64,000 nt of DNA. It comes from Lachnospiraceae bacterium (GTDB taxonomy: Bacteria > Bacillota > Clostridia > Lachnospirales > Lachnospiraceae). The DNA is taken from assembly GCA_022647575.1 (NCBI GenBank), contig JALCKY010000001.1, positions 1 to 64,000 on the forward strand, written 5' to 3'. The notes beneath the pieces are model-generated. The model saw only the letters and a program-made list of their open reading frames with translations, searched no databases and had not been told where the DNA came from. Below, piece by piece: positions 1-64,000 of the stretch; within the stretch, counting starts at the first letter, position 1, and every line of letters begins with the position of its first letter. The translations under genes were made by a program, and so were the position numbers.

Positions 1-29
1 TTGAAGTACGGAGTTTTCGGGTATATAAT
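1..29 (+). promoter_or_regulatory. Promoter for the C1A protease gene
   Basis: A TTGAAG -35 box (1-6) is followed after 17 bases by a perfect TATAAT -10 box (24-29). It lies about 80 bases upstream of the preferred protease start at 109. Confidence 0.6.
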
Positions 30-108
30 TAAATGAATATTTAAAATAATGACATTTTTTTTAAAGGAAAGACCTGTGCATCAGTTTTTTCGGAACCGGA
101 GAGGATTC

Positions 109-2610
109 ATGAAGAGAGGCATACTGGCTTTCATCCTGATCAACTGCATGGTTTTCGGGAATGTTTCTCCGGTTTCAGCAGCCGGTGAAAATGACACACG
201 TCTTTCCGGATCTGTTCTTCAGCAGGCTGTCAGTCAGATCGACATTGAGCCCACTGCCGGAAGTTCCGGAACAGAAGATTCCTCTTTCGGATATATTGAT
301 TCGGGACTTCGCGTGCCGAAAGGCATCGATGCGGCAGAAGAGCTGAACTCTTCGGATTCCGGTCTTTTGAATTCAGCTTCCAGCTATGACCTTCGAAGCC
401 AGGGACTTATAACGGGAGTGCGGAATCAGAGCCCATACGGAGACTGCTGGTCATTTTCCGCGCTGGCATCGGGAGAGTCCAGTCTGATCAAAAAGAATCT
501 TGCCGGAACATCCGTCGATCTTTCCGAACTTCACCTGAGCTATTTCAGCTGGAACCGCACGAATGCGACCCAGCCGGCCGGCTGCGAGGGAGACACGACG
601 ACCTGGTCAACCAATTATCTGAATTACGGCGGAAACGACTATCTGGCGATCACGTCTCTTGCCCGATGGTGCGGTGCGGCAAATGAGTCCAGCGTTCCCT
701 ACGGTCTGGGTTCTTCCTACAGCGCAAATGACGGCGGTTCCTCCTATGGCCAGAACAGCTATATCCTGACAAATGCCCGCATGGCCAATGTCGGCGACCG
801 CAATGCCGTCAAGAACCTGATTGAAACGTACGGTGCGGTTTCTGCTTACTATTATATGGATCCGTCTTACTATTCCTCTGCCTATTACAATCCATCGAAG
901 GCAGCTTATTATTACAACGGATCAGAACAGCCAAATCATGCCATTACCCTGGCAGGATGGGACGACAATTACCCGGCATCGAATTTCAACGGTGCCTGCC
1001 GGCCGTCTTCCGACGGGGCATGGCTTGTAAAAAACAGCTGGGGAACTTCATTCGGCCTTTCCGGTTATTTCTGGATTTCCTATCAGGATTCTCAGCTTTC
1101 AAATGCTGCAGCCTGCAGTTTTGAACTTTCATCCGCCGGCACCTATGCACATAATTATCAGTATGACGGGGCAACAGGGATGTCCGCCCTGTATGGAAAC
1201 AATGCTTATTATATGTCCAATGTTTTTACGGCCGGAGGGAGTCAGAAACTCCGGGCTGTCTCATTTTTCTCCTACAATATTAATCTGAACTATACGGTTT
1301 CAATTTACAAAAATGTAAGCGGGAAACCGGATTCGGGCACATTGGCAGCTTCTCAGTCGGGATCCTTCGCGGAAGCGGGATATCACACGGTGGATATGAA
1401 CGATGATGTGACGTTTTCGGCGGGTGAAAAATTCTCGGTTGTGATTGCCCTCCGGGCCGGAGGAAGCGTTTATGCTGTCTATGAGGGCAATGGAACCCAC
1501 GTGAATTCACGGCTATTATACAGAGACTGCCCATGCGGATGCCGGCGAAAGCTTTTTCAGCTGGAACGGCTCCGACTGGTACGACATGAAGGCAGACTAC
1601 CATGCCGACGGCAATTTCCGGATCAAGGCTTTTACGGATGACTATACTGCCGCGGCAGAACCGAATCATACTCCCACGGTCTCATCGGTTTCCGTCAGGA
1701 GGCTGAGCGGCGGCGACCGTTTTGAAACGGCTGCGAAAATAGCCGAAGCAGCGTTCCCGGACGGTGCCTCCGAAGCGGTTCTTGTTTCCGGCCAGGCTTT
1801 CCCGGATGCACTTTCTGCCACGGCCTATGCAGGTGCAAAGGGCTGTCCCGTCCTGATTACGATGCCGGGCTATCTGTCGAACGCGACGAAATCGCTGATC
1901 AGTGAACTCGGGATCCGCAGCGTCACGGTCATCGGAGGCAAATCGGCCGTATCGGACAATGTCCTCAGCACGCTGTCGCAGATGGGTGTTTCCTATGTCC
2001 GCATTTTCGGAAATGACCGTTTCGAGACAGCTGAAAAGGTTTATGAAAAAGGCCTGGAAACGGGCTGTATTCCTCGTCTGCGTCTGCGTGGTCGCCAGCG
2101 GAACAGAAGGCGGCGGATGCGCTTTCGGCATGTCGCCCTGGAGTTATTATTATCAATTATCCGATTTTCCTTGCCGATTCAAAAGGAAATCTGGACAGCA
2201 CTTCGCTTACATACGCCGGAAAATTTTCCAAGGTATACCTGATCGGACAGACGGGTGTCGTGAGTTCGGAAACGGAAAGCCTGCTTTCAGGAAAGGCTGA
2301 CCGCATCGGCGGCGATAACCGGTATCAGACCTCTGTGCTGATTGCGGAGCATTTTGCGCCTGCCGCATCCGGCTATGATCATGCGGCCTTTGCAAACGGA
2401 GAGGATGGTAGCTTTGCCGATGCGCTGACCGGAGGAATGTATTCCGGTTCCTATCCGGCTCCGCTTCTCCTTATAGCGGGAACCGGCGGAACCGTGTTTG
2501 ATTTTGCGAAAAACGTTCTGAAGGGTTCCGTTTCGACTCTTTACATTTACGGCGGAAGCAGGGCGGTCACGGCAGAATCCTATAATGCGCTGAAAAAATG
2601 CTTTATCTGA
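109..2610 (+). pseudogene. Secreted C1A (papain-like) protease with cell-wall-binding repeats, two frameshifts
   Basis: This is a secreted cysteine protease. I start it at ATG 109, which has a GAGAGG ribosome site and opens a signal peptide (basic MKR, hydrophobic stretch, likely cleavage near VSAA); the ATG at 49 has no such site. The papain residues are visible: Gln107, Cys113 in GDCWSF, His277 in NHAITLAGW and Asn309 in KNSWG. A lectin-like beta region follows. After it come cell-wall-binding type 2 repeats (RLSGGDRFETA, FPDALSA, RIGGDNRYQTS) that would hold the enzyme on the envelope. The frame changes twice. Near 1510 it moves from frame 1 to frame 2 (GYYTETAHADAGESF continues the domain). 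Near 2058 it returns to frame 1 (NGLYSSSASAW), where one G seems to be missing from a G run. Joined, the frames give one protein of about 830 residues. It is either a recent pseudogene or two sequence errors. Confidence 0.85.
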
Positions 2611-2681
2611 CAGGACCTTTCACAATTTCTACATAATTAACTGCTATCGTACATTGCATAAGCAAATCGGAGGGAATCGCT

Positions 2682-3356
2682 ATGGATAAACTGAAGATCA
2701 TGATTGTTGACGATGAAAGCAGGATGCGCAAGCTGGTCAGCGATTTCCTGACGAAGCAGGACTACGACGTGGTGGAAGCGGAAGACGGGGAAAAGGCAGT
2801 CGATACTTTCTTTAAAGAAAAGGACATTGCCCTGATTCTTCTGGACGTGATGATGCCGAAGATGGACGGCTGGCAGGTCTGCCGCGAAATCCGACAGTAT
2901 TCCAAGGTGCCGATCATCATGCTGACGGCACGTGCCGACGAGCGGGATGAGCTGATGGGCTTCAATCTGGGCGTTGATGAATACATTTCCAAACCGTTTT
3001 CTCCCAAGATCCTGGTGGCAAGAGTCAATGCCGTCCTTCGCCGTTCCGGTAAGGCAAGCGGAAGCGATATCATGGAAGCCGCCGGAATCCGCGTCGACAA
3101 GGCAGCGCATCAGGTTCAGATCGACGGAGAAGATATCGACCTGTCCTACAAGGAATTCGAGCTTCTGAGCTATTTTGTGGAAAACAAGGGCATCGCTCTT
3201 TCCCGTGAGAAGATCCTCAATGCGGTCTGGAATTATGACTATTTCGGAGACGCCAGGACCATCGACACGCATGTCAAGAAACTGCGCAGCAAGATGGGTG
3301 AAAAAGGCGACCTGATCAAGACCATCTGGGGAATGGGGTACAAATTCGACGCATGA
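2682..3356 (+). CDS. OmpR/PhoB-family response regulator
   Basis: This is a two-component transcription regulator of 224 residues, the usual length for the family. The receiver domain (1-120) shows the acidic pocket Asp10/Asp11, phospho-acceptor Asp55 in LILLDVMMPKMDGW, Thr82 and Lys104 (SKPF). The C-terminal half is a winged-helix DNA-binding domain: LSYKEFELLSYF, LSREKILNAVW and the recognition-helix region RTIDTHVKKLRSKM. The ATG has a GGAGGG site. The stop overlaps an upstream ATG of the kinase gene, so the two are co-transcribed. The signal it answers cannot be read from the sequence. Protease-regulator adjacency may be only positional. Confidence 0.93.
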   Translation: MDKLKIMIVDDESRMRKLVSDFLTKQDYDVVEAEDGEKAVDTFFKEKDIALILLDVMMPKMDGWQVCREIRQYSKVPIIMLTARADERDELMGFNLGVDEYISKPFSPKILVARVNAVLRRSGKASGSDIMEAAGIRVDKAAHQVQIDGEDIDLSYKEFELLSYFVENKGIALSREKILNAVWNYDYFGDARTIDTHVKKLRSKMGEKGDLIKTIWGMGYKFDA

Positions 3357-3367
3357 GGGGAAATTTC

Positions 3368-4822
3368 ATGAAACATTCCATACGGTGGAAACTGCTTCTG
3401 ACCGGGATTGCGCTGATTCTCGGTGCTTTTTTGATATTCGGAATCCTCAACTATTTCTTTCTCGGGAAATTTTATCAGACGGAAAAAACGAAAACCCTGA
3501 TGGACGTCTATAAAGAAGTCAATCAGATTGCGGATACCTCCACGGATTTTTCAACGGATATCATGAAGGTGTCTGTCGAAAACAATATCCAGATTCTGAT
3601 CACGGACAGCGACTTCAACGCGCTGAATTCGACGAGCCGCGATACGCAGGAGCTTTCGGCACGTCTGTTCGGCTACTATACAGGCTTTTTCAATGAAGGC
3701 TACACCATCCTGAAAAAGACGGGCAGTTACACAGTCCAGACCAGCAGCGATCACCGGATCAGTCTGCAGTATCTGGAAATCTGGGGCCAGCTGGACAATT
3801 CCGACTGGTTCCTGATCCGCACGCCGCTGGAGAGCATGCAGGATGCCGCAAGACTTTCCATCCGCTTCTTCATTTTCATCGCCATCATTGTGGCAGCTGC
3901 TGCCGCCGTCATCATCTGGTTCTTCAGCAAGAGGTTCACGAAGCCGGTTACGCAGCTGACGGAGCTTTCCAAGCGGATGGCGAACCAGGACTTCAGTGCG
4001 AAATACACCGGTGAGACAAATGATGAAATCGGCGTCCTGGGCACGAATTTCAACCTGATGTCCGATGAGCTGGAGGGCACCATTTCCGAGCTGAAGAGCG
4101 CCAATACCGAGCTTCAGAAGGATAATGAACGCAAGACGCAGATCGATGAAGTGCGGAAAGAGTTCCTCAACAATGTTTCCCACGAGCTGAAGACGCCGAT
4201 AGCCCTGATTCAGGGCTATGCGGAAGGCCTGAAGGACAATGTGGCCGACGATGAGGAAAGCCGCGATTTCTACTGCGACGTCATCGTGGATGAAGCGACC
4301 AAGATGAACACGATGGTCAAGAAGCTTCTGACCCTGAATCAGCTGGAGTTCGGAAATGACCCGGTGCAGATGGACCGCTTTGATCTGGTGCAGCTGATCA
4401 GCGGGGTTGTCCAGGGCATGCAGATCCTGATCGACCAGAAGGAAGCCAAGCTTTCCTTCGTGAATAAGGATCCGGTCTGGGTCTGGGGCGATGAGTTCAA
4501 GATTGAGGAAGTCGTCACGAATTTCCTGAGCAATGCGCTGAATCATCTGGACTATGACAAGAAGATTGAAATCCTGATCAAGCAGGAGAACGGAATCGTA
4601 ACGACATCCGTCTTCAACACGGGCGATCCGATCCCGGAAGAGGATCTGGACAAGGTCTTTGAAAAGTTCTTCAAGGTCGACAAGGCAAGAACCCGCGAGT
4701 ACGGCGGATCCGGAATCGGCCTTTCCATCGTCAAGGCAGTCATGGATGCCCATCATCAGAAATGCGGCGTTGAGAACTACAACAACGGCGTTGCTTTCTG
4801 GTTCACGCTTGAAGGGAAATGA
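3368..4822 (+). CDS. Membrane sensor histidine kinase
   Basis: Partner kinase of the preceding regulator, 484 residues from ATG 3368. I prefer this start to ATG 3353 because GAGGGG lies at ribosome-site distance from it. Order of domains: TM1 (about 10-32), an extracytoplasmic sensor domain of about 130 residues with no family I recognise, TM2 (about 166-186), HAMP (187-240), a dimerisation helix with the phospho-acceptor His272 in NNVSHELKTP, and a HATPase domain with N-box TNFLSNALNH (Asn390) and glycine box GGSGIGLSI. All catalytic motifs are present, so it should both phosphorylate and dephosphorylate the regulator. A promoter for hisH overlaps its stop. Confidence 0.93.
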   Translation: MKHSIRWKLLLTGIALILGAFLIFGILNYFFLGKFYQTEKTKTLMDVYKEVNQIADTSTDFSTDIMKVSVENNIQILITDSDFNALNSTSRDTQELSARLFGYYTGFFNEGYTILKKTGSYTVQTSSDHRISLQYLEIWGQLDNSDWFLIRTPLESMQDAARLSIRFFIFIAIIVAAAAAVIIWFFSKRFTKPVTQLTELSKRMANQDFSAKYTGETNDEIGVLGTNFNLMSDELEGTISELKSANTELQKDNERKTQIDEVRKEFLNNVSHELKTPIALIQGYAEGLKDNVADDEESRDFYCDVIVDEATKMNTMVKKLLTLNQLEFGNDPVQMDRFDLVQLISGVVQGMQILIDQKEAKLSFVNKDPVWVWGDEFKIEEVVTNFLSNALNHLDYDKKIEILIKQENGIVTTSVFNTGDPIPEEDLDKVFEKFFKVDKARTREYGGSGIGLSIVKAVMDAHHQKCGVENYNNGVAFWFTLEGK

Positions 4823-4837
4823 CCCTTGTGATAGAAT
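4809..4837 (+). promoter_or_regulatory. Promoter for hisH-hisF
   Basis: TTGAAG (4809-4814), a 17-base spacer and TAGAAT (4832-4837) preceded by TG, an extended -10. The hisH ATG is only 6 bases past the -10 box, so the transcript would start at or next to the initiation codon. Confidence 0.55.
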
Positions 4838-4843
4838 GCTCTC

Positions 4844-5472
4844 ATGATTGCAATTATCGATTATGATGCAGGTAATATAAAAAGTGTCGAAAAGGCGGTA
4901 CGGAAGCTTGGGAAGAGAACCGCTTCTTATCAGGTCGGCGGAGAAAATCCTTGCGGCGGACCATGTCATCCTTCCGGGAGTGGGCAACTTCGGGGATGCA
5001 ATGGAACGCCTCAGGAATTACGAACTGATCGGTCCGATTAAGCAGGCTGTAAAGGCAGGAATCCCGTTCCTGGGAATCTGCCTCGGAGAACAGCTCCTTT
5101 TCGAAAGCAGCGAAGAAAGTCCCGGAGCCGAAGGGACTTTCCCTTCTGAAAGGGAAATGTCTCCGTTTCGAAGAGCGGGAAGGCTTCAAGATTCCTCAGA
5201 TCGGCTGGAATTCCCTTCATCTTCAGTATTCAGGAAGACTTTTTTTAGGCATACCCGAACAGTCGTATGTCTATTTCGTACATTCTTATTACGTGAAGGC
5301 CGATGAACTCCGGTGCGTCAAGGCCACCTGTCAGTATGCCAATATCGCAGATGCTTCCGTTGAATCGGGAAATCTTTTCGGTTGCCAGTTCCATCCCGAA
5401 AAATCCGGGGAAACAGGGCTGCGAATCCTTCGGAACTTCCTTGAGATTAAAAAGGAGGATTCCCCATGCTGA
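4844..5472 (+). pseudogene. hisH: Imidazole glycerol phosphate synthase glutaminase subunit HisH, two frameshifts
   Basis: HisH releases ammonia from glutamine and passes it to HisF in histidine synthesis. Three frames together encode a normal protein of about 208 residues. Frame 2 gives MIAIIDYDAGNIKSVEKAVR. From about 4912 frame 3 gives EPLLIRSAEKIL, HVILPGVGNFGDAMERL and the nucleophile motif GICLGEQLLFES. From about 5135 frame 1 gives IPQIGWNSLHL, YFVHSYYVKADEL and the catalytic His-Glu pair in CQFHPEKSG. Both shifts are single extra Gs inside GGG (4910-4912 and 5133-5135). The stop at 5470-5472 overlaps the hisF start by 7 bases. No other his genes are present here. As written the gene cannot make an active glutaminase, although hisF next to it is intact. 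Confidence 0.88.
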
Positions 5473-6227
5473 CGAAGAGAATCATTCCCTGTCTGGATGT
5501 CAACTGCGGAAGAGTCGTCAAAGGCGTCAACTTCGTGGAGCTGAAGGATGCCGGCGATCCTGTTGAAATCGCAAAAGCCTATGATGAAGCCGGTGCGGAC
5601 GAACTGGTTTTTCTGGATATCACAGCCTCCTCTGACAACCGGATGACAGTTGTAGATATGGTGCGCCGGGTTGCCGAACAGGTCTTCATCCCGTTTACCG
5701 TCGGCGGCGGCATCCGCAGCGTCGCGGATTTCCGCAGGATTCTCCGCGAAGGTGCGGACAAGATCAGCGTGAATACCGCAGCCATCGAAAATCCCGCCCT
5801 GATTTCGGAAGCGGCTGAAAAATTCGGAAACCAGTGCGTCGTTGCGGCCATCGATGCCCGGAGAAGAAACGAAGGAAGCGGCTGGACGGTCTACAAGAAC
5901 GGCGGACGCAATGACTGCGGCCTGGATGCCGTTGAATGGGCCATGAAATGCGAGAAGCTCGGCGCAGGTGAAATCCTGCTTACCTCCATGGACTGCGATG
6001 GTACGAAAGCAGGATATGACATTGAACTGACGAGAACCATTTCGGAAAATGTCGGAATTCCGGTCATTGCATCGGGAGGAGCCGGGACGCTGTCTCATTT
6101 TTATGATGCATTGACGGAAGGAAAAGCGGATGCCGCCCTGGCGGCCAGCCTGTTCCACTACAAGGAACTGACGATCCGTGAAGTGAAGGAATACCTGAAG
6201 AAGAGAGGCGTATCGGTACGGCTATAA
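5466..6227 (+). CDS. hisF: Imidazole glycerol phosphate synthase cyclase subunit HisF
   Basis: The (beta/alpha)8-barrel cyclase that makes imidazole glycerol phosphate and AICAR from PRFAR using ammonia from HisH. It is 253 residues, standard length. Diagnostic segments are [20 protein letters not shown] with catalytic Asp11, TVGGGIRS, and VVAAIDARR with catalytic Asp130; IASGGAG is the second phosphate-binding loop. The start overlaps the end of hisH and an AAGGAGG site lies just upstream, so the pair is translationally coupled. The gene is intact, unlike its partner. Confidence 0.97.
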
Positions 6228-6234
6228 CGGGAGA

Positions 6235-6889
6235 GTGGTGTACGGCTTTAAAAGGGGAATTCGGAAAGCCTTATTACGCCCGGCTTTATAAAACGGTCCT
6301 CAGCGAATACAGGACCAGGCAGATCTTTCCGCCGAGTCAGGATGTGTTCAGTGCATTCGAATTCACCCCTCTGGAAAATGTGAAGGCCGTCATCCTCGGA
6401 CAGGATCCTTATCACGGGCCGGGACAGGCAAACGGTCTCTGTTTTTCCGTACACAAGGGAGTGGAGATTCCGCCGTCTCTTGTCAACATCTACAAGGAAC
6501 TGCATGATGATCTCGGCTGTTCCATTCCGAATAACGGAGACCTGACCAAATGGGCAAAGCAGGGCGTCATGCTTCTGAACACCGTCCTGACCGTGCGGGC
6601 TCATCAGGCAAATTCCCACCGGGGAATCGGATGGGAACAGTTTACGGATGCTGCCATTAAAATCCTTGCCGAACAGGACCGGCCGATGGTCTATATTCTC
6701 TGGGGATCTCCTGCACGCGCGAAAAAGGTCCTGATCCACAATCCGAAGCATCTGGTGCTGGAAGCACCGCATCCGAGTCCGCTTTCGGCTTACCACGGTT
6801 TCTTCGGCAGCCGGCCGTTTTCGAAGACGAACCGTTTTCTCGAAGAAAACGGAGTTGAGCCGATCGACTGGCAGATTGAAGATATCTGA
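6235..6889 (+). CDS. ung: Uracil-DNA glycosylase, start uncertain
   Basis: Family 1 uracil-DNA glycosylase, which removes uracil from DNA in base excision repair. The catalytic motif VILGQDPYHGPGQANGL and the DNA-intercalating motif HPSPLSAYHGFFG are both present, with LLLNTVLTV-like core sequence between. The conserved N-terminal region (EFGKPYYARLYKTVLSEY, PPSQDVFSAFEFTPLENV) is readable from about 6236. That frame has no ATG, GTG or TTG between the hisF stop and codon 6332. Starting at GTG 6235 or 6238 (weak GGAG site) and removing one G from GGGG at 6254-6257 would restore a normal length of about 217 residues. The first in-frame ATG at 6344 would cut off conserved sequence. The product call is firm, the start is not. 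Confidence 0.9.
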
Positions 6890-6900
6890 AAAGAAGAACC

Positions 6901-6937
6901 CGGCATGCTTCGTCTTTCACAGAGACGAGGCATGCCG
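6901..6937 (+). terminator. Hairpin between ung and the flippase gene
   Basis: CGGCATGCTTCGTCT pairs with AGACGAGGCATGCCG across a 7-base loop, with one mismatch in 15. No T run follows, so it may be an attenuating or mRNA-stabilising hairpin and not a true intrinsic terminator. Confidence 0.4.
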
Positions 6938-6957
6938 CAAGAATAACTGGGGGACTT

Positions 6958-8604
6958 ATGTCTGATAAGAAGCATTCCGTCATAAAAAATGCAGCCTTCC
7001 TGATGGCCGCGACGCTGATCTGCCGGATCATCGGTCTGCTGTACAGAAGTCCTCTGCATACCATCATGGGAGATGTCGGAGACGGCTATTATTCCATTGC
7101 CTATGAATGGTACAACATCATTCTTTTGATTTCTTCCTACAGCATCCCGATGGCTGTATCGAAAGTCATGGCGGAGCTTCTGGCTGTCAGGCAGTTCAAG
7201 AACGCACAGAAGGTATTCCATGCGGCTCTTTTCTATGTCTTCATCGTAGGCGGCGCCGGCGCGCTGGTGGCTTATTTCGGAGCACCGCTCTTCCTGTCGG
7301 CAACCCCGGATGCCGTACTGGCCCTGAGAATCCTGGCCCCGACCATCTTCCTGTCCGGTATTCTCGGCGTCATGCGCGGATATTTCCAGGCGCAGAATAC
7401 GATGATGCCGACGGCCATTTCCCAGATCGGCGAACAGATCGTGAATGCAGTCATTTCCGTTCTGGCAGCCTGGCTCTTTACGAGAGCCGCGATCGGCGAT
7501 GAGAATCTGATCGGAAAATTCGGGGCTGCCGGCGGTACGCTCGGTACCGGAGCGGGTGTCGTGACCGGACTCATTTTCATGGGAATGATCTATGCCGTCA
7601 ACAGCCGGACCATCCGGAAAAGGATCGGCCGCGACAGCACGGAAGAAGAGAAGAGCTACAGGCAGGTATTCGGCATGATCTTCATGATGGTCACCCCTAT
7701 CATCCTGGCCACCTGCGTCTACAATGTCAGTTCGATCATCGACCAGATCATTTTTACGCGCCTGATGGTCATCAAAGGATTTACAGAGACACAGATCAGT
7801 GCGCAGTATGCGCTTTTCGGCTATAAGTTCAAGCCGATCATCAATATCCCGATTGCCCTTGCTTCCGCCACTTCGACAGCCCTCATTCCGGCTGTGGCCG
7901 CTTCGCTTGCGGAAAAAAGAAAGAGCGACGCCGTTGCCCGGATTGATGAATCCGTCCGCTTTACGATGTTTCTGGCAATTCCCTCCGCTATCGGCATGTG
8001 CATTCTTTCCTATCCGATCGTGCGGATCCTCTACCCGAGCGGAAATATCAAGGATGCAGCCGTACTGATCTCGCTCGGTTCCGTCAGCGTGATTTTCTAC
8101 TGCCTGTCGACCGTCACGAACGGAGTGCTGCAGGGCCTGGGAAAGCCGTCGATTCCGGTCATCGACTCCGCTATTGCGCTGGGCGTCAATGTGGTTCTCC
8201 TGGCGCTGGGAGTCTGGGTTCTGGACATGGGGGTTGTCGCCATCCTGATGGCGACCGTCATGTATTCCATGACGGTATCGGCGCTCAACAGCATGTTCGT
8301 CAAGAAATATCTGAATTATCAGAATGAGATCAAAACATCGTTCCTTCTGCCTCTGGCAGCCGGTGCGGTCATGGGCGCCGCTGTCGGAATCCTGTACTGG
8401 ATCCCGGTCAAAGTGTTCAGCGGATTCTTTAAAAGATATATTCCGCATGCGCTCTGGACCGTCATCGTGGTCCTGATCGGAATGGTCGTCTATGTCGTCG
8501 CCTATGCGCTGATTTCAGGAAAGAGCGAAGAGGAGCTGCGGAAACTGCCGGCCGGCACGCGCATCGTGCAGCTGCTGCATTTCCTGCATATCCGCAGGGC
8601 CTGA
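6958..8604 (+). CDS. MurJ/SpoVB-like polysaccharide or lipid flippase
   Basis: A polytopic inner-membrane protein of 548 residues with about 14 hydrophobic segments, belonging to the MOP exporter superfamily (PST/SpoVB/MurJ branch). It starts with MSDKKHSVIKNAAFLMAATLI, and RIIGLLYRSPL in TM1 is typical of the SpoVB-like branch. Members flip lipid-linked cell-wall or polysaccharide precursors to the outer face. I cannot tell whether this one is the essential lipid II flippase, a spore-cortex relative or an exopolysaccharide exporter. The ATG has a GGGGGA site. The gene stands alone between ung and a gene on the opposite strand. Confidence 0.85.
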   Translation: MSDKKHSVIKNAAFLMAATLICRIIGLLYRSPLHTIMGDVGDGYYSIAYEWYNIILLISSYSIPMAVSKVMAELLAVRQFKNAQKVFHAALFYVFIVGGAGALVAYFGAPLFLSATPDAVLALRILAPTIFLSGILGVMRGYFQAQNTMMPTAISQIGEQIVNAVISVLAAWLFTRAAIGDENLIGKFGAAGGTLGTGAGVVTGLIFMGMIYAVNSRTIRKRIGRDSTEEEKSYRQVFGMIFMMVTPIILATCVYNVSSIIDQIIFTRLMVIKGFTETQISAQYALFGYKFKPIINIPIALASATSTALIPAVAASLAEKRKSDAVARIDESVRFTMFLAIPSAIGMCILSYPIVRILYPSGNIKDAAVLISLGSVSVIFYCLSTVTNGVLQGLGKPSIPVIDSAIALGVNVVLLALGVWVLDMGVVAILMATVMYSMTVSALNSMFVKKYLNYQNEIKTSFLLPLAAGAVMGAAVGILYWIPVKVFSGFFKRYIPHALWTVIVVLIGMVVYVVAYALISGKSEEELRKLPAGTRIVQLLHFLHIRRA

Positions 8605-8617
8605 GGCTCATAAAGAC

Positions 8618-9079
8618 TTACGCCTTCTGCTCGCGGTAAGGATCCTCCCGGAAAACTCCGGCATCTTCAGGATTCTTAAAGCGGCGGTCCATCCGGTAGC
8701 CGTTCGAAAGTACTTTTGCGACCTTATTTCCCAGATCATCCGTGATGTCCGCTTCATAGAAGCAGGCATGCTTCCCGTCTTTGATGCAGCGCGTTTCCGC
8801 ATAGAGAACGCTGCCTTTGGCAGCGGAAAGATAGCTGATCTGGCTGGACAGCGTCACGGTAACCGGACGGCTGTAATTGGCCGCAACTGCGAAAGCAAAA
8901 TCCGCCATCGTAAAAATCGCGCCTCCCATGACGTGTCCGGTCGCGTTCTGAAGCCTGCTTCCGATGGGAAGGGAGACTTTTGCATAGCCTTCCGATACTT
9001 TTTCCAGATGAATGCCGCATGTTTCAACCGCAAAGAAATCTTTGCGGAAATATTCCAAAGCCAGTTCCTCGTCTGTCAT
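8618..9079 (-). CDS. PaaI-type hotdog-fold thioesterase
   Basis: A 153-residue single hotdog-domain protein. The acyl-CoA thioesterase signature is GHVMGGAIFTMADFAFAVA, with the Gly/Asp-containing helix of the PaaI branch; a strand VTVTLSSQISYLSAAKGSV follows. It probably hydrolyses an aromatic or short-chain acyl-CoA. The ATG at 9077-9079 has a GGAGG site on the minus strand. It is transcribed divergently from the dehydrogenase gene, from a promoter whose -10 overlaps the one on the plus strand. Confidence 0.85.
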   Translation of the reverse strand: MTDEELALEYFRKDFFAVETCGIHLEKVSEGYAKVSLPIGSRLQNATGHVMGGAIFTMADFAFAVAANYSRPVTVTLSSQISYLSAAKGSVLYAETRCIKDGKHACFYEADITDDLGNKVAKVLSNGYRMDRRFKNPEDAGVFREDPYREQKA

Positions 9080-9091
9080 GTGTGCCTCCGC

Positions 9092-9144
9092 TTTTCAAAA
9101 TCTTCAGTCTATTGTATAATAGCATCGCCTGAGACAGAAAACAA
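9092..9144. promoter_or_regulatory. Face-to-face divergent promoters with overlapping -10 boxes
   Basis: Plus strand: TTTTCA (9092-9097), 17 bases, TATAAT (9115-9120). Minus strand: TTGTTT (complement of 9139-9144), 17 bases, TATTAT (complement of 9116-9121) with an extended TGC. The two -10 boxes share five base pairs, so polymerase can occupy only one direction at a time. Confidence 0.55.
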
Positions 9145-9161
9145 ATGCGGAGGTCATGTCC

Positions 9162-10142
9162 ATGAAAATGAAGAAAGTACTGGTTACAATCCCGGTCAGC
9201 GAAAAACATCAGGATCAGTTTGAAAATATCAGCGCGAAGCTGACCTTTACCTATACAAGCGAAGAAGAAGTTACGCAGAAGATGGTGAAAGATGCCGACA
9301 TCATCATCGGAAACGTGCCTCCCGAATATATCAAAGGTTCAAAGAAACTGGAACTGATGCAGTGCAGTTCAGCCGGCGTCGTAGCCTACACGGTGCCCGG
9401 CGTGGTGGATCCCGACACGATCCTGTGCAATTCAACCGGTGCCTACGGACTGGCGATTTCCGAGCACATGATTGCAGAGCTGCTGGAACTCATCAAGAAC
9501 CTGAATAAATATTATGTAAACCAGGTGAATCATCAGTGGAAAGATGAAGGACCGGTTCGATCCATCTGGGGCTCAACGACGCTGGTGCTCGGCGCAGGAG
9601 ACATCGGTTCTGAATTTGCGCAGAAAATGAATGCTCTCGGGTCAACCGTCATCGGAGTCAGACGCCACAGAACGGAAGCTCCTGCCTATATGAAAGCGGT
9701 GTACACGATGGACGAAGCGGACGGCCTTTTGAAAAAGGCAGATTTTGTCGCCTGCTGTCTGCCTGGTACGAAAGAGACATGCCATTTCTTCACTCCGGAA
9801 AGACTGAAGAAAATGAAGCGCAGCGCCATTCTGATCAACATCGGCAGAGGCTCGCTCGTTGCTTCCGATGTCCTTGCGGATGCGCTGAAGAACCATGTCA
9901 TCGGAGGAGCCTGTCTCGATGTGACCGAACCGGAACCGCTGCCTTCCGACAGTCCGCTCTGGGACGCCCCCAACCTGATCCTCACACCGCATGTTTCCGG
10001 CTTCTATCATCTGAATGAAACACATGAACGGGTAATACGCATTGCCCTTCACAATCTGAAAGCGGCTGTCGAAGGAACTCCGTTCATCAATGAAGTCGAC
10101 CGCAGTTCCGGATACCGGAAATTTGAAGAGAACAGAAAGTAA
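9162..10142 (+). CDS. D-isomer-specific 2-hydroxyacid dehydrogenase
   Basis: NAD(P)-dependent oxidoreductase of 326 residues. ATG 9162 is preferred to ATG 9156 because GGAGG at 9149-9153 is 8 bases from the first and only 2 from the second. The nucleotide-binding domain has LVLGAGDIGSEFAQKM (GXGXXG), followed by VRRHR, whose Arg pair suggests NADP(H). Catalytic residues are Arg in NIGRGSLV, Glu in TEPEPLP and His in TPHVSGFYH. The closest broad groups are glyoxylate/hydroxypyruvate reductases and phosphoglycerate-dehydrogenase-like enzymes. The substrate is not predictable. queH follows after 12 bases and may be co-transcribed. Confidence 0.9.
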   Translation: MKMKKVLVTIPVSEKHQDQFENISAKLTFTYTSEEEVTQKMVKDADIIIGNVPPEYIKGSKKLELMQCSSAGVVAYTVPGVVDPDTILCNSTGAYGLAISEHMIAELLELIKNLNKYYVNQVNHQWKDEGPVRSIWGSTTLVLGAGDIGSEFAQKMNALGSTVIGVRRHRTEAPAYMKAVYTMDEADGLLKKADFVACCLPGTKETCHFFTPERLKKMKRSAILINIGRGSLVASDVLADALKNHVIGGACLDVTEPEPLPSDSPLWDAPNLILTPHVSGFYHLNETHERVIRIALHNLKAAVEGTPFINEVDRSSGYRKFEENRK

Positions 10143-10154
10143 AAGGAAGCCTCC

Positions 10155-10789
10155 TTGAACATCAATTATCAGAAAGAACTGGACAGGATCCTGAAAAAAA
10201 TTGAAGCGGGACAGACTGTTCCGAGCCTTCTTCTGCACAGCTGCTGCGCACCCTGCAGTTCGTACGTACTGAAATATCTTTCGGGGTATTTCCGTATCAC
10301 CGACTTCTATTACAATCCGAACATTACAGACCGGGAGGAATACAAAAAGCGCGTCCTGGAAATGAAGCGTCTGCTCCGTGAGATGCCGCTGAACAATCCT
10401 GTCGTTTTTTATGAAGGAACCTACGAACCGGAAAAATTCCTGGAAATGTCGAAAGGACTTGAGAATCTGCCGGAGGGCGGTGAAAGATGCTTCCGCTGCT
10501 ATGAAATGAGACTTCGTGAAGCCGCGGAGAAAGCCAGTTGAAGGCGGCTTCGATTATTTCACGACGACCCTTTCCATCAGCCCTTTAAAGAACGCGGACA
10601 AGCTCAATGAAATCGGAGAAGCCCTCGGAAAAGAATTCGGAGTTGCCTGGCTTCCTTCGGATTTCAAGAAAAAGGACGGGTATCTGCAGTCCATTCAGCT
10701 GTCGAAGCAGTACAGCCTTTATCAGGCAAAACTTTTGCGGATGCGTGTTTTCAAAAAGAAATACATGTGTTACAATAGCGGGAAAATAA
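10155..10789 (+). pseudogene. queH: Epoxyqueuosine reductase QueH, two frameshifts
   Basis: QueH reduces epoxyqueuosine in tRNA to queuosine, the last step of that modification. The start is TTG 10155, with AAGGAAG seven bases upstream. The metal-binding cysteines are visible: HSCCAPCSS near the N-terminus, CFRCYEMRL in the middle and CGCVFS at the end, plus GFDYFTTTLSISP. The frame changes twice, each by one extra base. Near 10538, GCC-A-GTT takes EAAEKA into VEGGFDYF. Near 10726, TAT-C-AGG takes QYSLY into RQNFCGCVFS. The joined product is about 210 residues, normal for QueH. queA lies 28 kb downstream. Functional only if the shifts are sequence errors. Confidence 0.87.
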
Positions 10790-10805
10790 CCAAAAGGGGA
10801 ACGCG

Positions 10806-12194
10806 ATGGCACAGCTGTGGGGCGGACGCTTTGAAAAAGGCACGGACGCCATGGTAAATGAATTCAATGCATCGGTGCGTTTTGACAGCCGCCTTTTTCT
10901 GGAAGATGTCAAAGGCAGCATGGCGCACGTCAAGATGCTGGCAAAGCAGAAAATCCTGACGGAAGAGGAAGCACAGTCCATTCTGGTCGGGCTCAAAGGC
11001 ATTGCCGATGATGTTGCAGACGGGAAACTGGAAATCACTTCCGAGTACGAGGATGTCCACAGCTTCGTGGAAGCCAGCCTGATTGACCGGATCGGCGAAG
11101 CAGGGAAGAAGATGCATACCGGGCGGAGCCGCAACGATCAGGTGGCCCTCGACATGCGCCTCTATATACGCGATGAGATCGATGAGACTCTGCAGATCTC
11201 CTCAAAGGTCTTCTGGAAACCCTGGAGAAGCCTGATCGAGAAGAATACCGAAACCTATATGCCCGGCTTTACGCATATGCAGAAGGCACAGCCGGTCACG
11301 CTGGCCCATCATCTCGGGGCTTACTTCGAAATGTTCCGGCGGGACAGGGAACGCCTCATTTCCGTCAGGGAGAGGATGAACTTCTGTCCGCTCGGCTCCG
11401 GAGCCCTGGCCGGCACGACCTATCCGCTGGACAGGGAATACACGGCGAAGCTCCTGGGATTCAGCGGCATCTGCCGCAATTCCATGGACGGCGTCTCCGA
11501 CCGGGATTATGTGATTGAATTCCTGGATGCCCTGTCGCTTGTGATGATGCACCTCAGCCGTTTCTGCGAAGAGATCATCATGTGGAATTCCAATGAATAC
11601 GGCTTCGTCGAACTGGACGATTCCTACAGCACCGGGTCGAGCATCATGCCTCAGAAAAAGAATCCGGATATTGCCGAGCTGATCCGCGGAAAGACAGGCC
11701 GGGTCTACGGAGAACTGATGTCGATGCTCACGACCATGAAAGGCCTGCCGCTTGCGTATAACAAGGATATGCAGGAGGACAAGGAAGGCACGTTCGATGC
11801 CATCGACACGGTCAGCAGCTGCCTGGAGCTTTTTACGGGACTGCTTTCAACGACGAAGTTCAATAAGAAGAAAATGAAGCAGAGTGCTTCCGGCGGATTC
11901 ACGAATGCGACCGACGCCGCGGATTATCTTGTCGGCAAAGGAGTTCCGTTCCGGGATGCCCATGCCGTCGTCGGGAAGCTTGTCCTGACCTGCATCAAGA
12001 AAGGCATTTCTCTGGATGAACTGCCGCTTACGGACTGGAAGGCAGAGTGCCCGAAATTCGGACGCGACATCTATAAGGCCATTTCCCTGAAAACCTGCGT
12101 CGAGAAGCGAACGACGGCCGGCGGGCCGGGAGCGATGGACAAGGAAATTGAAGAAAACCGGAAATATCTGAAGGGAGAGAAAGAAAATGGATAA
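10806..12194 (+). CDS. argH: Argininosuccinate lyase
   Basis: Splits argininosuccinate into arginine and fumarate, the last step of arginine synthesis. It is 462 residues, full length. The family signature GSSIMPQKKNPDIAE (about 278-292) with its catalytic serine loop is present, along with MHTGRSRNDQVALDMRL and PGFTHMQKAQPVTLAHH. The start has an AGGGG site, 17 bases after queH. Its stop overlaps the asd start by 8 bases, making the head of a five-gene run with no gaps. argG, the preceding step, is not in the window. Confidence 0.97.
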   Translation: MAQLWGGRFEKGTDAMVNEFNASVRFDSRLFLEDVKGSMAHVKMLAKQKILTEEEAQSILVGLKGIADDVADGKLEITSEYEDVHSFVEASLIDRIGEAGKKMHTGRSRNDQVALDMRLYIRDEIDETLQISSKVFWKPWRSLIEKNTETYMPGFTHMQKAQPVTLAHHLGAYFEMFRRDRERLISVRERMNFCPLGSGALAGTTYPLDREYTAKLLGFSGICRNSMDGVSDRDYVIEFLDALSLVMMHLSRFCEEIIMWNSNEYGFVELDDSYSTGSSIMPQKKNPDIAELIRGKTGRVYGELMSMLTTMKGLPLAYNKDMQEDKEGTFDAIDTVSSCLELFTGLLSTTKFNKKKMKQSASGGFTNATDAADYLVGKGVPFRDAHAVVGKLVLTCIKKGISLDELPLTDWKAECPKFGRDIYKAISLKTCVEKRTTAGGPGAMDKEIEENRKYLKGEKENG

Positions 12195-13269
12195 ACTCAG
12201 AGTCGGTATCCTGGGAGCAACGGGAATGGTAGGTCAGAGGTTCGTCACTCTTCTGGCAGATCATCCCTGGTTTGAGATTGCAGTCCTGGCTGCAAGCGAG
12301 CGTTCTGCAGGAAAGAGCTATGAGGACGCTGTCGGTGACAAATGGAAGATGGACACCGAAATGCCGCAATCCGTAAAGAACATGAAGGTCCGCGGAATCA
12401 GCGATGTGGAAGGAATTGCTGCGGATGTCGATTTTGTCTTTTCGGCCGTCAATATGTCGAAAGATGAGATCCGCTCTATTGAGGAAGCTTATGCGAAGAG
12501 CGAGACGCCTGTCGTTTCGAACAACAGCGCCCACCGCTGGACACCGGATGTCCCGATGGTAATTCCTGAAATCAATCCGGAGCATTTTGAAGTAATCAAT
12601 GATCAGAGGAAACGTCTCGGGACTAAGAGAGGTTTTATTGCGGTCAAGCCGAACTGCTCGATTCAGAGCTATACGCCGTGCCTTGCCGCCTGGAAGAAGT
12701 TCGTACCGGAGAAGCTGGTGGTCAGTACCTATCAGGCAATTTCCGGAGCCGGCAAGACGTTTAAGGACTGGCCGGAAATGGTCGGGAATGTCATTCCTTA
12801 TATCAGCGGGGAAGAAGAAAAATCCGAGCAGGAACCGCTCAAGGTCTTCGGACATATTGAAGGCGGAAAAATCGTCAAGGCGGATGCTCCTCTGATTTCC
12901 GCACAGTGCATCCGTGTGCCGGTCCTGAACGGGCATACGGCAACGGTATCCGTCAGCTTTAAGAATAAACCGTCAAAAGAAGAGCTGATTGAAGCCCTGA
13001 ACAGTTTCAGGGGCGAACCGCAGGAGCTGGAGCTTCCTCACGCACCGAAGCAGTTCATCTGCTATATGGAAGAGGATGACCGTCCGCAGGTGAAGCTCGA
13101 TGTCGATTATGAAGGCGGAATGGGTGTCACCATCGGACGTCTCAGGGAAGACACCATTTTCGATTACAAGTTTGTCGGACTTTCGCACAACACGCTGCGC
13201 GGGGCAGCCGGCGGAGCTGTCGAATGTGCAGAAATGCTTTATAAGAAAGGGTACATTTCCGCGAAATGA
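12187..13269 (+). CDS. asd: Aspartate-semialdehyde dehydrogenase
   Basis: Reduces aspartyl phosphate to aspartate semialdehyde, the branch point to lysine, threonine and methionine. The 360-residue sequence belongs to the longer archaeal/fungal-like subgroup: LRVGILGATGMVGQRFV (NADP-binding), catalytic Cys157 in AVKPNCSIQ, the loop TYQAISGAGKTF, and His250 in RVPVLNGHT. GGGAGAGAAAG precedes the ATG. It overlaps argH by 8 bases and topB by 4 (ATGA). It serves threonine synthesis together with thrC at 29795. Confidence 0.95.
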   Translation: MDKLRVGILGATGMVGQRFVTLLADHPWFEIAVLAASERSAGKSYEDAVGDKWKMDTEMPQSVKNMKVRGISDVEGIAADVDFVFSAVNMSKDEIRSIEEAYAKSETPVVSNNSAHRWTPDVPMVIPEINPEHFEVINDQRKRLGTKRGFIAVKPNCSIQSYTPCLAAWKKFVPEKLVVSTYQAISGAGKTFKDWPEMVGNVIPYISGEEEKSEQEPLKVFGHIEGGKIVKADAPLISAQCIRVPVLNGHTATVSVSFKNKPSKEELIEALNSFRGEPQELELPHAPKQFICYMEEDDRPQVKLDVDYEGGMGVTIGRLREDTIFDYKFVGLSHNTLRGAAGGAVECAEMLYKKGYISAK

Positions 13270-15293
13270 GTACCGGAAAATTCTTATTCATTGCGGAGAA
13301 GCCGTCCGTGGCACAGGAATTCGCAAAGGTGCTGAAGGTCGGCGGAACACGGCATGACGGATATGTAGAATCTGAAGATAAAATCGTGACCTGGTGCGTC
13401 GGGCATCTGGTCACGATGAGTTATCCGGAAAAATACGATATCAAGTATAAAAGGTGGAGTCTGAATACTCTGCCTTTTTTGCCGTCCGAATTCAAGTATG
13501 AGATTATTCCGGATGTCAGGAAACAGTTTGAAATCGTCAGCGGCCTTCTGGAGAGAAAGGATGTCGAACGCATCTATGTATGCACCGACTCCGGACGCGA
13601 AGGGGAATACATCTATCGTCTGGTGGAGATGATGTCCGACCGGGCCGTTGCAAAAAAGGACCGGCGCCGTGTCTGGATAGACAGCCAGACCGAAGAGGAA
13701 ATCCAAAGAGGCGTCAGGGAGGCAAAAGATCTTTCCGCCTATGACCACTTAAGCGATGCAGCCTATCTGCGCGCCAAGGAAGACTATCTGATGGGCATCA
13801 ATTTTTCCCGGCTGCTGACGCTGAAGTACGGATCCGGAATCACGAATTATCTCGGGACAAAGTGGTCTTCCGTATCGGTCGGAAGGGTCATGACGTGCGT
13901 GCTCGGGATGGTCGTTCGGCGCGAAAGGGAAATCCGTGCTTTCGTGAAGACTCCGTTCTACCGGGTCATCGGAAGCTTTGAGCTGGCAGGAGAGGGCCTG
14001 GAAGCCGAATGGAGGGCTGTCAGCGGAAGTGCCTATGAGAATTCTCCCGAGCTGTACAAGGAAAACGGATTCAAGAAAAGGGAATCCGCTGAAAAACTGG
14101 TCAGCCTTCTGAAGGCGGTCTCCCCGCAGGAAGGCATCGTGACTTCCGCCGAAAAGAAGAAAGAAAAGAAGATGGCTCCTCTGCTTTACAATCTGGCAGA
14201 GCTGCAGAACGACTGTTCGAGGATGTATCACATTTCCCCCGATCAGACGCTGGAGATTGCCCAGGAGCTGTACGAGAAGAAACTGACGACGTACCCCAGA
14301 ACCGATGCCCGTGTCCTTTCCAGCGGCGTGGCAAAAGTCATCCGTCAGAACATCCAGGGACTTTCCCATTATACGCCGGCAGAGCCTTTCGTAACGGAAG
14401 TCCTGTCCGGGAATGCGTGGAAGTCGATCGGCAGTACCCGCTACACCAATGACAAAGCCATCACCGACCATTATGCAATCATCCCGACCGGCAGCGGATT
14501 CCAGGCACTGAATTCCCTGAATCCGACAGCCCAGAAAGTATACGGTACCATTGTGAAGAGGTTCCTTTCAATTTTCTATCCTCCTGCTGAGTTCCAGAAA
14601 ACAGCCCTGACCGTACAGGTCGGAAGCGAGAGCTTCTTTGCCGGTTTCCGGACCATGACGGCAGAAGGCTATCTGAAGGTCCTGGGGTATTCCGCTTCTC
14701 CCGAAAAGCCGAAGGAGGGAGAAGAGGAGGAAAATGAACCAAAGGATGCCGCATTTTCCGAAGCTGTCCGCCTGCTGAAAAAAGGCGACCGGCTTCCGGT
14801 GAAAGGGTATACAATCAAAGAAGGTGAAACCACCCCTCCGAAGCGCTATACTTCCGGTTCCATGATTCTTGCGATGGAGAACGCCGGCCAGCTGATCGAA
14901 GACGAAGATCTCCGGGAACAGATCAAAGGCTCCGGAATCGGGACTTCGGCAACAAGGGCGGAAATCCTGAAAAAACTGGTGAAGATCCGGTATCTGAACC
15001 TGAACAGGAAAACGCAGGTCATCACGCCGGAGCTTCTGGGAGAAATGGTTTTTGACGCCGTTTCTGCTTCCGTGAAATCGCTCCTCAATCCGGAACTGAC
15101 GGCCAGCTGGGAAAAGGGCCTGAATTATGTGGCGGAAGGAACCATTACGCCGGATGATTACATGACAAAGCTGGAAAGTTTCATCAGGGACAGAGTTGAA
15201 AAAGTGAGGAATATCCGGAATGAGCAGCAGCTGCAGATCCAGTACCGCAGGGATTCCGATTATTATCCGCAGAGAAAGGCATCAGGAAAATGA
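13266..15293 (+). CDS. topB: DNA topoisomerase III (type IA)
   Basis: Type IA topoisomerase of 675 residues. The TOPRIM domain begins FLFIAEKPSVAQEFAKV and contains the metal-binding CTDSGREGEYIYRLV. The active-site tyrosine is Tyr343 in LTTYPRTDARVLSS. GSGIGTSATRAEILKKLV is the conserved region after the active site. There is no C-terminal zinc-finger set, which fits TopB and not TopA. It starts on the ATGA shared with asd and ends on an ATGA shared with the next gene. It resolves single-stranded DNA links in replication and recombination. The location among amino acid genes has no obvious functional meaning. Confidence 0.94.
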   Translation: MSTGKFLFIAEKPSVAQEFAKVLKVGGTRHDGYVESEDKIVTWCVGHLVTMSYPEKYDIKYKRWSLNTLPFLPSEFKYEIIPDVRKQFEIVSGLLERKDVERIYVCTDSGREGEYIYRLVEMMSDRAVAKKDRRRVWIDSQTEEEIQRGVREAKDLSAYDHLSDAAYLRAKEDYLMGINFSRLLTLKYGSGITNYLGTKWSSVSVGRVMTCVLGMVVRREREIRAFVKTPFYRVIGSFELAGEGLEAEWRAVSGSAYENSPELYKENGFKKRESAEKLVSLLKAVSPQEGIVTSAEKKKEKKMAPLLYNLAELQNDCSRMYHISPDQTLEIAQELYEKKLTTYPRTDARVLSSGVAKVIRQNIQGLSHYTPAEPFVTEVLSGNAWKSIGSTRYTNDKAITDHYAIIPTGSGFQALNSLNPTAQKVYGTIVKRFLSIFYPPAEFQKTALTVQVGSESFFAGFRTMTAEGYLKVLGYSASPEKPKEGEEEENEPKDAAFSEAVRLLKKGDRLPVKGYTIKEGETTPPKRYTSGSMILAMENAGQLIEDEDLREQIKGSGIGTSATRAEILKKLVKIRYLNLNRKTQVITPELLGEMVFDAVSASVKSLLNPELTASWEKGLNYVAEGTITPDDYMTKLESFIRDRVEKVRNIRNEQQLQIQYRRDSDYYPQRKASGK

Positions 15294-15973
15294 GTACAGA
15301 ACAGATTACGATCCATGATTTATTCAGCCTGGATCAGACAGCGGCAGGAGAATACCTGTCGGGATTTACCTATCCGTGGGAAGCCCTGGGGGGAATTCAT
15401 GATCTGATCCTGAAAATCGGAGAATTGCTTCCGGAAGACCGCTATGAGCGAAGGGGAGAGGATGTCTGGATTGCAAAATCCGCGAAGGTTTTTGACTCCG
15501 CCTATATCCACGGAGCCTGCATTATCGGCGAGGAGACAGAGGTACGCCACTGTGCCTTCGTAAGGGGAGATGCGCTGGTGGGAGATTGCTGCGTCATCGG
15601 AAATTCCGTGGAGCTGAAAAACGTCATTATTTTCAATCATGCGGAAGTACCCCATTACAATTACGTCGGGGATTCCATCCTCGGCTTCCATGCCCATATG
15701 GGAGCAGGATCGATTACATCGAATATCCGGGCAGACCGCATCAATATTCTCATTCACGGAGAAGACCGGGATTATGAGACGGGGAGAAGAAAGATCGGAG
15801 CCATTCTCGGAGATTATGCAGAAATCGGATGCAACGCCGTACTGAATCCGGGAACGATCGTAGGCAGAAATTCCATGATTTATCCGACGTCCTGTGTCCG
15901 GGGCGTGATACCGGCGGATACCATCCTCACGGACAAGGGACAACGAAAAGTAAAAAGAGGCGGAATCGAATGA
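15290..15973 (+). CDS. Left-handed beta-helix (hexapeptide repeat) transferase-like protein
   Basis: A 227-residue protein built mostly of hexapeptide repeats ([20 protein letters not shown], then [20 protein letters not shown]). The second stretch resembles the acetyltransferase half of GlmU, including the loop that in GlmU binds acetyl-CoA and substrate. No nucleotidyltransferase domain is present. Annotated relatives are often called UDP-N-acetylglucosamine pyrophosphorylase-related, but I would not assign that reaction. It overlaps topB and the flavoprotein gene by 4 bases each, so coupling to the latter, a sugar-nucleotide-mutase relative, hints at a shared role in surface sugar chemistry. 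Confidence 0.7.
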
Positions 15974-17550
15974 AAAAAGTATTGATTATCGGTGCCGGGC
16001 CTGCAGGTATTACGGCAGGATATGAACTGATGAAAAGATCAGGAGATTATGAAGTGACGATTCTGGAAGCAAGCAAGGATATCGGCGGCATTTCCAGAAC
16101 TGTACACTACAAGGGCAACCGCATGGACATCGGCGGCCACCGTTTCTTCTCCAAGGATGAACGGGTGACAGACTGGTGGCAGGATGTCATGCCGATGCAG
16201 GGAAGTCCGGCTTATGATTATAAAAAGCTCGGACGTACGGTTCCGCTTGCGGAAGGAGGACCGGATCCTGAAAAAGAAGACCGGGTCATGCTGACGAGGA
16301 ACCGCGTGTCGCGGATTTATTACCGGAAGCATTTCTTTGACTATCCGGTCAAGATGAATGCCAACACCATAAAGAACATGGGTTTCGGGACAACAATGGA
16401 AGCCGGTTTTTCCTATCTGGGCGCCACGGTCCGCAAGCTTCCGGAAACTTCCCTTGAGAATTTCTATATCAACCGTTTCGGGAAGAAACTGTATTCGATG
16501 TTTTTCGAAGGGTATACCGAAAAACTCTGGGGACGCCATCCGAGGGACATTTCCGCGGACTGGGGTTCGCAGAGAGTCAAGGGGCTTTCCGTCTCCGCAA
16601 TCATGAAGGATATCTTCAGCAAAATGAACCCGAACAAGAAGCGGGATGCCAAGGATGTCGAGACTTCCCTCATTGAGGAATTCAGCTATCCGAAGTTCGG
16701 GCCTGGGCAGCTCTGGGAAACGGCGGCGGACGATTTCATCAGAATGGGCGGAACAATCATCCGGAATGCCGAAGTGACAGGAATCCTGACAGAGGGAGAA
16801 ACGGTTAAGGGTCTGGCCTATTCGCTTATTGCTGAAGACGGGCAGACGAGAAAAGACATGACGGCAGATGCCGACATCGTCATTTCCTCCATGCCTCTGA
16901 AAGATCTGGCGGACGCAATGCCGGACGTCCCGAAAGACATCCTGGAGATTGCCGACGGGCTTCCTTACCGCGACTTCGTGACAGTCGGCCTTCTTGTGAA
17001 AAAGCTGAACCTGAAAAATGAGACTTCCATCCGCACGCTGAACAACATCGTACCCGACAACTGGATCTATGTACAGGATACCGGCGTCAAGCTCGGCCGC
17101 ATCCAGATCTTCAACAACTGGTCGCCCTACATGGTTCAGGATCCGGAGGAAACCGTCTGGATCGGACTGGAATATTTCTGCAGCGAGGGCGACGACTACT
17201 GGAACATGGATGCCAAGGAATGGGCCAAGCTCGGGACGAAGGAACTCCTGAAAATGGGCGTTCTTTCCGACTACCACGACGTGCTCGATTATCACCGCGA
17301 ACAGGTCCGCAAGGCTTATCCGGCCTATTTCGATACGTACAAGGACATTGACAAGCTGATTGCCTATCTGAACCGCTACGAGAATCTTTACTGCGTCGGC
17401 CGGAACGGACAGCACCGCTACAACAACATGGACCATTCCATGGAAACCTCTTTCCAGACGGTCGACAACATCCTTTCAGGCCGGACCGGAAAGGACAATA
17501 TCTGGAACGTCAATACGGAAAAAGAGTACCATGAGGAAAAGAAGGATTGA
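15970..17550 (+). CDS. FAD-dependent oxidoreductase, UDP-galactopyranose-mutase-like
   Basis: A flavoprotein of 526 residues from ATG 15970, which shares ATGA with the upstream stop. The dinucleotide-binding motif is [17 protein letters not shown], followed by [23 protein letters not shown], the pattern of UDP-galactopyranose mutases and related amine-oxidase-fold proteins. [18 protein letters not shown] near the C-terminus is the second FAD-contact region. Members of this branch sit in polysaccharide loci and may rearrange or oxidise sugar nucleotides, but the exact substrate is unknown. It is longer than classic Glf (about 370-390 residues), so I do not call it glf. Confidence 0.8.
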
Positions 17551-17572
17551 GACAAAAACGTTTCATTTCCTG

Positions 17573-17601
17573 TTTCAACTGAAAAATCAATGTGGTATAC
17601 T
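17573..17601 (+). promoter_or_regulatory. Promoter for the NifU-like/GGGtGRT pair
   Basis: TTTCAA (17573-17578), 17 bases, TATACT (17596-17601) with an extended TGG. A strong GGAAAGGAG ribosome site follows before ATG 17637. Confidence 0.55.
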
Positions 17602-17636
17602 ATGGGAAGTAAATTAATCCGGAAAGGAGATTTGCA

Positions 17637-18329
17637 ATGATTTATACGAAGAAAGTAGAATCCATGTGCCCGGTTGCTCAGGGCGTCCATCATGGCGCTG
17701 CTCCGATTCCCGAAGAAGGGAAATGGATCCAGTCAAAACAGGTAAAAGATATTAAAGGCTTTACCCACGGCATCGGCTGGTGCGCACCGCAGCAGGGTGC
17801 CTGCAAGCTGTCTCTGAACATCAAGGACGGCATCATTCAGGAGGCTCTTGTTGAGACGATCGGCTGCTCGGGAATGACTCATTCGGCTGCCATGGCAGCG
17901 GAAATCCTCCCGGGACTGACCGTTCTCGAAGCACTCAATACAGACCTTGTCTGCGACGCCATCAATACGGCCATGAGGGAACTTTTCCTGCAGATTGCCT
18001 ACGGCCGTTCACAGAGTGCATTCTCGGATGACGGACTGGCCATCGGCGCAGGACTGGAAGACCTCGGAAAAGGTCTTCGCTCACAGGTCGGCACCATGTA
18101 CGGAACCCTGTCAAAGGGACCGCGCTACATGGAAATGGCAGAGGGCTATGTAACGGATATCGCTCTCGACAAAGACAACGAGATCATCGGTTACAAGTAC
18201 ATCAACTTCGGAAAGATGATGGACTTCATCAAAGCCGGCGATACGCCGCAGAAGGCATTGAAGAAGGCAGCGGGCCAGTACGGACGCGTTGATGACGCTG
18301 TGAAACTGATTGATCCGAGAAAAGACTGA
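17637..18329 (+). CDS. Iron-sulfur cluster assembly scaffold-like (NifU-N-like) protein
   Basis: A 230-residue protein with weak similarity to the NifU/IscU scaffold fold. Cysteines sit in GIGWCAPQQGACKLSL and ETIGCSGMTHSAAMAAEIL, the latter resembling the scaffold's second Cys region. C-terminal residues 150-230 have no family I recognise. It is followed after 17 bases by the GGGtGRT-family gene, a pairing seen in many anaerobic Bacillota. The role is unproven: cluster assembly or delivery for the partner is an inference from fold and pairing. Confidence 0.75.
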   Translation: MIYTKKVESMCPVAQGVHHGAAPIPEEGKWIQSKQVKDIKGFTHGIGWCAPQQGACKLSLNIKDGIIQEALVETIGCSGMTHSAAMAAEILPGLTVLEALNTDLVCDAINTAMRELFLQIAYGRSQSAFSDDGLAIGAGLEDLGKGLRSQVGTMYGTLSKGPRYMEMAEGYVTDIALDKDNEIIGYKYINFGKMMDFIKAGDTPQKALKKAAGQYGRVDDAVKLIDPRKD

Positions 18330-18346
18330 GAAAGGAGGAAATGACA

Positions 18347-19357
18347 ATGGCTTTATTTGAATCTTATGAAAGACGTGCGGATAATATCACGAAAGTTCTG
18401 AAAGGCTATGGAATTTCTTCCATCGAAGATGCGAAGAAAGTCTGCGACGACGCAGGCATCGATGTCTACCATATGGTAGAGAAGATCCAGCCGATCTGTT
18501 TTGAAAATGCAAAATGGGCTTACACCGTAGGTGCAGCCATCGCCATCAAGAAGAACTGCAGAAAAGCTGCGGATGCCGCGGCAGCCATCGGCGAAGGCCT
18601 TCAGTCCTTCTGCATTGCCGGTTCCGTAGCAGACCAGAGAAAAGTCGGTCTCGGCCACGGCAACCTGGGCAAAATGCTTCTGGAAGAGGATACCGAGTGC
18701 TTCTGCTTCCTGGCAGGACATGAATCATTTGCAGCAGCGGAAGGTGCCATCGGCATCGCCAATAATGCAAACCTCGTCCGCAAGAAACCGCTCCGCGTCA
18801 TCCTGAACGGACTCGGCAAGGATGCGGCAAAGATTATTTCCCGCATCAACGGGTTTACTTTCGTTGAGACCAAGATGGATTACAAGTCCGGAAAAGTCAA
18901 GGAAGTTTCCCGCACGGCTTACTCCAAAGGCCCGCGCGCAAAGGTCAACTGCTACGGCGCCAATGATGTAACAGAAGGCGTTGCCATCATGTGGAAAGAA
19001 AATGTCGATGTCTCCATCACCGGAAACTCCACGAACCCGACCAGGTTCCAGCATCCGGTAGCAGGCACCTACAAGAAGGAACGTCTCGAAGCAGGAAAGA
19101 AGTACTTCTCCGTTGCTTCCGGCGGCGGCACAGGCCGTACCCTTCATCCGGATAACATGGCAGCAGGTCCGGCTTCTTACGGAATGACCGATACCATGGG
19201 CAGAATGCATTCCGACGCACAGTTTGCAGGTTCCTCATCGGTTCCGGCACACGTCGAAATGATGGGTCTCATCGGCATGGGCAACAACCCGATGGTCGGC
19301 GCTACGGTTGCGGTCGCAGTGGCGATCGAGGAAGCAGCCAAAGCTAACAAATTCTGA
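18347..19357 (+). CDS. GGGtGRT-family protein of unknown function
   Basis: A 336-residue protein recognised by its name-giving motif SGGGTGRTLHPDN near residue 260, followed by an Ala/Gly-rich tail with MGNNPMVGATVAVAVAIEEA. I start at ATG 18347 because AAAGGAGG is 8 bases away; ATG 18341 is too close to it. Earlier segments include AYTVGAAIAIKKN and GHGNLGKMLLEEDTECFCFLAG, with two Cys near residue 123. No enzymatic function is established for the family as far as I know. It forms an operon with the NifU-like gene and ends in a strong terminator. Confidence 0.85.
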   Translation: MALFESYERRADNITKVLKGYGISSIEDAKKVCDDAGIDVYHMVEKIQPICFENAKWAYTVGAAIAIKKNCRKAADAAAAIGEGLQSFCIAGSVADQRKVGLGHGNLGKMLLEEDTECFCFLAGHESFAAAEGAIGIANNANLVRKKPLRVILNGLGKDAAKIISRINGFTFVETKMDYKSGKVKEVSRTAYSKGPRAKVNCYGANDVTEGVAIMWKENVDVSITGNSTNPTRFQHPVAGTYKKERLEAGKKYFSVASGGGTGRTLHPDNMAAGPASYGMTDTMGRMHSDAQFAGSSSVPAHVEMMGLIGMGNNPMVGATVAVAVAIEEAAKANKF

Positions 19358-19381
19358 TACAGATTCCTGAATCACGATTTC

Positions 19382-19415
19382 AAAAAGCCTTCGTCTGAAA
19401 AGACGGAGGCTTTTT
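19382..19415 (+). terminator. Intrinsic terminator of the GGGtGRT operon
   Basis: AAAAAGCCTTCGTCT pairs with AGACGGAGGCTTTTT around a GAAA loop and ends in five Ts. It is a textbook hairpin 25 bases after the stop. Confidence 0.9.
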
Positions 19416-19423
19416 CTGAAAAA

Positions 19424-19487
19424 GAACCACGGGGACGGGGGTGGTGGTTCCGTTCCGCAGGAACCACCACCCCCGTCCCCGTGGTTC
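19424..19487. repeat. REP-like palindromic pair, inverted arrangement
   Basis: Two 27-base units (19424-19450 and 19461-19487), each bounded by GAACCAC and GTGGTTC around a GC-rich core containing ACGGGGACGGGG or its complement. They face each other across a 10-base spacer and can form one long hairpin. The same unit recurs near 38628, 48079 and 52733. Confidence 0.9.
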
Positions 19488-19498
19488 TTATCGGAGGA

Positions 19499-19527
19499 TT
19501 GCCTGCCGGAAGAAACAATGCTATAAT
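19499..19527 (+). promoter_or_regulatory. Promoter for ilvB
   Basis: TTGCCT (19499-19504), 17 bases, TATAAT (19522-19527) with an extended TGC. Confidence 0.65.
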
Positions 19528-19565
19528 GTATTTTTCAGGAAACAATCACAGACAGGAGAACAAAT

Positions 19566-21185
19566 ATGACAGGAGCGGAAGCTTTTGCAAAATGCCTCGA
19601 AAAAGAAGGCGTTGAGGTTATTTTCGGATATCCGGGTGCGGTGATCTGCCCGTTTTTTGATGCTGTCCTTGATACGAAAATAAGAACGATCCTGGTCCGG
19701 CAGGAACAGAATGCTGCCCATGAAGCTTCCGGGTATGCACGGATTTCCGGAAAACCCGGCGTCGCCGTTGCAACCTCCGGCCCCGGGGCCATCAACCTGA
19801 TGACAGGGATCGCGACTGCTTTTGCAGATTCGGTTCCTCTTGTCTGCATCACGGGTCAGGTCGATTCCAGCCTGATGGGGACAGACGGATTCCAGGAAGC
19901 TGACGTGGCAGGGGCTGTCGAGTCTTTTGTCAAATACAGCTATATCGTAAGCGATCCAAATGACATCCCGGAAATCGTAAAAGAAGCTTTTTATATTGCT
20001 TCGAGCGGAAGAAAAGGTCCGGTCCTGATCGACCTGCCTTTCAACATGCAGACGAAATCCATTGAAAAGTTTGTCTATCCGGAAGAAGTGAATCTCCGGA
20101 CTTATAAACCGACGGTGACCGGACATTCCGTCCAGATCAAAAAAGTCATCAAGGAGCTGGAAAGTGCCAAAAAGCCTCTGATTCTGGCAGGCGGCGGCGT
20201 CCATCTCTCGGATGCGGTCGGGGATGTGCGCGAATTTGTGGAAAAGAGAAAGATCCCGATCGTTTCCACGATGATGGGACTCGGCGTCATGCCGACCGAA
20301 GATCCGCTTTATTTCGGCATGGTCGGCAACAACGGACAGCAGTGCGCCAATCTTGCCATGAAGGATGCCGACATGATCATCATGGTCGGAGCCCGCGTGG
20401 CAGACCGGACGATCCGTGACCCGAACCTCATTTCGGAAAATAAGATCCTCGTCCACATCGATATCGATCCGGCTGAAATCGGAAAGAATGCCGGGCCCAC
20501 GATTCCGATCGTCGGGGACATCAGTCACATTTTCAGGGAATTCAATAAGGAAAAGCCAATCGGCGACTACAGCGAATGGACGGAACAGCTTGCCGAAAAG
20601 CGGGCGGAAGAGATCCTGCGCCGCATGGAAAGAAAGGCTGCTGAGAAGATTGACCCCAGAAGTTTTATCCGCACCCTGTCTCTTGCCATGAAAGACGATG
20701 CCATTTATGCGGCAGACGTCGGACAGAACCAGCTCTGGTCCTGCGCCAACTACGTCATCCGGAAGGGACGCTTCATGACTTCCGGAGGAATGGGAACCAT
20801 GGGATATGCACTCCCGGCTGCCATCGGCGCAAAGACTGCCCAGCCTTCCAAACAGGTGGTTGCGGTCTGCGGCGACGGAGGCTTCCAGATGAACATGATG
20901 GAACTGGCCACCGCGCAGCAGTATAAAATTCCAGTCAAGCTTGTCGTGCTGAGGAACAATACACTGGGTCTTGTCAGGCAGTATCAGCATACCCATTATC
21001 ACGACCGCTATGCCGTCACGACGCTGGAGGGCGGACCGGACCTGAGCCATCTTGCGGAAGCTTATGATATGGATTATCTGCGGCTGGAAAAGACTGACGA
21101 CACGGACGCAATTCTGGAAAATTTCCTGAAGGATAAGAAATCCGTGATCCTGGAAGTTATCATCGACCCGGATCTGTGGGCATAA
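19566..21185 (+). CDS. ilvB: Acetolactate synthase large subunit
   Basis: Thiamine-diphosphate enzyme that condenses two pyruvates, or pyruvate with 2-ketobutyrate, at the first common step of valine, leucine and isoleucine synthesis. It is 539 residues. The catalytic Glu region is VRQEQNAAHEASGYARISG, the FAD-domain centre is ADMIIMVGARVADRT, and the ThDP-Mg motif runs GDGGFQMNMMELATAQQYKIP with NNTLGLVRQYQ. The C-terminal tail is shorter than in many IlvB proteins. AGGAG precedes the ATG. The regulatory subunit gene begins 11 bases after its stop. Confidence 0.95.
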   Translation: MTGAEAFAKCLEKEGVEVIFGYPGAVICPFFDAVLDTKIRTILVRQEQNAAHEASGYARISGKPGVAVATSGPGAINLMTGIATAFADSVPLVCITGQVDSSLMGTDGFQEADVAGAVESFVKYSYIVSDPNDIPEIVKEAFYIASSGRKGPVLIDLPFNMQTKSIEKFVYPEEVNLRTYKPTVTGHSVQIKKVIKELESAKKPLILAGGGVHLSDAVGDVREFVEKRKIPIVSTMMGLGVMPTEDPLYFGMVGNNGQQCANLAMKDADMIIMVGARVADRTIRDPNLISENKILVHIDIDPAEIGKNAGPTIPIVGDISHIFREFNKEKPIGDYSEWTEQLAEKRAEEILRRMERKAAEKIDPRSFIRTLSLAMKDDAIYAADVGQNQLWSCANYVIRKGRFMTSGGMGTMGYALPAAIGAKTAQPSKQVVAVCGDGGFQMNMMELATAQQYKIPVKLVVLRNNTLGLVRQYQHTHYHDRYAVTTLEGGPDLSHLAEAYDMDYLRLEKTDDTDAILENFLKDKKSVILEVIIDPDLWA

Positions 21186-21196
21186 GGAGGACGAAA

Positions 21197-21679
21197 ATGA
21201 AGAGAATTTATTCGGTACTGGTTGAAAACCGCGCCGGTGTCCTCTGCAAGGTTGCCGGGCTGTTCTGGAGAAGATGCTTCAATATCGATTCCCTGGCCGT
21301 CGGCGAGACGGATGATCCGAAAGTCTCCAACATGATCATCGTCAGTTCCGGAGACGGACGGACGCTGGAACAGATCGAGAAGCAGCTCAATAAAAAACTC
21401 GATGTCGTGAAGGTCAAAACCTTCTCGCAGGAGGATTCCGTTTCCCGCGAACTCATGATGATCAAGGTAAAATATACCCGTGACAACCGCAGGGACATCA
21501 TCGAGAACTGCCAGCTCATGGGAGCCCAGGTCATTGATCTTTCCAAAACCATGATGACGATCCAGATCTGCGATACGCCGGAAAGAGTGCAGATTTTCCT
21601 GAACACGATGAAGAGCATCCGGATTGCGGAAATCACGCGCACCGGCATGCTGGCGCTGACGAAATGCACCGACGGCTGA
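21197..21679 (+). CDS. ilvN: Acetolactate synthase regulatory subunit, copy 1
   Basis: A 160-residue ACT-domain protein that binds the large subunit and gives feedback control, usually by valine. The ACT domain at 1-75 starts MKRIYSVLVENRAGVLCKVAGLF and includes FNIDSLAVGETDD; the C-terminal domain includes VQIFLNTMKSIRIAEITRTG. ATG 21197 has an AGGAGG site. A second, diverged copy follows at 21780 behind its own promoter. Confidence 0.92.
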   Translation: MKRIYSVLVENRAGVLCKVAGLFWRRCFNIDSLAVGETDDPKVSNMIIVSSGDGRTLEQIEKQLNKKLDVVKVKTFSQEDSVSRELMMIKVKYTRDNRRDIIENCQLMGAQVIDLSKTMMTIQICDTPERVQIFLNTMKSIRIAEITRTGMLALTKCTDG

Positions 21680-21684
21680 CAGGA

Positions 21685-21703
21685 TTGTACTTATTTGGTA
21701 CAA
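21685..21703. promoter_or_regulatory. Inverted repeat upstream of the second regulatory subunit
   Basis: TTGTAC and GTACAA flank a 7-base centre (19 bases in all), 9 bases upstream of the -35 box of the next promoter. It could be an operator, but no regulator can be named. Confidence 0.35.
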
Positions 21704-21712
21704 CCGCTTCCA

Positions 21713-21741
21713 TTGACAAAGAAAACCAAGGTTGCTAAAAT
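21713..21741 (+). promoter_or_regulatory. Promoter for ilvH-ilvC
   Basis: A consensus TTGACA (21713-21718), 17 bases, TAAAAT (21736-21741). An AGAAAGGAG site precedes ATG 21780. Confidence 0.75.
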
Positions 21742-21779
21742 ATATGGCAATCTCGACTTAAGAAAGGAGCTTCCGGAAA

Positions 21780-22280
21780 ATGGACCAGATCGTGCTTTCC
21801 ATCCTGGTAGATAACGTGCCGGGCATCCTGACCAGGATTTCCGGTCTTTTCGCCAGACGCGGCTACAATATCGAAAGCATTACGGCCGGCGTCACGGCAG
21901 ATCCGAGAATCACGAGGATCACGATAGTCAGCAGAGGAGATGATCTGGTGCTCCATCAGATCATGGCCCAGCTTGAAAAACAGGTGGACGTCAAGGACAT
22001 CAAAGTCCTCGATCCGAACTATTCGGTCGTCCGGGAACTTCTGCTGGTCAAGGTCATGGCGGATGAAACGAACCGCAGCAAGCTGATTGAGATCGCGAAC
22101 ATTTTCCGCGCCAAGATCGTCGATGTCGAAACAGACTGCATCATCATCGAACTGACGGGAGCTCAGGCGAAGCTGGAAGCATTCCTCGAAATGCTGACGG
22201 GCTACGAGATTGCGGAACTTGCCAGGACGGGACTTGCGGGTCTCTCCAGAGGCACTAAAGACGTGAAATACTTTGATTAA
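21780..22280 (+). CDS. ilvH: Acetolactate synthase regulatory subunit, copy 2
   Basis: A 166-residue second ACT-type small subunit: MDQIVLSILVDNVPGILTRISGLFARRGYNIESITAG, the classic IlvN/IlvH ACT motif, with FEMLTGYEIAELARTGLAGL-like sequence at the C-terminus. It is closer to the textbook IlvH pattern than copy 1. Only one large subunit lies nearby. The two may form alternative holoenzymes with different feedback, or one may be an inactive partner. It is separated from copy 1 by its own promoter and continues into ilvC after 39 bases. The symbol marks the family, not a proven difference from copy 1. Confidence 0.92.
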   Translation: MDQIVLSILVDNVPGILTRISGLFARRGYNIESITAGVTADPRITRITIVSRGDDLVLHQIMAQLEKQVDVKDIKVLDPNYSVVRELLLVKVMADETNRSKLIEIANIFRAKIVDVETDCIIIELTGAQAKLEAFLEMLTGYEIAELARTGLAGLSRGTKDVKYFD

Positions 22281-22319
22281 GTTAACATATCAACCATTCA
22301 CAGAGAGGAAGTAAAAAAA

Positions 22320-23351
22320 ATGGCACAGGAAGCAAAAATCTATTATCAGGAAGACTGCAATATGTCACTGCTGGAAGGTAAGAAAATTGCCATTATCGGT
22401 TACGGCAGCCAGGGACACGCACATGCGCTGAACCTTAAAGATTCCGGGTGTGATGTTATTGTTGGACTCTATGAGGGCTCCAAGTCCTGGAAAAAAGCGG
22501 AAGAGCAGGGTCTGAAAGTCTACACGGCAGCGGAAGCGGCTAAGCAGGCTGACATCATCATGATCCTGATCAACGATGAACTTCAGTCCGCTATGTATAA
22601 GAAGGATATCGCACCGAACCTGAAAGAGGGCGATATGCTGATGTTCGCACACGGATTCAATATCCATTACAAACAGATCATCCCGCCGGCGAATGTCGAT
22701 GTCACGATGATCGCTCCCAAGGGACCGGGCCACACTGTCCGTTCCGAATATCAGGCAGGCAAGGGCGTTCCGATGCTGGTCGCTGTTGAGCAGGATTACA
22801 CCGGCAAGGCTCTGGACCGCGCACTGGCTTATTCCCTGGCTATCGGCGGAGCACGTGCAGGCGTCCTTGAGACAACGTTCCGTACCGAGACAGAAACAGA
22901 CCTCTTCGGCGAGCAGGCTGTCCTCTGCGGCGGTGTCTGCAAACTGATGCAGACAGGCTTCGAAGTTCTCTGCGAAGCAGGATACGATCCGAGAAACGCT
23001 TATTTCGAATGCATCCATGAAATGAAGCTGATCGTTGACCTGATCTATCAGTCAGGCTTTGCAGGCATGAGATATTCCATTTCCAACACGGCTGAGTACG
23101 GCGATTATATTACTGGCCCGAAGATCATTACTCCGGAGACGAAGCAGGCTATGAAGAAAGTCCTTTCGGATATCCAGGACGGCACATTTGCACATGACTT
23201 CCTGACCGATATGAGCGCAGAAGGCGGACAGCAGGTTCACTTCAAGATGATGAGACAGAGAGCAGCAGAGCATCCGTCAGAAGTTGTCGGCGCTGAGATC
23301 CGCAAGCTTTACAGCTGGAACAAAGAAGAGGATAAGCTGATCAACAACTGA
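22320..23351 (+). CDS. ilvC: Ketol-acid reductoisomerase, class I
   Basis: Second branched-chain step: isomerises and reduces acetolactate to dihydroxyisovalerate. It is 343 residues, the short class I form with a single knotted C-terminal domain. [17 protein letters not shown] binds the nucleotide; Mg ligands lie in [15 protein letters not shown] and [13 protein letters not shown]. The cofactor loop reads GLYEGSKSW (50-57), with Tyr-Glu where an Arg often contacts the NADPH phosphate, while Ser54 and Ser56 are kept. Co-transcribed with copy 2 of the regulatory subunit. A DUF4190 gene follows 30 bases later. Confidence 0.95.
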
Positions 23352-23380
23352 TTCTTTCTTTCCAAAAAGGAGGTACTCAC

Positions 23381-24085
23381 ATGGCAGACAATGAATTTCC
23401 GCAGGGAACCCAGCAGAATGCAGATTCATCCGTTCAGCCGGGAACGCAGCCGAACGTACAGCCGACTGCACAGCCGAACGTGCAGTCAAATGCACAGACG
23501 GGCTTTCAGCAGAATGCTGCACAGAATTTTCAGCAGGGCGCAGCTCCGAACCCGCAGCAGGGTGCCCAGCAGGCGAATCCTTTTGAAAACAGGCAGCAGG
23601 GTCCTTACTATCAGGGCAGTGCCTATCAGAACCCGAACGTCAACAATTATCAGTCGGGACATCATGATGACAGCGCAGCACAGACGGGCTATCAGCAGCA
23701 GAGAGCCGCTTACGGATACAATCCCGACAACGGACAGACCGGCAAAGGCCCCAGCCAGACGCTTGCGATTATCGGCATGATTACCGGTATCTGCTCCATT
23801 CTTTTCTGCTGTGTTGCACCGCTGGCAATCATTCTCGGCATTGCTGCACTTATCTGCTCCATTTTTGCCATGAAGAAAGGCCAGAATAAGGGCATGTGGC
23901 TGACAGGCATCATTACCGGTGCCATCGGTCTTCTGATTTCTCTTATTGTGCTGATACTGGTCATTGTGGTAATCGGCGATGCCGGTTCCGGACTCATGGG
24001 CTTGATCAGGCATTACATGAACGGCGGCGGAAGCACGATTCCGGACGGAGACCTGAGCAACATTATTCAGCAGTTTACAAAGTAA
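23381..24085 (+). CDS. DUF4190 membrane protein with Gln/Asn-rich N-terminus
   Basis: A 234-residue protein. The first 125 residues are low complexity, rich in Gln, Asn, Ala and Pro, with repeated QPNVQ/QQNA/QQG units. They are followed by two transmembrane helices (about 127-165 and 175-205) around [17 protein letters not shown], the DUF4190 pattern, and a short outside tail. The disordered N-terminus probably faces the cytoplasm. Function is unknown. AAAAGGAGG precedes the ATG. It lies between ilvC and leuC, but nothing in it suggests a role in amino acid synthesis. Confidence 0.8.
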
Positions 24086-24106
24086 AATAACAAAAGAAGC
24101 AGAAAG

Positions 24107-24134
24107 GGGACGGACGTCTGTCCGCCCTCTTTTT
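24107..24134 (+). terminator. Probable terminator after the DUF4190 gene
   Basis: GGG(A)CGGAC pairs with GTCCGCCC across a short loop with one bulged A, then CTCTTTTT. It lies 21 bases after the stop and just ahead of leuC. Confidence 0.6.
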
Positions 24135-24149
24135 ACAGGGAGAACAAGC

Positions 24150-25415
24150 ATGGGAATGACAATGTCTCAGAAAATACTGGCGGATCATGCCGGTGCCGCT
24201 TCCGTTAAGGCCGGAGAACTGATTGAAGCAGATCTTGACCTGGTTCTGGGAAACGACATCACTTCGCCGGTTGCGATTCACGAAATGGACAGGATGAAGA
24301 ACCGCAGGATTTTCAGTCAGGATAAGATTGCCCTTGTCATGGATCACTTTATCCCGAATAAGGACATCAAATCGGCGGAGCACTGCAAATGCGTAAGGAA
24401 TTTTGCATCGGAATTCGGAATCACGAATTATTTCGATGTCGGTCAGATGGGAATTGAGCATGCACTGCTTCCGGAAAAAGGACTGGTCGTGGCAGGAAAC
24501 CTCTGCATAGGGGCAGACAGCCATACCTGCACTTACGGAGCACTGGGTGCATTTTCCACAGGCGTCGGCTCGACCGATATGGCTGCCGGAATGGCTTCCG
24601 GAAAAGCCTGGTTCAAGGTCCCGTCCGCCATCCGGGTATTGGTAACAGGAAAAAAGAGAAAATACGTGACCGGCAAGGACCTGATCCTGCATCTCATCGG
24701 AGAGATCGGCGTCGACGGAGCCCTTTACCAGTCGCTGGAATTTACCGGTGACGGAATTGCCGATCTTTCGATGGACGACCGCTTCACGATCGCAAACATG
24801 GCCATTGAGGCCGGCGCAAAAAACGGAATTTTCCCGGTGGATGAACAGACGCTGGCTTATATGAAGGAGCATGCCTCCACCTGCGGAAAGACCTACGAAG
24901 CCGATCCGGATGCCGAGTATACCCGTACGGTGACAATCGATCTGGCTCAGCTCGAACCGACGGTCAGCTTCCCGCACCTTCCGTCGAATGCCAGAAAAAT
25001 ATCCGAAATCACGGAAGCGATTCCGATGGACCAGGCAGTGATCGGTTCCTGCACCAACGGACGGATCAGCGACCTTCGTGCCGCTGCCGAAATCCTGAAA
25101 GGACGCCATGTCAAAAAGGGACTTCGCTGCATCGTGATTCCGGCAACGCAGGACATTTATCTTCAGGCAATGGAAGAGGGGCTTCTGAAAATCTTCATCG
25201 AAGCGGGCGCTGTCGTTTCCACCCCGACATGCGGACCCTGCCTGGGCGGATATATGGGAATCCTTGCTGCCGGAGAGAGATGCATTTCCACGACGAACCG
25301 CAATTTCATCGGCAGGATGGGTGATGTGACATCGGAAGTCTATCTGGCCAGTCCCTATGTGGCGGCGGCATCCGCAGTCACAGGGAAAATTTCTTCACCG
25401 GAGGAACTGCAATGA
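24150..25415 (+). CDS. leuC: 3-isopropylmalate dehydratase large subunit
   Basis: Aconitase-family [4Fe-4S] enzyme that interconverts 2- and 3-isopropylmalate in leucine synthesis. The 421-residue length fits the shorter LeuC/HacA-like type. Cluster ligands are in [15 protein letters not shown] and [14 protein letters not shown]; the substrate loop [21 protein letters not shown] is complete. GGGAGAACAAG precedes the ATG. It shares ATGA with leuD. leuB is not in the window; leuA is 3 kb downstream as a separate unit. Confidence 0.95.
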
Positions 25416-25900
25416 ACGCACAGGGAAAAGTATTCAAATACGGCGACAACATTGATACGGATGTCATCATTCCGGCACGCTACCTGAATTCGTCCGATCC
25501 GGCGGAGCTGGCGACGCACTGCATGGAAGATATCGACAAGACCTTCACGGAGAGGGTGCATCAGGGCGACATCATCGTCGGCCTCAAGAATTTCGGATGC
25601 GGATCTTCCAGAGAGCATGCACCGATCGCCATCAAGGCAGCCGGAGTTTCCTGTGTGATTGCGGAAACCTTCGCCAGGATTTTCTTCCGCAATTCCATCA
25701 ACATCGGCCTTCCGATTCTGGAATGTCCGGAAGCGGCAGCGGAGATTCAGGACGGTGACACCGTCTGTGTGGATTTCAGCACGGGAGTGATTCGGGATCT
25801 GACACAGAATAAGGAATACAAGGCACAGCCGTTCCCGCCGTTCATGCAGAAGATCATTTCCGCTGGCGGATTGATAAATTATGTAAACCAAAATGAATGA
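25412..25900 (+). CDS. leuD: 3-isopropylmalate dehydratase small subunit
   Basis: Swivel-domain partner of LeuC, 162 residues. It begins with [21 protein letters not shown] and contains the substrate-recognition motif [19 protein letters not shown]. The length matches the short LeuD type that pairs with 420-residue LeuC. Start and leuC stop overlap by 4 bases. A strong terminator follows. Confidence 0.95.
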
Positions 25901-25905
25901 TCAGG

Positions 25906-25933
25906 AAAGGCCGGACGAAAATCCGGCCTTTTT
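25906..25933 (+). terminator. Intrinsic terminator of leuCD
   Basis: AAAGGCCGGA pairs with TCCGGCCTTT around a short A-rich loop, with a T run at the end, 6 bases after the leuD stop. Confidence 0.9.
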
Positions 25934-25937
25934 CATA

Positions 25938-25966
25938 TTGCCTATAAAACGGAAATAGCGTATAAT
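25938..25966 (+). promoter_or_regulatory. Promoter for tRNA-Pro
   Basis: TTGCCT (25938-25943), 17 bases, TATAAT (25961-25966). The tRNA begins 12 bases after the -10 box. Confidence 0.65.
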
Positions 25967-25977
25967 AACATTTCGCA

Positions 25978-26051
25978 CGGGGTATGGCGTAGCTTGGTAG
26001 CGCGCACGGCTGGGGGCCGTGAGGTCGCGAGTTCAAATCTCGCTGCCCCGA
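25978..26051 (+). tRNA. tRNA-Pro (anticodon GGG)
   Basis: A 74-base cloverleaf. The acceptor arm CGGGGTA pairs with TGCCCCG (one G-T wobble). The anticodon stem CACGG/CCGTG holds the loop CTGGGGG, giving anticodon GGG for codons CCC and CCU. The T loop is GTTCAAATC. The discriminator base is A and no CCA is encoded. A T run follows directly. Confidence 0.93.
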
Positions 26052-26129
26052 TTTTTTTATGCATTTCCCACACCGGAGGGAACGCGGTCATCCTGCATCC
26101 GTTCCGGGGAAAGAAACTCTCAAAGATTC

Positions 26130-27565
26130 ATGAAGCAGTCATCTGATTCCTCACAAAAATTCGATTGGAAATATTTCCTGAGTCACATCGCCGTCATTGC
26201 CATCCCGGTCGCCCTGCAGAATCTGCTGTCGACGACGGGGAGCATGGTCGATACGATGATGCTCGGTTCGCTTGGAGAAAAGACGGTGGGTGCCGTCGGA
26301 CTCTGCGCACAGTTCTCCACACTGATATTCAGCTGCTACTGGGGGTTTGTGGGCGGCGGCATGCTGTTCATGTCGCAGTTCTGGGGAGCCCGTGACGATG
26401 ACGGAATCCGGAGAGCCTACGGCATGACCATGACCTTTATGATGGCAGTTGCCCTGGTTTTTACCGTACTGACGCTCAGCGCTCCCGAATTCATCATGCG
26501 CGTCTATACGAACAATACGGAAATCCAGGCCATCGGCATCAGCTACCTGAAGATTGTTGCCTGGGCTTATCCGATGCAGATTCTGGCCATGGCGATGAGC
26601 GCCATGCTGAGATCGGTCGAACAGGTCCGGGTTCCGCTTTACGGCGGAATCGCAGGTGTCGTCACCAACTGCTTCTTCAATTACTGCTTCATTTTCGGGA
26701 ACTTCGGCTTTCCGAGAATGGAGCGCCCGGCGCGGCAGTCGGAACGGTCATTTCCGCTTTCGTCAATGTCCTGATCATCAGCATCTTTGCCCTTAAGGAC
26801 CGTCTGCCCTATGTCCTGGAATTTTCCAGACTCTTCCGTTGGAACAAAGGATTCATCAAAACCTATTTCAGAAAATGTTTCCCGATCATGTGCGACGAAA
26901 TTGCCATGGGCATTGCCAACATGATGATCAATATCGTACTGGGAAGGCAGAGTTCGGAAGCCATCGCTGCAGTTGCCGTTTTCAGGACTCTGGAGGGTGT
27001 GGTCATTTCCTTCTTCAGCGGCTTCAGCAATGCTTCTTCGATTCTTGTCGGAACAAAAGTGGGAGAGGGAAATCACGAAGCTGCCTATCAGAGGGCTATC
27101 CGTCTCGTCTATCTGTGCAGCGGATTCATCGGACTTTCCTGCCTCGGACTTTTTGCTCTGCACGGCGTTCTGTTTACGGCGATGGGACTTTCGGGCGTCT
27201 CTTTTGAAATCTGCACCGGGATGCTGCTGATCTACAGCGCGGCGGCTCTCCTGCGGATGGGCAACTGGACGCAGAACGACACTTTCCGTGCAGCCGGAGA
27301 TCCGATCTTCGGAACGGTGCTGGAAATCGTCTTCATGTTTACCCTGGTGATTCCGCTGGTTTATATCGGGAACTTTGCCCTGCATCTTCCGTTCCTGATG
27401 GTATTTGCCTTCTGTTTTGCCGATGAACCGATCCGCTATATCCTGATGCAGCGCCATCTCTATTCCGGGAAATGGATCAAGCCGGTTTCTGTTCCGGGCA
27501 GGGAAGCACTTCCCGTGTTTCAGGAAGCGCATCATATCACAGCGAAGAAAAATCAGACTGTCTGA
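26130..27565 (+). pseudogene. MATE-family efflux transporter, one frameshift
   Basis: Polytopic multidrug and toxin extrusion protein, about 478 residues when joined, with about 12 hydrophobic segments in two related halves. The first half contains IAIPVALQNLLSTTGSMVDT and MLFMSQFWGARDD, typical of the DinF/NorM superfamily. At about 26720 the frame is lost: AGAATGGAGCG lacks one G. Restoring it gives GFPRMGAPGAAVGTVISAF, and sequence in the new frame runs to 27565, including CDEIAMGIANMM and GNWTQNDTFRAAGDP. MATE proteins export cationic compounds in exchange for Na+ or H+; the substrate is not predictable. It is broken as written but otherwise intact. Confidence 0.87.
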
Positions 27566-27572
27566 TCGGCTG

Positions 27573-27629
27573 CAGTGTCAGACGGATTATTCAGTGACAG
27601 ACGGATTTTGCAGTAACTGACGGATATTG
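27573..27629. repeat. Three exact-period 19-bp tandem repeats
   Basis: Units at 27573-27591, 27592-27610 and 27611-27629 share CAGT, GACGGAT and flanking positions, 16 of 19 matching between neighbours. They end 16 bases before the -35 box of the leuA promoter, where an operator or enhancer-like site would sit. Confidence 0.8.
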
Positions 27630-27644
27630 ACTTTACAGCCGGGG

Positions 27645-27673
27645 TTGACATTTCAGACATCATTTGGTAAAGT
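27645..27673 (+). promoter_or_regulatory. Promoter for the T-box/leuA transcript
   Basis: A perfect TTGACA (27645-27650), 17 bases, TAAAGT (27668-27673). Transcription should begin near 27680, just ahead of the T-box stem I. Confidence 0.7.
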
Positions 27674-27695
27674 AATCCATAACTTCATAAAAAAA

Positions 27696-27968
27696 GCAAT
27701 GACAGGGAACAGTAGATGCATGCCGGAGCGCAGAGAGCTGCCGTACGGTGTAAGGCAGCGGAAAGCATTCATTGAACTCGCCCTCGAGCTTCTGCCTGAA
27801 AATTCCAGTAGGTGCAGACGGCATCCCGCCGTTACAGGGAAGGATATAAGATCTTTGATCCGTATCCGACAAGCGCACGGATTTTCCGTGAAGTAGAGTG
27901 GTACCGCGCAGGACATCTGTCCTTCGTCTCTTACAGATAACGTGTAGGATAGACGGAGGGCTTTTTTA
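27696..27968 (+). promoter_or_regulatory. Leucine T-box leader (tRNA-sensing riboswitch)
   Basis: The T-box core AGTAGAGTGGTACCGCG lies at 27892-27908. Stem I carries AGTAGATG on its 5' side, the AG-bulge AGAGAGC, an apical GGTGTAAGG, and a specifier region TTGAACTCG. By position after GAA the specifier codon is CTC (Leu, read by tRNA with anticodon GAG). The terminator is CCTTCGTCT (27921-27929) with AGACGGAGG (27951-27959) and a T run. Uncharged tRNA-Leu would stabilise the antiterminator and allow leuA to be made. This leader and the tandem repeats fill the gap between the MATE gene and leuA. Confidence 0.92.
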
Positions 27969-28052
27969 TTTTCACAGGTCTTCCGCACAGACGGAAAATT
28001 TTTCCGTACAGGGCACACGCGGGAAATGGACCCGCAGGAAAGGAGATTCATC

Positions 28053-29706
28053 ATGTTCGATTATACCAAATACAAACGGCAGTATTTCATGCCGCCCGAA
28101 GTCTGCCTGGACTGGGCTAAAAAGGATCATGTGGAGAAGGCACCGATCTGGTGCAGCGTTGATTTAAGGGACGGGAACCAGGCGCTCGTGATTCCGATGA
28201 ATCTTGAGCAGAAAGTCATGTTCTTCCAGCTGCTCTGCGAAATCGGCTTCAAGGAAATTGAAATCGGTTTTCCTGCGGCTTCGGAAACGGAGTTTGAACT
28301 CTGCCGCACGCTGATTGAAAGGAACCTGATACCGGACGACGTCACGATACAGGTCCTTACGCAGGCCCGCGAGCATATCATCCGGAAGACCTTTGAAGCA
28401 ATCAAGGGTGCAAAGCATGCAATCGTGCATGTCTACAACTCGACTTCATTTGCCCAGAGACAGCAGGTCTTCAGGAAATCAAAAGAAGACATCAAAAAGA
28501 TTGCCATCGACGGTGCGGAACTTCTGAAGGAACTGGCAGCCACGGCCGGTCAGGATCTCCGCTTTGAATACAGTCCGGAAAGCTTTACGGGGACGGAACC
28601 GGAATTCGCACTCGAGGTCGTCAATGCAGTGCTCGACGTCTGGCAGCCGACGGAAGACCATAAACCGATCATCAATCTTCCCGTCACGGTGGAACTGGCT
28701 GAGCCGCATGTCTTTGCCCAGCAGATCGAATACATGTGCAAGCATATGAAATACCGCAGCAATGTCATCGTCTCGCTGCATCCGCACAATGACCGCGGTT
28801 CAGGCGTGGCGGATACCGAGTTGGGCCTTTTGGCCGGTGCCGACCGCGTGGAAGGGACGCTGTTCGGAAACGGAGAGCGGACCGGCAACGTCGACGTGGT
28901 GACGCTTGCCATGAACCTGTATGCCCAGGGCGTGGATCCGAAACTGGATTTCTCGAACATGCCGGCTGTCTGCGAACGATATGAAGAATATACCGGCATG
29001 CAGATCGGTGAGCGTTCTCCCTATGCCGGGGCGCTGGTCTTTGCCGCTTTCCTCCGGTTCCCACCAGGATGCCATCGCCAAGGGAATGAAATGGATCGAT
29101 GAAAAGGATCCGAATCACTGGACCGTTCCGTATCTTCCCATCAATCCGCAGGATGTCGGCAGGAATTATGACTCCGATGTCATCCGCATCAACAGCCAGT
29201 CCGGCAAAGGCGGTGTCGGCTATATCCTTGAAACGAAATTCGGCCTGATGCTTCCGAAGAAAATGAAAGAAGCAATGGGCTATGCCGCAAAGGATGTTTC
29301 TGACCGCAAGCATGCGGAGCTGTCTCCGGATGAAATCTTTGAAATCTTCAAGGAGAATTTCGAAGATCTTTCCGAACCGATCGATGTCCGTGCCGTTCAT
29401 TTCGAACAGAAGGACGGCATCACGGCCCGCGTGACTTCTGCCAACGACGGGAAAGAGGTTACGACAGTCGCCGTAGGCAACGGACGTCTCGACGCGGTCA
29501 GCAATGCGCTGAAGAAAGAGTACGGTCTGGACTACGAACTGGACACCTATACCGAGCATGCTCTGGAGAAGAGTTCTTCTTCACGCGCGATTGCCTATGT
29601 AGGCCTGAAATGGCCGGACGGAAAGATGACCTGGGGCGCCGGACTCGATCCGGATATCATCCGTGCCTCCATCGATGCTCTGGTCACCGCCGTAAACAAT
29701 CGCTGA
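28053..29706 (+). pseudogene. leuA: 2-isopropylmalate synthase (long form), one frameshift
   Basis: First committed step of leucine synthesis: acetyl-CoA plus 2-ketoisovalerate. The start is ATG 28053 with AAAGGAG. The N-terminal barrel has [14 protein letters not shown], the metal-binding [20 protein letters not shown], and [13 protein letters not shown]. At 29051-29052 one extra C breaks the frame; removing it gives [20 protein letters not shown], the conserved SGSHQDA region. The second frame then carries the rest of the catalytic part and the LeuA regulatory dimer domain (LDVRAVHFEQKDG-like, SSRAIAYVGLKW) that senses leucine. The joined length of about 550 residues fits the long LeuA type. 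Controlled by the T-box upstream. Confidence 0.92.
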
Positions 29707-29750
29707 CCGGAAAAACAGATTCCTCCTTCCGTCTCAGCTGCAGCTTTTAT

Positions 29751-29758
29751 GTTATAAT
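29751..29758 (+). promoter_or_regulatory. Extended -10 promoter for thrC
   Basis: TGTTATAAT, an extended -10, lies 37 bases upstream of the thrC ATG. I see no clear -35 box. Confidence 0.45.
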
Positions 29759-29794
29759 GAATCCCGATAAACCGAAGAAAGGATTTCACAGATT

Positions 29795-31285
29795 ATGGAA
29801 GTAAGATATAAGAGTACACGCAGTGAAATGGAGCCGGTTTCGGCTTCTCAGGCAATTCTCCGCGGTCTTGCGGAAGACGGAGGGCTGTTCGTGCCGGATC
29901 GTATTCCGAAGATTGACAAGTCCTATACGGAACTGTCCCGGATGTCCTATCAGGAACTTGCTTATGAGATCATGAGCAAATTCTTATCGGACTATACGGA
30001 AGAAGAACTGAAGGACTGCATTGCCAAAGCCTATGATTCAAAATTCGATACGAAGGAAATCGCACCTCTCGTAAAAAAAGAAGGTGCCTATTATCTGGAA
30101 CTCTATCACGGCGCCACGATTGCGTTCAAGGACATGGCTCTTTCCATCCTGCCTCATCTGATGACGGCAGCGGCAAAGAAAAACCGCATCACAAAGGAAA
30201 TCGTCATTCTGACGGCAACCTCCGGAGATACCGGCAAGGCTGCCATGGCTGGTTTTGCAGATGTCCCGGGAACAAAAATCATCGTCTTTTATCCGAAGGA
30301 CGGGGTCTCGAATATCCAGGAAAAGCAGATGGTCACGCAGCGCGGTGAAAATACTTACGTCGTTGCCATAAAGGGCAATTTCGACGATGCGCAGAACCGC
30401 GTCAAGGCCATGTTCAATGACAGGGAACTCGGGGAAAAGCTTTCCGAAGCCGGCTATCAGTTCTCGTCTGCAAATTCCATCAACATCGGTCGTCTGGTTC
30501 CGCAGATCGTCTATTATGTACACGCCTATGTCTCCCTGATGAGAGCCGGAGAAATCCGGGAAGGCGATCTCATCAACATCACGGTGCCGACCGGCAATTT
30601 CGGAAACATCCTGGCTGCCTACTATGCAAAATGCATGGGGCTTCCGGTCAGGACTCTGATCTGTGCCTCAAATGAGAACAAGGTGCTTTTCGATTTCTTC
30701 CAGTCCGGTGACTATGACCGCAACAGGAAGTTCATCCTGACCAGCTCGCCTTCCATGGATATCCTGATTTCCAGCAATCTGGAACGTCTGATCTACCGCC
30801 TGTGCGGAAATGACCCGGTACGGAACCAGGAATTCATGAAGGAACTTGTCAAAGACGGACATTACAGCATCACGCCGGAAATGAGAAAGGAACTGTCTTC
30901 CTTCCGCGGCGGCTTTGCAACCGAAGAAGAGAATTTTGCGGGAATCCGCAGTCTTTTCAAAAATACCGAATATGTCATCGATACACATACCGGCATCGCG
31001 AATGCGGTTTACCGCCGCTATGCCAGGGAGACAGGGGATACAACCCCGACAGTCATTGCTTCCACGGCAAGTCCGTATAAATTCACCAGGGCTGTCATGG
31101 GTGCCATTGCCCCGGACATCAAGGTCAGCGATGACTTTGCCCTGATCGATGAGTTTTCCAGACTGACCTCTCTCAAAGAACCGGCTGCCATTTCAGACAT
31201 CCGTAGGGCGCCGGTGCGTCATCATACGGTTGTTGAAAAAGACGGCATGGAAAATGCCGTGAAAAAGATTCTTGGAATTCAGTAA
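29795..31285 (+). CDS. thrC: Threonine synthase
   Basis: PLP enzyme that converts O-phosphohomoserine to threonine. It is 496 residues, the long class. The N-terminal motif YKSTRSEMEPVSASQAIL and SEDGGLFVP-like LAEDGGLFVP are diagnostic; the PLP lysine is Lys112 in HGATIAFKDMALSILP. The cofactor-phosphate loop is TATSGDTGKAAMAGF, and TVPTGNFGNILAAYYA is complete. AGAAAGGA precedes the ATG. Homoserine kinase and homoserine dehydrogenase are not in the window; asd at 12187 feeds the same branch. Confidence 0.96.
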   Translation: MEVRYKSTRSEMEPVSASQAILRGLAEDGGLFVPDRIPKIDKSYTELSRMSYQELAYEIMSKFLSDYTEEELKDCIAKAYDSKFDTKEIAPLVKKEGAYYLELYHGATIAFKDMALSILPHLMTAAAKKNRITKEIVILTATSGDTGKAAMAGFADVPGTKIIVFYPKDGVSNIQEKQMVTQRGENTYVVAIKGNFDDAQNRVKAMFNDRELGEKLSEAGYQFSSANSINIGRLVPQIVYYVHAYVSLMRAGEIREGDLINITVPTGNFGNILAAYYAKCMGLPVRTLICASNENKVLFDFFQSGDYDRNRKFILTSSPSMDILISSNLERLIYRLCGNDPVRNQEFMKELVKDGHYSITPEMRKELSSFRGGFATEEENFAGIRSLFKNTEYVIDTHTGIANAVYRRYARETGDTTPTVIASTASPYKFTRAVMGAIAPDIKVSDDFALIDEFSRLTSLKEPAAISDIRRAPVRHHTVVEKDGMENAVKKILGIQ

Positions 31286-31308
31286 TTTCCAGAAAGGGTT
31301 CCTGAAAA

Positions 31309-32703
31309 ATGGAATGGAGCAAACTGCTTTCCGAAAGCCGCAGCGGTGATTACGGAAAGAACCCGAAAAAGAATAATGACCTTCGGAGCGAATTCGAGAA
31401 GGACTATCACCGCATCATCGGCAGTGCTTCCTTCCGGCGTCTTCAGGACAAGACCCAGGTATTTCCCCTGGACAAATCAGACTTTATCCGGACGCGTCTC
31501 ACGCACAGCCTGGAGGTTTCTTCCTTCGGCCGTTCGCTGGGCGAGAATATTTCCGCCTCGATCCTCACGGACCGGCTGGATCCGGAATTCACACTGGAGA
31601 CCAAGGCGAATATCTGCGAAATACTGCAGTGCGCCGGCCTGATCCATGATATCGGCAACCCGCCCTTCGGCCATTTCGGAGAAGAGGCCATCCGTGAATG
31701 GTTCGTGAGGAATCTTCCGAGGCTGACCGTCGGCGGACGCAAGGTCATGTCGATCCTGAATCCGCAGGAAGCCGCGGACCTGATGCATTTCGAGGGAAAC
31801 GCGCAGGCGCTCCGGCTTGTCAGCAAGCTTCATTTCCTGGTCAATGAAAACGGAATGAACCTGACGTATGCGCTTCTTTCGACCATCATGAAATATCCGG
31901 TGTCTTCGCTTGAAATCGACCGGGAATCCGGCGATGTGAAGAACCGTAAAATGGGCTATTTCGAAGCGGAGAAGGATCTTTTTCAGGACATTCAGGAAGC
32001 GGTCGGAACGGACGGCTTCCGAAATCCGCTGACCTTCCTTCTGGAAGCAGCCGACGACATTGCCTATTCGACAGCCGATGTGGAAGATGCCTTCAAGAAA
32101 GGATTCTTTGATTACGGAACCTTCCTTGCCGAACTGAAGAAAAGAAGGATGGACGAATCCTGCATCGGAAAGCTGACGGAGCTGTATGACAGGGGCGTAC
32201 GGATGAAGGTCAGCAATCCGCAGGAATACGCCATCATGAATTTCCTCGTGCGCATGCAGGGACTGATGCTGCGCGCCGCCGCGGACGGTTTTATTTCGCA
32301 TTACCGGACCATCATGAAGGGCGGCTATCCGCACGAGCTTTTCTACCATACGGCCGGCGAAAAGATCTTCCAGGTGCTGACCGGAATCGCTTACGACTAT
32401 GCCTTTACGTCCAGTTCCATTTACCGGACGGAAATTGCGGCGAACAACATCGTGACCTATCTGCTGAACAAGCTGGTGCCGGCTATTCTGGTGTACGACG
32501 GGGAAAATGCCCCCGGACTGATGGAAGAGAAATTTATTTCCCTCATTTCGGAGAACTATAAACAGGTCTACCGGATTTCCTCGAAAGGAAAGGCGGAAGG
32601 AGAAAAACTGTATCTGCGGCTGCTGCTGGTGACCGATTCGCTGAGCGGAATGACAGATTCCTATGCGAGAGACCTTTACCGGGACCTGAACGGTTTGACG
32701 TAA
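31309..32703 (+). CDS. dgt: dNTP triphosphohydrolase (Dgt-like)
   Basis: HD-domain enzyme that splits dGTP or other dNTPs into deoxynucleoside and triphosphate. It is 464 residues. The metal site is visible: the first His in RLTHSLEVSSFGRSLG, the HD pair in AGLIHDIGNPPFGHFGE and a later Asp in AADDIAYSTADVEDA. The N-terminal sequence SFRRLQDKTQVFPL is also typical. AGAAAGGG lies before the ATG, 24 bases after thrC. The 6S RNA promoter overlaps its stop codon. Dgt sets nucleotide pools and can limit phage replication, but nothing here marks it as a defence gene. Confidence 0.92.
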   Translation: MEWSKLLSESRSGDYGKNPKKNNDLRSEFEKDYHRIIGSASFRRLQDKTQVFPLDKSDFIRTRLTHSLEVSSFGRSLGENISASILTDRLDPEFTLETKANICEILQCAGLIHDIGNPPFGHFGEEAIREWFVRNLPRLTVGGRKVMSILNPQEAADLMHFEGNAQALRLVSKLHFLVNENGMNLTYALLSTIMKYPVSSLEIDRESGDVKNRKMGYFEAEKDLFQDIQEAVGTDGFRNPLTFLLEAADDIAYSTADVEDAFKKGFFDYGTFLAELKKRRMDESCIGKLTELYDRGVRMKVSNPQEYAIMNFLVRMQGLMLRAAADGFISHYRTIMKGGYPHELFYHTAGEKIFQVLTGIAYDYAFTSSSIYRTEIAANNIVTYLLNKLVPAILVYDGENAPGLMEEKFISLISENYKQVYRISSKGKAEGEKLYLRLLLVTDSLSGMTDSYARDLYRDLNGLT

Positions 32704-32723
32704 AGAAGCAAAACGATTATAAT
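32694..32723 (+). promoter_or_regulatory. Promoter for 6S RNA
   Basis: TTGACG (32694-32699) inside the end of dgt, an 18-base spacer, TATAAT (32718-32723). The RNA closing stem begins 8 bases later. Confidence 0.7.
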
Positions 32724-32729
32724 ATACAA

Positions 32730-32912
32730 AGCTCCTGGGATGTACGATCCCCTATTTTTTCCTGAACCTACAAAGATTAATAAGGGCTTCCAAGAGCGCT
32801 GTTCTCAATGTCAGGCCTCAAATGCAACCGGTGGAAGGCAGCGAAACGGCTGAGGTCGCCCACCTGGCTTAGCTAGGCGTCAGTATCATTAGGAACGGCA
32901 TTCCGGGAGTTA
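32730..32912 (+). ncRNA. ssrS: 6S RNA
   Basis: An RNA of about 183 bases bounded by a closing stem: CTCCTGGGATG (32733-32743) pairs with CATTCCGGGAG (32899-32909). Firmicutes 6S landmarks are present: CCTGAACCTACA, ATTAATAAGGG, and GCCCACCTGG before a CTTAGCTAGGCG hairpin on the 3' side. The closing helix and large open centre mimic a melted promoter, which sequesters the housekeeping polymerase in stationary phase. It has its own promoter and terminator and no reading frame. The exact ends are inferred from the stem. Confidence 0.85.
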
Positions 32913-32918
32913 GTAAAG

Positions 32919-32951
32919 AAGAGGGCCATTCGGCGATGGCTCTTTTTTTTA
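32919..32951 (+). terminator. Terminator of 6S RNA
   Basis: AGAGGGCCAT pairs with ATGGCTCT (two bases bulged) around TCGGCG, followed by eight Ts. It also lies just ahead of the galM ribosome site. Confidence 0.8.
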
Positions 32952-32967
32952 AGATTGGGAGGTCAAG

Positions 32968-34026
32968 ATGTCAGTCACGAAAGAAGTCTTCGGAACTGCA
33001 AAAGACGGCAGGACCGTAACCGCCTATTCAATCAAAAATGAGGACGGCTCCATGATCCGTCTCATTGATTACGGCGCCATCCTGCAGAGCGTTCTCGTAC
33101 CGGACAAAGACGGAAAAATGCGAGACGCTGCACTTGGCTATGACACTGTGGAACCGTATGAAACGAACCCGTGCTACTTCGGTGCAACAATCGGAAGAAA
33201 CGGCAACCGCATCAGCGGAGCTGCCTTTTCAATCAACGGAAAACAGTACCGCATGACACCGAATGAGAACGGCTGCAACAATCTTCACAGCGGACCGGAC
33301 GGATTCGAGAAACGCATCTGGTCAGCGGAAACGGGAACGGACAGCGTCCGCTTTACGCTTCACAGCAAGGACGGAGACCAGGGTTTCCCAGGCGAAGCGG
33401 ATTTTGCGGTCACCTATTCCTTTACGGAAGATCATGTCATCCGCATCCATTACGAAGGCACCTGCGATCAGGATACCGTCATGAATCTCACGAATCATTC
33501 CTACTGGAACCTGAACGGAGAAGGCAACGGCCTGATCAATGATCACGGACTGAAAATCAATGCCTCTGCTTTTACAGCCGTCGACGCAAAGTCAATTCCC
33601 ACCGGCAGCATTGTCCCGGTCGAAGGGACTCCGTTTGATTTCCGGGAAATGAAGAAGATCGGACGCGACGCCGGTCAGAGCTGTGAGCAGCTGAAGAATA
33701 CGGGAGGCTATGACCACAATTTCGTTCTGGATCATCAGCACGAAGGCCTGCGCTCAGCAGCCTGTGCCCAGTCGGATGAGAGCGGCATCAGCCTCGAAGT
33801 CCTGACGGACCAGCCGGGCCTTCAGTTTTATGCCGGGAACTTCATCAGCGGACCAAAAGGAAAACAGGGACACGAATATGCCGTGCATTCAGGCTTTGCA
33901 CTGGAGTCGCAGCATTATCCGGATTCTGTCAATCAGCCGGATTTCGAGAAGCCGATTGTCAGGGCAGGGGAGAAGTACGATACGGTAACCTGCTATGTTT
34001 TCAGGAGTGCGCTCCATATCGGATGA
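32968..34026 (+). CDS. galM: Aldose 1-epimerase (galactose mutarotase)
   Basis: Interconverts alpha and beta anomers of hexoses. It is 352 residues, normal for GalM. The family landmarks are IDYGAILQSVLVPDK, FGATIGRNGNRI, the catalytic-His region LTNHSYWNLNG, GGYDHNFVLD and QFYAGNFI with a late catalytic Glu in FALESQHYPDSVNQ. GGGAGG precedes the ATG. No other galactose gene is near. It is 4 bases from the next gene, a membrane protein, so they may be co-transcribed. Confidence 0.95.
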   Translation: MSVTKEVFGTAKDGRTVTAYSIKNEDGSMIRLIDYGAILQSVLVPDKDGKMRDAALGYDTVEPYETNPCYFGATIGRNGNRISGAAFSINGKQYRMTPNENGCNNLHSGPDGFEKRIWSAETGTDSVRFTLHSKDGDQGFPGEADFAVTYSFTEDHVIRIHYEGTCDQDTVMNLTNHSYWNLNGEGNGLINDHGLKINASAFTAVDAKSIPTGSIVPVEGTPFDFREMKKIGRDAGQSCEQLKNTGGYDHNFVLDHQHEGLRSAACAQSDESGISLEVLTDQPGLQFYAGNFISGPKGKQGHEYAVHSGFALESQHYPDSVNQPDFEKPIVRAGEKYDTVTCYVFRSALHIG

Positions 34027-34029
34027 TCG

Positions 34030-35097
34030 ATGTTTAAGAAGATTATCGGAGGCGTCAAGGCTTTCGGAAGCAGGATGATGGAAGACCACATGGGCGCGTA
34101 CTCGGCAACCTGCGCCTATTTTCTGATGCTTTCCTTCATTCCCTTCATCATGATCATGCTGGCGGTGATCCGGCTGACGCCGATCGACCAGACGGCTGTC
34201 ATGAACGCAATGATCACGATCGTGCCGGCAGGCCTGAAGGATTACGTTTCGACCATCATCAATGAAGTCTATACGAAATCGTATGCCATCGTGCCGATTT
34301 CCGTCATCATTCTGGTATGGTCCGCATCGAAATTCTTCCATGCCCTGACGAACGGACTCAACGTGATCAGCCGCGTCAAGGAAACAAGAAACTGGTTCTA
34401 TATCCGGTTCCGGTCGATGATCCTGGTGCTGCTTCTGATGGTCGGCATCTTCCTGATCACGATGATGGTCGTTTTCGGACACAATATTCAGAAGGCGCTC
34501 ATCGCAGCCGCGCCGGCCGTCAATGCCGTGCTGGAATTCTTCATGCCGTTCCGGAGCCTGATCGGCTATGTGCTGCTGATTCTGGCGTTCGTGCTGGCCT
34601 ACAAGTTCCTGCCGAACCGGAAATACACCTTCCGTTCGCAGCTGCCGGGTGCACTGATTGTTGCCACTGTATGGATGATGTTCGCGTATTTCCTGACGCT
34701 GTATTATTCGGTCGACAAAAACTTCGCGACCATTTACGGCAACCTGACCGGTGTTGTTCTGGCAATGATCTGGCTGTATTTCTGCATGTATTTCGTGCTG
34801 GTCGGAGCAGAACTCAACCGGGTGATCTTTGAGGACCCGGAAGGAAATGTCATCGTCAGCACGATACAGGATGTGAAAGAAGCAAGCGCCATCCGCAAGG
34901 AGGCCCTGCAGGCGGAAATTGAACGCCAGAAGATCGAGGCAACGGGAGAGATTCCGAAGGCCGGCGATCCGAAGCGTGAAAATAAGGCAAATAACGGCAG
35001 CCTGACGATCCATGAGGATTCTGTCATTGACCTCGATCTGGTTCGGAAAGGCGTCGAAGAACATAAGGAAAAGCTTCGGGAGGAAGAAAATGAGTGA
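34030..35097 (+). CDS. YihY/BrkB-family membrane protein
   Basis: A 355-residue inner-membrane protein with six hydrophobic helices in the first 275 residues (SATCAYFLMLSFIPFIMIML, then FYIRFRSMILVLLLMVGIFL). LYYSVDKNFATIYGNLTGVV is the conserved family loop. The last 80 residues are charged and probably cytoplasmic. The family was once called ribonuclease BN, which is now considered wrong; the role is unknown, possibly transport. It overlaps pheS by 8 bases, so it is likely transcribed with the pheST genes. Confidence 0.88.
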   Translation: MFKKIIGGVKAFGSRMMEDHMGAYSATCAYFLMLSFIPFIMIMLAVIRLTPIDQTAVMNAMITIVPAGLKDYVSTIINEVYTKSYAIVPISVIILVWSASKFFHALTNGLNVISRVKETRNWFYIRFRSMILVLLLMVGIFLITMMVVFGHNIQKALIAAAPAVNAVLEFFMPFRSLIGYVLLILAFVLAYKFLPNRKYTFRSQLPGALIVATVWMMFAYFLTLYYSVDKNFATIYGNLTGVVLAMIWLYFCMYFVLVGAELNRVIFEDPEGNVIVSTIQDVKEASAIRKEALQAEIERQKIEATGEIPKAGDPKRENKANNGSLTIHEDSVIDLDLVRKGVEEHKEKLREEENE

Positions 35098-36118
35098 GAT
35101 ACAGGACAGGGTAAAAGAGATACTCGAAAGCGCCCAGAAGAGAATCGAGGAAGCAGATGCACCGGATAAACTGAACGATGTGCGGGTTGCATTTCTCGGA
35201 AAAAAAGGCGAACTGACCGCCGTGCTGAAAATGATGAAAGATGTTTCAGCCGATGAGCGCCCGAAGGTCGGCAAATGGGTGAATGATGCCCGTGAAACCA
35301 TCGAAGGGAAGCTGGAGGAGTGCCGGACGAAGATTGAGGCCGAACATCTGGAAGCCCAGATGAAAGCGGAAGCCATCGACGTGACGCTGCCTTCGAAAAT
35401 GCTGGAAATCGGACACAGCCATCCGTGCACGATTGCCCTCCGCGAAGTGGAGGACGTCTTCATCGGCATGGGCTATGAAGTCATTGAAGGCCCGGAAATC
35501 GAGTACGATGAGTACAACTTCACGAAGCTGAATATTCCGCCGAACCATCCGGCAAAGGATGAACAGGATACCTTCTATATTACAAAGGATATCCTTCTGC
35601 GCACGCAGACATCGCCCGTCCAGGCCCGCGTCATGGAAAAAGGGAAGCTCCCGATCCGCATGATTGCCCCGGGACGCGTTTTCCGTTCGGATGAAGTCGA
35701 CGCAACGCATTCTCCGTCTTTCCATCAGATCGAAGGACTGGTCATCGACAAGAAGATCACGTTCGCAGACCTGAAGGGGACATTGGATGTTTTCGCAAAG
35801 AAGATCTTCGGACCTGATACGAAGACGAAATTCCGTCCGCATCATTTCCCGTTTACGGAACCGTCCGCGGAAATGGATGTCAGCTGCTTCAAGTGCGGCG
35901 GCAAGGGCTGCCGCTTCTGCAAGGGAGAAGGCTGGATTGAGATTCTCGGATGCGGCATGGTGCATCCGCACGTCCTCGAAATGTGCGGCATCGATCCGGA
36001 TGAATATACCGGCTTTGCCTTCGGAGTAGGGCTGGAGCGCATCGCCCTGCTGAAATATGAAATCGATGACATGCGTCTTCTTTATGAAAATGATGCACGC
36101 TTCCTGAAGCAGTTCTGA
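35090..36118 (+). CDS. pheS: Phenylalanyl-tRNA synthetase alpha subunit
   Basis: Catalytic subunit of the alpha2-beta2 enzyme that charges tRNA-Phe. It is 342 residues from ATG 35090, preceded by GGGAGGAAG inside the end of the previous gene. It has the N-terminal coiled-coil, then class II motif 2 (GRVFRSDEVDATHSPSFHQIE) and motif 3 (GFAFGVGLERIALLKYEID), with Phe-pocket sequence FPFTEPSAEMDVSC. CFKCGGKGCRFCKGEGW adds a small Cys-rich insert. I see no T-box ahead of it. pheT begins 87 bases on. Confidence 0.97.
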   Translation: MSEIQDRVKEILESAQKRIEEADAPDKLNDVRVAFLGKKGELTAVLKMMKDVSADERPKVGKWVNDARETIEGKLEECRTKIEAEHLEAQMKAEAIDVTLPSKMLEIGHSHPCTIALREVEDVFIGMGYEVIEGPEIEYDEYNFTKLNIPPNHPAKDEQDTFYITKDILLRTQTSPVQARVMEKGKLPIRMIAPGRVFRSDEVDATHSPSFHQIEGLVIDKKITFADLKGTLDVFAKKIFGPDTKTKFRPHHFPFTEPSAEMDVSCFKCGGKGCRFCKGEGWIEILGCGMVHPHVLEMCGIDPDEYTGFAFGVGLERIALLKYEIDDMRLLYENDARFLKQF

Positions 36119-36205
36119 TCAGCGAAAGTTCGGAGACAGGAGAATGCAGGCCGGCAGAACGGCCGGGGAGCGTTCTCAGAAGAAAGAGAGACGGGAGATT
36201 CCAAA

Positions 36206-38623
36206 ATGAATACATCAATGAGCTGGATTAAAAAATACGTACCGGATCTGGATGTCACGCCGAAGGAATACTGCGATGCGATGACTCTTTCCGGAACGAA
36301 GGTGGAAGGCTGCACCCTGCTGGATGCAGATCTTGATAAAATCGTCGTCGGCCTCGTAAAGACCTGCGTGCCTCATCCGGATTCGGATCATCTGCATGTC
36401 TGCACCGTGGATGTCGGAACGGGAAAAGACCTGCAGATCGTCTGCGGAGCGCCGAACGTCGCTGCCGGGCAGAAGGTTCCGGTCGTCCTGGAAGGCGGAA
36501 ATGTGGCAGGCTCCCATGACGGAAAAAAGACGGAAGGCGGCATTGCCATCAAGGCAGGAAAACTGCGCGGCGTTGAATCGCACGGCATGATCTGTTCCAT
36601 TGAAGAGCTGGGTTCCAGCCGGGAATTCTATCCGGAAGCGCCGGAAGGCGGCATTTACATTTTCCCGGAAGATACCAAAGTCGGCGCGGATGCAATTGAA
36701 GAACTCGGGCTCCGCGATGCCGTCGTGGAATATGAAATCACCTCCAACCGGGTGGACTGCTACAGCGTGATCGGCATCGCCCGCGAGGCGGCTGCCACAT
36801 TTGACAAAACGTTCCTTCCGCCGGATGTCAAAGCGACGGGAAATGATGAAGATGTCAACAATTATGTGAAGGTCGAAGTGCGCGATCCGGATCTGTGCAG
36901 AAGATACTGTGCACGGGTCGTGAAGAACGTAAAAATCGCTCCTTCGCCGAAATGGATGCAGAGATGCCTGGCATCGAACGGAATCCGTCCGATCAACAAC
37001 ATCGTCGATATCACGAACTATGTCATGGAAGAATACGGACAGCCGATGCATTCGTTCGATTACGACACGGTGGCCGGCCATACGATCATCGTGCGCCGTG
37101 CGGAAGACGGAGAAGTCTTCACGACGCTGGACGGACAGAAGAGGAACATGGATCATGATGTCCTCATGATCTGCGATGCGGAGAAGGAAATCGGCATTGC
37201 AGGCATCATGGGCGGAGAGAATTCCATGATTACGGACAGCGTGAAAAATGTCCTTTTCGAGGCAGCCTGCTTTGACGGAACCAACATCCGTCTTTCTTCC
37301 AAGCGCATCGGTCTCCAGACGGACGCATCCGGAAAATTTGACAAGGGAATCGACCCGAATGTTTGCATCGAAGCCATCAACAGGGCCTGCCAGCTGATGG
37401 AAGAATTCGGAGCCGGAGAAGTCGTAGGCGGTACGGTCGACGTGCACGGAGAACTTCCGAAGCCGACGGTTACGCCTTTTGAACCGGAAAAGATCAATGC
37501 CCTTCTGGGCACGGATGTCGACCCGGAGGAAATGATCCGCATCTTTGAAAAGGAAGGTCTGACTTACGACAAAGAAAAGAATGCGGTGATTGCTCCGACC
37601 TGGCGTCAGGATCTGCACCGCATGTGCGATTATGCCGAAGAAGTCGCCCGTTTCCACGGATACGACAAAATCCCGACGACCCTGCCTTCCGGAGAGGCTA
37701 CTTCCGGAGGCCTGCAGCCGGATATGGCTGTCAATACCGTGGTCCGTCAGGTTGCCGAAGGAAACGGCTTCCTGCAGGGATACTGCTATTCCTTTGAGAG
37801 CCCGAAAGTCTTTGATAAACTTCTGATCCCGGAGAACTGCAGCAGCCGTCAGGCGATCCGCATCCTGAATCCTCTCGGCGAGGATTTCTCCATCATGCGC
37901 ACGCTTTCCCTCAACGGAATCCTGACTTCCCTGGCTACGAATGCAAACCGCAGGAATAAGAGCGTCCGTCTCTATGAGATGGGAAATGTCTATATTCCGA
38001 AGCAGCTTCCTCTGACGGAGCTCCCGGATGAAAGAATGAAACTGACCCTCGGAATGTACGGAGACGGCGATTTCTTCGATCTGAAGGGCGTTGTGGAAAT
38101 GCTTCTGATCAAGCTCGGCATGAAAGGGAAGACCGAATACCTGACGGATTCCCCGAAACCGTTCCTGCATCCGGGAAGACAGGCTTCCGTGGTTTATGAA
38201 GGGAAGACGATCGGCTTCCTCGGCGAAGTCCATCCGCAGGTCCGGAAGAATTATGAAATCGATGAGCGCGCCTATGTGTGCGTCATGGATATGCCTTCCA
38301 TTTATCCGCTGGCGACATTCGAAAGAAAATTCGTCGGAATTCCGAAATATCCGGCCATGACCAGGGACATTTCCATGGTCGTGCCGAAGAACGTCACGAA
38401 TGCCGAAATCGAAGCCGTCATTTCCCAGAGAGGCGGGAAAATCCTGGAAAGCTGCGTTCTCTTCGACATTTACGAAGGAGCTCCGATCCTGCCGGGATTC
38501 AAGTCCATGGCCTATAATCTGACCTTCCGTCATGCGGACAAGACACTCGGGGAAGAAGAGGTCGGCGCCGCCATGAAGAAAATCCTGAACGGACTTCAGG
38601 ACAAGGGAATTACGCTGCGATAA
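36206..38623 (+). CDS. pheT: Phenylalanyl-tRNA synthetase beta subunit
   Basis: Second subunit of PheRS, 805 residues, full length. Order: tRNA-binding domain (about 40-150, PHPDSDHLHVCTVDVG), B3/4 editing domain (SSKRIGLQTDASGKFDKGID), B5, the catalytic-like core, and the C-terminal FDX-ACB anticodon-binding domain (FPAMTRDIS-like YPAMTRDISMVV). The ATG has a GGGAG site. A GC-rich repeat pair starts 5 bases after the stop and may shape the end of the transcript. The long reading frame on the opposite strand here is a shadow. Confidence 0.97.
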   Translation: MNTSMSWIKKYVPDLDVTPKEYCDAMTLSGTKVEGCTLLDADLDKIVVGLVKTCVPHPDSDHLHVCTVDVGTGKDLQIVCGAPNVAAGQKVPVVLEGGNVAGSHDGKKTEGGIAIKAGKLRGVESHGMICSIEELGSSREFYPEAPEGGIYIFPEDTKVGADAIEELGLRDAVVEYEITSNRVDCYSVIGIAREAAATFDKTFLPPDVKATGNDEDVNNYVKVEVRDPDLCRRYCARVVKNVKIAPSPKWMQRCLASNGIRPINNIVDITNYVMEEYGQPMHSFDYDTVAGHTIIVRRAEDGEVFTTLDGQKRNMDHDVLMICDAEKEIGIAGIMGGENSMITDSVKNVLFEAACFDGTNIRLSSKRIGLQTDASGKFDKGIDPNVCIEAINRACQLMEEFGAGEVVGGTVDVHGELPKPTVTPFEPEKINALLGTDVDPEEMIRIFEKEGLTYDKEKNAVIAPTWRQDLHRMCDYAEEVARFHGYDKIPTTLPSGEATSGGLQPDMAVNTVVRQVAEGNGFLQGYCYSFESPKVFDKLLIPENCSSRQAIRILNPLGEDFSIMRTLSLNGILTSLATNANRRNKSVRLYEMGNVYIPKQLPLTELPDERMKLTLGMYGDGDFFDLKGVVEMLLIKLGMKGKTEYLTDSPKPFLHPGRQASVVYEGKTIGFLGEVHPQVRKNYEIDERAYVCVMDMPSIYPLATFERKFVGIPKYPAMTRDISMVVPKNVTNAEIEAVISQRGGKILESCVLFDIYEGAPILPGFKSMAYNLTFRHADKTLGEEEVGAAMKKILNGLQDKGITLR

Positions 38624-38627
38624 AAAA

Positions 38628-38702
38628 GAACCACCACCCCCGTCCCGGTGGTTCCCAGAACCACTACCCCCGTCCCGGTGGTTCGGTGGTGCGGTGGTTC
38701 GG
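38628..38702. repeat. REP-like palindromic pair, direct arrangement
   Basis: Two 27-base units in the same orientation (38628-38654 and 38658-38684) with a 3-base spacer. A partial unit GGTGGTGCGGTGGTTCGG follows. Ends are GAACCAC and GTGGTTC, the core is CCCCCGTCCC. It fills almost the whole gap between pheT and the phosphatase. Confidence 0.9.
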
Positions 38703-38719
38703 TTAATTTTGAGGTGAGA

Positions 38720-39361
38720 ATGGAAATTTATTTACTGCGTCACGGAACGACAGCATGGAACAAGGAACTTAAACTACAGGGCAGCACGGATATTGAACTC
38801 GATGAAGACGGAATCCGTCTGGCGAAGGAAACAGGTGAAGCTCTCGAAGGCGTTCATTTTGACGCCTGCTATTCGAGCCCTCTGAAGAGGGCAGTGGATA
38901 CGGCAAAATACGTCCTGAACGGCCGCAGCCTTCCGATTATCGAGGATTACCGTCTTGCCGAAGTAAATTTCGGTGACTGGGAAGGGCGCGACTGTTCAAA
39001 GACTTCCACGGAGATACCTCCCCACGCCACAGACCGTTTCTTTGATCTGACAAAGGAGCCGATTTCCACGCCGAACGGAGAAAATGTCCAGCAGGTTCTT
39101 GACCGGACGAATTCTTTCTTTAAGGAAATCGTCAATGATCCGGAAAATGAAAACAAGCGCATCCTGCTTTCCATGCACGGAGCATCCGGCAGGGCGCTGA
39201 TGCATTCCATCTGGCAGGACAATAATTTCTGGCATGGTTCCGTTCCGCCGAACTGTTCCATCACGATCATCCAGATAAAAAACAAACAGGTCGTCAGCGT
39301 CAAAAAGGACTGCGTCTTCTACGGCGAAGAAGTCCACGACTATTACGGAGCTAAAAAATGA
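38720..39361 (+). CDS. Histidine phosphatase family protein
   Basis: Phosphoglycerate-mutase-like phosphatase of 213 residues from ATG 38720 (GAGGTGAG site). The catalytic motif is [12 protein letters not shown], with the second Arg in [12 protein letters not shown], a Glu in [10 protein letters not shown] and the late His in [12 protein letters not shown]. All four catalytic positions are present. The substrate is not predictable: relatives act on phosphosugars, alpha-ribazole phosphate or small metabolites. An upstream in-frame extension would read through the repeat and is not used. Its stop overlaps the queA ATG. Confidence 0.88.
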
Positions 39362-40383
39362 AAACATCAGATTTCTATTACGATCTTCCGAAGGAACTGA
39401 TTGCCCAGGATCCTCTGGAAGATCGTTCCTCGTCAAGACTGCTTCATCTGGATAAGAATACCGGAGAAGTGACCCACGATATTTTCCGGAACATCGGGCG
39501 CTATCTGAAAAAAGGAGATACGCTCGTCATCAACGACACGAAGGTCATCCCCGCACGTCTGTACGGAGTCCGTCCGGGAACCACCGGCAAGATCGAGGTT
39601 CTGCTCCTTCAGCGGAAGACTGACAGCAGCTGGGAATGTCTGGTAAAGCCGGGAAGAAAATGTCCCGTCGGAACGAAGATCGATTTCGGGGAAGGACTTC
39701 TGAAAGGGGAAATAACGGAAGTCCTTGAAGAAGGAAACCGCATGATTCGTTTTGAATTCGACGGAATCTTTGAGGAGATTCTCGATCAGCTCGGACAGAT
39801 GCCGCTTCCGCCTTATATCAAGCACCAGCTTCAGGATAAGACGCGCTACAATACTGTTTATGCCAAATATGACGGATCAGCGGCTGCGCCGACGGCAGGG
39901 CTTCATTTCACAAAAGAACTGCTGGAGGAAATCAAGGAACAGGGCGTCAACATCGCGCATGTGACGCTGCATGTCGGACTGGGAACTTTCCGTCCGGTCA
40001 AGGCCGAGAAGATCGAAGAGCATCACATGCATTCGGAATTCTACATTGTTCCGGAGGAATCCGCCAGGCTGATCAACGATACGAAGAAAGCCGGGCACCG
40101 CATCATCTGCGTCGGAACGACCAGTTGCCGGACCCTGGAGTCTGCAACGGGAGAAGACGGTATCCTGCAGGCCAAAAGCGGTTGGACAGATATTTTCATC
40201 TACCCGGGCTACCGCTTCAAAATCATGGATGCGCTGATCACGAATTTCCATCTCCCGGAGAGCACGCTGATCATGCTGGTCTCGGCATTTGCCGGAAAAG
40301 AAAAAATCATGGCGGCCTATGAGGAAGCGGTCAAAGAAAAATACCGCTTTTTCTCCTTCGGCGACGCCATGCTCATCGAATAG
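39358..40383 (+). CDS. queA: tRNA preQ1 ribosyltransferase-isomerase QueA
   Basis: Transfers and isomerises the ribosyl group of S-adenosylmethionine onto preQ1-modified tRNA, forming epoxyqueuosine. It is 341 residues. It begins with [20 protein letters not shown], and has [41 protein letters not shown] and [11 protein letters not shown], all family signatures. It is coupled to the phosphatase by ATGA. It converges with aroA and overlaps its 3' end by 11 bases. queH at 10155 supplies the next step. Confidence 0.96.
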
Positions 40384-41728
40384 ACGATTTCTTAAGACTT
40401 TCCAAATCCCGGAAGAAATCCGGATACGAGACGCCGACGCAGTCGGCGTCTTTTATTTCCATGCCTCCTGTTATCAGACCGGCTACGGCAAAAGCCATCG
40501 CCATGCGGTGGTCGCCTTTCGGATCGATGACGGCTCCGTGAAGCGGACTGCCGTCCCGGTTTCCGCTGCCGTGAATGACCATGCCGTCTTCCGTGGCTTC
40601 GACATCCGCACCCATCAGGGTCAGATCTTCGGTGATGGCCTGAATCCGGTCTGTTTCCTTGACGCGAAGTTCAGCCGCATCCCGTATAACGGTATCGCCG
40701 TTTGCAAAAGCAGCCATCACGGCAATCATCGGAATTTCATCAATCAGCGTCGGAATCAGTCCGCCGCCGATTTCCGCACCGGAAAGTTCGGAGAAAGAGA
40801 CGAGGAGATCGGCAACAAGTTCATTTCCCTCTTCATGCTGATTGCTGATTTCCACATAGCCGCCCATGCCTGCGATGACGCGCAGGATGCCGTCGCGCGT
40901 CGGGTTGATGCCGACGTTCTTCAGGAGGATTTCCGATCCGGGCACCAGAAGCCCTGCTGCAAGGAAATAAGCAGCAGAAGAGATGTCGCCGGGGATCGTG
41001 ATGGTCTGGCCCTTCAGAGGCTGTCCCGGCCGCAGGACGACGCCGGGAACGATCGGAACCCCGTCCATTCCCTTCATATCCAGCTTGGCCGGATCAAAGA
41101 GATCATAGGCTATGTCCGCACCGAAACGGGAGAGCATCAGCTCGGTATGGTTCCTGGACATCGCCGGTTCAACGACGCAGGTCATGCCGTCCGCATAAAG
41201 TCCCGCAAAGAGGACGCAGGATTTGACCTGTGCGGATGCGACAGGACTCTGATAGGCAATCCCCTTGAGATGCCCGCCCCTGATCGTAAGGGGCGCACAG
41301 CCGTTCTCCTCATCGGAAAGAACCGTCGCACCCATTTTTTCCAGAGGTTCGATGATGCGCTTCATCGGGCGTCTCTTCAAAGAGGCATCGCCCGTGATCC
41401 GGGAGGTGAATTCCTGCCCGGCCAGGATTCCGGAAAGAAGCCGCATGGTCGTGCCGGAATTTTCCGCATTCAGCTGATCAGCCGGCATTCTGAGACCGCT
41501 GCGTCCGGCGCCGTGAATGAGGAGCTCGCCCTGGCCGCTGTTTTCAATGGATACCCCCATGGACTTCATGCATTCGATCGTGGCCAGGCAGTCAGCACCC
41601 GGCAGGAAATGATGCACGGCAGTGTCGCCTTCGGCGATGGAGCCGATCATGACAGCCCTGTGTGAAATGGATTTATCTCCGGGGACCTCGATGATGCCTT
41701 TGAGGCCCGATGCCTTTTCAATCTTCAT
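40373..41728 (-). CDS. aroA: 3-phosphoshikimate 1-carboxyvinyltransferase (EPSP synthase)
   Basis: Shikimate-pathway step joining shikimate 3-phosphate and PEP. It is 451 residues. Landmarks: [18 protein letters not shown] at the N-terminus with the catalytic Lys, [17 protein letters not shown], and [15 protein letters not shown] with [15 protein letters not shown] near the end. The gene is last in aroF-tyrA-aroA on the minus strand; its ATG overlaps the tyrA stop by 11 bases. Sequence of the Gly-rich loop (LLSGILAGQ with Gly rather than Ala in the following position) could affect glyphosate response, but I cannot classify that reliably. Confidence 0.96.
40430..40454 (+). terminator. queA terminator lying inside the aroA coding region
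   Basis: GACGCCGAC pairs with GTCGGCGTC across a 3-base loop, followed by TTTTATTT. It lies 47 bases after the queA stop and antisense to the aroA codons for DADCVG. Confidence 0.75.
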
Positions 41729-42806
41729 AAACCGTATACCCTGCTTTCTTCAGAATATCCGATGACCGGTCCGCCGTTTCCTGATCGTAGAAGAGTATTT
41801 TCAGGACGCCCTGCTCGAACTCGCGGTTATGGATAATGCCGATATTTTTCATGCTGATGTCATTCTCCGCAAGAAGAACGGCGACTTTGGCAATGCTTCC
41901 TTTTTCATCTGCAACATCGCAGTAAAGCCGGTATTCCTTTTTGATTCCTCCGGGAGAGTCGTTTGAAAAACTGTCCCGGTATTCCTTGCAGTCCGTGAAA
42001 ATCTTGAGAAGGGAAGTCGCGTTCTGCGTATCGATCGATGCCCGGTAGGCCATCAGCTGCTGAATGTAGATGTCGAGGACGCGCAGGATATCCTTTCGGT
42101 TTGCCAGGCAGATCTCCTGCCACATTTCCGGAGACGAAGAGGAGATGCGCGTAATATCCTTGAATCCGCCGGCCGCAATGGTCTTCATCAGATGCTGCGC
42201 CCCGTCCTGGTCATGGACCATGTTGACCAGGGAAGCGGAAATGATGTGCGGCAGATGGCTGATGCATGCCGTAATGTAATCGTGTTCCTCGTAGGTCAGA
42301 ATCAGAGGCAGCGAGCCGAGATCCGAAATGAATTCCTGGAAAGCGCCGATGCGCTCGATGGGAACATCCTCGCCGGGAGTCAGCAGATAGTAGGCATTTT
42401 CCAGAAGGAGGGCTGCCGAATGGCTGTAGCCGCTTTTCTCGGAGCCGGTCATCGGATGCCCGCCGATGAAGCGGTCCTGCATGCCGCGCCTGATGATTTC
42501 CTCATGGATGGCTGTTTTGGTTGAACCGACATCCGTCAGGAGAGCTCCGTCTTTCATGACATCCTTCAGGATGTCGAGATAGCTGAGGGACGTCACGACA
42601 GGCGTGCACAGGAAAATTGTGTCGCATTCCGAAAAATCAATGCTGACGAAAGGCACTCCTTCGGAAATGACTCCTTCTTCCTCTGCCTGTTTCAGTACTT
42701 CCTGATTGCGGTTGTAGGCGATGATTCTGGTATCGGGAAACTTTTTCCGGATTGCCTTGGCAATCGAGCCGCCGATGAGACCCAGACCGATAATACCGAC
42801 TGTCAT
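41718..42806 (-). CDS. tyrA: Prephenate dehydrogenase with ACT domain
   Basis: NAD-dependent oxidative decarboxylation of prephenate towards tyrosine. It is 362 residues. The N-terminal Rossmann motif is VGIIGLGLIGGSIAKAI, followed by DVGSTKTAIHEEI and the catalytic FIGGHPMTGSEKSGYSHS. YITACISHLPHIISASLVN contains the second His. Residues 290-362 form an ACT domain (EKGSIAKVAVLLAENDISMKN) that likely binds tyrosine for feedback. It sits between aroF and aroA and is monofunctional, without a chorismate mutase domain. Confidence 0.95.
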   Translation of the reverse strand: MTVGIIGLGLIGGSIAKAIRKKFPDTRIIAYNRNQEVLKQAEEEGVISEGVPFVSIDFSECDTIFLCTPVVTSLSYLDILKDVMKDGALLTDVGSTKTAIHEEIIRRGMQDRFIGGHPMTGSEKSGYSHSAALLLENAYYLLTPGEDVPIERIGAFQEFISDLGSLPLILTYEEHDYITACISHLPHIISASLVNMVHDQDGAQHLMKTIAAGGFKDITRISSSSPEMWQEICLANRKDILRVLDIYIQQLMAYRASIDTQNATSLLKIFTDCKEYRDSFSNDSPGGIKKEYRLYCDVADEKGSIAKVAVLLAENDISMKNIGIIHNREFEQGVLKILFYDQETADRSSDILKKAGYTVYED

Positions 42807-42864
42807 ATGGATATACTCCCGGGTGTCCGGACTTCAGGAGCCCGGATATTTTTCTGTAAATGGT

Positions 42865-43881
42865 TTATTTCAGCTTCCTGCTTTCCAGTTTGGAAATGGT
42901 CTTCAGGTCCGACATCAGCTTCCGGAACGTGTCGAATTTCAGCGACTGCCCGCCGTCCGAGAGAGCTTTCTCCGGACAGTTGTGAACCTCGACCTCGATG
43001 CCGTCCGCACCGACGGCAATGGCTGCACGGGCCAGAGGCGGAACATAATTCCAGACGCCGCTGGCATGCGACGGGTCGACGATAATCGGAAGATGGGATT
43101 TGGTCTTAACGACCGCAACCGCGGAAAGATCCAGCGTATTCCGGGTCTCGGTCTCGAAGGTACGGATGCCCCTCTCGCAGAGGACGACGTTTTCATTTCC
43201 CTCGGAAAGAATATACTCGGCTGCGTTGAGCCATTCATCGATTGTAGCCGACATGCCGCGCTTTAAAAGCACCGGCACCTTGGTATTCCCGACCGCCTTC
43301 AGAAGCTGGAAGTTCTGCATGTTGCGCGCGCCGATCTGAACCATGTCGACATATTTCAGTGCCATGTCGAGCGCGGCCTCATCGGTGACTTCGGTGATGG
43401 TGGAGAGTCCGGTTTCATCGTGGGCTTTCTTCAGGAGGCGCAGGCCTTCTTCACCGAGTCCCTGGAAGGAATAGGGCGAGGTGCGCGGCTTGAAAGCACC
43501 GCCTCTCAAAAGATGAGCCCCGTCTTTCTTTACTTCTTCGGCAATGGTCAGCAGCTGTTTCTCGGATTCCACCGCACAGGGACCGGCCATGACGGTGAGC
43601 GTGTCAGGACCGATTTCCCATTTCCCGACTTTGACGCGGGTAGGCTCCGGATGAAAAGCCTTCGAAGCAAGCTTGTAGGATTCCGATACCATGATGATGC
43701 GGTCGACATCATCCATCAGATCGATGTTGCGGTTCATCAGCTTTGTCTTGTCGCCGATGACGCCGATGATCGTAACTTCTTCGCCCTGTGAGAGATGGGC
43801 TTTCAGCCCATTGTCTTCGATCACGCGGACGACGGAGTTGATTGATTTTTTCTTAGCCTGAGGCTTCATTACGATAATCAT
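42865..43881 (-). CDS. aroF: 3-deoxy-7-phosphoheptulonate synthase (type I-beta)
   Basis: First step of aromatic amino acid synthesis: PEP plus erythrose 4-phosphate to DAHP. It is 338 residues. The N-terminal ferredoxin-like regulatory domain (1-70) is followed by the KDO8P-synthase-like barrel: TVMAGPCAVESEKQ, LLRGGAFKPRTSPYSFQG, IGARNMQNFQLLKAVG and PIIVDPSHASG. This is the Bacillus/Thermotoga-type enzyme. The ATG has a GGGGG site on the minus strand. It heads a minus-strand operon with tyrA and aroA. Confidence 0.95.
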   Translation of the reverse strand: MIIVMKPQAKKKSINSVVRVIEDNGLKAHLSQGEEVTIIGVIGDKTKLMNRNIDLMDDVDRIIMVSESYKLASKAFHPEPTRVKVGKWEIGPDTLTVMAGPCAVESEKQLLTIAEEVKKDGAHLLRGGAFKPRTSPYSFQGLGEEGLRLLKKAHDETGLSTITEVTDEAALDMALKYVDMVQIGARNMQNFQLLKAVGNTKVPVLLKRGMSATIDEWLNAAEYILSEGNENVVLCERGIRTFETETRNTLDLSAVAVVKTKSHLPIIVDPSHASGVWNYVPPLARAAIAVGADGIEVEVHNCPEKALSDGGQSLKFDTFRKLMSDLKTISKLESRKLK

Positions 43882-43929
43882 GACAGTTCCCCCAAATCCT
43901 GAATAAAATCTGTTTTTCTTCGGTTATCC

Positions 43930-43959
43930 ATTGTAGCACACGAAGCGGTCTGCATACAA
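43930..43959 (-). promoter_or_regulatory. Promoter for aroF-tyrA-aroA
   Basis: On the minus strand TTGTAT (complement of 43954-43959), 18 bases, TACAAT (complement of 43930-43935), about 50 bases upstream of the aroF ATG. Confidence 0.6.
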
Positions 43960-43997
43960 CCCTTTAATACTTTAAATCACTAAATCGCCCGGATTCA

Positions 43998-44026
43998 TTG
44001 AAATAGGGAAGCAGTTATGTTAAGAT
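43998..44026 (+). promoter_or_regulatory. Promoter for metF-metH
   Basis: TTGAAA (43998-44003), 17 bases, TAAGAT (44021-44026), 36 bases upstream of the metF ATG. Confidence 0.6.
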
Positions 44027-44061
44027 GCGGGTATTGAAAAAGTCTGAAAGAGTGCAGAAAT

Positions 44062-44916
44062 ATGAAAATCAGGGATATCCTTTCTCAGGGGCGGCCGACG
44101 CTTTCTTTTGAAGTCTTTCCGCCCAAAACCGAAGATAAATATGAAACAGTGGAACAGGCGGCCTCGGAAATCGCAAAGCTGAAGCCTGATTTCATGTCCG
44201 TCACCTACGGTGCGGGAGGCGGAACTTCCCTCTATTCCGCGCAGATTGCTGCAACCATCGGCAGCTTCGGCGTGACGCCGCTTGCCCACCTCACCTGCGT
44301 CTCATCCACCAGGGAAAAAGTCCGCAGCGTCCTTCAGGACTACAAGACGAAGGGAATTGAAAATGTGCTTGCGCTCCGCGGAGACATTCCGAAGGACGGA
44401 GTCATTGAAAATGATTTCACCCATGCCGATGAACTCGTGCGTGAAATCCGGCGGAACGGAGATTTCTGCATCGGTGCTGCCTGCTATCCGGAAGGACATC
44501 CGGAGTCGGCGGACAAGGCCGATGACCTGCGTCATTTGAAAAACAAGGTCGATGAAGGATGTGATTTCATCACGACGCAGATGTTCTTTGACAACACCCT
44601 GTTCTATGACTTCCTCTACCGCGCAAGGAAAATCGGAATCAGCGTACCCGTGCTTGCCGGCATCATGCCCGTGACGAACGGGAAGCAGATGAAGCGGATC
44701 CTGGAGCTTTCCGGCTGCTATATCCCGGAAAAATTCCGGGTGCTTCTGGACCGGTTCGGGGATAATCCCGCGGCAATGAAGCAGGCAGGAGTCGTTTATG
44801 CCACCGAACAGATCATCGATCTTCTGGCTCACGGCGTTGACGGCATCCACATTTATTCCATGAACAAGCCGGACGTCGCGGAAGGAATCCGCAGAAGTCT
44901 ATCGGAAATCATCTGA
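44062..44916 (+). CDS. metF: 5,10-methylenetetrahydrofolate reductase
   Basis: Reduces methylene-THF to methyl-THF. It is 284 residues, the short catalytic form without a regulatory domain. Sequence landmarks: LSFEVFPPKTEDKYETVEQA, FMSVTYGAGGGTSLYS, NVLALRGDIPKDG, GCDFITTQMFFDN (FAD-domain) and VPVLAGIMPVTNGKQ. It is followed after 9 bases by the reactivation-domain gene and then metH, so this operon makes methyl-THF and uses it for methionine. Fed by folD and fchA at 58 kb. Confidence 0.96.
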   Translation: MKIRDILSQGRPTLSFEVFPPKTEDKYETVEQAASEIAKLKPDFMSVTYGAGGGTSLYSAQIAATIGSFGVTPLAHLTCVSSTREKVRSVLQDYKTKGIENVLALRGDIPKDGVIENDFTHADELVREIRRNGDFCIGAACYPEGHPESADKADDLRHLKNKVDEGCDFITTQMFFDNTLFYDFLYRARKIGISVPVLAGIMPVTNGKQMKRILELSGCYIPEKFRVLLDRFGDNPAAMKQAGVVYATEQIIDLLAHGVDGIHIYSMNKPDVAEGIRRSLSEII

Positions 44917-44925
44917 GGAAATGAA

Positions 44926-45594
44926 ATGGAAGTCAGCAGAAAAGAAATTTACCGCTATCTGGGATGCCGCGGAAATGTGCCGGATGAAGCGACCGTCCGC
45001 CTGACCGAGTCCTGTATTGCGGAACTGGAAAAGGAAATCACGCCTCTCAGTCTGTACCGGGAGTATCCGCTGTCTGTCGACGGAGAGGATATCGGCTGTC
45101 CGGTCCTTCATACGTCCAGCGCCTCTCTCGGAAAAAATCTGAAGGACTGCACGCGGATTCTGCTTTTTGCCGCAACGCTGGGCAGTGCCCCGGACCGGCT
45201 CATTCAGAAATACAGCCGGCTTCAGGTGAGCCGTGCGGTCACGATTCAGGCAGCTTCTGCCGCCATGATCGAGGCCTGGTGCAATGAAGAATGCACCCGC
45301 CTGAAAACGATCTATGAAAAGCAGGGGCTTTACCTGCGGCCGAGGTTTTCTCCCGGATACGGAGATTTTTCCCTGGAATGCCAGCCGATGATCCTCGGTC
45401 CCCTGGAAGCGGGAAAACGGATTGGAATCACCCTGACGGATTCCCTTCTCATGATGCCTTCGAAATCCGTAAGTGCCGTCATGGGTGCGGGAACAGCGCC
45501 TCTCGGATGCGTGCCGGAGGGATGCGAAATCTGCACGAAGAAAAACTGCGCATACAGGCGCAGCGCTGCAGCCGATGAGCCGCAGCCGGATTAA
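44926..45594 (+). CDS. Methionine synthase reactivation-domain protein (stand-alone)
   Basis: A 222-residue protein related to the C-terminal S-adenosylmethionine-binding activation domain of cobalamin methionine synthase. The SAM-binding motif RPRFSPGYGDFSLECQ is present, along with ILLFAATLGSAPDRLI; SAVMGAGTAPLG is the second conserved stretch. It ends in a Cys cluster, GCEICTKKNCAYR. It sits directly before metH, which lacks this domain, so it should restore oxidised cob(II)alamin in trans. The C-terminal Cys set may bind a metal; that is an inference. Confidence 0.88.
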   Translation: MEVSRKEIYRYLGCRGNVPDEATVRLTESCIAELEKEITPLSLYREYPLSVDGEDIGCPVLHTSSASLGKNLKDCTRILLFAATLGSAPDRLIQKYSRLQVSRAVTIQAASAAMIEAWCNEECTRLKTIYEKQGLYLRPRFSPGYGDFSLECQPMILGPLEAGKRIGITLTDSLLMMPSKSVSAVMGAGTAPLGCVPEGCEICTKKNCAYRRSAAADEPQPD

Positions 45595-45609
45595 AAGACA
45601 GGAGAAACC

Positions 45610-48075
45610 ATGAAGATACTGCAATACCTGAAAGAACACCGGATCATCAATGACGGAGGAATGGGCACCCTGCTTCAGGCCAACGGTCTTAAGCCGGGGG
45701 AGCTGCCGGAAACCTGGAATGTCCTCCATCCGGATGTTCTTGTGAAGCTTCATAAAGAATATCTTTCAGCCGGGGCGAATATCCTCTCGACCAACACATT
45801 CGGTGCCAACCGGATCAAATATCCGCCGGACGGGAATTATGACCTTCGCCGTCTGATTGCTGCCGCCGTGGAAAATGCGCGGCAGGCCCGGGAAGAATTT
45901 GCAGATGAATTCCGTGCCGTAAACGGCTGCGATCCGGAACCGTGCTTCATCGGTTTCGATATCGGCCCGACCGGCAAGCTCCTCAAGCCGCTCGGAGACC
46001 TTGACTTCGAAGAGGCCGTCCGGGCCTTCGGGGAAGCGGCAAAAGCCGGTGCGGAGGCAGGCGCCGATTTCATTTTCATCGAGACGATGAGTGACACCTA
46101 CGAAGTCAAGGCGGCTGTACTGGGCGCAAAGGAGAATACGGACCTTCCGGTCTTTGCCACGATGACATTTCTGGAGAACGGAAAACTGCTGACCGGCGCC
46201 GATGTCGATTCCGCAGTTGCCCTTCTTGAGGGTCTCCGCGTCGATGCCCTCGGGCTGAACTGCGGCCTCGGGCCTGCCCAGATGGAAAAGACGGCGCGCC
46301 GTCTGATTGAAGTCTCGTCGACCCCTGTCATCATCACGCCGAATGCCGGCATGCCGAAAACCGTCAACGGCTCCACGTCCTACGAACTTGACGCGGATAC
46401 ATTTGCAAGGGAAATGCTTCCGATTGCGGAAGCGGGAGCCTGCGTGCTCGGCGGCTGCTGCGGAACGACTCCGGAGCATATCCGGAAAATGAAGGCACTG
46501 GTGAAAGACCTGGATTACCGCTTCCCGGAAAATAAAAACCGCACAGTCGTTTCTTCCTACGGGGAGGCGGTCCTGATCGGACCCAAACCGGTTCTGATCG
46601 GGGAGCGCATCAATCCGACCGGGAAGAAGAAACTGAAGGAAGCTCTTCAGGAAGGACGCTTCGACTATATTCTTTCAGAAGCCGTAAAAGAACAGGAGAA
46701 CGGGGCGGACGTGCTGGACGTCAACGTCGGACTTCCGGGGATCGACGAACCGGCGATGATGGAAAAAACTGTCCGTGAAATACAGGCCGTAACCGACCTT
46801 CCGCTGCAGATTGATACATCAGACATCAAGGCCATGGAAAGAGCCCTGCGTGCCTATAACGGCAAAGCGCTGATCAATTCCGTAAACGGAAAAGAAGAGT
46901 GCATGAATGCGGTCTTTCCTATGGCTGCCAAATACGGAGGCGTCATCGTTGCCCTTCCGCTCGATGAAAACGGCATCCCGGATTCTGCGGACGCCAGAAT
47001 TGAGATTGCGGAGAAGATATTCAGAAAGGCAGAAAGCTATGGGATCCGCAGAAATGAACTTCTCATCGACGGTCTTGTCATGACGGTCAGTGCGGTGAGC
47101 CAGGGAGCCCTGACCACGCTTTCAACCGTAAGGAAAATTAAAAGTAAGCTTCACGGAAAAAGCATCCTGGGCGTTTCCAATGTTTCCTTCGGTCTCCCGC
47201 AGCGCGAAATCATCAATTCCGCCTTCTTTACGATGGCTCTTCACGACGGACTGAATGCTGCCATCATGAACCCGAACAATGAAGCCATGATGCGTGCGTA
47301 CCGCAGCTTCCTTGCGCTGTCAGACCTGGATCCTCAGTGCGCCGGGTACATTTCCGTATACGGAGGCACTGCACAGGAAGGTCTCGGGGAAACCAGAAAA
47401 ACCGGGGACTTGAAGACGACGGGGGACATTTCCGCAGACGGGGCAGAAAAAGGCGGATCATCTCTTTCCGCGGATATTCTTCACGGCATGAGGGACGCCG
47501 CAGCAGAAGCTGCCGCCGAAGAACTGAAAACCCGTGAACCGCTCGAAATCATCAGCGGCGAACTCATTCCCGCCCTTAATCAGGTTGGGCAGGACTTTGA
47601 AAAGGGCAGAGCCTTTCTTCCCCAGCTCCTGATGAGCGCGGAAGCCGCCAAGGCGGCCTTTGACGCGATCAAGGGAAAGATTGCCAAAAAGGACAGCACC
47701 GGCGCGGCAAAAGGCACGGTCATCCTGGCGACAGTCCGCGGCGACGTCCATGACATCGGAAAGAATATCGTGAAGGTTCTCATGGAAAGCTATAACTACG
47801 AAGTAATTGACATGGGAAAAGATGTTCCTCCGGAAGACATCCTGGAAATGACCCTGAAGCGCCATGTGCGCCTCATCGGTCTTTCCGCCCTGATGACGAC
47901 AACGATTCCGTCGATGGAAGCGACCATCCGGCTGATCCATGAAAAGGCTCCGTTTGCCAAAGTGGCTGTCGGAGGCGCCGTGATGACGAAGGAATACGCG
48001 GACGCAATCCATGCGGACAGCTACAGCCGCGACGCGATGGGAACCGTCCGCTATGCGGACGGACTGTTCGCCTGA
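45610..48075 (+). CDS. metH: Cobalamin-dependent methionine synthase, without activation domain
   Basis: Transfers the methyl group of methyl-THF to homocysteine through cobalamin. It is 821 residues with three modules. The homocysteine domain (about 1-300) has zinc ligands in GLNCGLGP and LGGCCGTTPEHI. The pterin-binding domain (about 325-590) has LIGERINPTGKKKLKEAL and LDVNVGLPGIDEP. The B12 cap and binding domain (about 640-821) has DVHDIGKNIVKVLM with the cobalt-ligating His714. The usual C-terminal activation domain is missing and is encoded separately upstream. AGGAG precedes the ATG. A REP-like pair follows the stop. Confidence 0.96.
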   Translation: MKILQYLKEHRIINDGGMGTLLQANGLKPGELPETWNVLHPDVLVKLHKEYLSAGANILSTNTFGANRIKYPPDGNYDLRRLIAAAVENARQAREEFADEFRAVNGCDPEPCFIGFDIGPTGKLLKPLGDLDFEEAVRAFGEAAKAGAEAGADFIFIETMSDTYEVKAAVLGAKENTDLPVFATMTFLENGKLLTGADVDSAVALLEGLRVDALGLNCGLGPAQMEKTARRLIEVSSTPVIITPNAGMPKTVNGSTSYELDADTFAREMLPIAEAGACVLGGCCGTTPEHIRKMKALVKDLDYRFPENKNRTVVSSYGEAVLIGPKPVLIGERINPTGKKKLKEALQEGRFDYILSEAVKEQENGADVLDVNVGLPGIDEPAMMEKTVREIQAVTDLPLQIDTSDIKAMERALRAYNGKALINSVNGKEECMNAVFPMAAKYGGVIVALPLDENGIPDSADARIEIAEKIFRKAESYGIRRNELLIDGLVMTVSAVSQGALTTLSTVRKIKSKLHGKSILGVSNVSFGLPQREIINSAFFTMALHDGLNAAIMNPNNEAMMRAYRSFLALSDLDPQCAGYISVYGGTAQEGLGETRKTGDLKTTGDISADGAEKGGSSLSADILHGMRDAAAEAAAEELKTREPLEIISGELIPALNQVGQDFEKGRAFLPQLLMSAEAAKAAFDAIKGKIAKKDSTGAAKGTVILATVRGDVHDIGKNIVKVLMESYNYEVIDMGKDVPPEDILEMTLKRHVRLIGLSALMTTTIPSMEATIRLIHEKAPFAKVAVGGAVMTKEYADAIHADSYSRDAMGTVRYADGLFA

Positions 48076-48078
48076 AAG

Positions 48079-48137
48079 GAACCGCGGGGACGGGGGTGGT
48101 GGTTCCGAAAGAACCACCACCCCCGTCCCCGCGGTTC
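48079..48137. repeat. REP-like palindromic pair, inverted arrangement
   Basis: Units at 48079-48105 and 48111-48137 in opposite orientation with a 5-base spacer; ends are GAACCGC/GAACCAC and GTGGTTC/GCGGTTC. The pair could act as the metH transcript end, although the following TTTGTC is a poor T tract. Confidence 0.9.
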
Positions 48138-48160
48138 TTTGTCTAAATTCCCCAAACGTC

Positions 48161-48189
48161 TTGAATAATCTGCATATTTTTAGTAAAAT
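48161..48189 (+). promoter_or_regulatory. Promoter for the EF-G paralogue
   Basis: TTGAAT (48161-48166), 17 bases, TAAAAT (48184-48189), 30 bases upstream of ATG 48219. Confidence 0.6.
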
Positions 48190-48218
48190 ACTACTATCAT
48201 ATGTTTTGGAGGGCAATC

Positions 48219-50312
48219 ATGGACGTTTACAGAACAGACAGGATTCGCAACGTTGTATTGCTTGGACACGGAGGTTCGGGAAAGACGACCCTGACGGAAG
48301 CCATGGCGTATTTATCCGGTATTACGAGCCGTCTCGGAAATGTGACAGACGGGTCAACCGTGAGTGACTTTGATAAAGAGGAGATCAAGAGAAAGTTCTC
48401 AATTACAACTTCGCTCGTTCCGATCGAATGGTCGAAGAATAAGATCAACATCCTGGATACACCGGGGTACTTCGATTTTGTAGGAGAAGTGGAAGAGGCA
48501 GCCGGTGTTGCCGATGCCGCCATCATCTGCGTATCCGGCAAGGACGGCGTCCAGGTCGGAACCCAGAAAGCATGGAATCTCTGCGAAGAAAGAAAACTTC
48601 CGCGCATGATTTTCGTGACCGGAATGGACAATGATGAAGTTTCCTACCGTGAAGTCGTCGAGAAGCTCGGCGAACTGTACGGGAAGAGGATTGCACCTCT
48701 TCATATGCCGATCCGTGAGGACGGAAAATTCACCGGCTATGTCAACATCGTCAAGAAAGCCGGCCGCAAGTACATCGCCAAGGGCGGCAAGGAAGAATGC
48801 CCGGTCCCGGATTACTGCGAAGAATACATGAACAAGTACCACGATGCCCTGATTGAATCCGTCGCCGAAACTTCTGACGAATTCATGGACCGCTTCTTTA
48901 ACGGCGAAGAATTCTCCACAACGGAAGTTTCCGCAGCCCTGGCATCCAACATCGCGGACTGCTCCATCGTCCCGGTCTGCATGGGATCTCCGGTCAACCT
49001 TCAGGGCGTATCGAACCTGCTGGATGACATTATCGAGTACTTCCCGGATCCGTCCAAGAGAGTCTGCTCCGGAATCCAGCAGAAGACGAATGAGATCTTC
49101 GAGGCGAACTATGATTTCCAGAAACAGAAATCCGCTTATGTCTGGAAGACCATGGTCGACCCGTTCATCGGCAAATACAACCTGATCAAGGTCTGCTCCG
49201 GTGCACTGAAGCCGGATGATACGCTTTATGATGTCGACAAGGATGAAGACCAGCGTCTCGGAAAGCTTTACGTCCTGACGGGAAATAAACCGGTCGAAGT
49301 GGCTGAATTATTTGCCGGAGATATCGGAGCGCTCGGAAAGCTCGGGGATGTGACAACGGGAGATTCCCTTTCCACAAAGGCTTCCCCGATCATTTATCCG
49401 AAGGCAATCCTTTCCACGCCGTATACGTACAAGCGCTACAAGGCCGTCAACAAGGGCGATGAAGACAAGATTTCCCAGGCACTTACCAAGATGGGCGCCG
49501 AGGATCTTACCTTCAAGGTCGTTCAGGATTCCGCCAACCACCAGAGCCTCATTTACGGCATGGGAGAGCAGCATCTGGACATCATCGCAAGCAAGCTGAA
49601 AGAAAGATACAAGATTGAGATCGAGCTGACGGAGCCGAAGGTTGCGTTCCGCGAGACCATCAAGAAGAATTCGGATGTTGAAGGAAAATACAAGAAGCAG
49701 ACAGGCGGACACGGCCAGTACGGCGATGTCAAGATGCGCTTCAGCCCGAGCGGCGATATGGAGAAACCGTATGAATTCGTGGTTTCCGTCGTCGGCGGCA
49801 CGGTTCCGAAGAACTATTATCCTGCAGTCGACAAGGGACTTGCCGAGTGCGTCCTGAAAGGACCGCTGGCAGCATATCCGGTCGTCGGCGTGAAAGCGGA
49901 TCTCTACGACGGATCCTATCATCCGGTCGATTCTTCCGAACAGGCATTCAAGACGGCAACCCATATGGCGTTCAAGGATGGTTTCCTGAAAGCGGGACCG
50001 GTCCTTCTTGAGCCGATCATGAACCTGAAAGTCGTCGTTGACGACAAGTATACAGGCGATGTCATGGGAGACCTCAACAAGAGAAGAGGACGTGTCCTCG
50101 GAATGAATCCGGGAAAGAACGGCACGACCGTCGTGGAAGCCGATATTCCGCAGACTGAGCTTTACGGATACGGCACGACGCTCCGCTCCATGACCGGAGG
50201 CTCAGGAGACTTCTCCTTCACCTTCAGCCGCTATGAACAGGCACCGTCGGATGTCCAGGAGAAACAGATCAAGGCAAGGGCCGACAAGCTTGAGGAAGGT
50301 GCGGAAGACTGA
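48219..50312 (+). CDS. EF-G-like translation GTPase (paralogue)
   Basis: A 697-residue protein with the five-domain EF-G layout. ATG 48219 has a TTGGAGGG site; ATG 48201 upstream has none. The P-loop is GHGGSGKTTLTEAM (Lys22) and the switch II motif is DTPGYFDFVGEV. The G4 motif that should read NKxD is TGMD at 134-137, so the guanine-contacting Asn and Lys are lost. Domain IV/V sequence (KKQTGGHGQYGDV, GSYHPVDSSEQAFK, RRGRVLGMNPG) is conserved. It is probably the FusA2-type paralogue of unknown role rather than the main translocase. Confidence 0.9.
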   Translation: MDVYRTDRIRNVVLLGHGGSGKTTLTEAMAYLSGITSRLGNVTDGSTVSDFDKEEIKRKFSITTSLVPIEWSKNKINILDTPGYFDFVGEVEEAAGVADAAIICVSGKDGVQVGTQKAWNLCEERKLPRMIFVTGMDNDEVSYREVVEKLGELYGKRIAPLHMPIREDGKFTGYVNIVKKAGRKYIAKGGKEECPVPDYCEEYMNKYHDALIESVAETSDEFMDRFFNGEEFSTTEVSAALASNIADCSIVPVCMGSPVNLQGVSNLLDDIIEYFPDPSKRVCSGIQQKTNEIFEANYDFQKQKSAYVWKTMVDPFIGKYNLIKVCSGALKPDDTLYDVDKDEDQRLGKLYVLTGNKPVEVAELFAGDIGALGKLGDVTTGDSLSTKASPIIYPKAILSTPYTYKRYKAVNKGDEDKISQALTKMGAEDLTFKVVQDSANHQSLIYGMGEQHLDIIASKLKERYKIEIELTEPKVAFRETIKKNSDVEGKYKKQTGGHGQYGDVKMRFSPSGDMEKPYEFVVSVVGGTVPKNYYPAVDKGLAECVLKGPLAAYPVVGVKADLYDGSYHPVDSSEQAFKTATHMAFKDGFLKAGPVLLEPIMNLKVVVDDKYTGDVMGDLNKRRGRVLGMNPGKNGTTVVEADIPQTELYGYGTTLRSMTGGSGDFSFTFSRYEQAPSDVQEKQIKARADKLEEGAED

Positions 50313-50339
50313 TTCAGAACAGAATAAAGATTATGATCC

Positions 50340-50372
50340 GGTCGGGCTCACTTCAATGAGCCCGACCTTTCC
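50340..50372. terminator. Convergent terminator between EF-G-like and lipoprotein genes
   Basis: GGTCGGGCTCA pairs with TGAGCCCGACC around CTTCAA and is followed on the plus strand by TTTCC. It lies 28 bases after the EF-G-like stop and overlaps the last codons of the lipoprotein gene on the other strand. Confidence 0.8.
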
Positions 50373-50491
50373 TTTGCAGGAACTTCTTCGTGATCGACTG
50401 AAACACCTGAAAGCGGCTCCGCACTTTTACCGCAGGATGCAAGCGATAAAAGATACAGAGCCGCTGTCATTGCAAATATCAGCTTTTTCAT
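50348..50491 (-). CDS. Small lipoprotein, 47 residues
   Basis: A short gene directly after prs on the minus strand. It starts one base after the prs stop, with AAGGG just upstream. It reads MKKLIFAMTAALYLLSLASC then GKSAEPLSG and a charged tail ending KERSGSLK. This is a lipoprotein signal peptide (basic start, hydrophobic core, lipobox LASC) with only about 27 mature residues. The last codons form part of a terminator hairpin. I do not recognise the mature part. It could be a truncated remnant of a longer lipoprotein. Confidence 0.55.
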   Translation of the reverse strand: MKKLIFAMTAALYLLSLASCGKSAEPLSGVSVDHEEVPAKERSGSLK

Positions 50492-50492
50492 T

Positions 50493-51707
50493 TTACCCTT
50501 CAGGATCGACAATTTCCGGTTCGATTTCATCCGTTTCCGAGGTGAGCTGCTTTTTGGAAAGAATCTTTGTGATCTTGTGGGTCGTGGACTTGATCTTGTC
50601 AACCGAAACATCATGATTCAGCGTGTCGATGATGCTGGCCAGATACTTGTACATATTTGCCGTTTCATAATACGGCTTTTTCAGAAGTTCCGGCGGACGG
50701 TAAGCCAGGTTCGTGGTGATCAGCTTATCAAGGAAGCCCTTCTCATAGTATTCGTCAAATTTATCGAAGCCGTCTGTAAAGAGTCCGAAGGTCGTGCAGA
50801 CAAAGGTTCGCTTTGCCCCCATTTCCTTGACCTGGCGGCAGACATCCAGCATGGAGCCGCCGGAGGAGATCATGTCATCGATGACGACGACATCCTTGCC
50901 CTTGACGGAATCGCCGAGGAATTCATGGGCAACGATCGGATTGCGTCCGTTGACGATCTTGGAATAGTCGCGTCTCTTATAGAACATGCCCATATCGACG
51001 CCGAGGATATTCGAGAAATAAACCGCCCGCGGCATAGCGCCTTCATCCGGGCTGATGACCATCAGGTGCTTGTTGTCGAGCTTTAAGTCCGGGACAGCCT
51101 TGATCAGGGCCCGCAGGAACTGGTAGGTAGGCATGAAATTGTCGAAGCCGATGAGCGGAACGGAATTCATGACGCGCGGATCGTGTGCATCAAAGGTGAT
51201 GATGTTGGAGACGCCGTAATCGGAAAGCTCCTTGAGCCCGAGAGCGCAGTCCAGGGATTCCCTTCCCGAGCGCTTATGCTGCCTGCTTTCATAAAGGAAG
51301 GGCATAATGACATTGATGCGGTGGGCTTTTCCGTTTGCTGCGGAGATGATTCTTTTCAGATCCTGGAAATGATTGTCCGGGGACATATGATTGATACGGC
51401 CGCAGACTTTATAGGTCATAGAATAGTTGGTGACATCGGCAAGAATGTAGAGATCGGTTCCGCGGACGGATTCGTTGATCTTAGCTTTCCCTTCGCCGGT
51501 TCCGTAGCGGCTGCATTTGGCATCCAGTATGTAGGAATTGTCCAGATAGCCCGGGACGGTCAGAAGATCGCGGTCTCTTGCGGCATTTCCTTTTCTTAAT
51601 TTGACAATGTTTGCATCCACTTCACGTGACATTTCCGCGGCTCCTTCGAGCGCGGCAATTTTAAGCGGTGCGACCGGAAGTATTTTCGGCTGTACGATTG
51701 AAGACAT
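50493..51707 (-). CDS. prs: Ribose-phosphate pyrophosphokinase
   Basis: Makes PRPP from ribose 5-phosphate and ATP, for nucleotides, histidine and tryptophan. It is 404 residues, about 90 longer than the classic enzyme, from extra sequence at both ends, as in some Bacillota. The PRPP loop VVVIDDMISSGGSMLDV is clear, and VISPDEGAMPRAVYF with FYKRRDYS mark the catalytic half. Its ATG is on the minus strand at 51705-51707. It is transcribed divergently from the DUF512 gene; a 47-residue lipoprotein gene follows it. Confidence 0.92.
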   Translation of the reverse strand: MSSIVQPKILPVAPLKIAALEGAAEMSREVDANIVKLRKGNAARDRDLLTVPGYLDNSYILDAKCSRYGTGEGKAKINESVRGTDLYILADVTNYSMTYKVCGRINHMSPDNHFQDLKRIISAANGKAHRINVIMPFLYESRQHKRSGRESLDCALGLKELSDYGVSNIITFDAHDPRVMNSVPLIGFDNFMPTYQFLRALIKAVPDLKLDNKHLMVISPDEGAMPRAVYFSNILGVDMGMFYKRRDYSKIVNGRNPIVAHEFLGDSVKGKDVVVIDDMISSGGSMLDVCRQVKEMGAKRTFVCTTFGLFTDGFDKFDEYYEKGFLDKLITTNLAYRPPELLKKPYYETANMYKYLASIIDTLNHDVSVDKIKSTTHKITKILSKKQLTSETDEIEPEIVDPEG

Positions 51708-51738
51708 TTTTTACCCCCTTGAACATTGGTTCATACCG

Positions 51739-51767
51739 ATTATAGCATTCGGGAAATAGGCGTTCAA
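51739..51767 (-). promoter_or_regulatory. Promoter for prs
   Basis: On the minus strand TTGAAC (complement of 51762-51767), 17 bases, TATAAT (complement of 51739-51744). Its -35 lies only 4 bases from that of the divergent promoter. Confidence 0.7.
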
Positions 51768-51771
51768 GCTG

Positions 51772-51800
51772 TTTACAAAAATCGTGAAAATTGGTATCAT
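51772..51800 (+). promoter_or_regulatory. Promoter for the DUF512-der-plsY operon
   Basis: TTTACA (51772-51777), 17 bases, TATCAT (51795-51800). The expected transcription start coincides with ATG 51808 and no ribosome site is present, so the mRNA may be leaderless. Confidence 0.5.
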
Positions 51801-51807
51801 AATGAGT

Positions 51808-53184
51808 ATGCAGCATGCAGAACATCGGATTAAAACCGTAATAAAAGGCGGAATCGCAGAAGAGATGGGAGTGGAGCCGGGAATGATCCTCATTTCCGTC
51901 AACGGCACTCCCGTACAGGACGTACTCGATTACCGCTTTCTGATGTATGATTCCCATGTCGATGTTACGATCCGTGACTTTGACGGAAATGATACCGTCC
52001 TTGAGATCGACAAGGATCCTGACGAAGATTTCGGAGTAGAGTTTGAAACGCCTTTCATGGACGATTACAGAAGGTGCGCGAACCGCTGCATTTTCTGCTT
52101 CATCGATCAGATGCCGAAGGGAATGAGGCGGACGCTTTATTTCAAGGACGACGATGCCAGGCTTTCCTTCCTGCAGGGAAATTACGTGACGCTTACCAAC
52201 ATGTCGGACGACGATGTGGAACGGATCTGCCGGCTGAAAATGGAACCGATCAATATTTCCGTGCATACAGCGGATCCGGAGCTCAGATGCCGCATGCTCG
52301 GGAATCCGAAAGCCGGAGAGTCTCTCAAAAAGCTTGATGTCTTCAAGGAAAAAGGCATCGTCATGAACGGGCAGATTGTTTTGTGCAAAGGCTGGAATGA
52401 CGGTGAGAAACTGGACGAGACGCTGGAAGCTCTGGAAAAGTACCGTCCGGAAATGCAGAGCGTTTCCGTCGTTCCGGTAGGCCTCACCAGATACCGGCAG
52501 GGGCTCACGGAACTGGAAGCTTTCGGGCGCGAAGATGCGGAAAAGGTCATCGCACAGATTGAACGGCATGCCCATTTTGTCTATGCATCCGACGAATGGT
52601 TCCTGCTGGCCGGGAAGGAAATCCCGGAAGCGGATTATTATAACGGCTATCCGCAGATTGAGAACGGAGTCGGAATGCTGCGTTCCCTCTACGATGAGGT
52701 CATCGACAGCATCGGAACCAGAAACAGAACCAGAACCACCACCCCCGTCCCCCTGGTTCCAAGAACCACTACCCCCGTCCCGGTGGTTCCTCCGCGGCGG
52801 CCGGTCGTCAGCGTGGCCTGCGGAATGCTTTTTGCTCCGTTCATGGAAAAGATTGCCGGGGAAATACCGGATTACGATATCCGTATCTATGCCATCCGGA
52901 ATGAGTTCTTCGGGGAGGGCGTGACCGTATCCGGACTGCTGACGGGCCGGGATCTCCTGAAGCAGCTTCAGGGGAAGGAACTGGGTGAGAGACTTCTGAT
53001 CACCGTCAATATGCTGCGGAGCGGCGAAACCGTTCTGCTCGATGATATCAAGGTAAGCGAACTGGAAGAGAAACTGAAGGTGCCGGTTGTCGTGACAGGA
53101 CAGAGCGGCTATGATCTCGCGGATGCCATCAGAGGGGAAACCGCCGGTCAGGACTTTACGGGAAGACAGGTATACGAAACATGA
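51808..53184 (+). CDS. PDZ/radical-SAM-like DUF512 protein carrying an in-frame repeat insertion
   Basis: A 458-residue protein. An N-terminal PDZ-like domain (IKGGIAEEMGVEPGMILISVNG) leads to a radical-SAM-type cluster motif, Cys90, Cys94 and Cys97 in CANRCIFCFID, and then the DUF512 region (LTRYRQGLTELEAFG). The C-terminal part (RRPVVSVACGMLFAPFMEKIA) is conserved. Between residues about 303 and 329 it carries two copies of the window's palindromic repeat read as RTTTPVPLVP and RTTTPVPVVP, in a spot where relatives have a short linker. ATG 51808 is preferred by homology. Its stop overlaps der. Function is unknown; the neighbours are ribosome assembly (der) and phospholipid synthesis (plsY). 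Confidence 0.9.
   Translation: MQHAEHRIKTVIKGGIAEEMGVEPGMILISVNGTPVQDVLDYRFLMYDSHVDVTIRDFDGNDTVLEIDKDPDEDFGVEFETPFMDDYRRCANRCIFCFIDQMPKGMRRTLYFKDDDARLSFLQGNYVTLTNMSDDDVERICRLKMEPINISVHTADPELRCRMLGNPKAGESLKKLDVFKEKGIVMNGQIVLCKGWNDGEKLDETLEALEKYRPEMQSVSVVPVGLTRYRQGLTELEAFGREDAEKVIAQIERHAHFVYASDEWFLLAGKEIPEADYYNGYPQIENGVGMLRSLYDEVIDSIGTRNRTRTTTPVPLVPRTTTPVPVVPPRRPVVSVACGMLFAPFMEKIAGEIPDYDIRIYAIRNEFFGEGVTVSGLLTGRDLLKQLQGKELGERLLITVNMLRSGETVLLDDIKVSELEEKLKVPVVVTGQSGYDLADAIRGETAGQDFTGRQVYET
52733..52789. repeat. REP-like palindromic pair inside the DUF512 gene
   Basis: Direct units at 52733-52759 and 52763-52789 with a 3-base spacer. The 30-base period keeps the host frame open. Degenerate GAACCAG copies precede them from 52714. 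Confidence 0.9.
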
Positions 53185-54512
53185 GTAAACCAATTGTAGC
53201 AATCGTCGGACGTCCGAACGTCGGCAAATCGACGCTTTTCAACGTACTGGCAGGATCAGAGCTTTCCATCGTCAAAGATACTCCGGGTGTTACGCGCGAC
53301 CGCATCTATGCGGACGTGGACTGGTCGGGATATTCCTTTACACTGATTGACACAGGCGGAATCGAGCCTGATTCGGACGATCAGATTCTGAAGGAAATGA
53401 AGGCCCAGGCACAGATTGCCATTGATACCGCAGACGTCATCATTTTCCTCGTTGACGTCAAGCAGGGGCTTGTGGATGCAGACGGCAAGGTGGCGGACAT
53501 GCTTCGCAAGTCTCATAAGCCGATCATTCTCTGCGTCAACAAAGCGGATGATTACAAGAAATCGATGCCGGATGTCTATGAATTCTATAATCTCGGGCTC
53601 GGGGATCCGTATCCGGTATCTTCCGTGAACCGTCAGGGAATCGGCGACCTGCTGGATGAGGTCACGAAATATTTCGATTCGGTTGCCTCGAAGGATTCCG
53701 AAGACGATACGCCGAAGATTGCCATCGTCGGCAAGCCGAATGTCGGAAAATCCTCCATCGTCAACAAGCTGCTCGGCGAGAAAAGAGTCATTGTTTCCGA
53801 CATCGCCGGCACGACGAGAGATGCCATCGATACAAAAGTCAAATGGAAAGACAAGGAATATACCTTCATCGATACGGCAGGACTCCGCAAGAAGAGCAAG
53901 GTCGGGGAAGAGCTTGAACGCTTCATGGTCATCCGGACCGTTTCGGCCGTCGACCGTGCCGATGTCGTCGTCCTCGTGATCGACGCGACGGAAGGCGTGA
54001 CTGAACAGGATGCGAAAATTGCCGGAATCGGTCATGACCGCGGAAAAGGCATGATCATTGCGGTCAATAAATGGGATGCCGTTGAAAAAACGGATAAATC
54101 GGTCAAGGAATATACGGATAAGATCCGCGGCATCCTGAGCTATATGCCGTATGCGGAGATCATCTTCATTTCCGCGGAAACGGGACAGCGGCTGACGAAG
54201 CTGTTCGATACGATTGAAATGGTTCTGGAGAACCAGAGCATGAGAGTGCCGACCGGCGTGCTGAACGAAATCATGATGGAAGCCGTCGCCCTGAACCAGC
54301 CGCCTTCGGACAAGGGAAGAAGACTGAGGCTTTACTACATCACGCAGGTTTCCATCAAGCCTCCGACCTTCGTCATTTTCGTGAACGACAAGAAGCTGAT
54401 GCATTTTTCCTATACCCGCTATCTGGAAAATAAGATCCGGGAATCTTTCGGCTTCAAGGGAACAGCTCTTCACTTCATCATCCGTGAGAGAAAGGACAAA
54501 GACCAGCCATGA
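53181..54512 (+). CDS. der: Ribosome-assembly GTPase Der (EngA)
   Basis: Double-GTPase needed for 50S subunit maturation. It is 443 residues. The first G domain starts VAIVGRPNVGKSTLFNVLAG with DTGG and NKADD; the second has IAIVGKPNVGKSSIVNKLLG, DTAGLRKKSKVGEELE and NKWDAVEK. A KH-like domain closes the protein. Start and upstream stop share ATGA, and its own stop overlaps plsY by 4 bases, the common der-plsY arrangement in Bacillota. Confidence 0.97.
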   Translation: MSKPIVAIVGRPNVGKSTLFNVLAGSELSIVKDTPGVTRDRIYADVDWSGYSFTLIDTGGIEPDSDDQILKEMKAQAQIAIDTADVIIFLVDVKQGLVDADGKVADMLRKSHKPIILCVNKADDYKKSMPDVYEFYNLGLGDPYPVSSVNRQGIGDLLDEVTKYFDSVASKDSEDDTPKIAIVGKPNVGKSSIVNKLLGEKRVIVSDIAGTTRDAIDTKVKWKDKEYTFIDTAGLRKKSKVGEELERFMVIRTVSAVDRADVVVLVIDATEGVTEQDAKIAGIGHDRGKGMIIAVNKWDAVEKTDKSVKEYTDKIRGILSYMPYAEIIFISAETGQRLTKLFDTIEMVLENQSMRVPTGVLNEIMMEAVALNQPPSDKGRRLRLYYITQVSIKPPTFVIFVNDKKLMHFSYTRYLENKIRESFGFKGTALHFIIRERKDKDQP

Positions 54513-55168
54513 CAATCCTTTCAAGGATTCTCTGCCTCGTGATCGGATATGCCTTCGGAATCTTCCAGTCAGCCTATATTATCGGCAGGGCCAAGGGAAT
54601 CGATATCCGCAAGGTCGGTTCCGGAAATTCCGGCACGACGAATGCGCTTCGTACGCTGGGAACCAAAATGGGCCTCCTCGTATTTGCCCTTGATTTCCTG
54701 AAGGTCATTGCGGCCATCCTGATCTGCCGCGCGCTGTTTGCAAACGGCGACATCGGCATCGGACGCATGGTGACGCTCTGGACGGGTCTGGGATGCGTTC
54801 TGGGCCACAACTTCCCCTTCTATATGAGCTTTCACGGCGGAAAGGGAATCGCCTGTACGGCAGCCATTACCGTCATGTTCAGCTGGCAGCTGACGATTGC
54901 CGGCGCCATAGTCTTTTTTGTGAGCGTGATCCTTACCCATTATGTTTCACTGGGATCCCTGCTCGGAACCCTGACCGTGCTGATCGGCGGCGTCATCATG
55001 GGAGGCATGGGACTGCTTGTTCTGACGCAGGCACAGTATGTGGAAATGATCCTTCTTCTCGTCATCCTGGTCGGAATGGCCTGGTATCTGCACCGTGCCA
55101 ATATCATGCGTCTCATTCAGCACAATGAACGGAAAACTTATTTCGGCAAACACGAAGACCATCCGTAG
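54509..55168 (+). CDS. plsY: Glycerol-3-phosphate acyltransferase PlsY
   Basis: Membrane enzyme that uses acyl-phosphate to acylate glycerol 3-phosphate, the first step of phospholipid synthesis. It is 219 residues with five or so hydrophobic helices. The conserved motifs are GSGNSGTTNALRTLG, CVLGHNFPFYMSFHGGKGIA and a third Gly-rich loop. It is last in the DUF512-der-plsY operon and is followed by a bidirectional terminator. Confidence 0.95.
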   Translation: MTILSRILCLVIGYAFGIFQSAYIIGRAKGIDIRKVGSGNSGTTNALRTLGTKMGLLVFALDFLKVIAAILICRALFANGDIGIGRMVTLWTGLGCVLGHNFPFYMSFHGGKGIACTAAITVMFSWQLTIAGAIVFFVSVILTHYVSLGSLLGTLTVLIGGVIMGGMGLLVLTQAQYVEMILLLVILVGMAWYLHRANIMRLIQHNERKTYFGKHEDHP

Positions 55169-55177
55169 AAGACATAA

Positions 55178-55205
55178 AAAATCCCCGGCAGGATGCCGGG
55201 GATTT
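55178..55205. terminator. Bidirectional terminator between plsY and the aldo/keto reductase
   Basis: AAATCCCCGGCA pairs with TGCCGGGGATTT around GGA. The A run on the left gives a T run for the minus strand, so it best terminates the reductase transcript and may also stop plsY. Confidence 0.85.
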
Positions 55206-55237
55206 CATGACTTTCAGCTTTGCACTGCAGCTGGCAG

Positions 55238-56056
55238 TCAGACCAGCATGTCTTCCGGAATGCTAGCGCTGCGGTAATTTTCATTCATGCTGTCGATCGC
55301 CTGCATATCCATTTCGTCAAGCTCGAAATCGAAGATCTGCGAATTGGAAAGGATGCGGTCCACATGGACGGACTTGGGAATGACGCAGATGTCTTTCTGG
55401 AGCATCCAGCGAAGGCCGATCTGAGCCGTTGAGCGGTTGTATTTCTCAGCCAGGCTGATCAGTACCGGTTTTTCCAGATAAGCTCCTCTGGCAAGCGGAG
55501 CATAGGCCTGAACGGCAATACCGTGATTCTGGCAGAAGAGCCGGAGGCTGTCCTGGTTCCAGAGCGGATGGTACTCGATCTGATTGACCGCCGGAACGAT
55601 TTCGCAGACGTTCAGGATATCCTGAATCTGGATCTCATTGAAATTGGAAATGCCGATGGCCTTGGCCCTGCCGGATTTGCAGATGCCTTCCAGCACTTTC
55701 CAGGTTTCGACGTAGCAGCCAGGAACCGGCCAGTGAATGAGATAGAGGTCCACGTAATCGAGACCGAGACGTTCGAGGCTTCTGCTGAACGCATCTTCAA
55801 CAGCACCGAGACGCTGGGCATTGTTCCATACCTTGGTCGTCACGAAAAGTTCTTCGCGCGGGATGCCGCATTCACGGATTCCCTGGCCGACGCCTTCTTC
55901 ATTTTTATAGGCGGACGCGGTATCGAAAAGACGATAGCCGACACTGACGGCATCTTTGATCGCGCTCTGGACTTCATTGTCTTCGGATGCCTTGTAGCAG
56001 CCCAGACCGAGGCGGGGCATGGCGGCACCGGTATTCAGAGTAATGGTCAGATCCAT
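55238..56056 (-). CDS. Aldo/keto reductase
   Basis: NADPH-dependent reductase of 272 residues. The tetrad is present: Asp and Tyr in LFDTASAYKNEEGVG, Lys in FVTTKVWNN and His in LYLIHWPVPG. NQIEYHPLWNQ and the phosphate loop VIPKSVHVDR fit the AKR5-type 2,5-diketo-gluconate-like branch. It probably reduces small aldehydes or ketones. It has its own promoter on the minus strand and a GGAGG site. Confidence 0.93.
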   Translation of the reverse strand: MDLTITLNTGAAMPRLGLGCYKASEDNEVQSAIKDAVSVGYRLFDTASAYKNEEGVGQGIRECGIPREELFVTTKVWNNAQRLGAVEDAFSRSLERLGLDYVDLYLIHWPVPGCYVETWKVLEGICKSGRAKAIGISNFNEIQIQDILNVCEIVPAVNQIEYHPLWNQDSLRLFCQNHGIAVQAYAPLARGAYLEKPVLISLAEKYNRSTAQIGLRWMLQKDICVIPKSVHVDRILSNSQIFDFELDEMDMQAIDSMNENYRSASIPEDMLV

Positions 56057-56082
56057 AAAATACCTCCGTACATAATCTATTT

Positions 56083-56110
56083 ATTTTACCATTTAAAAAT
56101 AACGATACAA
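56083..56110 (-). promoter_or_regulatory. Promoter for the aldo/keto reductase
   Basis: On the minus strand TTGTAT (complement of 56105-56110), 16 bases, TAAAAT (complement of 56083-56088). Confidence 0.5.
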
Positions 56111-56141
56111 ACAACTTAGTATTAAGAAAGTGTTAAGCCAA

Positions 56142-56390
56142 ATGAAGCTGAAAGTGACTGATTCCTACGGAAATGAAACTTTTCTTGAGGCAGAGGAAAA
56201 TGAATCTGTCTATGCCATGCTTCTCCGCCACCACATTGAACTGGATTCGCCCTGCCACGGGAACGGTTCCTGCCATAAGTGCCGTGTGACGGCAGACGGA
56301 GTTCCGGCTCTTGCCTGCGCACTGAAGGCAAAGGATGGAATGAGCATCCAGATCCCGAAAATGCAGGGAGTCCGCTTCCCAAAAAGATGA
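56142..56390 (+). CDS. Small [2Fe-2S] ferredoxin-like protein
   Basis: An 82-residue protein of the plant-type ferredoxin fold. Cysteines 38, 44, 47 and 59 lie in SPCHGNGSCHKCRV and LACALKA, the C-x5-C-x2-C plus distant C spacing of the fold. The length is short, so it is a minimal electron carrier. ATG 56142 is used; there is no strong ribosome site. It is upstream of fhs, which has its own -10 box. A partner enzyme cannot be named. Confidence 0.8.
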   Translation: MKLKVTDSYGNETFLEAEENESVYAMLLRHHIELDSPCHGNGSCHKCRVTADGVPALACALKAKDGMSIQIPKMQGVRFPKR

Positions 56391-56406
56391 CTCTGATGCG
56401 ATAATG

Positions 56407-56415
56407 TGCTAGAAT
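56407..56415 (+). promoter_or_regulatory. Extended -10 for the fhs operon
   Basis: TGCTAGAAT, an extended -10 without a clear -35, 33 bases before ATG 56448. Confidence 0.4.
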
Positions 56416-56447
56416 CGAATTATCTTTTTTTTAAGGAGTGCGGCAGA

Positions 56448-58157
56448 ATGAAACAGATGACGGACATAGAAATCGCGCAGAACACACCGATGCTTCCGAT
56501 CGGCGACATAGCAAAGAAAGCAGGCATTCCGGATGAATATCTGGAAATCTGCGGAAAATACAAGGCAAAGATCAACCCGAAGCTTCTAACGGAAACAGAA
56601 GGGAAAAAAGCTTCCCGGCTTGTCCTCGTCACGGCGATTACGCCGACGTCGGCAGGAGAGGGGAAAACTACGACGACGGTAGGCATTGCCGACGGAATGC
56701 AGATCCTCGGAAAGAACGTGATTGCCGCCCTGAGGGAGCCTTCCCTCGGCCCGGTCTTCGGACTCAAGGGAGGAGCAGCCGGCGGAGGCTATGCGCAGGT
56801 CGTTCCCATGGAAGACATCAATCTTCATTTCACGGGTGATTTCCATGCGATTACGGCGGCAAACAATCTGCTGGCAGCCATGATCGACAATTCCATCCAG
56901 CAGGGGAATCCGCTGAACATCGATCCGAGAAAAGTGACCTGGAGAAGATGCATGGACGTCAACGACCGCGAGCTCCGTTCCATCGTGACGGGACTCGGCG
57001 GAAAGGCAAACGGCAGTCCGCGCGAAGCAGGGTTCGACATTACGGCGGCTTCCGAAACGATGGCGCTGTTCTGCCTGGCTTCCGATCTTGAAGATTTGAA
57101 AAAGAGATGTGCCCGCATCGTGGTCGGCTATACTTACGGAAAAGCAAGCGAGCAGAAGCCGGTGACGGCAGGAGATCTGCATGCGGAAGGCGCGATGGCC
57201 GCGCTGCTCCGCGATGCCGTCATGCCGAATCTTGTGCAGACGCTGGAACATGCTCCGGCCATTATCCACGGCGGACCTTTCGCCAATATCGCGCACGGAT
57301 GCAATTCCGTGATTGCCACCAGGACGGCGCTTCATCTGGCAGACTATGTCATTACGGAAGCCGGATTCGGTGCGGACCTGGGCGCAGAAAAATTCTTTGA
57401 CATCAAATGCCGCATGTCCGGTCTTCGGCCGGATGCGGTCGTCCTCGTGGCTACCGTGCGTGCCCTGAAGCTTCACGGCGGTCTGACGATGCAGGATCTG
57501 GGGAAAGAAGACATGGATGCGCTGGAGAGGGGATTCCCGAACCTCATGCAGCATATTTCCAACATCACGCAGGTTTATCATCTCCCCTGCATCGTGGCCA
57601 TCAACGCCTTCCCGAATGATACCGAGCAGGAAACGGAATGGCTCCGCAAGCGCTGTGCGTCCACAGGCGTTGAGGTCGTCGTATCGAGAGCATGGGCGGA
57701 AGGCGGAAAAGGTTCCGTCGATCTTGCCAAAACAATCATCCGCATCTGCGAGACGCATCCCTACGAAAAGCTCGGGAAGGACAAATTTGATTTTGCCTAC
57801 GGCCTCGATCTGCCGATCACGGAAAAGATCGATACGATTGCCAAAAGGATTTATCATGCCAAAGGCACTGATTTCACGCCGGAAGCGAAGAAGCAGGCTG
57901 CCCAGCTGGAGAGCATGGGATACGGAAACATGCCTGTCTGCATCGCCAAGACGCAGTACAGCTTTTCAGACAATCCCAAGGCACTGTGCGCGCCGTCCGG
58001 TTTCAATATTACGGTGCGGAAGATCAAAGTCTCTGCCGGCGCAGGCTTCCTCGTTGCCCTGACCGGAGAAATCATGACCATGCCCGGCCTTCCGAAATCA
58101 CCGGCTGCCGAGCGAATCGACGTGGATTCCACGGGAAAGATCACGGGGTTATTCTGA
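56448..58157 (+). CDS. fhs: Formate--tetrahydrofolate ligase
   Basis: Activates formate as 10-formyl-THF with ATP. It is 569 residues; the ATG 56448 has AAGGAG. The nucleotide loop [20 protein letters not shown] (64-83), the segment [24 protein letters not shown] and [10 protein letters not shown]-like [13 protein letters not shown] are all present. The fhs, fchA, folD order is that of a clostridial one-carbon operon and is coupled by overlapping stop/start codons. In acetogens and purine or glycine fermenters it forms the methyl branch; no acetyl-CoA synthase genes are in this window. Confidence 0.96.
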
Positions 58158-58789
58158 TGAAGTACGCAGAGCTTCCGGTTCAGGAGTATCTTTCAGAACT
58201 TTCGTCAAATGCACCTGTTCCCGGCGGCGGAGGGACGAGCGCCCTGACCGGTGCCCTGGCAGCTTCCCTCGGGAATATGGTCGGATCCCTGACCGTCGGC
58301 AAGAAGAAATATGCGGACGTGGAAGAGAATATCCGGGGACTCATGAAAAAGATGACGGAGATCCGGAATGATCTCATTTCCCTCATCGACGAAGATGCCG
58401 CCGTTTTCGAACCGCTTTCGAAGGCTTACGGGCTTCCGAAAGAAACACCGGAGCAGGCAGAGGAAAAAGAAAGAATCATGGAGAAATGCCTGAAGGATGC
58501 GGCGTCGGTTCCGGTCCGGATACTGGATGATGCCTCACAGGCCGTTCTTCTTCTTGAAGAGTTTGCCGAAAAAGGTTCGAAGCTTGCCGTATCCGATGCC
58601 GGCTGCGGAGCCTCCCTGTGCAGAAGTGCCATGGAAGGCGCGGCGCTCAATGTCTATATCAATACGAAAATGATGAAAGACCGTGCATACGCGGAAAAAC
58701 TCAACCTGCATGTGAAGAATGTGCTGGAAGAATATACCCCGAAGGCGGAAATGGTATATAATAGCGTAAGGGAAAGGCTGGGCGGCTGA
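58157..58789 (+). CDS. fchA: Methenyltetrahydrofolate cyclohydrolase (FchA-type)
   Basis: Cyclodeaminase/cyclohydrolase-family protein of 210 residues. The glycine-rich segment APVPGGGGTSALTGALAASL opens the helical bundle; [17 protein letters not shown] is the conserved N-terminus. Its ATG overlaps the fhs stop by 1 base (TGATG). It probably interconverts formyl-THF and methenyl-THF. FolD next to it often has cyclohydrolase activity too, so the two may share this step. Alternative: a formimino-THF cyclodeaminase. Confidence 0.9.
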   Translation: MKYAELPVQEYLSELSSNAPVPGGGGTSALTGALAASLGNMVGSLTVGKKKYADVEENIRGLMKKMTEIRNDLISLIDEDAAVFEPLSKAYGLPKETPEQAEEKERIMEKCLKDAASVPVRILDDASQAVLLLEEFAEKGSKLAVSDAGCGASLCRSAMEGAALNVYINTKMMKDRAYAEKLNLHVKNVLEEYTPKAEMVYNSVRERLGG

Positions 58790-59643
58790 TGGCTAAAATT
58801 CTGTACGGACCCGAGACGGCAAAAGCACTGGATGAAAAGACGGCAGAGCTCTGCACCGGACTGAAGGCACAGGGAATTGAGCCGTGTCTGGCCATCGTGC
58901 GTGTCGGTGAAAAAGAGGCGGACCTTGCCTATGAAAGAGGTGTGCTGAAGCGTGCCGAAAAAACAGGAATCCGCACGAAGGTCCTTTCACTTCCGGAAGA
59001 CTGTGCGGAAAGCAGCCTTCTTAATGAAATCAAGAAGCTGAATGAAGACCGGGAGGTACACGGAATCCTTCTTTTCAGGCCGCTGCCGAAGCATCTGGAT
59101 GAGGCAAAAATCATGAACAGCATTCTTCCGGAAAAGGATGCGGACGGTGTGACGGATGCTTCTGCGGTCGGCGTCTATACCGGAAGGGAAATCGGCTATC
59201 CGCCGTGTACGCCGGATGCCGTCATGAAGATTCTGGAACATTCCGGCTATGAAACAAAAGGCCGGCGCGCCGTGATTGTCGGAAGATCTCTCGTAGTAGG
59301 CAAGCCGCTGGCAATGATGCTTCTGAAGAAAGACGCCACCGTCACGGTCTGCCATACGAAAACGATGGATCTTGCTTCCGTCACAAAAGAAGCGGACATC
59401 GTGATTGCGGCAGCCGGACATCCGAAGACCATCTGCGCGGAGCATGTGCGCAGCGGTCAGATCCTGATCGACGTCGGCATCAATACCGACAGCGAGGGGA
59501 AACTGACCGGGGACATTTCTTTCGAAGAAGTCGAACCGATCGTCGAAGCAATTACGCCGGTGCCCAGAGGCGTCGGTGCGGTTACGGTATCCGTATTATT
59601 ATCTCATGTCGCACAGGCGGCGGAAAAGGAGATTGGGAAATGA
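58789..59643 (+). CDS. folD: Methylenetetrahydrofolate dehydrogenase/cyclohydrolase
   Basis: Oxidises methylene-THF and hydrolyses methenyl-THF. It is 284 residues, standard FolD. The catalytic-Lys helix is AYERGVLKRAEKTGI. The usual QLPLP reads FRPLPKHL, a variant I would note, followed by LPEKDADG. The NADP motif is VIVGRSLVVGKPLAMMLLKK with HTKT. Its ATG shares TGATG with fchA. With metF it feeds methyl-THF to metH. Confidence 0.95.
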   Translation: MAKILYGPETAKALDEKTAELCTGLKAQGIEPCLAIVRVGEKEADLAYERGVLKRAEKTGIRTKVLSLPEDCAESSLLNEIKKLNEDREVHGILLFRPLPKHLDEAKIMNSILPEKDADGVTDASAVGVYTGREIGYPPCTPDAVMKILEHSGYETKGRRAVIVGRSLVVGKPLAMMLLKKDATVTVCHTKTMDLASVTKEADIVIAAAGHPKTICAEHVRSGQILIDVGINTDSEGKLTGDISFEEVEPIVEAITPVPRGVGAVTVSVLLSHVAQAAEKEIGK

Positions 59644-60026
59644 AGAAGCTTGCAGTAGTCGATAAGAACAATTGCGCGGGATGTGAAAGCTGCGAGAGGG
59701 CATGTGCTTTGGCATTCTATAAAGAGGACAATCCTGATTACGCCTGCATTCATTTCCAGGATCTCGGCAACGGGAAGTTCAAGAATCTTACCTGCATTCA
59801 GTGCGGCAAATGCGCACGCGTCTGCCCGCAGCACGCCATTACCCAGAATCCAAAGGGCGTCTACATGGTCAACAAGACCCTGTGCATTTCCTGCGGCGAA
59901 TGCGTCCGCCAGTGCCCGATGCACGTCATGGTCCTGGTGCCCGGACATACGGCAAGCAAATGCATCGCCTGCGGCATCTGCGCAAAGGCCTGCCCGCTGA
60001 GCCTGCTGGAAGTACAGGAGTCATAA
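59640..60026 (+). CDS. Ferredoxin with four [4Fe-4S] cluster motifs
   Basis: A 128-residue electron carrier coupled to folD by an ATGA overlap. Four Cys motifs are visible: CAGCESCERAC, CIQCGKCARVC, CISCGECVRQC and CIACGICAKAC. This is the CooF/HycB-like electron-transfer subunit pattern. Its place at the end of the folate operon suggests it moves electrons for a methylene-THF or formate redox enzyme, but the catalytic partner is not in the window. Confidence 0.9.
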   Translation: MKKLAVVDKNNCAGCESCERACALAFYKEDNPDYACIHFQDLGNGKFKNLTCIQCGKCARVCPQHAITQNPKGVYMVNKTLCISCGECVRQCPMHVMVLVPGHTASKCIACGICAKACPLSLLEVQES

Positions 60027-60063
60027 TTATACAGCATTTCAGTCATTAAAACCTTTCAAGATG

Positions 60064-60122
60064 ACTGCGGAAACAGGGAATGTCCTGCTGAAGAGCAATT
60101 CCTTATTTCCGCAGTTTTATTG
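60064..60122 (+). terminator. Terminator of the one-carbon operon
   Basis: ACTGCGGAAA pairs with TTTCCGCAGT over a long internal stem-loop that also pairs AGGGAAT with ATTCCTT. TTTTATTG follows. It lies 38 bases after the ferredoxin stop. Confidence 0.8.
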
Positions 60123-60223
60123 TTATATTAAGAGAACATCTCGCGTACAGGCATGTATTTGAAGATTTGCACAATAAACCAAAGAATTTCAGAATAAATT
60201 TGAGCATATTTTCAAATAAGCAC
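60123..60223. other. AT-rich gap between one-carbon and pilus genes
   Basis: Apart from the terminator to its left and the pilin promoter to its right I see no gene, repeat or folded RNA motif here. Confidence 0.5.
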
Positions 60224-60251
60224 TTGCGGTGAAGGCCTATTGTGCTATAAT
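60224..60251 (+). promoter_or_regulatory. Promoter for the pilin locus
   Basis: TTGCGG (60224-60229), 16 bases, TATAAT (60246-60251) with an extended TGC. An 85-base leader with a GGAAC/GTTCC hairpin precedes the pilin ATG; it does not match a c-di-GMP riboswitch that I know. Confidence 0.6.
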
Positions 60252-60342
60252 AAAACCAATCGGAACACAACGTTCCCAAATAATTCCGCGGATCTCTAAC
60301 GTGGGGAAGAAGCGGAAAATAAAAAACGGAGGGTATTAAACT

Positions 60343-60847
60343 ATGTTCAAGAAACTCAATGATTTAAAGAAAAGCAAAAAGGGCTTTACACTTGTAGAAT
60401 TAATTGTCGTTTTGGTTATTCTGGCTATTCTGGCTGCAATACTGGTACCGACACTGTTGGGATATATTGATAAGGCAAGATCTGAAAAAGATTACGCAAC
60501 GGCACAGACCGTAAGAGTCGCAGCTCAGGCTGTAGTTGATGAAGAATATGGAAAAACAGGAAAAGATTTAGACATCAACAGGCTTTACTGCTGATATGGC
60601 TGCAAGAGCGCTTACTTTAGCCGGATCGACAAAAGTTGCGACTACAATCAACAACTTCTGCTTTAAAAGATGTAAAAACAACTGTTGACGGTAAAACTGT
60701 TTATATTAGTGCTGTCACATTAGGTGGTGGTACAGATACAAACAGTTGCTAAAAATGAAGTTGCATCGATTACGGTTTCAATTGATGGCAAAGGATATGC
60801 TTACGACTAGTACTACTAATGAGTGGAGCGCTACTACCATTTCTTAA
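60343..60847 (+). pseudogene. Type IV pilin, copy 1, four frameshifts
   Basis: Pilin subunit with a class III-like signal: MFKKLNDLKKSKKG then FTLVELIVVLVILAILA, with the prepilin peptidase site after Gly and the conserved Glu5. The helix ends in VPTLLGYIDKARSEK. The frame is lost after DLDIN at 60577-60580. The next frames carry GFTADMAARALTLAGSTKV, TSALKDVKTTVDGKTVYISA, TVAKNEVASITVSIDGKGYA and TTSTTNEWSATTIS, then a stop at 60845. Each of the four shifts (near 60580, 60653, 60741 and 60802) is one extra base. The joined product would be about 167 residues. As written it gives an 83-residue stub. A strong terminator follows. Confidence 0.82.
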
Positions 60848-60874
60848 GAATCATTCCGATGTCTCATTAATTTC

Positions 60875-60907
60875 AGCTCGCTGCCAGTTTGGCAGCGAGC
60901 TTTCTTT
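60875..60907 (+). terminator. Terminator after pilin copy 1
   Basis: AGCTCGCTGCC pairs perfectly with GGCAGCGAGCT around a 5-base loop, followed by TTTCTTT. Confidence 0.9.
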
Positions 60908-60947
60908 AAAAATTCATGTATCTGAATAATTATTATTGGTGGTGATT

Positions 60948-61485
60948 ATGATAAAAAACAATAAGGGGTTTACCCTGGTTGAGCTGATTGTAACTTTACT
61001 GATATTGGCTATCCTTGCCGCTATCCTTGTGCCGACACTGCTCGGTTATATCAATAAATCGAAAACTTCTTCTTTACTTGAAGAAACAAATCAGATCAGA
61101 GTTGCTGCCCAGGCCATGTATGATCAGGCGTATGGAAAAGATAAAATTAATTTTGGCAGTAGTACAAGACTATACAAATCGCGGAGCTATCGCATTCAGC
61201 AAAGAATATCCGTATAAAGATTACACAACTGCCCTTAAAAAATTAGCTGCCATGAAATCCGGCACATGCTGCTGTATTAAATATGCAGGCAACAGTTCAA
61301 CATCAGGAATTGGAAGTGTAGAAGCAATCCAATATTTTGATGGTCAAAACGGGTGCACCTTTTATGATGCTGAGTATTACACAGATGCAGACGAAGGACC
61401 CGAATGGTATCCTGTGCCTTCAAAGGAACTAATTAGCACGTACAATTGGGAAAAATCAAACACAGGATTGGAAAAAAAGCAATAA
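60948..61485 (+). pseudogene. Type IV pilin, copy 2, one frameshift
   Basis: A second pilin with almost the same signal and helix: MIKNNKG then FTLVELIVTLLILAILA and VPTLLGYINKSK. Its head region differs from copy 1: after DKINFGS one extra A at 61161 (AGT-A-GTA) changes the frame. Sequence continues as VQDYTNRGAIAFSKEYPYKD, GTCCCIKYAG and EYYTDADEGPEWYPVPSKEL to 61485. It has several Cys, unlike copy 1. The joined length is about 178 residues. The start is ATG 60948 with a GGTGG site. It is either a minor pilin or a broken major one. Confidence 0.8.
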
Positions 61486-61567
61486 TTCAACAAAACAGAT
61501 ATATATTTTTGCATAGCTTTTTATATTTTGTTTCTTTGATGAATCGGATTATTTTGTTTTATTAGCG

Positions 61568-61597
61568 TTGTTACATTATGTAAATTAGTAGTATAAT
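61568..61597 (+). promoter_or_regulatory. Possible promoter for the pilus assembly genes
   Basis: TTGTTA (61568-61573), 18 bases, TATAAT (61592-61597), 28 bases before GTG 61626. Confidence 0.45.
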
Positions 61598-61625
61598 ATT
61601 TTAATAACCATTCAAATTATCATCG

Positions 61626-62093
61626 GTGCCGCCATTGGATGAAGATGTTAAGAAAGTCAAAGTAGACAGATGGGGAAAAGTCAGGAAATGGATCCTTCTC
61701 ATTGTCCTGATTTTAATCGTGACGCTGCCTCTCGGCTTCCTGTGGACGGTCAGCGTGAACTGCCATACAGTTCTGCGCAAGGCAAAAAATGTAAGGATAA
61801 GCCTGATTCTCGAAGGGATTGAGTTTGATGCCAAAGGCGGAGCTCTTTACGATCCGACAAAGCCGGACGGATTCTGCGAAGGCGGTCTGGATGCAGTCCG
61901 CGAAACCTCCACGATGGACGGGGAAATCCGTCTGACAGGGTGGAATGACAGCGACAACAGCCCTCATTCTTTTACCTACCGCGAGGGCAATTATTACGCA
62001 GAGTTTACCGGAACGAGCCGGACGGAATCCTCCTGGAATGTATATTTCGACTGGAACGTGCTGCATTATGACGGAACGGATATTGCCGAGTAA
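61626..62093 (+). CDS. Single-pass membrane protein of unknown function
   Basis: A 155-residue protein between the pilins and pilC. A charged N-terminus is followed by one transmembrane helix (about 22-45, WILLIVLILIVTLPLGFLW) and a beta-rich outside domain with many Asp, Ser and Gly. I recognise no family. The start is uncertain: GTG 61626 and TTG 61635 both lack a ribosome site and no ATG fits, so the beginning may also be damaged. It could be a minor pilus component or belong to the pilus operon only by position. Confidence 0.6.
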   Translation: MPPLDEDVKKVKVDRWGKVRKWILLIVLILIVTLPLGFLWTVSVNCHTVLRKAKNVRISLILEGIEFDAKGGALYDPTKPDGFCEGGLDAVRETSTMDGEIRLTGWNDSDNSPHSFTYREGNYYAEFTGTSRTESSWNVYFDWNVLHYDGTDIAE

Positions 62094-62121
62094 CTATTGA
62101 TTCGACACGAAGGAAGACCGG

Positions 62122-63321
62122 ATGCCTCTTTATAAGTACAGAGCACAAACTGAAGAGGGAAAGCAGATCAGCGGAAAGCTGCAGGCTAATGACGAGCAGG
62201 ATCTTCACGAGAAGCTGCGCGCTCAGAAAATCATGCTGACCGACTCGAAAGCCGTCAGTGAAAAGAAATATTACCGCCTGCTGAAAACGAAGCAGCTGTC
62301 TGACTTTTCAAGACAGGTCGGAACGCTGCTGCATTCCGGAGTTTCCCTGGTCCGGGCTCTTAAGATTATCGCCGAAGACGAGGCAATCACTCCCGCAGAA
62401 CGGGACGTTTACAATCAGGTCCTGCAGTTCGTGCTTCAGGGGATTCCTCTTTCCGATGCCCTTGAGAAAATGAACGGCATTTTCCCACCCCTGATCATCA
62501 ACATGTACCGCGCCGCCGAAACTTCCGGCACGCTCGACCAGACGGCGCTTCGCATGGCTGAGCAGTACAGCAAGGAAGACCGGCTGCAGAAAAAAGTCAA
62601 AAGCTCCCTGCTGTATCCGAAGATACTGGCAGTCATGATTGTCGGTGTCGTGGCCATCATCATGGGATTCGTCATGCCGCAGTTCAAGGCTCTTTTTGAT
62701 GCAATGCCGAGCCTGCCTCCTGCGACGCAGCTTCTCTTTGCCATCAGCAATTTTGTGCAGACCAGATGGTATGTCCTGATCATCTGCATTTTCCTCATTG
62801 TCATCGGCCTGCGTTTCCTGTTCAAGGTGCCTGCCGTGAGATATGGATTGGACAGACTGAAAGTCCATTTACCGAAGTTCGGGAAAATGAACAAGGTCAT
62901 CTATACGGCTCATTTCGCAAGAACGCTGAGCTCGCTTTATTCCAGCGGCATCCCGATTGTCACATCCCTTGAAATTGCCAGGAAGACCATCGGGAATGTC
63001 TATATCGACAAGCAGTTTGATGAAGTAATAGCCCGGGTGAAAGCCGGCGACACTCTGAGCGACAGTCTGGAAAAGGTCGACGGTTTCATTAAAAAGCTGA
63101 CCTCTGCCATGCACGTCGGAGAGGAGACAGGCTCGCTGGATTCCATGCTGAATTCAACAGCCGATGATCTGGATTATGAAGCGGAAATGACCACCACGCG
63201 CATGGTGACTTTCCTGGAACCGATCATGATCGTCATCATGGCCGTGATCGTCGGGTTCATCATGATAGCCGTCATCACGCCGATCTACCAGAGCTATTCA
63301 TCCATCGGAGCGAACAGCTGA
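62122..63321 (+). CDS. pilC: Type IV pilus inner-membrane platform protein PilC/GspF
   Basis: Platform protein of the type IV pilus / type II secretion machine, 399 residues. Two homologous F-domains are present: the first around residues 60-185 (FSRQVGTLLHSGVSLVRAL) and the second from about 265 (FARTLSSLYSSGIPIVTSLE), with three transmembrane helices near 165-190, 210-235 and 365-395. The N-terminal MPLYKYRAQTEEGKQISGKL is typical. It recruits the PilB ATPase. The gene lies 28 bases after the unknown membrane protein gene and is followed by pilM. Confidence 0.93.
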   Translation: MPLYKYRAQTEEGKQISGKLQANDEQDLHEKLRAQKIMLTDSKAVSEKKYYRLLKTKQLSDFSRQVGTLLHSGVSLVRALKIIAEDEAITPAERDVYNQVLQFVLQGIPLSDALEKMNGIFPPLIINMYRAAETSGTLDQTALRMAEQYSKEDRLQKKVKSSLLYPKILAVMIVGVVAIIMGFVMPQFKALFDAMPSLPPATQLLFAISNFVQTRWYVLIICIFLIVIGLRFLFKVPAVRYGLDRLKVHLPKFGKMNKVIYTAHFARTLSSLYSSGIPIVTSLEIARKTIGNVYIDKQFDEVIARVKAGDTLSDSLEKVDGFIKKLTSAMHVGEETGSLDSMLNSTADDLDYEAEMTTTRMVTFLEPIMIVIMAVIVGFIMIAVITPIYQSYSSIGANS

Positions 63322-63383
63322 CATCATTAAAAAGGGTTTACGGTCAGGCAGAAGAGGCTTCACATTAAAGGAGCAAGAGCAGG

Positions 63384-64000
63384 ATGAGCATCACCGTATT
63401 CTTATCAAATTCGAAAATACAGATTGTGTCCGGCACGAGCGGTAAGAACAGCGCGAATGTCCAGCAGTACTATGAAATGACAGCGCCTGAAGGCAGCATC
63501 CTGAACGGCGTTGTCACGGATGCCGTTTCGCTTTCCAATGCCATCAGGAACTTCTGGCACGAAAACAGGCTTCCGAACAGCGACGTGCGTCTTTGCATCA
63601 ATTCCCAGCAGTTCATTGTCAAACTGCTGGAGATTCCGAAACTCGGACGGAACAAGTCCGTGGATTACGTAAAACGTGAATTTGCGGATGTTGAACGTGC
63701 GCAGGATCCCGTCATCGGCTTCTTCCGTGTCGGGGTGAATGAGAAAAATAAAACTGATGTCATCTGCGCAGAACTTGCGGAGTATGAATTTCTGGATACT
63801 TATAAAAAAATCTTCGCAGAGGCAGGCATTTCGATTCAGGGCATTTCGTCCGCCGTCGGAAGCGCGGTCAACATGCTGCAGAAATCGCAGTATATCAAGG
63901 AATCCACCAGCGTCGTGCTGATTCTGGACGACAAGACCCTGACTTCCATTTTCTTTGTCGACGGCCGTTATTATTATTCCTCTTCAACACGCATTTTCAA
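63384..64000 (+). CDS. pilM: PilM-like pilus assembly protein, 3' end outside the window
   Basis: An open frame from ATG 63384 (AGGAGCAAGAGCAGG upstream) running off the window, 205 residues so far. It starts MSITVFLSNSKIQIVSG and has VDYVKREFADVERAQDPVIG. The layout resembles the actin-like PilM/ComA-type protein that holds PilN in the cytoplasm. It follows pilC directly, as in pil operons of some Bacillota. PilN/O/B/T would be expected just downstream. The call rests on position and a weak match, so the exact family is provisional. Confidence 0.6.
   Translation, partial: MSITVFLSNSKIQIVSGTSGKNSANVQQYYEMTAPEGSILNGVVTDAVSLSNAIRNFWHENRLPNSDVRLCINSQQFIVKLLEIPKLGRNKSVDYVKREFADVERAQDPVIGFFRVGVNEKNKTDVICAELAEYEFLDTYKKIFAEAGISIQGISSAVGSAVNMLQKSQYIKESTSVVLILDDKTLTSIFFVDGRYYYSSSTRIF

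Follow-up and report, generated by a model that had tools for sequence, protein, structure and literature searches.

Repeat Units and Genes in the Window

The window analysed here, a stretch of 64,000 nucleotides from contig JALCKY010000001.1 of a Lachnospiraceae bacterium, contains eight copies of a 27-bp palindromic unit at four loci (Table 1). All eight sit where a preliminary description had placed them, and the arrangement it gave, with two inverted pairs (units 1/2 and 5/6) and two direct pairs with 3-base spacing (units 3/4 and 7/8), was confirmed. It had also assigned them the common ends GAACCAC and GTGGTTC; the 3' end is common to seven of the eight units, the exception being unit 7. 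The pattern GAACCRC-N8..20-GYGGTTC recovers 7/8 window units, against a chance expectation of 0.02. Three of the loci follow stop codons, as described, at distances of 66, 4 and 3 bp, and the fourth pair is not intergenic but lies within a DUF512 radical-SAM reading frame. Rfam searches of the window at gathering scores returned T-box and tRNA matches only, and a known RNA family for the repeats was accordingly discarded.

Table 1. Positions of the repeat units and associated features (window coordinates; intervals elsewhere in the genome carry a contig prefix)
Feature	Position	Strand	Remarks
Terminator-like hairpin with T-run	19382..19415		just before the locus at 19424
Unit 1	19424..19450	-	left arm of inverted dimer, 10-nt spacer; matches the consensus perfectly; predicted to fold with unit 2 into a single hairpin
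Unit 2	19461..19487	+	right arm of dimer with unit 1; perfect consensus
Unit 3	38628..38654	+	first of direct pair, 3-nt spacing; 4 bp past the PheT stop codon; 1 mismatch
Unit 4	38658..38684	+	second of direct pair with unit 3; 2 mismatches
Partial unit fragment GGTGG..GCGGTGGTTCGG	38685..38702	+	follows unit 4; read from sequence
Unit 5	48079..48105	-	left arm of inverted dimer, 5-nt spacer; 3 bp past stop codon; GCGGTTC variant
Unit 6	48111..48137	+	right arm of dimer with unit 5; GCGGTTC variant like its partner
DUF512 / Radical_SAM_2 / PDZ_6 reading frame	51784..53184	+	its linker (RTTTPVPLVPRTTTPVPVVP), which varies in length, holds units 7 and 8
GAACC-like fragments	52715..52732	+	directly before unit 7, within the reading frame; read from sequence
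Unit 7	52733..52759	+	first of direct pair, in frame in protein gene; ends CTGGTTC
Unit 8	52763..52789	+	second of in-frame direct pair with unit 7
Interval between units	C1:642205-642902		formyltransferase-type ORF; position and sequence indicate PurN
Interval between units	C1:672340-673123		TetR-type regulator look, by eye only
Interval between units	C3:363365-364165		read as DNA only

A Dispersed Family with Consistent Borders

Across the 3.03-Mb genome we found 64 copies of the unit, grouped into 38 clusters. Sixty-three are matches with up to three mismatches, for which the reversed control gave none, and the 64th, with four mismatches, was picked up in the fetched stretches. The units therefore belong to a dispersed family with consistent borders, as had been proposed. 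On the G-rich strand a 7-bp stem, GAACCAC/GTGGTTC, encloses a 13-nt loop that begins with GGGGACGG in 50 of the 64 units and with CGGGACGG or AGGGACGG in the remainder, the first G of GGGGACGG being absent from 14. Within the loop lies an 11-nt core (GGGACGGGGGT on the G-rich strand) with zero variation in 64/64 units; a search for it as ACCCCCGTCCC gives 65 genomic occurrences, all but one of them inside units. The C-rich strand of the core carries CGTC, inside the loop and not at an end. The bases flanking the units, when tallied, were variable (mostly G before, C or T after), with no common GTAG next to the palindrome, and the 27-nt unit has no stop codon in any of its six frames.

An invariant core would suit a family of sites bound by a protein that organises or replicates the chromosome, as would the uneven spread of the clusters, with 14 neighbour gaps below 10 kb against 4.3 expected (p = 0.0002, with the sizes of three contigs assumed) and one stretch of 520 kb free of clusters (p = 0.007, under the same assumption). 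However, no match with up to three mismatches was found in any of 41 same-genus genomes, a set in which many assemblies are fragmented; this is unlike a core function, and clustering near a source gene or between neighbours is expected of mobile repeats too. We regard such a role as very improbable.

The Y1 Gene and Its Flanking Units

No RAYT-type transposase gene had been seen in the window, and the genome's one detected Y1 gene indeed lies elsewhere. It is a 254-aa ORF, the single Y1_Tnp match in the genome (E = 1e-14; 54.2 bits against a cut-off of 23), and it is bracketed by three perfect units, two downstream of its 3' end and one upstream of its 5' end, with opposite orientations on the two sides. 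Since the sole detected Y1 gene is enclosed in this way, the suggestion of a REP/RAYT-like system proved a good one: the dispersed palindromes and the flanked Y1/RAYT-type gene both stand. The plain REP label is not supported, because a GTAG tag is missing and the conserved motif lies inside the loop.

The HUH residues H60 and H62 and the Y-x3-NP residues Y120, N124 and P125 are invariant among 15 aligned homologs. The NCBIfam REP-transposase model scored 72.9 bits, below its 80-bit cut-off, and similarity to TnpA-REP (4er8) was weak, with E values of 0.057 and, by profile, 0.0034, and nothing at 0.001. The C-terminal part matches HTH_28 (E = 0.0034) and HTH_23 (E = 0.025), both below the Pfam cut-offs; in a sub-threshold search (E up to 1), HTH_28 was found in 4/15 homologs and HTH_23 in 3/15. 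Judged from its sequence, the transposase is likely a TIRYT-like protein with a helix-turn-helix-like C-terminal end.

Hairpins also flank homologous RAYT genes across the order; their stems differ, and their loops carry a motif similar to the present one, GGGGAC or GGGGTC. Among 26 held-out RAYT loci in the order, GGGG[AT][CG] stood at the loop start of a flanking hairpin at 13, six of which had motif hairpins on both sides, and three G+C-matched control motifs gave 0, 0 and 2 loci; such a hairpin was lacking at the other 13 held-out loci and at 18 of the 29 first-set loci. The RAYT-flanking stems vary between genomes, and exact GGGGWSAS forms occur beside homologs, e.g., GGGGACAG and GGGGTCAG. 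In one relative (G051) the dispersed copies mostly match the RAYT-adjacent copies in stem and loop, and in another (G024) the RAYT-adjacent hairpins (GGGGTCAG) are not of the dispersed kind. The sequence GGGGACGGTTC reaches 397 copies in one same-genus genome (reversed control 0). Its copy number was higher with a RAYT gene than without, both among same-genus genomes (7 versus 34, one-sided p = 0.03) and among 79 relatives (17 versus 62, p = 0.0007), the genomes in both comparisons being related to one another; among the 17 relatives that carry 10 or more copies, 10 had no RAYT match. The fit between GGGGACGGTTC copy number and RAYT presence is thus loose.

Variants of Inverted and Direct Partners

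The compensated change at 48079/48137 had been taken as a sign that selection keeps the unit hairpin. This reading is not supported, because pairing is restored between the partner units only; within each of units 5 and 6, the GCGGTTC change breaks the end pairing. Within-unit compensation was found in 0/36 variant end-pair cells across the 64 units and was ruled out as a sign of hairpin selection. The compensated change could instead stem from the mode of dimer formation or from homogenisation. A possible hint of another kind is that G occupies position 20 in 13/64 units, where it could pair with the position-8 C if that base is retained.

Inverted partners have variants in common (6 differences versus 22.7 expected, p = 5e-5), unlike direct neighbours, which do not share them, and the spacers of inverted dimers differ from locus to locus. 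Common variants are expected if the second arm was templated on the first in place. These observations speak for multiplication without a transposase, in which template switching at short palindromes would give inverted copies, slippage or recombination direct copies, and rare chance the dispersal. Such a process accounts for the dimers but not for 38 dispersed clusters with identical borders, and it leaves the bracketing of the Y1 gene unexplained. As the whole explanation it appears improbable; it probably complements the proposed mobilisation by a transposase.

Gene Ends and In-Frame Copies

Intergenic clusters lie between tandem (23) or convergent (5) genes, with none between divergent genes, and their copies stand a median of 11 bp past the facing stop codon. 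Units 1/2 and 5/6, the window's inverted dimers, are predicted to fold very stably as RNA (-69.9 and -66.9 kcal/mol) and were flagged as terminator-like. Both the placement and the folding would be expected if the repeats were RNA hairpins of 3' UTRs, multiplied and kept by the host for termination or mRNA protection, with the transposase a bystander. Against this, singletons and direct pairs fold weakly, the 19424 locus already has a terminator-like hairpin of its own, and at least seven clusters lie in frame inside genes; neither the gene-repeat association nor the like architecture at related RAYT genes is explained. We therefore consider a host-maintained RNA element unlikely; an RNA role may still have come about as a by-product in copies that were retained.

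The copies inside genes are singles and direct pairs, in one codon phase at 8/9 loci, and no inverted dimer, the form that makes long hairpins, was found inside genes. The peptide encoded by the in-frame unit is GTTGTGVVVP or TTTPVPVV, and predicted carriers of GTTGTGVVVP include GalT, an EcfA fusion and an aconitase-like protein; the peptide is missing from GalT of 11 aligned same-genus relatives. The linker of the EcfA1-EcfA2 fusion holds two units. The element is not shown to be the maker of this fusion, because the two proteins are also fused in G022 and, by open-frame length, in G004 and G015, and the G022 linker has no unit peptide. Pairs of units 700-850 bp apart were considered as possible borders of further mobile genes, and three such intervals were read (Table 1).

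Interpretation

Taken together, we assign a probability of roughly 0.78 to the units being a dispersed REP-like hairpin family that is now, or was recently, mobilised by the genome's one detected Y1/HUH RAYT-type transposase. The family with its borders, its association with the Y1 gene, the similar architecture at related RAYT genes, the genomic contexts and the codon-phase bias are direct observations; that the enzyme binds, cleaves and moves the units is inferred, and it may still be active. The enzyme would bind the element as single-stranded DNA, reading the stem as a shape and the loop motif as a guide, and would cut beside the element and rejoin it elsewhere. Copies would persist where they are least harmful, either just past stop codons or within genes in a tolerated codon phase.

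It is tempting to extend this to RAYT group 1 as a whole, which is reported in PMC6006769 to be without identifiable REPs. We propose, tentatively and at somewhat less than even odds, that RAYT group 1/TIRYT has a REP superfamily of its own, missed because its tag lies inside the palindrome: a freely evolving, genome-private stem would present a near-constant GGGGAC/GGGGTC guide at the loop start, and the stop-free unit would here also be tolerated, and perhaps used, as an in-frame linker in metabolic and transport proteins. If group 1 repeats are hairpins with a loop guide, what these enzymes act on could be asked directly with oligonucleotides, and searches for the repeats could rely on architecture instead of sequence. 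By way of the in-frame copies, one defined peptide has been inserted naturally into several unrelated proteins.

Comparison with Known Repeat Systems

CGTC-tagged REPs have, according to PMC3733652 (Di Nocera, De Gregorio and Rocco, 2013), an unpaired CGTC at one end, a stem of 8-9 bp and a loop of 4-5 nt, and are reported there not to flank transposase genes. CGTC and in-frame copies inside proteins are shared with these repeats and with RPE-4 and RPE-6 of Rickettsia, whereas here CGTC lies in a 13-nt loop on a 7-bp stem and a transposase gene is flanked; this anatomy rules out membership.

Classical GTAG REPs and REPINs with group 2/3 RAYTs resemble the present family in their short palindromes, inverted dimers, location at gene 3' ends and flanking of a Y1 gene. 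Here, however, no GTAG stands beside the palindrome and the conserved motif is in the 13-nt loop, so membership is again ruled out by anatomy. In a pairwise alignment, residues at the GTAG-contact places of E. coli TnpA-REP, as named in PMC6006769, look different.

RAYT group 1, or TnpA subclass 2.1, is described in the same paper (Quentin et al., 2018; PMC6006769) as probably the same as TIRYT and is the largest of the five groups with quoted sizes. As here, its members have a Y1 core and Y-x3-NP; their long C-terminal part with HTH similarity (Bac_DnaA_C, HTH_23 or HTH_28) may have its counterpart in the present protein. REP-like sequences are, according to that paper, lacking near subclass 2.1 genes, whereas many of the homologs studied here have REP-like hairpins at their flanks; the kinship is one of features rather than of tree placement.

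The family resembles TIRtrons, in which TIRYT Y1 genes are flanked by terminal inverted repeats. As described in PMC3733652, these TIRs are long, mostly unrelated to REPs and only in some cases self-complementary, and most but not all share the consensus GGGGWSAS. Common to both systems are a Y1 gene with inverted repeat copies on both sides and moderately abundant dispersed copies occurring singly, in dimers and in clusters. A G4 motif may be shared as well, GGGGACGG fitting GGGGWSAS at 7/8 positions. In contrast to that description, the copies here are short stem-loops with the motif at the loop start, lying mostly at a distance from the gene as singles or dimers, and in frame within genes as well. 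We conclude that these are TIRYT-associated repeats in a new, REP-like form.

A dispersed repeat family and its probable transposase

The 27-bp palindromic unit belongs to a REP-like repeat family linked to a TIRYT-like transposase. All eight units of the preliminary description were found in the window at the positions it gave; the ends it claimed for all of them hold for seven, which fit GAACCRC...GYGGTTC (0.02 expected by chance), while the eighth (52733-52759) ends in CTGGTTC. The genome search that it proposed revealed a dispersed family. At up to 3 mismatches the consensus unit gave 63 matches in the 3,026,614 bases (11 contigs) of the genome and the reversed control gave 0; a second scan, of the fetched stretches and with as many as 5 mismatches allowed, yielded 64 units in 38 clusters, a count in which copies with more than 3 mismatches are detectable within those stretches only. 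Of 65 genomic occurrences of the core ACCCCCGTCCC, 64 fall inside units. Positions 9-19 are invariant in all 64 units, the variable positions being 2, 3, 6-8, 20-22, 25 and 26. With three contigs at assumed lengths, the spread of clusters over contigs C1-C10 is uneven (14 neighbour gaps below 10 kb versus 4.3 expected), with a cluster-free stretch from C1:80 kb to C1:600 kb.

The genome holds one Y1_Tnp match at E ≤0.01 (C2:309570-309902, E 1e-14). The unit-flanked Y1/RAYT gene envisaged in the preliminary description does exist: three mismatch-free units bracket the ORF, a direct pair on the 3' side and one unit on the 5' side. The HUH histidines and the Y-x3-NP motif are unchanged across 15 aligned homologs. 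The best solved relative is TnpA-REP (4er8), a weak match (E 0.057; 0.0034 by profile; nothing at 0.001). The NCBIfam REP-associated model scored 72.9 bits, under its cut-off of 80, and the C-terminal HTH is likewise weak (HTH_28, E 0.0034, under cut-off). We infer that the repeats move.

Features of the repeat family and its surroundings (L, stretch fetched from a genome)
Feature	Position	Strand	Remark
Y1 transposase ORF, 254 aa	L041:4175-4939	minus	Y1_Tnp match
DUF512	window 51784-53184		translated locus
EcfA1-EcfA2 fusion	L055:4053-5870		translated locus; label EcfA is our own, for two ABC_tran domains
Aconitase-like protein			translated locus
CobU			translated locus
GalT			translated locus
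ORF with sub-threshold metallo-hydrolase match			translated locus
Thr-rich ORF	L044:15185-16180		translated locus; no Pfam match
PurN, C-terminal tail			translated locus
EamA, N-terminus			translated locus
Terminator-like hairpin	window 19382-19415		separate; A-tract and T-tract
T-box leader	window 27690-27934		118.7 bits; points to Bacillota

Pairing between dimer partners

Folded as DNA, a single unit forms a stem of 7 bp that closes a 13-nt loop (-5.1 kcal/mol, z -1.8). Read on the G-rich strand, 50 of the 64 units have GGGGACGG at the start of this loop, and in the others the first base is C (13 units) or A (one). Single units make up 13 of the 64; the 26 neighbouring pairs comprise 15 inverted and 11 direct ones, and each of the window's two inverted dimers folds into one long hairpin (DNA, -42.1 and -40.9 kcal/mol). 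A compensated change had been read as a sign that the hairpin of the unit is kept by selection, a reading that the 64 units do not support: all seven end pairs are intact in 35, and none of the 36 variant cells is compensated within its unit. Summed over all inverted pairs, the partners show 6 differences, versus 22.7 with partners permuted (p 5e-5); the direct pairs show 20 versus 20.4 (p 0.52). Because inverted partners are alike and compensation within the unit is absent, the pairing that is kept is that between dimer partners, which could be upheld by selection, joint copying or hairpin-templated correction. The spacers of inverted dimers vary from locus to locus, which disfavours copying of whole dimers. 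Four direct pairs (38628, 52733, C1:642146 and C3:359968) carry T at position 8 in the downstream unit and C in the upstream one, as though the two had been copied jointly in that order; at C4:92392 this order is reversed.

Copies inside reading frames

Genes were called from codon usage by a simple caller whose training set was 28 window ORFs; on these calls, 23 of the 38 clusters lie between tandem genes, 5 between convergent and 0 between divergent ones, and 10 are inside ORFs or overlap them. None of the 15 clusters with inverted neighbours lies inside an ORF, versus 10 of the 23 others (Fisher p 0.003). Of the ten ORF-associated clusters, three are at the margin of an ORF: one at the C-terminus of PurN, one at the N-terminus of EamA, and C1:672314, which is probably intergenic and is excluded from the translated set, leaving nine loci (Table).

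These in-frame copies, with their phase bias, are new. Eight of the nine loci, CobU being the exception, share one codon phase and read GTTGTGVVVP or TTTPVPVV; the chance of this is 0.00097 if the phase is named beforehand and, calculated by hand, ~0.003 if it is chosen afterwards. When the two edge loci are left aside, 6 of 7 are in phase, for which the hand-calculated chances are ~0.007 and ~0.02, respectively. None of the six frames of the consensus unit contains a stop codon. The unit peptide is absent from the GalT site in all 11 aligned same-genus relatives, nine of which are shorter there and two of which carry an unrelated longer stretch; the linker holding the DUF512 copies varies both in sequence and in length when 11 relatives (one poorly aligned) are compared. 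The fusion ORF joins two ABC ATPase domains, EcfA1/EcfA2-like, that are two separate genes in most of the genus, and its linker holds two units. In the Thr-rich ORF, which is Thr/Asp-rich and of low complexity, one unit peptide stands immediately ahead of a tract of TTDTTDTTGTG repeats.

A proposed guide motif at related RAYT genes

At up to 3 mismatches, the unit was found in 0 of 41 same-genus genomes and, among 79 relatives, only in G045, from another genus of the family (4 copies, 2-3 mismatches). RAYT homologs occur in 17 of the 79 relatives; in a sample of 373 genomes from the whole order, this one included, 73 have a homolog. GGGGACGG was found again within hairpins adjoining the RAYT genes of relatives, with stems that vary by genome (for example, TGATACAA/TTGTATCA in G051 and TGGACATT/AATGTCCA in G060). 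The presence of this loop-guide architecture beside many related RAYT genes in the order is new. For 26 copies at 10 loci picked for carrying the motif, the mean stem score was 4.35 versus 2.34 with right flanks swapped between loci (0 of 2000 reach 4.35).

Taking as a hairpin GGGG[AT][CG] at most 700 bp from the match and with a stem score of at least 6, a definition fixed after the first loci had been seen, we found hairpins at 11 of 29 RAYT loci, 1 of 16 IS200-type loci (30 loci brought in, 21 entered as IS200-type, five of those dropped as short) and 0 of 8 DUF512 loci (8 of 11 relatives entered). With the definition unchanged, 13 of 26 new RAYT loci had them, six on both sides; these are those of the best-scoring RAYT matches in the sampled genomes that became new loci, several of them sharing a genus and thus non-independent. 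Control motifs gave 0, 0 and 2 of these loci (three G+C-matched) and 6 (A-rich); per motif occurrence, the counts were 26/84 versus 0/37, 0/37, 2/34 and 7/216, respectively.

Among 45 copies examined in G051 (40 in 16 fetched stretches, 3 in a further stretch, L102, and 2 adjoining RAYT), one stem and loop is common to most, and an identical 8-bp stem recurs in 21, including the two beside RAYT. G024 does not show this agreement: its RAYT is flanked by GGGGTCAG hairpins, and all nine dispersed copies examined are of another kind. In G016 (L075), a 65-nt inverted repeat surrounds GGGGACAG, itself nearly palindromic, on both flanks of the RAYT gene.

Of the 79 relatives, 17 have 10 or more copies of GGGGACGGTTC (maximum 397; reversed control 0-2 there), and only 7 of these 17 have a RAYT match. 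Same-genus genomes such as G011, G029, G020 and G030 hold 60-173 copies with neither a RAYT nor a Y1_Tnp match. Candidate readings for the RAYT-less genomes rich in GGGGACGGTTC are a lost enzyme, an assembly gap or another mobiliser.

Relation to known REP elements

Among open-licence papers, titles and abstract starts on RAYT with Clostridia or Firmicutes, on TIRYT and on REPIN held no description of the family, and searches for the unit, the two guide strings and GGGGWSAS returned, by title, only PMC3733652 as relevant. Three window loci said to follow stop codons do so, at distances of 66, 4 and 3 bp, and the fourth (52733) lies within the DUF512 frame; the terminator-like hairpin directly precedes the dimer at 19424, so that the repeat there sits behind a pre-existing terminator-like element. 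Genome-wide, the median distance to the facing stop codon is 11 bp, with 23 of 33 at 20 bp or less and one value of 1158 bp that probably reflects a missed gene. In this closeness to stop codons, the unit clusters resemble REPs as described in PMC3733652.
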